From the NCBI GenBank assembly GCA_010672425.1, contig JAAHGR010000001.1, forward strand, positions 1 to 32,047: a DNA stretch of 32,047 nt, written 5' to 3'. Origin of the DNA: Symploca sp. SIO2E6. Its GTDB lineage: Bacteria; Cyanobacteriota; Cyanobacteriia; Cyanobacteriales; Coleofasciculaceae. The position numbers and the translations under genes are program-made. The notes under the pieces were generated by a model. The model saw nothing but the letters and a program-made list of their open reading frames with translations, ran no database searches and was not told the origin of the DNA. Below, piece by piece: positions 1 to 32,047 of the stretch (the stretch's first letter is position 1; every line of letters begins with the position of its first letter).

Positions 1-498
1 ATGATGATATCGTAGGTCGTCAAGACATTGATCAACTGTGACAATTAATTAATGAATACTAAAGTATAAACTCACTCGTTTTTCTCCCCATCTCCCCATC
101 CCCCCATCTCCCCATCCCCCCATCCCTCCATCTCCTCATCTCTCCTTAACCGAGCAGTATCGGAGTAGCTCCTGGGTGAACCGGTGGTTGTCGGTTCGAG
201 TCAGAGGTAAAAAAAAAGAAAATAAACGTTATCATAATGATAACAAAATTCAAGTCACAGCATTTATTTGCTATGACGTCTAACCAATGACTGACAATGC
301 TTTGGTGTTTTTTTACCCCAACAAGCAGTTGCTCATTCAGCCCAGCAGTCTTACGCACAAATCCAAAATGGTTTTCTTTTAAGCAAGATGGTAGATCTAT
401 ATATCTGAATCCGCTGCGATCGTCAACCGGCTCAACTAGACAAATGCTAATTTCGTTCATTCTATTGGCCTAAATTCAGTAAGGAGTATTGATTAAAC

Positions 499-1236
499 GT
501 GGAAAACCACACAGAAAAAATCCTGGTGGTAGACGACGAAGCCGCCCTCCGGCGTATTCTGGAAACTCGCCTGTCAATGATTGGTTATGATGTAGTCACT
601 GCTGCTGATGGTGAAGAGGCACTTCTATTTTTCTCTAAGGAAGTACCTGATTTGATAGTCTTAGACATAATGATGCCCAAGTATGATGGCTATTACGTTT
701 GTAAAGAAATACGAAAAAAATCTGATGTGCCCATCATTATGCTAACTGCCTTGGGAGATGTCGCGGATCGAATCGCTGGTTTGGAACTCGGAGCAGATGA
801 CTATCTTGTCAAACCCTTTTCACCGAAAGAGCTAGAAGCTCGCATTGCTTCTATTTTACGTCGGTTCAAATCTACCATCACTTCGGCTTTTATTAGTTCC
901 GGAGAGATTCAAATTGGTGCGCTGCACATTAATACTAACAAACGGCGAGTTGATCGAGGCAATGAGCAAATCCGGCTAACCGGCATAGAATTTGATTTGC
1001 TGCAACTGTTAGTCAATAACTCAGGCAAACCAGTTTCCCGTGCCGATATTTTGAAAGCAGTCTGGGGAATAACTCCCATCTGCCATAGTGATTTGCGAAT
1101 TGTTGATGTTCATATCTCTCGTTTGCGAGCCAAAATCGAAGAGAATCCCAAGCAGCCAGAATTTATTATCACTGCTCGTGGCACGGGCTACTTATTCCAG
1201 CGTATGGCGGAGCTTGCAGAAGCAGCAAGAGCTTGA
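499..1236 (+). CDS. OmpR-family response regulator, RpaB/Ycf27-like (possible RpaB paralog)
   Basis: REC domain (ILVVDDEAALRRILETRLSMIGYDVVTAADGEEAL; LDIMMP; DYLVKPFSPKELEARI) plus winged-helix C-terminus (VDVHISRLRAKIEENP..ARGTGYLFQR); strong resemblance to RpaB; GTG start. Confidence 0.93.
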   Translation: MENHTEKILVVDDEAALRRILETRLSMIGYDVVTAADGEEALLFFSKEVPDLIVLDIMMPKYDGYYVCKEIRKKSDVPIIMLTALGDVADRIAGLELGADDYLVKPFSPKELEARIASILRRFKSTITSAFISSGEIQIGALHINTNKRRVDRGNEQIRLTGIEFDLLQLLVNNSGKPVSRADILKAVWGITPICHSDLRIVDVHISRLRAKIEENPKQPEFIITARGTGYLFQRMAELAEAARA

Positions 1237-1259
1237 CATTTTTCTTAATTTATGCTAAT

Positions 1260-1310
1260 GAGCCGCCTTCTGCTAATGGCTAGTCACTGGTTATTAGCAG
1301 AAGGCGGCTC
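1260..1310. repeat. Perfect 18-bp inverted repeat (GAGCCGCCTTCTGCTAAT / ATTAGCAGAAGGCGGCTC), 15-nt loop, between regulator and kinase
   Basis: Direct reading of the two arms at 1260-1277 and 1293-1310. Confidence 0.85.
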
Positions 1311-1320
1311 CTGGTATTGA

Positions 1321-1743
1321 TGGGGAGGTGGGGAGGTGGGGAGGTGGGGAGGTGGGGAGGTGGGGAGATGGGGGAGACAAGGAAGACAAGGAAGACAAGG
1401 AAGACAAGGAAGACAAGGAAGACAAGGAGATATTTACACTCACCAATTCTCAATTCTCAATTCTCAATTCTCAATTCTCAATTCCCAATTCCCAATTCCC
1501 AATTCCCAATTCCCAATTCCCAATTCCCAATTCCCAATTCCCAATTCCCAATTCCCAATTCCCAATTCCCAATTCCCAATTCCCAATTCCCAATTCCCAA
1601 TTCCCAAACAACAAACAACAAACAACCAACAACAAACAACAAACAACAAACAACCAACAACAAACAACAAACAACCAACAACAAACAACAAACAACCAAC
1701 AACAAACAACAAACAACAAACAACAAACAACAAATGACAAATG
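1321..1743. repeat. Composite low-complexity element: (TGGGGAGG)n, (GACAAGGAA)n, linker, (CAATTCT/CAATTCC)n, (CAACAAA/CAACCAA)n
   Basis: Tandem units visible directly; open in all three + frames and in - frames. Confidence 0.95.
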
Positions 1744-3713
1744 ACAAAATTACCATTGAGCAACTCCAGCGGGAGATACAGCAACGTCAGCAGGTGGAAA
1801 AGGAACTTCGCAAGAGTCAGGCACTCTATCAAGGTATTGTTGAAGATCAAAGGGGATTAATCTGTCGTTTTTTACCTAATGGCAAAATTACTTTTGTTAA
1901 CCAAGCCTACTGCCATTATTTCGGCAAGCAGCCAGAGGAGTTGATTGGCTGCCAGTTTTCACACCTCATGCCGGTGGAAAACTCACCCCTTTTAGCAGAT
2001 ATAATGGCTGGTCTGAGTCCGGAAAAACCGGTATTTACGGCGGAATATCAGGTTATTTTACCTACTGGTGAGGTGCGTTGGCATCAGTGGACGATTCGTG
2101 GTTTCTATGAAAGCGAATTGGCAGGCAGTAGTGTGCTGGAGACCAATTGCTTGTTTAAGTTACAGGCAGTAGGTTGGGATATCACTGAACCCAAGCAAGC
2201 GGATCAGGTACTTCGGGTAAGTGAGGAGAGATATCGGTTGTTGGCAGAAAACTCCACTGATTTGATTTCTCGCCACGACTTAGCAGGGGTTTATCTTTAT
2301 GCTTCACCGGCTTGTCGTACTTTACTCGGTTATGAACCGGAAGAATTAGTGGGATTATCTAGTCAAGACTTGATTCATCCCCAAGATTGGGCAAGTGCTC
2401 AGCAATGCCAACTTGATATTCTTCAAGCACAAGGCAGTTGTACTAGTTCCTATCGTATTCGGAAGAAAGACGGCAGTTATATTTGGTTTGAAACCACGAG
2501 TAAAACCGTGATTGCTCCAGATACTGGTATAGCTAGAGAAATTGTCTCAGTTTCCCGGGATATCACGGAACGGCAACTTTCACAAGAGCGTCTGCGTCTG
2601 TTGGAGTCAGGGATTACCAATGCCAATGATGTTATTCTGATCACCGATGCTGATACGGTTAATCGTTCTGGATTAAGAATTGTCTATGTTAACCAAGCTT
2701 TTACCCAGATGACTGGTTATTTGCCAGAAGAAGTAATTGGTAGGACACCGCGTATCCTCCAAGGTCCGAAAACAGACCGCAGCCAGTTAAATAAAATTCG
2801 GGGTGCTATCCTTAAGCGGGAACCAGTTCAGGCTGAGTTACTCAACTACCATAAAAATGGTTCTGAGTATTGGAGCGAAATTAATATTGTCCCTATTGCT
2901 AATGAGCGAGGGCAATTTACCCATTTTGTAGCTATACAGCGGGATATTACTAAGCGAAAGCAAGCCGAAGCGGAAATGCTCAAAGCATTAGCCAAGGAAC
3001 GAGAACTCAATGAACTGAAGTCCCGGTTTATTGCCATCACTTCCCATGAGTTCCGCACCCCTTTGGCGACTATCCTCTCTTCTGCGGATCTATTAGAAAA
3101 GTTTCCCTGTACAGATGAGGAAAAGCAAGAGTTGTTTCATCAAATTCAAACCTCTGTTAAGCACATGACTAGGCTTCTCGAAGATGTAATGTTCGTTACC
3201 CGTTCAGAAGCAGGAAAATTAGAATTTCGACCGATCAAGCTTGAGCTTGACCAATTCTGTCATGCTTTGGTCAAGGAAGTAGCCATTGGCGTGGGTAAAC
3301 ACCACCGGCTTTACTTCCACAGTCATGGTCAATACAGCGGCTTCATGGATGAAAAGCTACTCCGCAGCATTTTGAATAATTTGCTTGCTAATGCCATTAA
3401 ATATTCTCCCCAAGACAGCACAATAGAGCTCAAGCTTACTTGTCAGGATGACAAAGCCATCTTTCAGGTGCAAGATCGAGGTATTGGCATTCCTCCGGCA
3501 GATCAAGCGCATCTATTTGAAAGTTTTCATCGAGCTAGCAACGTTGGCACCATTTCCGGCACTGGACTAGGATTGACCATTGTTAAGAAATGTGTGGAGT
3601 TGCACGGGGGAGACATCGCTGTGGAAAGCGAAGTGGACAGGGGCACTACTTTCACTGTCACACTACCAATGAACTATGAACCATCAAAAAAAGAAAACTA
3701 TTCTGGTAATTGA
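1734..3713 (+). CDS. Multi-PAS sensor histidine kinase (open frame extends upstream through repeats to 1317)
   Basis: At least three PAS/PAC segments, His[20 protein letters not shown], HATPase [12 protein letters not shown] / [19 protein letters not shown] / [18 protein letters not shown]. Most conservative start is ATG 1734 ([12 protein letters not shown]), at the 3' end of the repeats. Confidence 0.9.
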
Positions 3714-4692
3714 AGACCAGCAAGCAATTCGCTCTAATCTTCTGAAGATCTTAAGTCATGTAGGATTCCAGACAATCGGTGCAGAAAATGGTTTAGAGGG
3801 TGTGGAATTGGCCAACAACCATTTACCAGATCTCATTGTTTGTGACATTATGATGCCAGATATGGATGGTTATGATGTGCTCCAAGAGCTGCTGCAAGAC
3901 CCAGGAACTGCTAAGATTCCCTTCATTTTCCTCACAGCCAAAGCGGATAAGTCAGATATTAGGGAAGGAATGAATCTTGGGGCAGATGACTATCTCACCA
4001 AACCATTTACTAGCGATGAACTCATCGACACTGTCTTGGCTCGACTGGCAAAACTCGAAGCGATCACTCAACCCTACCTAGAGGACATCAAACAAGCTAA
4101 AGATGCGGTAGAGCAAATAGTAGATAACATCCAGGAAACGGCAGTTCAGGTGAGCAAGTTATCCTATCGGGACTCACTGACTAATCTGCCTAACAGGAAA
4201 GCACTACTTGACTGGTTGCCAGGAGTCCTTTCGGAGGCACAACAACAACAAGAGCAGGTGGCTCTTCTGTATGTGAATTTAGACGATTTTCGCAGTATTA
4301 ATGGTAATTTGGGACAAGCAACTGGAGATTTATTGCTCCAAGCTGTAGCAGAAAGGTTGCAAGATGCAGTGGCAGAACAAAATGCCGTTACTCGCATCGG
4401 TGGGGATGAATTTTGCCTGATCCTGGTGGGGATGCTTGAGAAAAAAGAGGTTGCCAAATCGGCTCGCAATCTCCTTAACTCCCTCACTCAACCCTACTCT
4501 CTCAATGGTCAGCAAGTATCTGTTCAAACTAGTATTGGTATTGCCCTCTATCCCAAGAATGGTAACAATCCAGATCAACTACTGACAGCAGCAGATCAAG
4601 CAAGACGCTTTTGTCGGAGCCAAGGAGGTGGCAACTATCAGTTTTACAACTCAATGACGGCTAGGCTTAATGATGCCTCGTTGATTCGCTAA
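3676..4692 (+). CDS. Response regulator with GGDEF diguanylate cyclase domain
   Basis: REC domain ([43 protein letters not shown]) and RIGGDEFCLIL signature; overlaps the kinase 3' end by 38 bp, suggesting translational coupling. Confidence 0.92.
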   Translation: MNHQKKKTILVIEDQQAIRSNLLKILSHVGFQTIGAENGLEGVELANNHLPDLIVCDIMMPDMDGYDVLQELLQDPGTAKIPFIFLTAKADKSDIREGMNLGADDYLTKPFTSDELIDTVLARLAKLEAITQPYLEDIKQAKDAVEQIVDNIQETAVQVSKLSYRDSLTNLPNRKALLDWLPGVLSEAQQQQEQVALLYVNLDDFRSINGNLGQATGDLLLQAVAERLQDAVAEQNAVTRIGGDEFCLILVGMLEKKEVAKSARNLLNSLTQPYSLNGQQVSVQTSIGIALYPKNGNNPDQLLTAADQARRFCRSQGGGNYQFYNSMTARLNDASLIR

Positions 4693-4833
4693 ACGGGAGC
4701 TCTCTTATTTCTTTTAGGTAACATCGGGTGTCATCTACCCCACACTAGAGCGTCAGTCCAGTAAAATCAACTTAAACCAATGCCAAATCTCTGTTGTTGG
4801 GTTTCGCAAAAGCTACACCCAACTGACAAGTCA

Positions 4834-5055
4834 CTATAAAAGTGCTACAAACTCTTCAACGCTCAACTTAATATCCCGAATTATTGCTCTTAATGTCCCC
4901 TTAGCTAACTCTGAGTGATTGGGAACAACAACTTGGGCAAATGGTTCATCCCTTCGCATAATAATGTGACTGCTTTCTTGCCGCCTTTGATAGAAACCAA
5001 TTTTTTCCAGAGCCTTGATACACTCTTTACCCGAAATACTAGGCAACTTACTCAC
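4834..5055 (-). CDS. hicA: HicA-like (YcfA) mRNA interferase toxin
   Basis: 73 aa; KLPSISGKECIKALEKIGFYQRRQESSHIIMRR..VVVPNHSELAKGTLRAIIRDIKLSVEEF, typical HicA with GSHHI-type catalytic region. Confidence 0.88.
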   Translation of the reverse strand: MSKLPSISGKECIKALEKIGFYQRRQESSHIIMRRDEPFAQVVVPNHSELAKGTLRAIIRDIKLSVEEFVALL

Positions 5056-5270
5056 ACAACCACCAAGAATGTTTCAAAATCTTCTTCTGGAATAGATAAG
5101 CCATCCTCATCTAAAGCAGCCACGTAACCTACTATAGCTTCCTTGATATTGGAGAGAGCCTCTTCTTTCGTTCTTCCCTGACTATTGCATCCCTTGAGAC
5201 TTGGGCATTCCACGATCCAATAATCATCTTCATCTTTGTATAAAATGACCTGTCTTGTATACTGGCTCAT
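5052..5270 (-). CDS. hicB: HicB-like (UPF0150) antitoxin
   Basis: 72 aa; DDYWIVECPSLKGCNSQGRTKEEALSNIKEAIVGYV; overlaps the following toxin start by 4 bp. Confidence 0.87.
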   Translation of the reverse strand: MSQYTRQVILYKDEDDYWIVECPSLKGCNSQGRTKEEALSNIKEAIVGYVAALDEDGLSIPEEDFETFLVVV

Positions 5271-5445
5271 AAGCGCAATAGATAATTATTTCTACATTTT
5301 ACCCTTAAACGAGCAACAAGTGATCGCTTATACTGTAGCGTGGGATGAAGCGACAGCAGAGAGTGATAGTGAGCTGTGCGATCGCAAATTTTGTTTCCTG
5401 TATTAACCTCACAGTTCCTATAATTGTCTCTCCTTACCTAGCAGT

Positions 5446-5467
5446 AGGGGCGTATTGCATACGCCCT
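5446..5467. repeat. Short palindrome AGGGGCGTATTGCATACGCCCT
   Basis: Arms GGCGTAT / ATACGCC; followed by a CAATTCT heptamer patch at about 5480-5500. Confidence 0.7.
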
Positions 5468-5490
5468 ATTGCATACTTGATTCTCAATTC

Positions 5491-8400
5491 TCAATTCTCC
5501 ATATATGCAATCACCTCGAAAATCTGCTCAAGTATAGTTGCATATTCCCCATTGGTAATAGTAGGAGTAGTAGATCCGGATTCAATAATCGCATTACCAA
5601 TAGCACTTTGTGCCTGTCCATTAAGCACCTTAATCAATTCTTCAGGGGTTGTGTTGTTTTCCTGAGCAATGCTACTGAGTTTAGCAGCGGGAGCATCTTC
5701 TTGAGTAATAGCTTTGAGCACCTCCAACTGATGTTTTGGCAATGCCAAGATGAATTCAGTCCAGACAGATGCTAAATCATCTTCCAATTCAGGATCTTCA
5801 AACTGCTGCTCCTCCATACCAACCCATTGTGTTGATATTTCTTCGGTGGGTATCTCATCTTCATTTACAAATTCATCCTGCAACGCTGCAAAAGCAGCCC
5901 ATTCAGGGGGTAAATCTTCGTCGGGTAGTAATCCTTGTGTAACTGTTTCAGTAACTGGAGTCGCTGGCGCTGGTGCAGGATGGTTCCTGAAAGTTTCTTC
6001 TAGTTGTTTTCTTTGTTCCTCAAGTTGGTTGACTTCTTGCTCGAGTATTTCTTTGTGGTTGTATTGGGCTGTAAATTGAGCTTGTAAGTCTGATAAATCT
6101 TTGGCTAGTTGCTGTTTTTGTCCTTCAAGAGTGGTTAATTCCTCCTCCAACTGCTGCTTTTGTTGTTGAGGTTGAGTTAATTGAACCTTTAACTGGGATA
6201 AATCTGTGGTTAATTGCTGTTTTTGTCCCTCAAGAGTGGTTAACTCTTCCTCCAACTGCTGTTTTTGTTGTTGAGGTTGAGTTAATTGAACCTTTAACTG
6301 GGATAAATCTGTGGTTAATTGCTGTTTTTGTCCCTCAAGAGTGGTTAACTCTTCCTCCAATTGCTGCTTTTGTTGTTGGGGTTGAGTTAATTGAACCTGT
6401 AACTCGGATAACTCTGTAGCTAGTTGCTGTTTTTGTCCCTCAAGAGTGGTTAACTCTTCCTCCAACTGCTGTTTTTGTTGTTGAGGTTGAGTAAGTTGAG
6501 TCTGTAACTCGGATAACTCAGTAGCTAGTTGCTGTTTTTGTCCCTCAAGAGTGGTTAACTCTTCCTCCAATTGCTGCTTTTGTTGTTGGGGTTGAGTTAA
6601 TTGAACCTTTAACTCGGATAAATCTGTGGTTAATTGCTGTTTTTGTCCCTCAAGAGTGGTTAACTCTTCCTCCAATTGCTGCTTTTGTTGTTGAGGTTGA
6701 GTGAGTTGAGCCTGTAAGTCCGATAAATCTGTAGCTAATTGCTGTTTTTGTCCCTCAAGAGTGGTTAACTCTTCCTCCAACTCCTGCTTTTGTTGTTGGG
6801 GTTGAGTGAGTTGAGTCTGTAATTCCAATAACTCAGTAGCTAGTTGCTGTTTTTGTCCTTCCAGAGTGGTTAACTCTTCCTCCAACTCCTGCTTTTGTTG
6901 TTGAGGTTGAGTTAATTGAGCCTGTAATTCCGATAAATCTGTGGTTAATTGCTGTTTTTGTCCCTCAAGAGTGGTTAATTCTTCCTCCAACTGTTGCTTT
7001 TGTTGTTGGGGTTGAGTAAGTTGAGCCTGTAATTCCGATAAATCTGTGGCTAGTTGTTGTTTTTGTCCCTCAAGAGTGGTTAACTCTTCCTCCAACTGTT
7101 GCTTTTGTTGTTGAGGTTGAGTGAGTTGAGCCTGTAAGTCCGATAAATCTGTGGTTAATTGCTGTTTTTGTCCCTCAAGAGTGGTTAACTCTTCCTCCAA
7201 CTGCTGTTTTTGTTGTTGGGGTTGAGTTAATTGAGCCTGTAAGTCCGATAAATCTGTGGTTAATTGCTGTTTTTGTCCCTCAAGAGTGGTTAACTCTTCC
7301 TCCAACTGTTGCTTTTGTTGTTGGGGTTGAGTAAGTTGAGCCTGTAATTCCGATAAATCTGTGGCTAGTTGTTGTTTTTGTCCCTCAAGAGTGGTTAACT
7401 CTTCCTCCAACTGCTGTTTTTGTTGTTGAGGTTGAGTGAGTTGAGCCTGTAATTCCGATAAATCTGTGGCTAGTTGTTGTTTTTGTCCCTCAAGAGTGGT
7501 TAATTCTTCCTCCAACTGCTGCTTTTGTTGTTGGGGTTGAGTGAGTTGAGTCTGTAAGTCCGATAAATCTGTGGTTAATTGCTGTTTTTGTCCCTCAAGA
7601 GTGGTTAACTCTTCCTCCAACTGCTGTTTTTGTTGTTGAGGTTGAGTTAATTGAGCCTGTAAGTCCGATAAATCTGTGGTTAATTGCTGTTTTTGTCCCT
7701 CAAGAGTGGTTAACTCTTCCTCCAACTGCTGCTTTTGTTGTTGGGGTTGAGTTAATTGAGCCTGTAATTCCGATAAATTTGTGGTTAATTGCTGTTTTTG
7801 TCCCTCAAGAGTGGTTAACTCCTCCTCTAACTGTTGCTTACTAACCTGTTTTTCGGAAACTTTACTTTCCAGCTGTTCAAACTCTTGAATCTGAGTTTGT
7901 AAGTTATCTAAATCGGTTTCTAGCTGGGAGTTGCGACTTTCCAGAATGACTATATTTTGCTGGAGTAGTTCTTGTTGATGATGTTTGGCGGCAACTTGGC
8001 TTTGTAGCTGACTGAGTTCGATGTGTTGATCTACAAGAGTCTGAACCTGAGCTTGTAGACTATCTGATTCCTCTGTTATCTGGTACTCAGTCTCTTTAAG
8101 ATTGGTAATTTCTTGCTCTAGCTCCTGTTTATACTGAAGCTGCTCAGTAACTTGAGTTTGTAGCTGCTCCAATTGGGTTTGTAGATTCTTCTTTTGTCTT
8201 TCTATATCCTGTAGTTGACTCGTGAGCTCTAATGCAGTTTGATTACCCTCTCTTTCTCTTTCTTGGAGGGATTTCAGTTGTACTTTTAGATTGGAAGATT
8301 CAATTTCACTCTGCTGCTTTTGCCCATTGAGAGTCGCTAGCTCCTGATGCAGTTCTTGTTTTTGTTGGTTGAGTTCAGAGACTTGGCTTTGTAGCTGGGT

Positions 8401-8712
8401 TTTTTTTGCGGTTAAAGTATTAACACTGCCTTGAGTTTTTTCCTTGGCAGTTGTTGCCGTATCCAGGGATTCAGATAGCTTGTTTTTTTGTTCGTCTAGC
8501 TTTTGAATTTCGCTGAGCAAAGAATTTTTGTTGCGTTCTTCTCGATTAGTACGCTGTTTGTCTAGCAGGGCTGTTCCTGCACCAATAACGGAGCCGGTAA
8601 TTGCACCATTCAGAAGCGCCTTGTCTTGCTTTAATACGGAACCAAATATAAGACTGACAAGGAAGGCAACTACACCTAAAACAATGGGATTGACTACCTT
8701 AGATGATGACAT
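5491..8712 (-). CDS. Membrane-anchored long coiled-coil repeat protein with TerB-C-like C-terminal domain
   Basis: N-terminal hydrophobic segment (VVNPIVLGVVAFLVSLIFGSVL), long coiled coil including 17 consecutive 35-aa repeats, and C-terminal WTEFILALPKHQLEVLKAITQ..LSSIAQENNTTPEELIKVLNGQAQSAIGNAIIE..EYATILEQI resembling TerB-C. Confidence 0.85.
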   Translation of the reverse strand: MSSSKVVNPIVLGVVAFLVSLIFGSVLKQDKALLNGAITGSVIGAGTALLDKQRTNREERNKNSLLSEIQKLDEQKNKLSESLDTATTAKEKTQGSVNTLTAKKTQLQSQVSELNQQKQELHQELATLNGQKQQSEIESSNLKVQLKSLQEREREGNQTALELTSQLQDIERQKKNLQTQLEQLQTQVTEQLQYKQELEQEITNLKETEYQITEESDSLQAQVQTLVDQHIELSQLQSQVAAKHHQQELLQQNIVILESRNSQLETDLDNLQTQIQEFEQLESKVSEKQVSKQQLEEELTTLEGQKQQLTTNLSELQAQLTQPQQQKQQLEEELTTLEGQKQQLTTDLSDLQAQLTQPQQQKQQLEEELTTLEGQKQQLTTDLSDLQTQLTQPQQQKQQLEEELTTLEGQKQQLATDLSELQAQLTQPQQQKQQLEEELTTLEGQKQQLATDLSELQAQLTQPQQQKQQLEEELTTLEGQKQQLTTDLSDLQAQLTQPQQQKQQLEEELTTLEGQKQQLTTDLSDLQAQLTQPQQQKQQLEEELTTLEGQKQQLATDLSELQAQLTQPQQQKQQLEEELTTLEGQKQQLTTDLSELQAQLTQPQQQKQELEEELTTLEGQKQQLATELLELQTQLTQPQQQKQELEEELTTLEGQKQQLATDLSDLQAQLTQPQQQKQQLEEELTTLEGQKQQLTTDLSELKVQLTQPQQQKQQLEEELTTLEGQKQQLATELSELQTQLTQPQQQKQQLEEELTTLEGQKQQLATELSELQVQLTQPQQQKQQLEEELTTLEGQKQQLTTDLSQLKVQLTQPQQQKQQLEEELTTLEGQKQQLTTDLSQLKVQLTQPQQQKQQLEEELTTLEGQKQQLAKDLSDLQAQFTAQYNHKEILEQEVNQLEEQRKQLEETFRNHPAPAPATPVTETVTQGLLPDEDLPPEWAAFAALQDEFVNEDEIPTEEISTQWVGMEEQQFEDPELEDDLASVWTEFILALPKHQLEVLKAITQEDAPAAKLSSIAQENNTTPEELIKVLNGQAQSAIGNAIIESGSTTPTITNGEYATILEQIFEVIAYMEN
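6056..7842 (-). repeat. 17 x 105-bp in-frame tandem repeat (35-aa unit KQQLEEELTTLEGQKQQLTTDLSDLQAQLTQPQQQ)
   Basis: Copies counted in the ORF translation; DNA copies nearly identical, edges approximate. Confidence 0.93.
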
Positions 8713-9023
8713 AATAGTTTTTTTGTGAACAAAGTAAATTTTTGCTGGAGATAGGGTTCAACTTGCCAAGGATTTGATTGACAAAAATTGACAAAATAGG
8801 TATCCTTCTCTCTTTCCCAAGTTATCACCCAGCCTAACAGCTTATACTGGTTATGTCTGCAATATCTTTCCCTGATGAGTGACAAACGGCTAAATCTGCT
8901 CACATCAGTTGATTAACGGACTTGCAGTACATCCAGAATGTCTATTGTGAGAGTTTCTCTATACTTTATTCTTCTCTACTCAGTGAAATTCCGGTTATTT
9001 TGCTAAAATTTTGATTAAATTTT

Positions 9024-9051
9024 TTTTAATTTTTAATTTTTAACTTTTAAT
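9024..9051. repeat. 4 x heptamer TTTTAAT
   Basis: TTTTAAT TTTTAAT TTTTAAC TTTTAAT read directly. Confidence 0.8.
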
Positions 9052-9085
9052 TCGCCGTCGGGCGCTCATTACTTCCTACTACCAC

Positions 9086-9865
9086 CTAAGGAAGCTGTAA
9101 TTGAGCTTGAGCATTAAAAAATTGGCGCATCAGTCCTTGAGTAACCAAGAGGGTGGTTACGAGGTTAGTGAAAGCTAGCATAAACATGATTAACATTTGA
9201 TAGGATGCGGCATTGAGTGGGTCAATGCCGCTCAGGAGTTGCCCGGTGATGATGCCTGGTAAGGTAACAATACCTACTACCATCATCGAGTTGATGGTAG
9301 GAATTAGTCCCGCACGAATGGCATCTTTGCGGTATCCGGCTACAGCCTGTTGCGGTGTTGCTCCTAAGCTCAAATGGGTTTCAATTTCTAGGCTACTGCT
9401 ACTAATCGTACTAACGAGGCGTTCCCCCGCGATCGCGGCTCCATTCATGGCATTTCCTAGTACAATACCCCCTAAGGGAATCAGATACTGGGGTTCGTAC
9501 CAAGTATCTGGTTGCACAATCAGCAGATTGGTATAAATCAAGGTCAGGGCAGTACTGAAGAAAATCGAACCGAATACGATCGGTATTACTCTGGGAATCT
9601 TTTTGCCAATACGATTGCGAGCAGTAATAGTCGCAATAGTCAACATTACCAGCAAAATCCCCAAAACTGGGAGCGGGTTATCCAAGGCAAAAACTACAGC
9701 TAGCCCATAGCCTACCACCATGAGCTGCAAGACGGTTCGTCCCGTCGCGATTGCGAGGGAGAGTTCCAAACCTAATTGTTGCCAACTTGACAAACCAATC
9801 GCGAGCGCCATCATACCCAATCCCCAGGGTAAGTCGGTTGGCTGTAGTTCGATTAAAGAATCCAC
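9086..9865 (-). CDS. FetB / UPF0014 family ABC transporter permease
   Basis: GRTVLQLMVVGYGL..LGNAMNGAAIAGERL..LSLGATPQQAVAGYRKDAIRAGLIPTINSMMVVGIVTLPGIITGQLLSGIDP, the hallmark of the family. Confidence 0.88.
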   Translation of the reverse strand: MDSLIELQPTDLPWGLGMMALAIGLSSWQQLGLELSLAIATGRTVLQLMVVGYGLAVVFALDNPLPVLGILLVMLTIATITARNRIGKKIPRVIPIVFGSIFFSTALTLIYTNLLIVQPDTWYEPQYLIPLGGIVLGNAMNGAAIAGERLVSTISSSSLEIETHLSLGATPQQAVAGYRKDAIRAGLIPTINSMMVVGIVTLPGIITGQLLSGIDPLNAASYQMLIMFMLAFTNLVTTLLVTQGLMRQFFNAQAQLQLP

Positions 9866-9916
9866 AATTTTATTCTTAAGCTTATCCTATTAAATAAGAA
9901 TTTTTGGTGTGAGCAA

Positions 9917-11041
9917 GTGAACAATATACCTCCTCTTGATCTAAAGCGGCAATACCAAGTCATTGGTGCACAAGTCAGTGCTGCTGTTCAGGAAGTGTTA
10001 ACCTCTGGTTATTATATCGGTGGTTCTCCAGTAAAAAGTTTTGAGCAGCAATTTGCTGCTTACCTAGGTACTGCTGAAGGTGTCGGCTGCAACTCTGGCA
10101 CCGATGCTCTTTACTTGGCACTACGCGCCTTACAAATCGGACCTGGGGATGAGGTAATTACTACCTCCTTTACCTTTATTGCCACGGCTGAAGTGATTAC
10201 TGCTGTTGGCGCTAAGCCAGTTTTTGTCGATATCGATGCTGCTACCTTTAATCTGGATATCACCAAGATTGCAGGAGCCATTACTGAGAAAACTAAAGCG
10301 ATTATCCCAGTTCACCTGTTCGGGCAACCAGTGGATATGGATGCAATTATGAGTTTAGCCCAAGCTCATGATATTGTCGTGATTGAAGACTGTGCTCAAG
10401 CTGCTGGTGCTCGATGGCGGGGCAAAAAAGTAGGAAGCATCGGACATCTGGGCTGTTTTAGCTTCTTTCCTACCAAAAATTTGGGAGCCTGTGGCGATGG
10501 TGGTGCAGTGGTTACTAACGATGAGAACCTAGCAGCATCAATCCGTATGCTCAAAGCACATGGCAGTAACCAACGTTATTACCATGAAGCAACTGGCATC
10601 AACAGTCGCTTAGATGCTCTACAAGCAGCTATCCTGAGTATCAAGCTAGCTTACCTGGATCAGTGGAATGATGCTCGTCGTCAACTTGCTGCTACTTATC
10701 AGCAACTGTTGCAGCCTCTACCGGAAGTAGTAGTTCCCCAAGAAACCCCTAATGCTCATGCAGTTTGGAATCAATACACAATTCGCCTAACTAAAGATAG
10801 CAGCAGTAGCAGCGATCGGGATCAGGTACGTAACCAGCTACAGCAACGAGGTGTTATTTCTATGGTCTATTACCCAATTCCTTTGCACTTGCAGCCAGTT
10901 TACCAAAATTTAGGCTATCAACCTGGTGATTTGCCAGTAACTGAGCAAGTCTGTCATCAGGTATTGTCTTTACCAATGTTCCCAGAGTTGTCTTTGGAGG
11001 AACAGCAGCAGGTTGTCTATGCTCTGAAAGATTGTTTCTAG
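9917..11041 (+). CDS. DegT/DnrJ/EryC1/StrS family PLP-dependent aminotransferase
   Basis: PPLDLKRQYQ..GVGCNSGTDALYLAL..EDCAQAAGARWRGKKVGSIGHLGCFSFFPTKNLGACGDGGAVVTND (PLP-Lys motif); GTG start. Confidence 0.94.
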   Translation: MNNIPPLDLKRQYQVIGAQVSAAVQEVLTSGYYIGGSPVKSFEQQFAAYLGTAEGVGCNSGTDALYLALRALQIGPGDEVITTSFTFIATAEVITAVGAKPVFVDIDAATFNLDITKIAGAITEKTKAIIPVHLFGQPVDMDAIMSLAQAHDIVVIEDCAQAAGARWRGKKVGSIGHLGCFSFFPTKNLGACGDGGAVVTNDENLAASIRMLKAHGSNQRYYHEATGINSRLDALQAAILSIKLAYLDQWNDARRQLAATYQQLLQPLPEVVVPQETPNAHAVWNQYTIRLTKDSSSSSDRDQVRNQLQQRGVISMVYYPIPLHLQPVYQNLGYQPGDLPVTEQVCHQVLSLPMFPELSLEEQQQVVYALKDCF

Positions 11042-11143
11042 ATAAGTTTTCAAGGTTCTAAGAAAAGCTGACTCTGATTTTATGAGGAATCCGGATTTAT
11101 TTTAACAAGTCTGGTATTGATTATAAAATCGGAGGAAGCCGAA

Positions 11144-12208
11144 GTGAAACTTACATCTCAATACTACCGTAAATCTTTCCTATGGACTTGTTTGTCCGTC
11201 TTACTTTTAAATACTGGTATGACAACTAACGCGGCTCCAGTAAAACAAACAGACTACCTATATAACACTACAACTACTGCACAAGCAAGACCTGCGAATG
11301 CTGAGGCAATCTTCAAACAAGCGAAACAGGAGTTGCCAGAAGATTACTACGCGCTCTATCGGATTGTAGAGCGAATAGCTAGAGCGAATAAACTAGACTA
11401 TTCCCCTTGGCGTGTCTACATTTCCCCAGAATATGATGTTAATGCCTTTGCCGCTGATGTCAATTTGGTGGCATTTTATAGTGGGTTACTAGATCGATTA
11501 CACGGAGATGTCGATGCCATTGCTTGTGTCGTAGGTCATGAAATGGCACACCACATCAAAAATCATATCGCTGTGGGATCTGCTGAACGAGAACGTATTT
11601 TACAACAACTTCGAGCCGAAGCCATTGAGGAAGTTGCGGCTGAAGAAGAGGACTTACGCAACGATTTAGAAGAAATCGGTGTTAATGATTGGGTAGCAGG
11701 AAATGCAGGAATTTTATTAGAGGGTTTTTTAGGTGGTCGCCAAGGTGGTTTAATCGGAAATTTAGTTGGTAGTATATTTGGAGGAGGAAAGGAGCGTCGC
11801 GTGAAAGAGGCAGTCGCTCGGATTGATGAGATTTATGCACAGAAGGAGGCGCAGCGTTTACAGGAATGGCGCGAACTCAACCACCATCAAGAGTTTGAAT
11901 CCGATGAATTGGGCTACACTTATATGGTGCGAGCAGGGTTTAAACCCCAAGGATGCCAGACAGTAATGACGGTATTGAGTCGCCTAGGAGTGACGGCAAG
12001 TGATACTCACCCTGCAACTCCCGATAGAATTGCAGCAATCAATGGATTTGCTACCAAGTACTCCTATGATGTATTAGTAAATGAAGGTAAATCCAACCTT
12101 GCGGCGAGTTCTGTTCCTTTAAGCTACGGGCTATCAAGAGATAAGGTAACACTGCGGATTAACTCCCGACAAGGCAGCGGAGATATCGATTCTACTTTGC
12201 CTCAGTAA
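11144..12208 (+). CDS. M48 family metalloprotease, secreted or lipid-associated
   Basis: Zn motif CVVGHEMAHHIKNH; downstream ESDELGYTYMVRAGF; likely GTG start at 11144 with upstream GGAGG and a signal-like N-terminus (longer ORF from 11117). Confidence 0.9.
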   Translation: MKLTSQYYRKSFLWTCLSVLLLNTGMTTNAAPVKQTDYLYNTTTTAQARPANAEAIFKQAKQELPEDYYALYRIVERIARANKLDYSPWRVYISPEYDVNAFAADVNLVAFYSGLLDRLHGDVDAIACVVGHEMAHHIKNHIAVGSAERERILQQLRAEAIEEVAAEEEDLRNDLEEIGVNDWVAGNAGILLEGFLGGRQGGLIGNLVGSIFGGGKERRVKEAVARIDEIYAQKEAQRLQEWRELNHHQEFESDELGYTYMVRAGFKPQGCQTVMTVLSRLGVTASDTHPATPDRIAAINGFATKYSYDVLVNEGKSNLAASSVPLSYGLSRDKVTLRINSRQGSGDIDSTLPQ

Positions 12209-12407
12209 GTACCACATGCTAAATGGGGTCTGCTGAATAAGTCGATTGATTTGGGTTTTGAAGTAATGAGCATTATATATCTCCAGAAAAGAACCTGAAA
12301 CCCTTATATTACTTAAGGTCAATATTGAGTTTTTGGAGATGTCATTCATGTTAATCTCAAAATAGGCAACTCTCAGACTATTAGCGTTTGCCAAGGGAGC
12401 CTAGACT

Positions 12408-13037
12408 ATGTTTGCCCTCGTCTCACCAGAAAAAATTCACTTGCCTGTAGGCTCAGTATTACGATTACCTGCAACCTGGCAAGAGTATCAGACTTTGTCT
12501 GATATGCGAGGAGACGGTTCAATCCCGCGCCTGAAGTATCGCCATGGAGAAGTATTGCTGATGTCCCCTTTGCCTATCCATGGAAAAGATGCCCATTTAA
12601 TTGCCAGTATTGTCACAACCCTTTTGGATGCCGATGAACGAGAATATGATGCATTTACCCCTGTAACCATGACATTGCCAGAAGAAAGTGGCATTGAACC
12701 AGACTATTGCTTCTACATTGATAATTGGCAAGCGGTTTGCGGCAAAAAGCGAATTGATTGGCAAAACGATCCGCCTCCAGATTTAGTTATCGAAATTGAT
12801 GTCACCAGTTATTCCGACATAGAAGATTATCTTCCCTATCGGGTTCCTGAAGTCTGGCTACTGAAGAAGCAGAAACTATTAATTTATCAGCTGCAAGGTG
12901 TAAAATATCAACTTCAAACCCAAAGCCTCTACTTTCCAAGCTTTGATTTACAAAGTGCGATCGCAAGCTGTATCAACATTGCTTACCAACGCAATACTAG
13001 TGCGGCCATTCGGGATTTAAAGCAACACTTACAGTAA
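12408..13037 (+). CDS. Uma2 (DUF820) family putative endonuclease
   Basis: RLKYRHGEVLLMSPLPIHGKDAHLIASIV..EPDYCFYID..DPPPDLVIEIDVTSYSD..YRVPEVWL. Confidence 0.92.
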   Translation: MFALVSPEKIHLPVGSVLRLPATWQEYQTLSDMRGDGSIPRLKYRHGEVLLMSPLPIHGKDAHLIASIVTTLLDADEREYDAFTPVTMTLPEESGIEPDYCFYIDNWQAVCGKKRIDWQNDPPPDLVIEIDVTSYSDIEDYLPYRVPEVWLLKKQKLLIYQLQGVKYQLQTQSLYFPSFDLQSAIASCINIAYQRNTSAAIRDLKQHLQ

Positions 13038-13079
13038 TCAGTAATGAGTTTTACTTATTACTTATTCAGCAAACCCTAA

Positions 13080-13877
13080 TTAGGGCAAGCTATTGGGCTC
13101 AACCCCCAATTTTAACAGGCGATCGCGTAACTGTTGGATCGTAACTTCTGCATTATCTGCCCTTATTCGTTCTTGTTCTTTGGCAAGTCGCTCTTGTTCT
13201 TTGGCTCTTCGTTCTTGCTCAACTCTCTCCTCTGGTGTGGGAATCCAATTGCCCATGCTATCGTAAAAGCGCAACCACTTTCCTGTTACTTCCTCATAAC
13301 TCCCCTCCCATAAACCCAAACCCAATCCTAACTCTTCTAACCACAATCTTTCTTGGGATAGTTCTAATTCTTTATATTTCCCTGATTGCCACACAAAAGC
13401 GCGAAACTGATTTTTATAACGATCATAGATAACGTAATAAGGTACTTGTAGAATTTTTTCGTACACTTCCCATTTCGTTGGTGGTTTTTCCTTTTTGCGC
13501 TCCGTCAATCCTAAATCTTCGTCCTCTGTTCCAGGGGACAACAACTCCACCACCAAAAATGGAGTTACTTCTTCTTGCCACATTACATAGCTCAAGCGTA
13601 ATTCTTGCTGATTTCTACTCCGCTGAGCACCCAAGGCTAAGAACCAATCCGGTCGCTTGTACCGGGGATGCTCCGGATCGTAGTACAGATTGAGATCTTT
13701 GGCAATAAAATAGTCTTGAGAAGAGTAATTAGGAGATTGACAGGTATTTTTCAATAAATTCGGTTGAACATCATGAAATTCGTCCACTAAACCAGATTCC
13801 TCCGGGTCTTCGCTAGGTAGATCATACATGGTGGGCAAAGATTTTTGCCTGGATTGGGACGGTTGAAGTTGAACCAT
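13080..13877 (-). CDS. Uma2 (DUF820) family putative endonuclease
   Basis: DLNLYYDPEHPRYKRPDWFLALG..VVELLSPGTEDEDLG..KWEVYEKILQVPYYVIYDRY; charged coiled-coil C-terminus. Confidence 0.92.
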   Translation of the reverse strand: MVQLQPSQSRQKSLPTMYDLPSEDPEESGLVDEFHDVQPNLLKNTCQSPNYSSQDYFIAKDLNLYYDPEHPRYKRPDWFLALGAQRSRNQQELRLSYVMWQEEVTPFLVVELLSPGTEDEDLGLTERKKEKPPTKWEVYEKILQVPYYVIYDRYKNQFRAFVWQSGKYKELELSQERLWLEELGLGLGLWEGSYEEVTGKWLRFYDSMGNWIPTPEERVEQERRAKEQERLAKEQERIRADNAEVTIQQLRDRLLKLGVEPNSLP

Positions 13878-13986
13878 GATTAGGTCTTAGGTGTTAGATA
13901 GTTTATATGCGCACACCTTCTCCATTGTTCATGATATTAGCAAAAAGTAATTGGGATTGCAAGCAATTGGCACTCTTGCAATCCAA

Positions 13987-14097
13987 GTACTGGCGCGACA
14001 CAGCTAAAATGGTGGAATAGGAAATCGACGGCTTCCTTGTCAAATAAGGGTTTGAGCCAAAATCTATTCAATCATTTTAAGTGTGTCACGCCAGTAC
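13987..14097. mobile_element. MITE-like element, TA-flanked, about 34-bp terminal inverted repeats (29/34 match)
   Basis: GTACTGGCGCGACACAGCTAAAATGGTGGAATAG versus the reverse complement of the right end, GTACTGGCGTGACACACTTAAAATGATTGAATAG. Confidence 0.75.
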
Positions 14098-14144
14098 AAT
14101 TCACCCTTAAACAGAAGGATTTAGGGGCTCGTGATCGTTTGAAT

Positions 14145-14172
14145 TCTAAAATCTAAAATCTAAAATCTAAAA
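14145..14172. repeat. 4 x heptamer TCTAAAA
   Basis: Read directly. Confidence 0.9.
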
Positions 14173-14278
14173 TCTCTCTGGTCATATCAAGGAATTTAGG
14201 CATCCTATATTCATTTATAGTTTTTCAAGAGCTCCCCAGGAGCGCTTCGCCAACGCCCCTACAGAACTCCAAAAGTGT

Positions 14279-15028
14279 TTAAACTTTAACGCGGTTAGGA
14301 GAAACTGCGGCTAAGGCTTCTACTAAACTACGAACAGCAGCAACCATTGCCACTTCGTTACCCAATTGATTGATAGCAGAACCGACACCAACACCCTTGG
14401 CACCAGCGGCAATTGCCATTGGTGCTGTTACATTCGATAAACCGGAAGCACATAGTACTGGTACAGTGACAACACGGGAAATTTCATAAGTTGCGGCTAG
14501 GGTGGGTGCAGCTTTTTCAATTAAACCTAATGTTCCCGCTGAACGGGGCTTGCTGCTGGTGCCGCCTTCGGTTTGAATAATATCAGCACCTGCTTTTACT
14601 AACTCTTCGGCTAGTTCCACTTGTTGATCTAACTGAAGAATGTGGGGAACGGTAACAGATAGGGTGATGTCAGGTAGAAGTGATCGCGTTTCCTTGGTCA
14701 ATGCTAGTATTTCTTCTGCTTCAAACCGGCGTCCCTGAGCGTAAAAGCTATCAAAGTTACCAATTTCGATCAGATCAGCACCGGCTTGGGTAGCCATCAC
14801 AAACTGTTTTGGTTCCACTGCTGATACACAAATTGGTAAATTAGTCAACTCTCGTGCTAACTTTACCAAAGCTGGAGCAGCAGCGATATCTACAAAACTA
14901 GCACCACCTCGATCAGCTGCTTGGATAGTAGCAGCAACACGCTTGGGGTCAAAATTATTCAAGCCGCTGATGACTTTGAGCACTTGACCCTGATCAAATA
15001 CTTGCTGTAGTTGAGGATGCATAATCAT
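14279..15028 (-). CDS. DUF561 / Ycf23-like protein (TIM-barrel)
   Basis: VLKVISGLNNFDPKRVAATIQAADRGGASFVDIAAAPALVKLAREL..QTEGGTSSKP..VLCASGLSNVTAPMAIAAGAKGVGVGSAIN. Confidence 0.88.
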   Translation of the reverse strand: MIMHPQLQQVFDQGQVLKVISGLNNFDPKRVAATIQAADRGGASFVDIAAAPALVKLARELTNLPICVSAVEPKQFVMATQAGADLIEIGNFDSFYAQGRRFEAEEILALTKETRSLLPDITLSVTVPHILQLDQQVELAEELVKAGADIIQTEGGTSSKPRSAGTLGLIEKAAPTLAATYEISRVVTVPVLCASGLSNVTAPMAIAAGAKGVGVGSAINQLGNEVAMVAAVRSLVEALAAVSPNRVKV

Positions 15029-15234
15029 ACATTATTCAGACTGACAAGTGAATAGTGTACAGTTTAGGGGAGAAACAACAAACAGCAAAAAGAAGGGAAC
15101 ATAATATTGAGCAACTAATACTACATATATACTGATAACGTAAGTTGCTAGTTACAAGTATCAGCGTGTTGAGATCCCCCCTAACCCCCCTTAACAAGGG
15201 GGGGACCGGATTTCAAGTCCCCCGTGGAACTAAA

Positions 15235-15421
15235 AGCCTAGCATCCTCTGGCGAACCGTGGAAGTCAAAGCGTAGTATCGTCCGGCGAACCGTGGAAGTC
15301 AAAGCGTAGTATCGTCCGGCGAACCGTGGAAGTCAAAGCGTAGTATCGTCCGGCGAACCGTGGAAGTCAAAGCGTAGTATCGTCCGGCGAACCGTGGAAG
15401 TCAAAGCGTAGTATCGTCCGG
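15235..15421. repeat. 34-bp tandem repeat, about 5 copies (AAGCGTAGTATCGTCCGGCGAACCGTGGAAGTCA)
   Basis: GGCGAACC starts at 15250, 15284, 15318, 15352 and 15386, exactly 34-bp spacing; first copy diverged. Confidence 0.93.
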
Positions 15422-15435
15422 CTTCCCCCTTTCAA

Positions 15436-15500
15436 AGGGGGACGGGAGGGGGATTCCAAGGGGGACGGGAGGGGGATTCCAAGGGAGACGGGAGGGGGAT
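15436..15500. repeat. 23-bp tandem repeat, 3 copies (GACGGGAGGGGGATTCCAAGGGG)
   Basis: GACGGGAG starts at 15441, 15464 and 15487. Confidence 0.85.
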
Positions 15501-15573
15501 CTACTAATAACTAGCAACTTGGGTTAATAGCAAGCCATATATCCATCATCTACAGGTGCAAGGAGCACAATTA

Positions 15574-18500
15574 ATGACGGATAATCCCCAGAATCAACCA
15601 CCAGAGTCCAATTCTACTAATCCAGAATCAGCAGTTGTCCCCAACAGGGTACTACGCTTCCCCCTACGACGTATTTTAATCGGTTCGTTGGTGGTAGTCG
15701 TCGTTGGTATTGGGGGTGGTATCGTTGGCGCTTTGATTTTTATTCAACAAATGCTCTCACCCTTGGTGGAGAAGGATTTGACCCGTTTACTGGATCGTCC
15801 CGTGGAGATTGGGGAGGTAGAAAGCTTCTCTATTAATGGTTTGCGCTTTGGTGCTGCTGCTTTGCCTGCAACCGCGACGGATTCGGATCGAGCTACGATT
15901 GAGGCAGTGCAGGTGGCCTTTAACCCGGTGAAACTCCTGTTTAATCGTATCCTAGAACTGGATATCACTCTGATTAATCCGGATCTCTATGTGGAGCAGG
16001 ATGCTAACGGTGTCTGGATGGCGACGAAAATTAAGGAGTCGGGAGAAGAGGGGCTGCTGAAGGTTGAGGTGGGGAAAATCCGAGTGCGTAATGCTGATGT
16101 GGTCTTAGTGCCTCTGGGTAATCGGGGTAATCCTAATGATCCTGTGGCGGTTGTTGTGCCTCACGGTAAGGTGACATTGTTGGAGGATGGCAAGCGACTG
16201 CGTTTTGATGTCGAGGGTCAGCTGGTGAATGGGGGGGATTTCACTCTTAAGGGGGAGGACTATCGTCCCACGGAGTCAACTAATGTGATGGTTTCGGCTC
16301 AGGATGTAGAGGTGATGGAGGCGGGTAGGCTGATTCAGTTACCCTTGATACTGCAAGCTGGTCAAGCCTCTGGCAATGTGGAGTTGCAGTTACGACCTAA
16401 TCAACCTTTGGGGTTGTTTGGTGTCTTAAAGATTAAAGATTTGACAACACAAATAGCTCAGTTGCCTCAGCCTTTTAGTAAGAGCAATGGCCTGTTGCGT
16501 TTTCAGGGAACGAAGGTTGGCTTGGATCGGGTTACGGGAGAATTTGGTAAGATTCTCGGTGAGGTTAATGGTGTCCTTGATACGGAGGGGGAGTTTAACC
16601 TGGCGGTACAAACCCAACCGGTGACGGTGAAGCAGGCTTGGGAAACTTTGAAGCTGAATAAGTTGCCGGTGCCGGTGGTGGGTAAGGTGAAGACGGATTT
16701 GCAAGTAACTGGACCGGTAGATCAACCGATCGTTTCTGGTAAACTGGTTAATACTAATGTTACTAAAGTCGATAAGGTTGATTTTGACAAGGTTAGTGCG
16801 GATTTTCGGTTAACGACTGCTGACCAAAAGTTGCAGGTTAATGAGTTACAGGCACAACCAACGGCTGGCGGCTTGGTGAAGGGTAAGGGAGAAGTTGGTT
16901 TAGGGAAGAACTCGAATTTAGTCTTCGCTCTTCAGGCTAACCAAATTCCAGGAGACGCGATCGCTTCCCTCTATGATATTAAGTTACCCCTGCCCCTAGG
17001 ACCAGTTTCTGGTAAAACGCAAGTAGTAGTGCCTCTGGCGAATAGCCAGAATTATCGTGCCGAGGGTAGTGCGAATCTTAACCTGGCTGGTGGTTCTGTG
17101 CAACTGTCGAATCTACAGGTAGCCGGGGGACGTTGGCAAGGGTTAGCACAGTTGCAAAATCTGGCTTTGAGTCAGCTGACACCGGATCTGCCACCGAAAT
17201 TTGAGGGACGCTTCACTGGTGCCTTTAATCTGGCAGGGACTCTGGCTTCTTTTAAACCAGAAGATATTACTGCTATTGGTGCTGGTAACCTGAATGTGGT
17301 GGGTGGCTTAGTCAGTTTAACTAATGTGCAGCTGCAACAGGGTCGAGTTTCTTCCCTGGTAAGGGCTTCTGGTATAAAATTAGAGCGTCTTGCTGAAGTA
17401 CCACCCCAATGGCGCAGTCCAGTCGATGGTCAGTTCAATTTAGTTGCAGATCTAGATGACTTGACTTTATCCGGGATTAGTGGTAAAGGTTCTGGTAGAA
17501 TCAATCTTGCTGGTGGTCGGGTCATCGCTAATGAAATCCAGTTATCCCGTGGTCGTTGGCAAGGGGTGGTACAGGCAACTAGTTTGGACTTAGGGCGTCT
17601 GACCCCGGAGATACCACCAACTTTAAAGGGGCCTTTCAGTGGTACATTTCAGGTAGCGGGTAGTCTGGAAGATCTCTCACCGAAGACCATTACTGCTATT
17701 GGTGGTGGTAGGCTAAATGTAGCGGGAGGTGTAATCAGAGCCTCTAATTTTAGGTTAGCAGCAGGACGTTGGCGGAGTAATGTAGAAGCTAGTCGGGTGA
17801 CTCTGGAAAGATTAGTACCGGAACTTCCCCCTCAAATCAAAGGACCTTTCAGTGGTAGCTTCCAAGCTTCTGGCAATATCGAGGAAATCTCACCGAAGGC
17901 GATTAATGCTGTTGGTGGTGGTAGCCTGAATATTGCAGGAGGTACTGTGAGACTCTCCAACTTGAAGTTAGCCGCAGGCAATTGGCGGACTAATGCAGCA
18001 GCGGATCGGGTAATATTGGGTAGCTTAGTACCTCAACTTCCCCCTCAATTTAACGGACTCTTCAGTGGTAGTTTCCAAGCTACGGGTGAGATCGATCGCA
18101 TCTTGCCGGATCAAATTAAGGCTACTGGTGGTGGTAATCTGAATGTGGCAGGAGGTGTGCTGGGATTCTCCGACTTGAACTTAGTAGCAGGGAATTGGCA
18201 AACTAAGGTAGCCGCCAACAGGGTGAGAGTCGGCAGTTTAGTACCCCAGTTACCACCTCAATTCAATGGACTCTTCACCGGTAGCTTCCAAGCTTCCGGC
18301 AAGATCGACCAAATCGCCCCCGATACTATTAATGCTACTGGTGGTGGTAACCTTAACCTAGCGGGAGCCACTCTCCAAGCCTCGAACTTGAACTTAGTAG
18401 CAGGCAATTGGCGGACTAACGTTACAGCTAATGGTGTCAGCTTAGGTAGTTTAGCACCCCAGTTACCTCCTCAATTCAGCGGTCCTTTCACTGGTACCTT

Positions 18501-21500
18501 CCTCGCTTCCGGCAATATTAACGATATCTCCCCCAATACCATCAGTGCTGCTGGTAGTGGTAGCCTCAAGGTAGCAGGAGGTACCCTGAGGGCAACTCAA
18601 CTTAGCCTTAATTATGGTAACTTACAGGCATTAGTAGAACCAAATGGTATTCAGTTAAGCAGCTTTTCCCCCGATCTTGTTGGTAGTTTAGGTGGTAGGG
18701 TTAAGGTATCTGGTAGTATCCGCAATCCCACACCAGTGGCTCTTGGACAATCCTTACGTGCCGAAGGTATACTCAATTTTAGTCAAGGATTGGCTGTCAT
18801 CCCAGGACCTCTGGCTACAGAATTTCGTTGGACTGGGGAAGGGATAGAATTACAACAGGCTCAAGCACCAGGATTAGCGGCTAGGGGTTTTATTGGGGTG
18901 AATGTCGCTACTCTCACCAATCAACCGGGTTCATTAGCAGCTATCAATAATTTGGATTTGGATGTAACGGCAACAGATTTGAATTTAGCGAAACTGCCGC
19001 TTCCCGCCGCTGACTTTAAGGTAGTGGGTTTAGCGGATTTTGCTGGTAAGATTGCTGGTACTCCCACAGCTCCCGATGTTAATGGTAAACTAGCCTTAAA
19101 GGATTTTGCCATTGATGGTCTCAAATTTGACCCCCTACTCACTGGTACCGTAGCAGCAGTACCAGGAACAGGAGTAAACTTACAGTTGGCAGGAACAACT
19201 AGGGAGGATCAGATTCAGCTGGCTCTCGACTCCAACTATCAGCCAGTTTCCTTCTATATCCAGGGAAGGCAGCTGTTTGCTGAAGGTAGTAGTCAGGAAG
19301 AGGAATTATTAGCAGTTGCTAAAGGTACCAGGCAAGGGGAAATCCTTTCCGTAGAAGCAGAAAACTTCCCCATCGGTTTCCTCAAAGAAGTCACACCCCT
19401 ACCTGCACCCATTGCCTCCCAACCCCTCTCCGGCAAACTTTCCGGCGATTTAGCCGTCAACCTCAACAACTTTGGTATTGAGGGAAATGTCGAGATTGCT
19501 GAACCGATCTTTGGTACTCTCCGAGGGGATATCTTTAGTGCCAAGTTAGCCTATCAACCCAACGGCAACATTGCTCTCACCGATGGGAAATTCCAAAAAG
19601 AGAACCGGGAGTACCTCCTTGCCGGTAACTTCATCCCCACTACCCAAGGTCCAGAATTTGCTGGTAAACTCCAGGTAGTCCAAGGAGAATTGCAGGATGT
19701 CCTTACTGCCCTGCAATTCTTCGACTTGCCGGATCTCAATCGCCCCGGGTTATTTCCTAGCTATGACGGAGCTGCCGACCTTAACATTGTACCAGTAGGT
19801 TCTCCAGAAAGTTCCCTACAAAACCAACTCCGGCGTCTAGCGGAAATCGAGCAACTCCTCAAGCGACAGCGGCAACAACGGGAAGAAGCTTCCCCCCTAC
19901 CAGAATTTGCCCAAGCTACAGGTAGCTTCACCGGTACAGTCAACCTCAATGCTTCTCCAGCCGCTGGCATCCAAGCAGATTTTGACCTGGCGGGGGAAGA
20001 TTGGCAATGGGGTGACTACAGCGCTCAAACTATGGTTGCCAAAGGGGAATTCCAAAATGGTGTACTCACCCTCCTACCATTCCGCTTAGCCTCAGGAGAA
20101 AGTTTAGCCAGCTTCTCCGGTAGTATCGGCGGGGAAAACCAATCCGGTCAGTTACAATTAGGTAATCTACCGGTGGCTCAAGTGCGAAGCTTGCTAGAAG
20201 AATTTGTGGAGTTACCCCCTGCCGTCGGCTTTGGTGGCTTAATCAATGCTACGGCAACCCTTTCCGGTAGTATCAGTAATCCCCAAGCTAGAGGGGAAGT
20301 AAGAATTAGCGATGCTACCTTAAACCAGGAGGATGTGGAAGAAGTAAAAGGAGGCTTTAACTATAGTAATGCTCGCCTCAACTTTGGTACTACCATCCGC
20401 CTCGTTGCCGATGCTGAACCCTTAAGTATCGAAGGCAGTATTCCCTACCAATTACCCGTTGCTACCGTAGCACCAGAATCCAAGAACCTCAGCCTCAACA
20501 TCGATGTAGAAAACGAAGGATTAGCCTTATTAAACCTGTTAGTGGGGCGTCAAGTTGCCTGGGTAAAAGGGGAAGGTACCGGAGATGTCAAATTATCGAT
20601 TAATGGTATCTATGACCAAGCAACTAATCAAACCGAAGCCCTAATCGCCCAAGGGACAGCTGTAGTCAACAATGCTACCATTAAAGCCCAAGCTCTACCA
20701 GAACCTTTAACTAACGTTACCGGTAACGTCGCCTTCAACTTAGACCGCATTGAAGTTGTAGACTTAGAAGCTAACTATGGTGGCGGTAAAATTACCGCCT
20801 TAGGAACTATCCCCATTAATCAACCCACTCCCCAAGAAAATCCCCTAACTGTAAATATAGGAGAACTAGAAATCAATCTCAAAGGTATTTACAGCGGCGG
20901 TGTTCAAGGGGGAGTAGTAGTAGCTGGTACTGCCCTAAGTCCAGTTATTAGTGGTGAATTGGACTTGTTTGATGGTCAAGTAAAACTAGCAGAAGAGCGT
21001 CAGCCAACCACCACAGATGATGCTACGACTAACTCTCCCATTCAGTTTAATAACTTAAAACTATTATTAGCTCGCAACATCCAAATTAGGCAAGACCCTC
21101 TCCTCAATTTCCTTGCCTCCGGCAACCTAATTCTCAACGGCTCTTTAGATCAGATCCTTCCCCAAGGTATCATTGCCCTAGACAGAGGTCAAGTCAATCT
21201 CTTTACCACCCAATTCCGCTTAGATAGACGCTACGAAAATACAGCTATCTTCACTCCCAATCAAGGATTCAACCCCGATTTAGATATACAGTTAGTAGCA
21301 TCGGTACAAGAAACCAATAGATTGCGCCGTTTAGGTAGTACCGCTGCCGTCGGTAGTCTCTCCACAGAGATTAGTGACGACTTCTTAACCAGCGATTTTG
21401 GCAGTAGTCAAACTGTTCGCATTCAAGCTAAAGTACAAGGACCGGCTGATGAATTAGTAGAATCTTTAAGGGGAACCGAAGACCAATTTAACGAGAGTCT

Positions 21501-21918
21501 AAGGTTAACCAGTGATCCCCCTCGTACCGAATCAGAAATAGTGGTACTCTTGGGGGGGGGTTTTGTGGAAACCTTGGGTAGAGGCAATAGTACCCTCGGT
21601 TTAGCGAATTTAGCAGGAACGGCACTACTCGGCAATGTTAGTAATATCATTGGAGATGCCGTCGGTTTGAGTGAGTTTCGCCTGTTTCCCACCACAATTA
21701 CCGATGATGAAGATCGAGCTTCCGGTTTAGGATTGAGTGCGGAGGCTGGGGTAGATCTTACGGATAAATTCTCGGTTTCTGTGTTGAAGGAGTTAACTAA
21801 TTCTGAACCTCCCCAGTTTAATCTGCGGTATCGGTTGAATGATAATCTAAGAGTGCGTGCGGGGACGGATTTTTCTGAGGATCATAGGGCGATTATCGAG
21901 TATGAGAGGAGGTTTTAG
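15574..21918 (+). CDS. tamB: TamB-family (DUF490) translocation/assembly or lipid-transport protein
   Basis: Over 2,100 aa, N-terminal TM anchor, long beta-repeat region, C-terminal TamB signature (RIQAKVQGPADELVESLRGTEDQFNESLRLTSDPPRTESEIVVLLGGGF..LRVRAGTDFSEDHRAIIEYERRF). Likely ATG 15574 with upstream AAGGAG; the ORF also opens at GTG 15556. Confidence 0.92.
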   Translation: MTDNPQNQPPESNSTNPESAVVPNRVLRFPLRRILIGSLVVVVVGIGGGIVGALIFIQQMLSPLVEKDLTRLLDRPVEIGEVESFSINGLRFGAAALPATATDSDRATIEAVQVAFNPVKLLFNRILELDITLINPDLYVEQDANGVWMATKIKESGEEGLLKVEVGKIRVRNADVVLVPLGNRGNPNDPVAVVVPHGKVTLLEDGKRLRFDVEGQLVNGGDFTLKGEDYRPTESTNVMVSAQDVEVMEAGRLIQLPLILQAGQASGNVELQLRPNQPLGLFGVLKIKDLTTQIAQLPQPFSKSNGLLRFQGTKVGLDRVTGEFGKILGEVNGVLDTEGEFNLAVQTQPVTVKQAWETLKLNKLPVPVVGKVKTDLQVTGPVDQPIVSGKLVNTNVTKVDKVDFDKVSADFRLTTADQKLQVNELQAQPTAGGLVKGKGEVGLGKNSNLVFALQANQIPGDAIASLYDIKLPLPLGPVSGKTQVVVPLANSQNYRAEGSANLNLAGGSVQLSNLQVAGGRWQGLAQLQNLALSQLTPDLPPKFEGRFTGAFNLAGTLASFKPEDITAIGAGNLNVVGGLVSLTNVQLQQGRVSSLVRASGIKLERLAEVPPQWRSPVDGQFNLVADLDDLTLSGISGKGSGRINLAGGRVIANEIQLSRGRWQGVVQATSLDLGRLTPEIPPTLKGPFSGTFQVAGSLEDLSPKTITAIGGGRLNVAGGVIRASNFRLAAGRWRSNVEASRVTLERLVPELPPQIKGPFSGSFQASGNIEEISPKAINAVGGGSLNIAGGTVRLSNLKLAAGNWRTNAAADRVILGSLVPQLPPQFNGLFSGSFQATGEIDRILPDQIKATGGGNLNVAGGVLGFSDLNLVAGNWQTKVAANRVRVGSLVPQLPPQFNGLFTGSFQASGKIDQIAPDTINATGGGNLNLAGATLQASNLNLVAGNWRTNVTANGVSLGSLAPQLPPQFSGPFTGTFLASGNINDISPNTISAAGSGSLKVAGGTLRATQLSLNYGNLQALVEPNGIQLSSFSPDLVGSLGGRVKVSGSIRNPTPVALGQSLRAEGILNFSQGLAVIPGPLATEFRWTGEGIELQQAQAPGLAARGFIGVNVATLTNQPGSLAAINNLDLDVTATDLNLAKLPLPAADFKVVGLADFAGKIAGTPTAPDVNGKLALKDFAIDGLKFDPLLTGTVAAVPGTGVNLQLAGTTREDQIQLALDSNYQPVSFYIQGRQLFAEGSSQEEELLAVAKGTRQGEILSVEAENFPIGFLKEVTPLPAPIASQPLSGKLSGDLAVNLNNFGIEGNVEIAEPIFGTLRGDIFSAKLAYQPNGNIALTDGKFQKENREYLLAGNFIPTTQGPEFAGKLQVVQGELQDVLTALQFFDLPDLNRPGLFPSYDGAADLNIVPVGSPESSLQNQLRRLAEIEQLLKRQRQQREEASPLPEFAQATGSFTGTVNLNASPAAGIQADFDLAGEDWQWGDYSAQTMVAKGEFQNGVLTLLPFRLASGESLASFSGSIGGENQSGQLQLGNLPVAQVRSLLEEFVELPPAVGFGGLINATATLSGSISNPQARGEVRISDATLNQEDVEEVKGGFNYSNARLNFGTTIRLVADAEPLSIEGSIPYQLPVATVAPESKNLSLNIDVENEGLALLNLLVGRQVAWVKGEGTGDVKLSINGIYDQATNQTEALIAQGTAVVNNATIKAQALPEPLTNVTGNVAFNLDRIEVVDLEANYGGGKITALGTIPINQPTPQENPLTVNIGELEINLKGIYSGGVQGGVVVAGTALSPVISGELDLFDGQVKLAEERQPTTTDDATTNSPIQFNNLKLLLARNIQIRQDPLLNFLASGNLILNGSLDQILPQGIIALDRGQVNLFTTQFRLDRRYENTAIFTPNQGFNPDLDIQLVASVQETNRLRRLGSTAAVGSLSTEISDDFLTSDFGSSQTVRIQAKVQGPADELVESLRGTEDQFNESLRLTSDPPRTESEIVVLLGGGFVETLGRGNSTLGLANLAGTALLGNVSNIIGDAVGLSEFRLFPTTITDDEDRASGLGLSAEAGVDLTDKFSVSVLKELTNSEPPQFNLRYRLNDNLRVRAGTDFSEDHRAIIEYERRF

Positions 21919-22192
21919 GGGTTTCAGTACTGAAATTGATTGCTCTGGCTTACGGTATTAAGTATTTTTGATGCATAGTGCAAGATTTAAGCTCATCCCA
22001 CGACTAAAGTACGTTGGATGCAAGCGTTAGCAAGTTGTTGGTTGTTAGTTGAATGTTTAAGAAAAACAAAAAACAAACAACAAACAACATTTGCGAATGC
22101 AAAGCATGGTGAGCAACGCTCGGCAAAGCGGCGGGCGACTATCCCTCCCATCTAGAGAAGGAATGGGCTTCCCGCCGATGCACGGTGAGTAT

Positions 22193-22224
22193 AAAAAAAG
22201 ACTCCTGCCTTTTAGCACAGGAGC
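22193..22224 (-). terminator. Rho-independent terminator downstream of psbC
   Basis: On the minus strand: GGCTCCTG-TGCTAAAAGG-CAGGAGTC followed by TTTTTTT. Confidence 0.8.
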
Positions 22225-22272
22225 CTATTGAATTGTTTAAATACTTACAGCTACTTGCTGCAATTGAAGAAC

Positions 22273-23658
22273 CTAGTCGATATCAGGCATAGCCAAAGCT
22301 GGTTCAGCTTCTCGGTCAATACCTTTCTCAAATCCGGCAACTGCCGCACGAGCACGACCAGCGTGCCAGAGGTGACCAACTAGGAAGAAGAAGCCCATAA
22401 CAAAGTGGAAGGCTGCTAACCAAGCACGGGGATTAACATAGTTAAAACCGTTAATCTCAGTGATAATGCCGCCCACAGAATTGATAGAACCGTTGGGAGC
22501 ATGAGTCATGTACTCAGCGGCACGACGCAATTGCCATGGTTGAATGTCGTTCCTTAGTTTGTCAACATCCAGACCATTGGGACCCCGTAGAGGCTCCAGC
22601 CAGGGACCTTGGAAATCCCAGAAGCGCATGGTTTCACCACCGAAGATAATTTCACCGGTAGGAGAACGCATCAGATACTTACCAAGACCTGTAGGACCTT
22701 GAGAAGTCGCAATATTGGCACCTAGACGTTGGTCACGAGCCAAGAAGACAAAAGACTGAGCTTGGGAAGCTTCAGCATTAGTTGGACCGTAGAATTCGCT
22801 AGGATAGGCGGTGTTGTTGAACCAAACGAACATGGAAGCAACAAAGCCCATGAGGGACAGGGCACCCAAGCTGTAGGAGAGATAAGCTTCTCCAGACCAG
22901 ATGAAAGCACGACGAGCCCAACCAAAAGGCTTAGTCAGCAGGTGAAAAACACCACCGGAGATGCAAATCAGACCAATCCAGATGTGACCACCGATGATGT
23001 CTTCCATATTGTTGACACCAATGATCCAGCCTTCACCACCGAAGGGAGCACTCAGCAAATAACCAAAGATAACTCCAGGATCTAGGGTTGGGTTAGTGAT
23101 GACACGAACATCACCACCCCCCGGTGCCCAGGTGTCATATACACCACCGAAGAACATGGCTTTGAGCACCAGCAAGAGAGCTCCACAACCTAACATGATT
23201 AGGTGGAAGCCGATGATGCTGGTCATCTTGTTCTTGTCTTTCCAGTCGTAACCAAAGAAGTCAGAGTACTCTTCTAAGGTTTCAGGACCACGAATGGCGT
23301 GATAAATGCCACCAAGACCAAGGACTGCCGAAGAAATCAAGTGCAGTACACCAACCACAAAATAAGGGAAGGTGTTGACAATTTCGCCACCAGGTCCAAC
23401 ACCCCAACCTAGAGTGGCTAGGTGAGGCATCAGGATTAAGCCCTGTTCGTACATAGGCTTTTCTGGGATGAAGTGAGCCACCTCAAACAAGGTCATGGCT
23501 CCAGCCCAAAAGACAATTAGTCCAGCGTGGGCAACGTGAGCCCCCAACAATTTACCAGATAGATTGATTAAACGGGCGTTACCAGCCCACCAGGCAAAAC
23601 CTGATGATTCTTGGTCACGATTCCCCGCAACTATAGAACTACCAGAAAGTGCTACCAC
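22273..23658 (-). CDS. psbC: Photosystem II CP43 chlorophyll apoprotein
   Basis: [86 protein letters not shown]. Start placed at GTG 23658 ([16 protein letters not shown]) with AGAGG 9 nt upstream; the ORF opens further to 23679. Confidence 0.97.
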
Positions 23659-23742
23659 TTGGTAATACCTCTTCAACAATGATGAACAAGAAGTGACGAA
23701 TGCTGAAAGCGAGAGAGTTCAGCACTCATCCAAAAGAAAATG

Positions 23743-24801
23743 TTACAGAGCGTTACCGCGAGGAAGAACTTCCTCAGGAAACTCGAAGTGCTCATGGGGT
23801 TGGTCTTGAGGAGCCATCCAAGCCCTCAAACCCTCATTGAGCAGAATGTTCTTGGTGTAGAACGTCTCAAACTCTGGGTCTTCAGCCGCACGGATTTCTT
23901 GGGATACAAAGTCATAGGCTCTCAGGTTCAGAGCTAATCCCACAATCCCTACTGCACTCATCCACAAACCGGTTACTGGTACAAACAACATGAAGAAGTG
24001 TAGCCAACGTTTGTTAGAGAAGGCAATGCCAAATATCTGTGACCAGAAACGGTTGGCAGTTACCATGGAGTAGGTCTCTTCCGCTTGGGTTGGGCTGAAA
24101 GCACCAAAGGTGTTAGATTTTTCGCCGTCTTGATATAAGGTGTTCTCCACCGTTGCTCCGTGGATGGCACACAACAAAGCTCCACCTAAGACACCAGCTA
24201 CTCCCATCATGTGGAAGGGATTGAGAGTCCAGTTGTGGAACCCTTGCAAGAACAGCAGGAAGCGGAAAATTGCCGCTACCCCAAAGCTGGGTGCAAAGAA
24301 CCAGCTTGACTGTCCCAAAGGATACATCAAGAAGACGCTGACAAATACCGCGATCGGGGCGGAGAAAGCAATAGCATTGTAAGGCCGTAGTCCGATCAAG
24401 CGGGCGATTTCAAATTGCCGGAGCATGAAACCGATTAAGCCAAAGGCGCCGTGGAGGGCTACGAAACTCCACAGTCCTCCAAGTTGACACCAACGGGTGA
24501 AGTTGCCTTGAGCCTCAGGTCCCCAGAGGAACAGCAGGGAGTGACCCATGCTGTCAGCAGGACTAGATACTGCCACAGTTAGGAAGTTGCAACCTTCCAA
24601 GTAGGAGGAAGCCAAACCGTGGGTGTACCAAGAGGTAACAAAGGTTGTACCGGTGAGCCAGCCCCCCAGAGCCAGGAAGGCACAGGGGAATAGTAGCAGA
24701 CCAGACCAACCAACGAAGACAAAGCGGTCTCGTTTGAGCCAGTCGTCGAGGACGTCAAACCATCCTCTCTGACTTGGTGCTCTTCCTAGTGCTATGGTCA
24801 T
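23743..24801 (-). CDS. psbD: Photosystem II D2 protein
   Basis: Near-canonical D2: [60 protein letters not shown]. Confidence 0.98.
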
Positions 24802-25100
24802 AATTTCAAATCCTCTTACCTTACTAACTAAATGATTTGCAAGGATTTCGATATTGGCGCTTTCGCGCTTTTAACCGACATTTCCACAGCCGTAACTGTG
24901 AAACTCCTCGAAGGTCGGTTAGTTTAGCTAACTCGAGCTTCAAAGCAGGTGTCCGGCGATCGCTTACCACAAGATGTTATTTAAACCAGTGGTCGCTTAA
25001 TGTTTCTTAACTTATCACATTGTTACACTGTTTTCACAATCTTCTTTTCAGAAAGACAGCTATGGCAGCGCTTATTTTAATAATAATGAATATCATAAAT

Positions 25101-25118
25101 TTTACAAATTGATACATA
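25101..25118 (+). promoter_or_regulatory. Candidate HLR1-like direct repeat (RpaB-type site) in the psbD/ycf4 divergent intergenic region
   Basis: TTTACAAA-TT-GATACATA against the published HLR1 pattern (G/T)TTACA(T/A)(T/A)-NN-(G/T)TTACA(T/A)(T/A); one mismatch. Confidence 0.35.
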
Positions 25119-25226
25119 ATTCTTCAGATTTTCTTTAGATTAGCCCTCTCTTAGCCAAATTGGCAAGTCTGGAAGTGTTTCACTCCATCCATTGCGGATG
25201 CGATACTAAAGTATCTGTGCAGAATT

Positions 25227-25802
25227 ATGATCATGACAGCAGTAACAACAACCCAAAAACAGGGCAACCTAATTCTTCAGCCAGTTTTAGGCTCCCGTCG
25301 GTTTAGCAACTATTGGTGGGCAACAATTGTCTCTTTCGGAGGTGCAGGCTTCTTCTTAGCAGGGCTTTCTAGCTACTTTAAAGTCAATTTACTTCCTGTT
25401 GGTGATGCAACGCAACTGCTGTTCATTCCCCAGGGAGTAGCTATGGGGTTCTACGGTATTGCTGGTCTGCTTTTGGGGATTTACTTGTGGCTGCTTATCC
25501 TTTGGGATGTGGGAGGTGGTTACAATGAGTTCAACAAGGAAACAAGCATGGTCAAGATTTTTCGCTGGGGTCTTCCAGGAAAGAATCGTCGGGTAGAATT
25601 CAGTTGTCGTATACAAGATGTTCAGTCGATTCGAGTAGAGATTAAAGAAGGTATCAACCCCCGCAGAACTCTCTACCTCCGTGTTAAAGACCGCAGAGAA
25701 ATTCCTCTAACTCGAGTTGGACAGCCAATATCACTGTCGCAACTGGAAAATCAAGGGGCAGAGCTTGCTCGTTTCTTGGTAGTTCCCCTTGAAGGATTGT
25801 AA
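25227..25802 (+). CDS. ycf4: Photosystem I assembly protein Ycf4
   Basis: GSRRFSNYWWATIVSFGGAGFFLAGLSSYF..LLPVGDATQLLFIPQGVAMGFYGIAG..WDVGGGYNEFNKE..FRWGLPGKNRR. Confidence 0.96.
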   Translation: MIMTAVTTTQKQGNLILQPVLGSRRFSNYWWATIVSFGGAGFFLAGLSSYFKVNLLPVGDATQLLFIPQGVAMGFYGIAGLLLGIYLWLLILWDVGGGYNEFNKETSMVKIFRWGLPGKNRRVEFSCRIQDVQSIRVEIKEGINPRRTLYLRVKDRREIPLTRVGQPISLSQLENQGAELARFLVVPLEGL

Positions 25803-25828
25803 TCTAAGTAGCTCGACACCATCTAGCT

Positions 25829-25905
25829 CAATACTGCTCGGATAAGCCCCAATTCTTCTTCCCCAGTTCATCTTTACGATTACTTCTCTTAACCGAGCAG
25901 TATTG
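25829..25905. repeat. Inverted-repeat element (CAATACTGCTCGG / CCGAGCAGTATTG, 13 bp perfect)
   Basis: Arms at 25829-25841 and 25893-25905; half-copy CTTAACCGAGCAGTAT also near 146-160. Confidence 0.75.
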
Positions 25906-25940
25906 CCATCTACCTACCCAAACACAGTTTACATAAGGCA

Positions 25941-26729
25941 ATGCAAAATGATTTAGTGGCTAAGGCCAAAACTAACGGTGAATTAAACATGCATATCAAA
26001 ATCCAGCGCTGGCTATCATTAGTATTGGTTTTGGGTGTTCTGGTTTTAGGAGGGTGTGGCACGCCTGAGTCGGCAGCTTTAGACCCTGCAAACTCCTCAA
26101 CCGCTGAAACAGAATCTACTTCTGTCACTCAAAACCCTAGTTCCCAAGTAAGTGATCTCCCCAGGCTAGAAGGAAAAGCTACAGTGGTGTTGACGGTTAA
26201 AGACTCAAAGATCACTATTGAAGTAGATGGAACTAATGCTCCAATTACAGCAGGAAATTTTGTTGATTTAGTAGAGCGAGGGTTCTATGACGGACTGGTG
26301 TTTCACCGCGTAGTACCAGATTTTGTTGTTCAGGGTGGTGACCCTCAAGGGAAAGACCCAAATTTTCCAGTAGAACGTTTGGGAACAGGCAGTTTTGTCG
26401 ATCCAGAAACTTCTCAAGTTCGTTATATACCTTTGGAAATAAAGCCCAAAGGTGCCGACACTCCTATTTATAGCAAAATTGTAGATACTGTATCTACTCC
26501 TATTGAGTTACAGCATACTCCTGGTGCTGTTGCTATGGCTCGCTCCCAACCCCCAGACTCTGCTTCTTCTCAGTTTTACATTGCTTTGTCACAACTGCCT
26601 TCTTTGGATGGTCGTTATGCTGTCTTTGGTTACGTCAAAAAAGGTATGGAGGTTGTAGACACAATCCAACGAGGTGATCAGATTGAGTCAGCCAAGGTTA
26701 CTCAAGGCAGTGAAAACTTAAAAAAATAG
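25941..26729 (+). CDS. Cyclophilin-type peptidyl-prolyl cis-trans isomerase, predicted lipoprotein
   Basis: NFVDLVERGFYDGLVFHRVVPDFVVQGGDPQGK..SQFYIALSQLPSLDGRYAVFGYV; likely start ATG 25989 (MHIKIQRWLSLVLVLGVLVLGGCG lipobox). Confidence 0.93.
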   Translation: MQNDLVAKAKTNGELNMHIKIQRWLSLVLVLGVLVLGGCGTPESAALDPANSSTAETESTSVTQNPSSQVSDLPRLEGKATVVLTVKDSKITIEVDGTNAPITAGNFVDLVERGFYDGLVFHRVVPDFVVQGGDPQGKDPNFPVERLGTGSFVDPETSQVRYIPLEIKPKGADTPIYSKIVDTVSTPIELQHTPGAVAMARSQPPDSASSQFYIALSQLPSLDGRYAVFGYVKKGMEVVDTIQRGDQIESAKVTQGSENLKK

Positions 26730-26803
26730 CGGTTTCCTAGCAAGTTGCAAACTTCTTACCAAATCCTGGTTAGTTACCCGGTGTTTTGAGAAAACCGCGA
26801 AAT

Positions 26804-26837
26804 CCTGTAGAGACGTTGCAGGCAACGTCTCTACAGG
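26804..26837. repeat. 34-bp near-perfect palindrome CCTGTAGAGACGTTGC-AG-GCAACGTCTCTACAGG
   Basis: 16-bp perfect arms, 2-nt centre; resembles GTAGAGACGTTGC repeats common in cyanobacteria. Confidence 0.85.
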
Positions 26838-26862
26838 GCTGGATATAACGGATTCATATATA

Positions 26863-26889
26863 CCGGATTTGGTATCATATCAAATCCGG
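26863..26889. repeat. CCGGATTTGRTAT palindromic dispersed repeat, copy 1
   Basis: CCGGATTTGGTATCATATCAAATCCGG; related sequences at about 26987, 28301 and 30887. Confidence 0.7.
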
Positions 26890-27027
26890 CTAAACACTTA
26901 TCCTATCCTTCTACCTTACAACCTTCTTTCTTCCCTTGGAGCCTTCTGCCTTGGAGCCTTATTGCCACCGAAGTGTAACTATTCCACCGGATTTGATATC
27001 ATATCCCTCTTGTGCTCTTTATTTCCC

Positions 27028-28302
27028 TTGTCCTTAAACCAAATAGTTGTTACTGGTATCGGTTTAGTCTCTGCTTTGGGTGGACTCAAACCTAGCTGGC
27101 AGCGTCTGCTTGCCGGTGAATCTAGCATTAAAATACACCAACCTTTCCCAGATTTATCCCCCCGACCCCTGGCATTGATTAATCAGACATCATCTGCTTT
27201 GGAAGAACTCACCCAGCTAGCTGTAGCAGAGGCACTTCAGGATGCTGCTCTAGAAATGCCGCTACCAGATTGCGGTGTTGTAATTGGTTCAAGTCGTGGT
27301 TGTCAAGCTTCTTGGGAGCAACTGGCGAGGGGGATGGGAGGATGGGGGGATGGGGAGATGGGGAGATGGGGAGACAAGGGAGATCTTGACACTTACCAAT
27401 TCCTTACTTCCCATTCCTCATTTCCAAACGACAAACAACAAACAACAAACAACAAACAACAAACGACAAACAACAAACAACAAACAACAAACTTAGAACA
27501 TTGGTTAGATCTGCTTCCCCACCAAGCCGCGATCGCAACTGCTCGTCAGGTGGGAGCCATCGGTCCAGTACTAGCACCAATGGCAGCTTGTGCCACTGGG
27601 ATTTGGGCGATCGCTCAAGGCTTTGAACTAATCCAAACTGGTTGTTGCCAGCGAGTAATTGCTGGTGCGGTGGAAGCACCTGTCACTCGTCTGACCCTCG
27701 CAGGATTCGACAAGATGGGTGTTCTGGCAACCACTGGTGCTTACCCTTTTGATCGGCATCGGGAAGGCTTGGTTTTAGGAGAGGGAGCAGCTGTCTTAAT
27801 TTTAGAGTCAGCTGATTTAGCCTTCCGTCGAGGAGTTCCAGTTTATGGACAAATCTTGGGTTTTGGCTTGACATCTGATGCTTATCATGCTATTACACCA
27901 AATCCAGATCGGGAAAGTGCGATCGCAGCTGTAAAGCAATGTTTAGAACGCTCTCATATTTCTCCTGCTGAAATTGACTATATCCATGCTCATGGTACTA
28001 GCACTCAACTAAATGACCAGAAAGAAGCTGAACTGATGCAAAAGCTATTTCCTCAAGGTGTTCCAGTCAGTTCTACCAAAGGAGCTACAGGTCATACATT
28101 GGGAGTTTCTGGAGCTTTGGGAGCAGCTTTTTGCCTGATGGCATTGAGGCATCAACTCTTGCCTCCCTGTGTGGGGTTGCAGGAATCAGATTTTGATTTG
28201 GATTTAGTGATTAAACCGCGTCGAGAAGAAGTACAGCGGGTGCTTAATTTTAGTTTTGGGTTTGGAGGACAAAATACGGTGATGGCTCTGGGTAAGATCT
28301 AA
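27028..28302 (+). CDS. FabF-like beta-ketoacyl-ACP synthase II with in-frame low-complexity insertion
   Basis: VVTGIGLVSALGG; active-site Cys APMAACATGIWAIAQG; His motifs IHAHGTSTQLND and TKGATGHTLGVSGALG; NFSFGFGGQNTVM. No obvious ATG; TTG 27028 is the likely start (ORF opens at 26869). Confidence 0.9.
   Translation: MSLNQIVVTGIGLVSALGGLKPSWQRLLAGESSIKIHQPFPDLSPRPLALINQTSSALEELTQLAVAEALQDAALEMPLPDCGVVIGSSRGCQASWEQLARGMGGWGDGEMGRWGDKGDLDTYQFLTSHSSFPNDKQQTTNNKQQTTNNKQQTTNLEHWLDLLPHQAAIATARQVGAIGPVLAPMAACATGIWAIAQGFELIQTGCCQRVIAGAVEAPVTRLTLAGFDKMGVLATTGAYPFDRHREGLVLGEGAAVLILESADLAFRRGVPVYGQILGFGLTSDAYHAITPNPDRESAIAAVKQCLERSHISPAEIDYIHAHGTSTQLNDQKEAELMQKLFPQGVPVSSTKGATGHTLGVSGALGAAFCLMALRHQLLPPCVGLQESDFDLDLVIKPRREEVQRVLNFSFGFGGQNTVMALGKI
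27331..27491. repeat. Second copy of the composite low-complexity element, inside the ketosynthase CDS
   Basis: Same module order as 1321-1743: G-rich, GACAAGG, GAGATCTTGACACTTACCAATTC linker, CAACAAA heptamers. Confidence 0.9.
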
Positions 28303-28397
28303 TACCAAATCTGGTATAGATATCCCTGTTTTAAGAAAGCTGGGGGAGCTGGGTGAGCTGAGGGAGAAGATATATATATCTTCATATAGACATTCCC

Positions 28398-30872
28398 TTG
28401 AGTACAAGTAATGTTATTTTACTCATTAGCTCTGGGAGCAACAATGCTTTTGTAGCAAATACGGTAATCTTACCGTTGTGCCCTCATGCTGTGCTGAGTT
28501 GGAAGCTGGGTCTAGCAATAGTAATGAATCCTGCCAGTGGCGCTTTGCTAAGTTTCGCTTATATCCTAGGTCTATTGTCTACAGCCATTCTGGGATTCCC
28601 AATTAGTGCTGTTTCCTGGGAAAAATATATCTTATTAGTTATCGGTTTGGGTGTTTTAGGGGTGGTAGTAGCTATTACTCTACCCCGGTTTTGGCGAACG
28701 GGTCCAAGACCAAAACTTTGGCTGGCAACTGGCATCGTTGCCGCTTTGGCAGTAATCTATTTCCAAATGCGGATACCGCAACCTGCCTCCAATGAAATTA
28801 GCCAGTTTATTGATGCGGTTAATGGTGCAGTGACGGTGCAAGGCCAGGTTGAAAGTATACCTCGCCAAACCCGCAATCAGAAGTCTCAATTTTGGTTGCA
28901 GGCAGATCAACTTAATGAAATCCAAGGTAAAGATAATAATGGGGTTTTAAGTCAGGGAGTTACAGGTAAGTTATATGTAACGGTGCCTTTACTACAAGCA
29001 ACTGGTTTATCTATTGGTCAGAGGATTGCGATTACAGGTCTGTTGTATGCACCGAAGCCTCCTAAAAATCCCGGAGCATTTGATTTTAAAGCTTATTTGG
29101 CTCGTCAAGGTGCTTTTGCTGGTCTGAGTGGGTTACAAATTACTAGTTATGAGCCCATATCTGAGAAGTCCTGGGGATGGTGGAAACTACGGCAGCGTAT
29201 TCTGCGTGCTCAAGTTCGCTGGCTGGGAAGTCCCACTGGACAGTTGGTAAGTACGATGGTTTTGGGCAGACGTGCGGTGGATTTGCCCTACGAAATCCGT
29301 GACGAGTTTATTGCTGCTGGCTTGGCTCATGTATTGGCAGCCTCAGGATTTCATATCTCTTTGATTTTGGGTTTGGTACTGGGGTTAACCAAGCGTATGT
29401 CCGGGCGATCGCAATTTATCATTGGACTCAGTGTATTGGTAATCTATGTGGGCTTAACTGGTCTCCAACCTTCGGTGATGCGAGCTGCAATTATGGGATT
29501 GGGGGCATTAATTGCCTTATTGACTCAACGCAAGACTAAACCCTTGGGTTCTCTGTTAGTTGCTGCTACGATTTTGCTGCTGTGGAACCCTCTGTGGATT
29601 TGGGATTTAGGGTTTGAGTTAAGCTTTCTGGCAACTTTGGGATTGTTAGTGACAGCACCTCTACTAACCAAACAATTGGACTGGTTACCTCCTACACTGG
29701 CTTCCTTACTTGCAGTTCCCCTGGCAGCATCTTTATGGACATTACCCCTGCAATTATTTGTTTTTTATAGCTTTGCGCCTTATAGTTTAGCGGCAAATAT
29801 GATTTGTACTCCATTAATTACTGTAATCAGTATTGGTGGTGTACTCAGTGGGATAACATCATTAATTTTACCAGTAGTAGGAAGTAGCATCGCTTGGCTT
29901 TTAGAATATCCGGTTCAGTTATTAGTTTGGCTAGTAAGCTTCTTCAATAACTTGCCAGGAATTTCAGTAGCAGTAGGAAAGATTGCGGTTGTGCAACTGT
30001 TGCTACTATATGGGCTCCTTAGTATCAGCTGTCTTAGCCAGAAGTGGCGACGTCGTTGGTGGTTATTGGTCTTGGTTGGTGTAGCTTTAGTGATCATTCC
30101 TGCTTGGCAGACGAAGATCACCCAGTTTCAAGTAACAGTTTTAGCTACAGGTCAAGAGCAAGTTTTAGCAATTCAAGACCAAGGGGAAGTTACATTAGTT
30201 AATAGTGGGGAAGCTAATACAGCCACTTTTACTGTGCTACCTTTTTTGCAACAACAGGGGGTTAATCAAATTGATTGGGCTGTTGCTCTTGATGGGGAAC
30301 CTAGTCTGAGGAGTGGCTGGTTAGAGATGTTGGCAACTTTGCCGATTAAGAATTTTTACGATACTCTCCCAGAACAACTAGTTTCCCCGAATACTGTAGC
30401 CGCATTGGAAGCTAACACATTTCTCTATCAGCTCACCAATGCAGTGCAATCCCGACAGGGAAACTACCAACGAGTTGCCATCGGTCAAGAAATGGCTGTT
30501 GGCTCTACGATAATGAAGTTAATTCACCCTGAGCCACCAATATTACAGCTGCAAATCAATGACCAGACTTGGTTACTCTTGGGAAAATTAGCTCTGGATG
30601 CTCAACAACAGTTAGTTAAAACTAGTAATCTCCCTCCGACTCAAGTACTTTGGTTATCGGGAAAAAGCTTAGCACCAGAATTGTTAGAAGCCTTGCAACC
30701 ACAAGTGGTCATTGTTTCATCAAATACCATAGATCCAGATACAGCACAACTCTTGCGAAAATCGGAGATTATTTTCTATTTTACTGGTCGTGATGGTGCA
30801 ATTCAATGGACACCTCATAATGGTTTTGAAACCAATCTGGAAGTGATTAACAAGGATGCTCCGCTATTGTAA
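28398..30872 (+). CDS. comEC: ComEC/Rec2-family DNA-uptake membrane protein
   Basis: DUF4131-like N-terminus, competence domain (STMVLGRRAVDLPYEIRDEFIAAGLAHVLAASGFHISLILG), C-terminal metallo-beta-lactamase-like region (VTVLATGQEQ..VLPFLQQQGV). True start probably ATG 28523 (MNPASGALLSFAYILG). Confidence 0.88.
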   Translation: MSTSNVILLISSGSNNAFVANTVILPLCPHAVLSWKLGLAIVMNPASGALLSFAYILGLLSTAILGFPISAVSWEKYILLVIGLGVLGVVVAITLPRFWRTGPRPKLWLATGIVAALAVIYFQMRIPQPASNEISQFIDAVNGAVTVQGQVESIPRQTRNQKSQFWLQADQLNEIQGKDNNGVLSQGVTGKLYVTVPLLQATGLSIGQRIAITGLLYAPKPPKNPGAFDFKAYLARQGAFAGLSGLQITSYEPISEKSWGWWKLRQRILRAQVRWLGSPTGQLVSTMVLGRRAVDLPYEIRDEFIAAGLAHVLAASGFHISLILGLVLGLTKRMSGRSQFIIGLSVLVIYVGLTGLQPSVMRAAIMGLGALIALLTQRKTKPLGSLLVAATILLLWNPLWIWDLGFELSFLATLGLLVTAPLLTKQLDWLPPTLASLLAVPLAASLWTLPLQLFVFYSFAPYSLAANMICTPLITVISIGGVLSGITSLILPVVGSSIAWLLEYPVQLLVWLVSFFNNLPGISVAVGKIAVVQLLLLYGLLSISCLSQKWRRRWWLLVLVGVALVIIPAWQTKITQFQVTVLATGQEQVLAIQDQGEVTLVNSGEANTATFTVLPFLQQQGVNQIDWAVALDGEPSLRSGWLEMLATLPIKNFYDTLPEQLVSPNTVAALEANTFLYQLTNAVQSRQGNYQRVAIGQEMAVGSTIMKLIHPEPPILQLQINDQTWLLLGKLALDAQQQLVKTSNLPPTQVLWLSGKSLAPELLEALQPQVVIVSSNTIDPDTAQLLRKSEIIFYFTGRDGAIQWTPHNGFETNLEVINKDAPLL

Positions 30873-30927
30873 AAGTTTGGGACTAAACTGGATTTGGTAT
30901 TGTCAAGTATTAGATCTTGTTTTTGCT

Positions 30928-31682
30928 ATGCATTTCCCTAGGATAAACCTTATCGCTCTAGCGACAATTGTCGGTGTCAATTGGGGATTTATTCTGCTTT
31001 CGCCGGTACTGGCTCAAACTCCAGATACCACACCAACACCAATAGAACAACCTCTGCCGCAGGAAACCCAGGAACTTTTGTCAGAGGAACAGTTCAACCA
31101 ACTTAATGATGTCGAAAAGATTGCTTATTTGGAGCGACTGTGGCAAAATGCTCAGCAAAAAGGCGATCGCGAATTGGATAGATTTGTTAAATTATATCGT
31201 TTTGGCAGACTCAACACTGCCCTACGCACCTTGACTAAAGATAACTTTAGCTGTGAGCTTACCTTTTTTAAAATAACACTATTCTCACTGCTCCTGCAAT
31301 CCAACTGCTAGCCTTGACTCATCAGCAACGGGAACAGTTGGGAGAAAATGACTGGTCTTCTTTCCGAGCAAAGGATGCTTTAGTTGTGGGCAATCCTACC
31401 ATGCCTTGGGTTGCACCGGCTTTGGGAGAATCACTGCAACAGCTACCATCACTACCAGGTGCTCAACGGGAAGCTGTAGCGATCGCTTCTTTATTGAATA
31501 CCCAAGCTATCATAGGTAAGCAAGCTACCAAAGCCAGGATTGAGGAACTGATGCCCCAAGCCAGGATTATTCTTCTAGCAACCCACGGCTTACTAGATAC
31601 CATGCGAGGATTAGGAAGTGCGATCGCTTTTACTCCTCAAGATCAGCACCTCTCCAGAAGAAGGCTTGATCGGTGCATCTGA
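30928..31682 (+). pseudogene. CHAT-domain protein remnant (N-terminal signal segment and C-terminal CHAT fragment)
   Basis: MHFPRINLIALATIVGVNWGF..VLAQTP..TKDN, then a stop at 31311, then ALVVGNPTMPWVAP..LPSLPGAQREAVAIASLLNTQAIIGKQATKARIEELMPQARIILLATHGLLD..GSAIAFTP, which is typical CHAT C-terminus but truncated. Confidence 0.75.
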
Positions 31683-31896
31683 TGAGAAACAATTGGCTTA
31701 CGCTTTGTCCGAAAAACGAGTTATTTTCACATTTGATGATGATTTTCTCAGCTTAGCTTCAACGGGAATTAAACATTGCGGTATTATTTATACTCGTCAA
31801 CAACGTCAGTCAATTGGAAAAATCATTAGTGATTTAATCTTAATTTGGGAATGTTTAGAACCTGAATATATGTACAACAATATTGAATTTTTGTAG
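31648..31896 (+). pseudogene. N-terminally truncated DUF5615 / PIN-like toxin remnant
   Basis: EEGLIGASDEKQLAYALSEKRVIFTFDDDFLSLASTGIKHCGIIYTRQQRQSIGKIISDLILIWECL. Confidence 0.65.
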
Positions 31897-31910
31897 CTTA
31901 TTTATTTAGG

Positions 31911-32040
31911 TTTGTTGGGAATTGATGTAATTGAATACTTTGATACAATGGCTCAAGAAAGAGGAATTTATTACCAATAATTAATCAATTTATATCTTCA
32001 AGATGGTGTTGTTAGTAAACGTGAACTATCGTTTGAGTAA
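31911..32040 (+). pseudogene. Remnant of a BrnA/CopG-like antitoxin with an internal stop
   Basis: One frame reads IDVIEYFDTMAQERGIYYQ*LINLYLQDGVVSKRELSFE*, matching the usual xYQTLINLYLRD pattern with the Thr position replaced by TAA (31978-31980). Confidence 0.6.
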
Positions 32041-32047
32041 TGCGATC

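Follow-up and report, generated by a model that had tools for sequence, protein, structure and literature searches.

A dispersed composite of ordered tandem repeats in Symploca, found between genes and in frame within conserved enzymes

Two repeat loci in a stretch of 32,047 nucleotides from Symploca sp. SIO2E6 (hereinafter, the window) are copies of one dispersed, ordered composite, of which the genome contains about 25 copies with a conserved core and, by extrapolation, about 140 copies in all. The composite is inserted between genes and also in frame within conserved enzymes. From 5' to 3', it consists of G-rich 8-mers, which vary in type between linker copies, (GAGACAAGG)n, the linker AGATATTTACACTCACCAATTC, (CCAATTC)n and, often, (CAAACAA)n.

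Two loci and their surroundings

The original prediction held that two distant loci in the window share a module order and a linker, and both loci are real as judged by tandem repeat detection (TRF) and by the sequence (Table 1). Even at three mismatches, the linker pattern has exactly two matches in the window, compared with 0.01 expected. The heptamer GACAAGG, previously described as one unit at each locus, is a single copy at locus 2, but belongs to a six-copy array at locus 1. Among the lone modules proposed at the same time, the one on the opposite strand at about 81-145 is a genuine minus-strand G-rich array (83-142), the one at about 5480-5500 is likewise an array (5480-5499), with the unit read as ATTCTCA, and the CAACAAA module at about 22068-22092 dissolves into a weak A-rich match (22062-22089).

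Table 1. Repeat modules of the window and the host gene of locus 2
Feature	Position	Strand	Basis
Lone G-rich module, not followed by linker or CAATTC module	83-142	-	TRF; sequence
Locus 1, 5' G-rich 8-mer array (TGGGGAGG)6.6, G-quadruplex-capable (G4 motif scored)	1321-1373	+	TRF; sequence
Locus 1, purine-rich 9-mer array (AGACAAGGA)6	1375-1428	+	TRF
Locus 1, conserved 22-nt linker AGATATTTACACTCACCAATTC	1428-1449	+	Pattern search in window, genome and congeners
Locus 1, (CCAATTC)23.6 array	1443-1607	+	TRF
Locus 1, (CAAACAA)18.6 array	1605-1734	+	TRF
Locus 1, (CAAACAA)n array including terminal ACAAATGACAAATG	1605-1748	+	TRF; translation
Lone ATTCTCA module that overlaps the stop codon of a minus-strand gene (5491-8712)	5480-5499	+	TRF; ORF list
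Host gene of locus 2, beta-ketoacyl-ACP synthase (KAS), PRK05952 type	26869-28302	+	ORF; translation
Locus 2, 5' G-rich 8-mer array, in frame in the KAS gene	27329-27384	+	TRF; translation
Locus 2, single GACAAGG unit	27373-27379	+	Sequence
Locus 2, linker AGATCTTGACACTTACCAATTC	27381-27402	+	Pattern search
Locus 2, short degenerate CAATTC patch	27391-27427	+	TRF
Locus 2, (CAAACAA)9.7 array	27425-27492	+	TRF

Locus 1 (1321-1748) is flanked by the genes for an RpaB-type response regulator (499-1236) and a PAS histidine kinase, and the open reading frame of the kinase (1317-3713) extends across the entire array. The start codon of this gene likely sits in the last ACAAATG units of the locus, and the terminal ACAAATGACAAATG may have been its source. 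At the orthologous site in one congener (G004, see below), a composite is present that has no linker. The KAS gene carries the locus 2 composite as an in-frame, translated insert of about 55 codons in a variable loop that is shorter in most of the other cyanobacteria compared and that, in Planktothrix, contains different repeats. An Rfam search produced no match at the window loci.

Dispersal and module order

The genome (G000) is a fragmented draft of 8.96 Mb in 1437 contigs, so that array lengths are uncertain and may be wrong. The genome-wide linker search that had been named beforehand as a check found the linker not to be unique to the two loci: at up to two mismatches, there are 26 matches in this draft compared with 2 for a backwards control pattern, and the non-degenerate pattern yields 23 and 0 matches, respectively. 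Two congeners, G004 and G005, contain 19 and 6 linker copies, and none were found in 19 other genomes of the family. The order of the modules, when tabulated across the genome, is not random either. GACAAGG is followed by CAATTC within 34 bases in 360 match rows versus 10 for the control, whereas the swapped order is found in 10 rows versus 14 for the control, that is, at the background level. The first 100 of the 360 rows represent 38 distinct loci, and extrapolation of this proportion to all rows gives the estimate of about 140 composites. Independent slippage at two loci, which had been considered insufficient from the outset, is ruled out by the dispersal of the linker together with the strict order.

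The linker is conserved and dispersed, but it does not define the composite: among the matches listed (38 loci), the full linker is present in about a fifth of the composites, and in the remainder it is shortened, for example to AGATATTCCCAATTC, or the neighbouring modules join directly. In an unbiased sample of 228 kb, CAATTC arrays also stand alone and full composites are few, with lone modules and half composites being common. In most genomes of the wider order, the GACAAGG/CAATTC composite is near background, and hence its exact version is genus-level.

Filled and empty sites in congeners and outgroups

The flanks of the copies in the SIO2E6 genome were located in G004 and G005, and comparison of the orthologous sites reveals filled, partial and empty states. 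The prediction of a dispersed composite element is thus upheld by the many copies, the strict module order and the filled and empty alleles between species, the empty sites having been found in congeners, where they had been looked for. The composite is shared with congeners, with differing modules, at L009 (G004, without the linker), L035, L037 and L040; half composites are present at L014, L020 and L027 in G005 and at L017 in G004, and in several half composites the absent half coincides with a rearranged flank. At L041, the congeners have unrelated arrays or other repeats at the same site. The composite is absent from both congeners at L015, L022, L028, L031, L032, L034+ and L034-, which is read as recent gain in the SIO2E6 genome, although some of these empty sites could be losses; at L034+, the gain was accompanied by replacement of other intergenic sequence.

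One gain can be polarised, at L030, where both junctions are common to G000 and G004 and the interior differs. The convergent genes on the two sides overlap or nearly abut in G005, G019, G010 and G008, and in the other outgroups compared, composite-free spacers of at least about 60 bp lie between them, one of which includes a short G-rich stretch. Because the outgroups have no composite between the same convergent genes, a gain is the simplest reading of this comparison. The insertion also gave both genes new stop codons.

Target duplications, also sought at filled and empty sites, are not clear at any of them: 2-3 bp (AAG) could be duplicated at L030, which is uninformative, and the other site pairs are ambiguous. 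Neither fixed ends nor terminal inverted repeats were seen among the copies compared, the ends differing from copy to copy, and these comparisons thus give no support to a conventional transposable unit. G004 has near-unexpanded copies with the linker at its L021, L033 and L036 sites, and at L131 in the same genome a second composite is nested in the CAATTC array of the first one.

At shared sites, the repeat units differ by species. The GGGGACGC units are frequent in the linker loci of G000 and absent from those of G004 and G005, the GGAGCTGG units show the opposite trend, and the ATGTA subtype of the linker accounts for 6 of the 19 copies in G004 compared with 0 of 23 in G000 (Fisher p=0.005). 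From these unit dialects and linker subtypes, it follows that amplification of copies, or conversion of one copy by another, took place once the species had separated.

A model of spread

Taken together, we think that the composite is probably a non-coding, polarised repeat that is copied as a unit into dispersed sites, after which its arrays slip and exchange between copies. The seed would be a sequence of about 60-110 bp that comprises purine-rich G tracts, GACAAGG, AGATATTTACACTCACC, CAATTCC and CAACAAA, and it would be copied into new sites, mostly short intergenic gaps near stop codons and, occasionally, permissive loops of conserved proteins. Following insertion, each module would grow or shrink by replication slippage, and units would be swapped between copies within a genome, which would give each species its own dialect of units and linker subtypes. 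Copying of a unit, by template switching, is inferred because the copies lack fixed ends, may take the place of older sequence and can be nested in one another; the route may perhaps be of the repair type, with G-rich or short homologous tracts as primers and no transposase involved, although we advance this with some reserve. The partial composites, with the 5' or the 3' half alone, could reflect stepwise accretion of modules, which would speak against unit copying.

It is also conceivable, but on the whole unlikely, that no unit was ever inserted, that is, arrays would form by slippage in place near stop codons and would then acquire their common modules and order from one another, through ectopic gene conversion or through unequal exchange. 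The module dialects within species and the overwriting at shared sites, the commonness of lone modules and half composites in the unbiased sample and the unrelated arrays of congeners at L041 are all compatible with such a history, whereas the gain at L030, in which all modules appear in the correct order between genes that are array-free and nearly abutting in G005 and several outgroups, and the near-unexpanded copies, which already have the linker, argue against it.

Genomic placement, in-frame inserts and folding

Among 55 copies from the three species, convergent genes flank 13 and divergent genes about 3 (p=0.02), and upstream stop codons are often no more than about 30 bases away from where the composite begins on its 5' side. 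A strong strand bias with respect to transcription was considered and rejected, given that tandem contexts (15 in the ++ and 10 in the -- arrangement) show no clear bias. The three intragenic copies in the SIO2E6 genome, in the KAS gene (locus 2), cobN and a GAF-cyclase gene, are all in the sense orientation and in frame. The same loop of cobN contains other in-frame repeats in several further genera of the family, and a G-rich stretch that precedes 11 residues in G019 suggests the same grammar there; the cyclase paralogue L264 in G005 has no insert. Openness in all forward frames does not hold as a special property of the composite, with only 9 of 37 copies fully open. As a separate observation, forward stop codons are depleted in the copies (71, compared with 118 in shuffles).

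A G-quadruplex (G4) motif is present in 32 of the 55 copies. When eight copies were folded, four did better than shuffles (z of -2.5 to -4.9) and the other half were not clearly better; pairing of the G-arm with the C-arm is imperfect and is found in some copies only. The linker was rejected as a folded element, folding alone at 0 kcal/mol.

Because half of the folded copies surpass their shuffles, a role of a G-quadruplex or an imperfect hairpin at transcript 3' ends, where it would stop or buffer transcription between neighbours, retains a small probability. The excess of convergent over divergent pairs and the frequency of the G4 motif are in line with retention of the composite for such a function, as are the published G-rich repeats of Nostoc, which lie near stop codons (PMC4692102). 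Harmful insertions into promoters, however, would explain the avoidance of divergent pairs equally well, the other folded copies are not clearly above shuffles, many sites are empty in congeners and copies also reside inside genes, so that function appears to be a quite improbable explanation of the composite.

Relation to known repeats

Whatever the details of unit copying, the best reading is that the composite is related in kind to the STRR/SDR repeats. The STRR and LTRR of filamentous cyanobacteria are dispersed intergenic tandem repeats of unknown function, some of them hairpin-forming, and the STRR units are mostly 7 bp long (PMC2670836, PMC2408588). The composite has in common with the STRR the short (about 7-bp) tandem units at many genomic sites, but differs from the STRR and LTRR in joining several arrays in one fixed order with a conserved linker and in having orthologous filled and empty sites. 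Furthermore, STRR were described from heterocyst-forming cyanobacteria, whereas Symploca, including the nearest named relatives of the host, Symploca sp. SIO2C1 and SIO1C2, are non-heterocystous.

The SDR of Nostoc, described by Elhai and colleagues in 2008, are reportedly dispersed sequences of 21-27 nt that are often embedded in heptamer arrays, and SDR4-6 are said to have a common hairpin structure. The linker (22 nt, 26 copies, flanked by arrays) is similar to this description in length and embedding but has no predicted hairpin; moreover, it is confined to the genus among the genomes searched and belongs to a larger composite with a set order. The SDR elements (Elhai 2008) are cited in a further paper (PMC4390886).

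The G-quadruplex GGGGA(C/T)T repeats of Nostoc and Xanthomonas (Rehm et al. 2015; PMC4692102) resemble the 5' module of the composite in being G-rich 7-8-mers near stop codons that are few between divergent genes, and the copies described here likewise combine at least four G tracts near stops (32 of 55) with a scarcity between divergent genes (about 3, compared with 13 between convergent ones). In the sections of that study consulted, the G-rich array is considered by itself, whereas here it is the 5' part, followed by CCAATTC/CCCAATGC and A/C-rich arrays. Rickettsia palindromic elements (RPE) are repeats of about 150 bp that occur in frame within unrelated protein genes (PMC10969869). The composite is similarly inserted in frame into KAS, cobN and GAF-cyclase genes, but it is not a single palindromic family, consists of tandem arrays, is mostly intergenic and is unrelated to the RPE in sequence. 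With MITEs, the composite shares the small size, the non-coding nature, the dispersal and the presence/absence alleles, but neither terminal inverted repeats nor a defined target duplication were found. A transposase- or RNA-mobilised miniature element of the MITE/SDR class, with a mobile linker region and secondary arrays, is therefore very unlikely, despite the presence/absence alleles and the resemblance of a 22-nt linker within heptamer arrays to the SDR, given that no fixed ends were seen either, the linker alone does not fold, linker-less composites outnumber linker-bearing ones among the matches listed, and any target duplication at L030 would span no more than 2-3 bp.

Related composites in another family

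Six genomes of the family f33, which is probably Nostocaceae because its repeats are Nostoc-type, contain GGGGA followed by CCCAATN arrays in 99 (G335), 66 (G127), 60 (G055), 36 (G095), 24 (G077) and 22 (G355) rows, compared with 1, 3, 2, 2, 1 and 0 rows, respectively, in the swapped order; in most other genomes of the class, the GGGGA-CCCAATN order is not found. G077 has a linker of its own, GGAAGATTAATAACCCAATGCC, in 32 copies (14 in G355), preceded by G-rich modules and followed by CCCAATG and, sometimes, CAACTGA units, and this linker is absent from the genus Symploca. The feature that recurs across families is, then, a broad grammar of G-rich followed by CCCAAT modules, with a different linker. 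Tentatively, ordered composites made up of G-rich arrays, a lineage-specific linker, CCCAATN arrays and an A/C-rich tail might form a recurrent, transposase-free class of mobile DNA in filamentous cyanobacteria that invades gene junctions and, time and again, extends the same loops in conserved enzymes by low-complexity segments.

Implications

How the heptamer repeats of cyanobacteria arose and spread has long been an open question, and the repeat literature considered here treats the arrays one by one. Many of these arrays belong to a single ordered cassette that has species dialects and whose gains can be polarised, and the mechanism of spread thereby becomes testable by comparison of strains. 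The repeat cassettes that are translated within conserved enzymes (KAS, CobN and the cyclase) are a natural experiment in loop tolerance.

Additional repeats and an antisense RNA match

Several further features lie within the window (see the table). The inverted repeat situated between the rpaB-type gene and the composite repeat at locus 1 is partially conserved in the congener genome G004, where one composite is nested inside another at one site, L131. The cluster located 5' of the TamB-like gene resembles clusters of the LTRR type.

Repeats and other features of the window
Feature	Position	Strand	Context
Near-perfect inverted repeat, arms AGCCGCCTTCTGCTAAT / ATTAGCAGAAGGCGGCT	~1262-1309		5' of locus 1
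105-bp tandem repeat, ~16.8 copies, 92% match	6074-7839		within gene 5491-8712 (1073 aa, SMC/Rad50-like coiled-coil)
34-bp tandem repeat, 5.9 copies, and adjoining G-rich 23-bp repeat	15222-15500		5' of TamB-like gene
Degenerate 213-bp repeats	17675-18584		within TamB-domain gene (2120 aa)
PSII-family gene	22273-23679	-
IsrR match (Rfam)	23058-23244	+	antiparallel to PSII-family gene

IsrR is the antisense RNA of isiA and, because the gene on the opposite strand from the IsrR match encodes a member of the PSII family, this gene is probably isiA.

Protein loops in other cyanobacteria also harbor repeats. The CobN loop that holds the composite in the Symploca genome contains other in-frame tandem repeats, including (RLKV..)n and (KQPST)n types, across several of the family's genera (loci L302-L316), and in Planktothrix rubescens (L114), the loop of the beta-ketoacyl-ACP synthase that matches the locus 2 site accommodates a different in-frame repeat, GVSSLWRGGED, in 3-4 copies.
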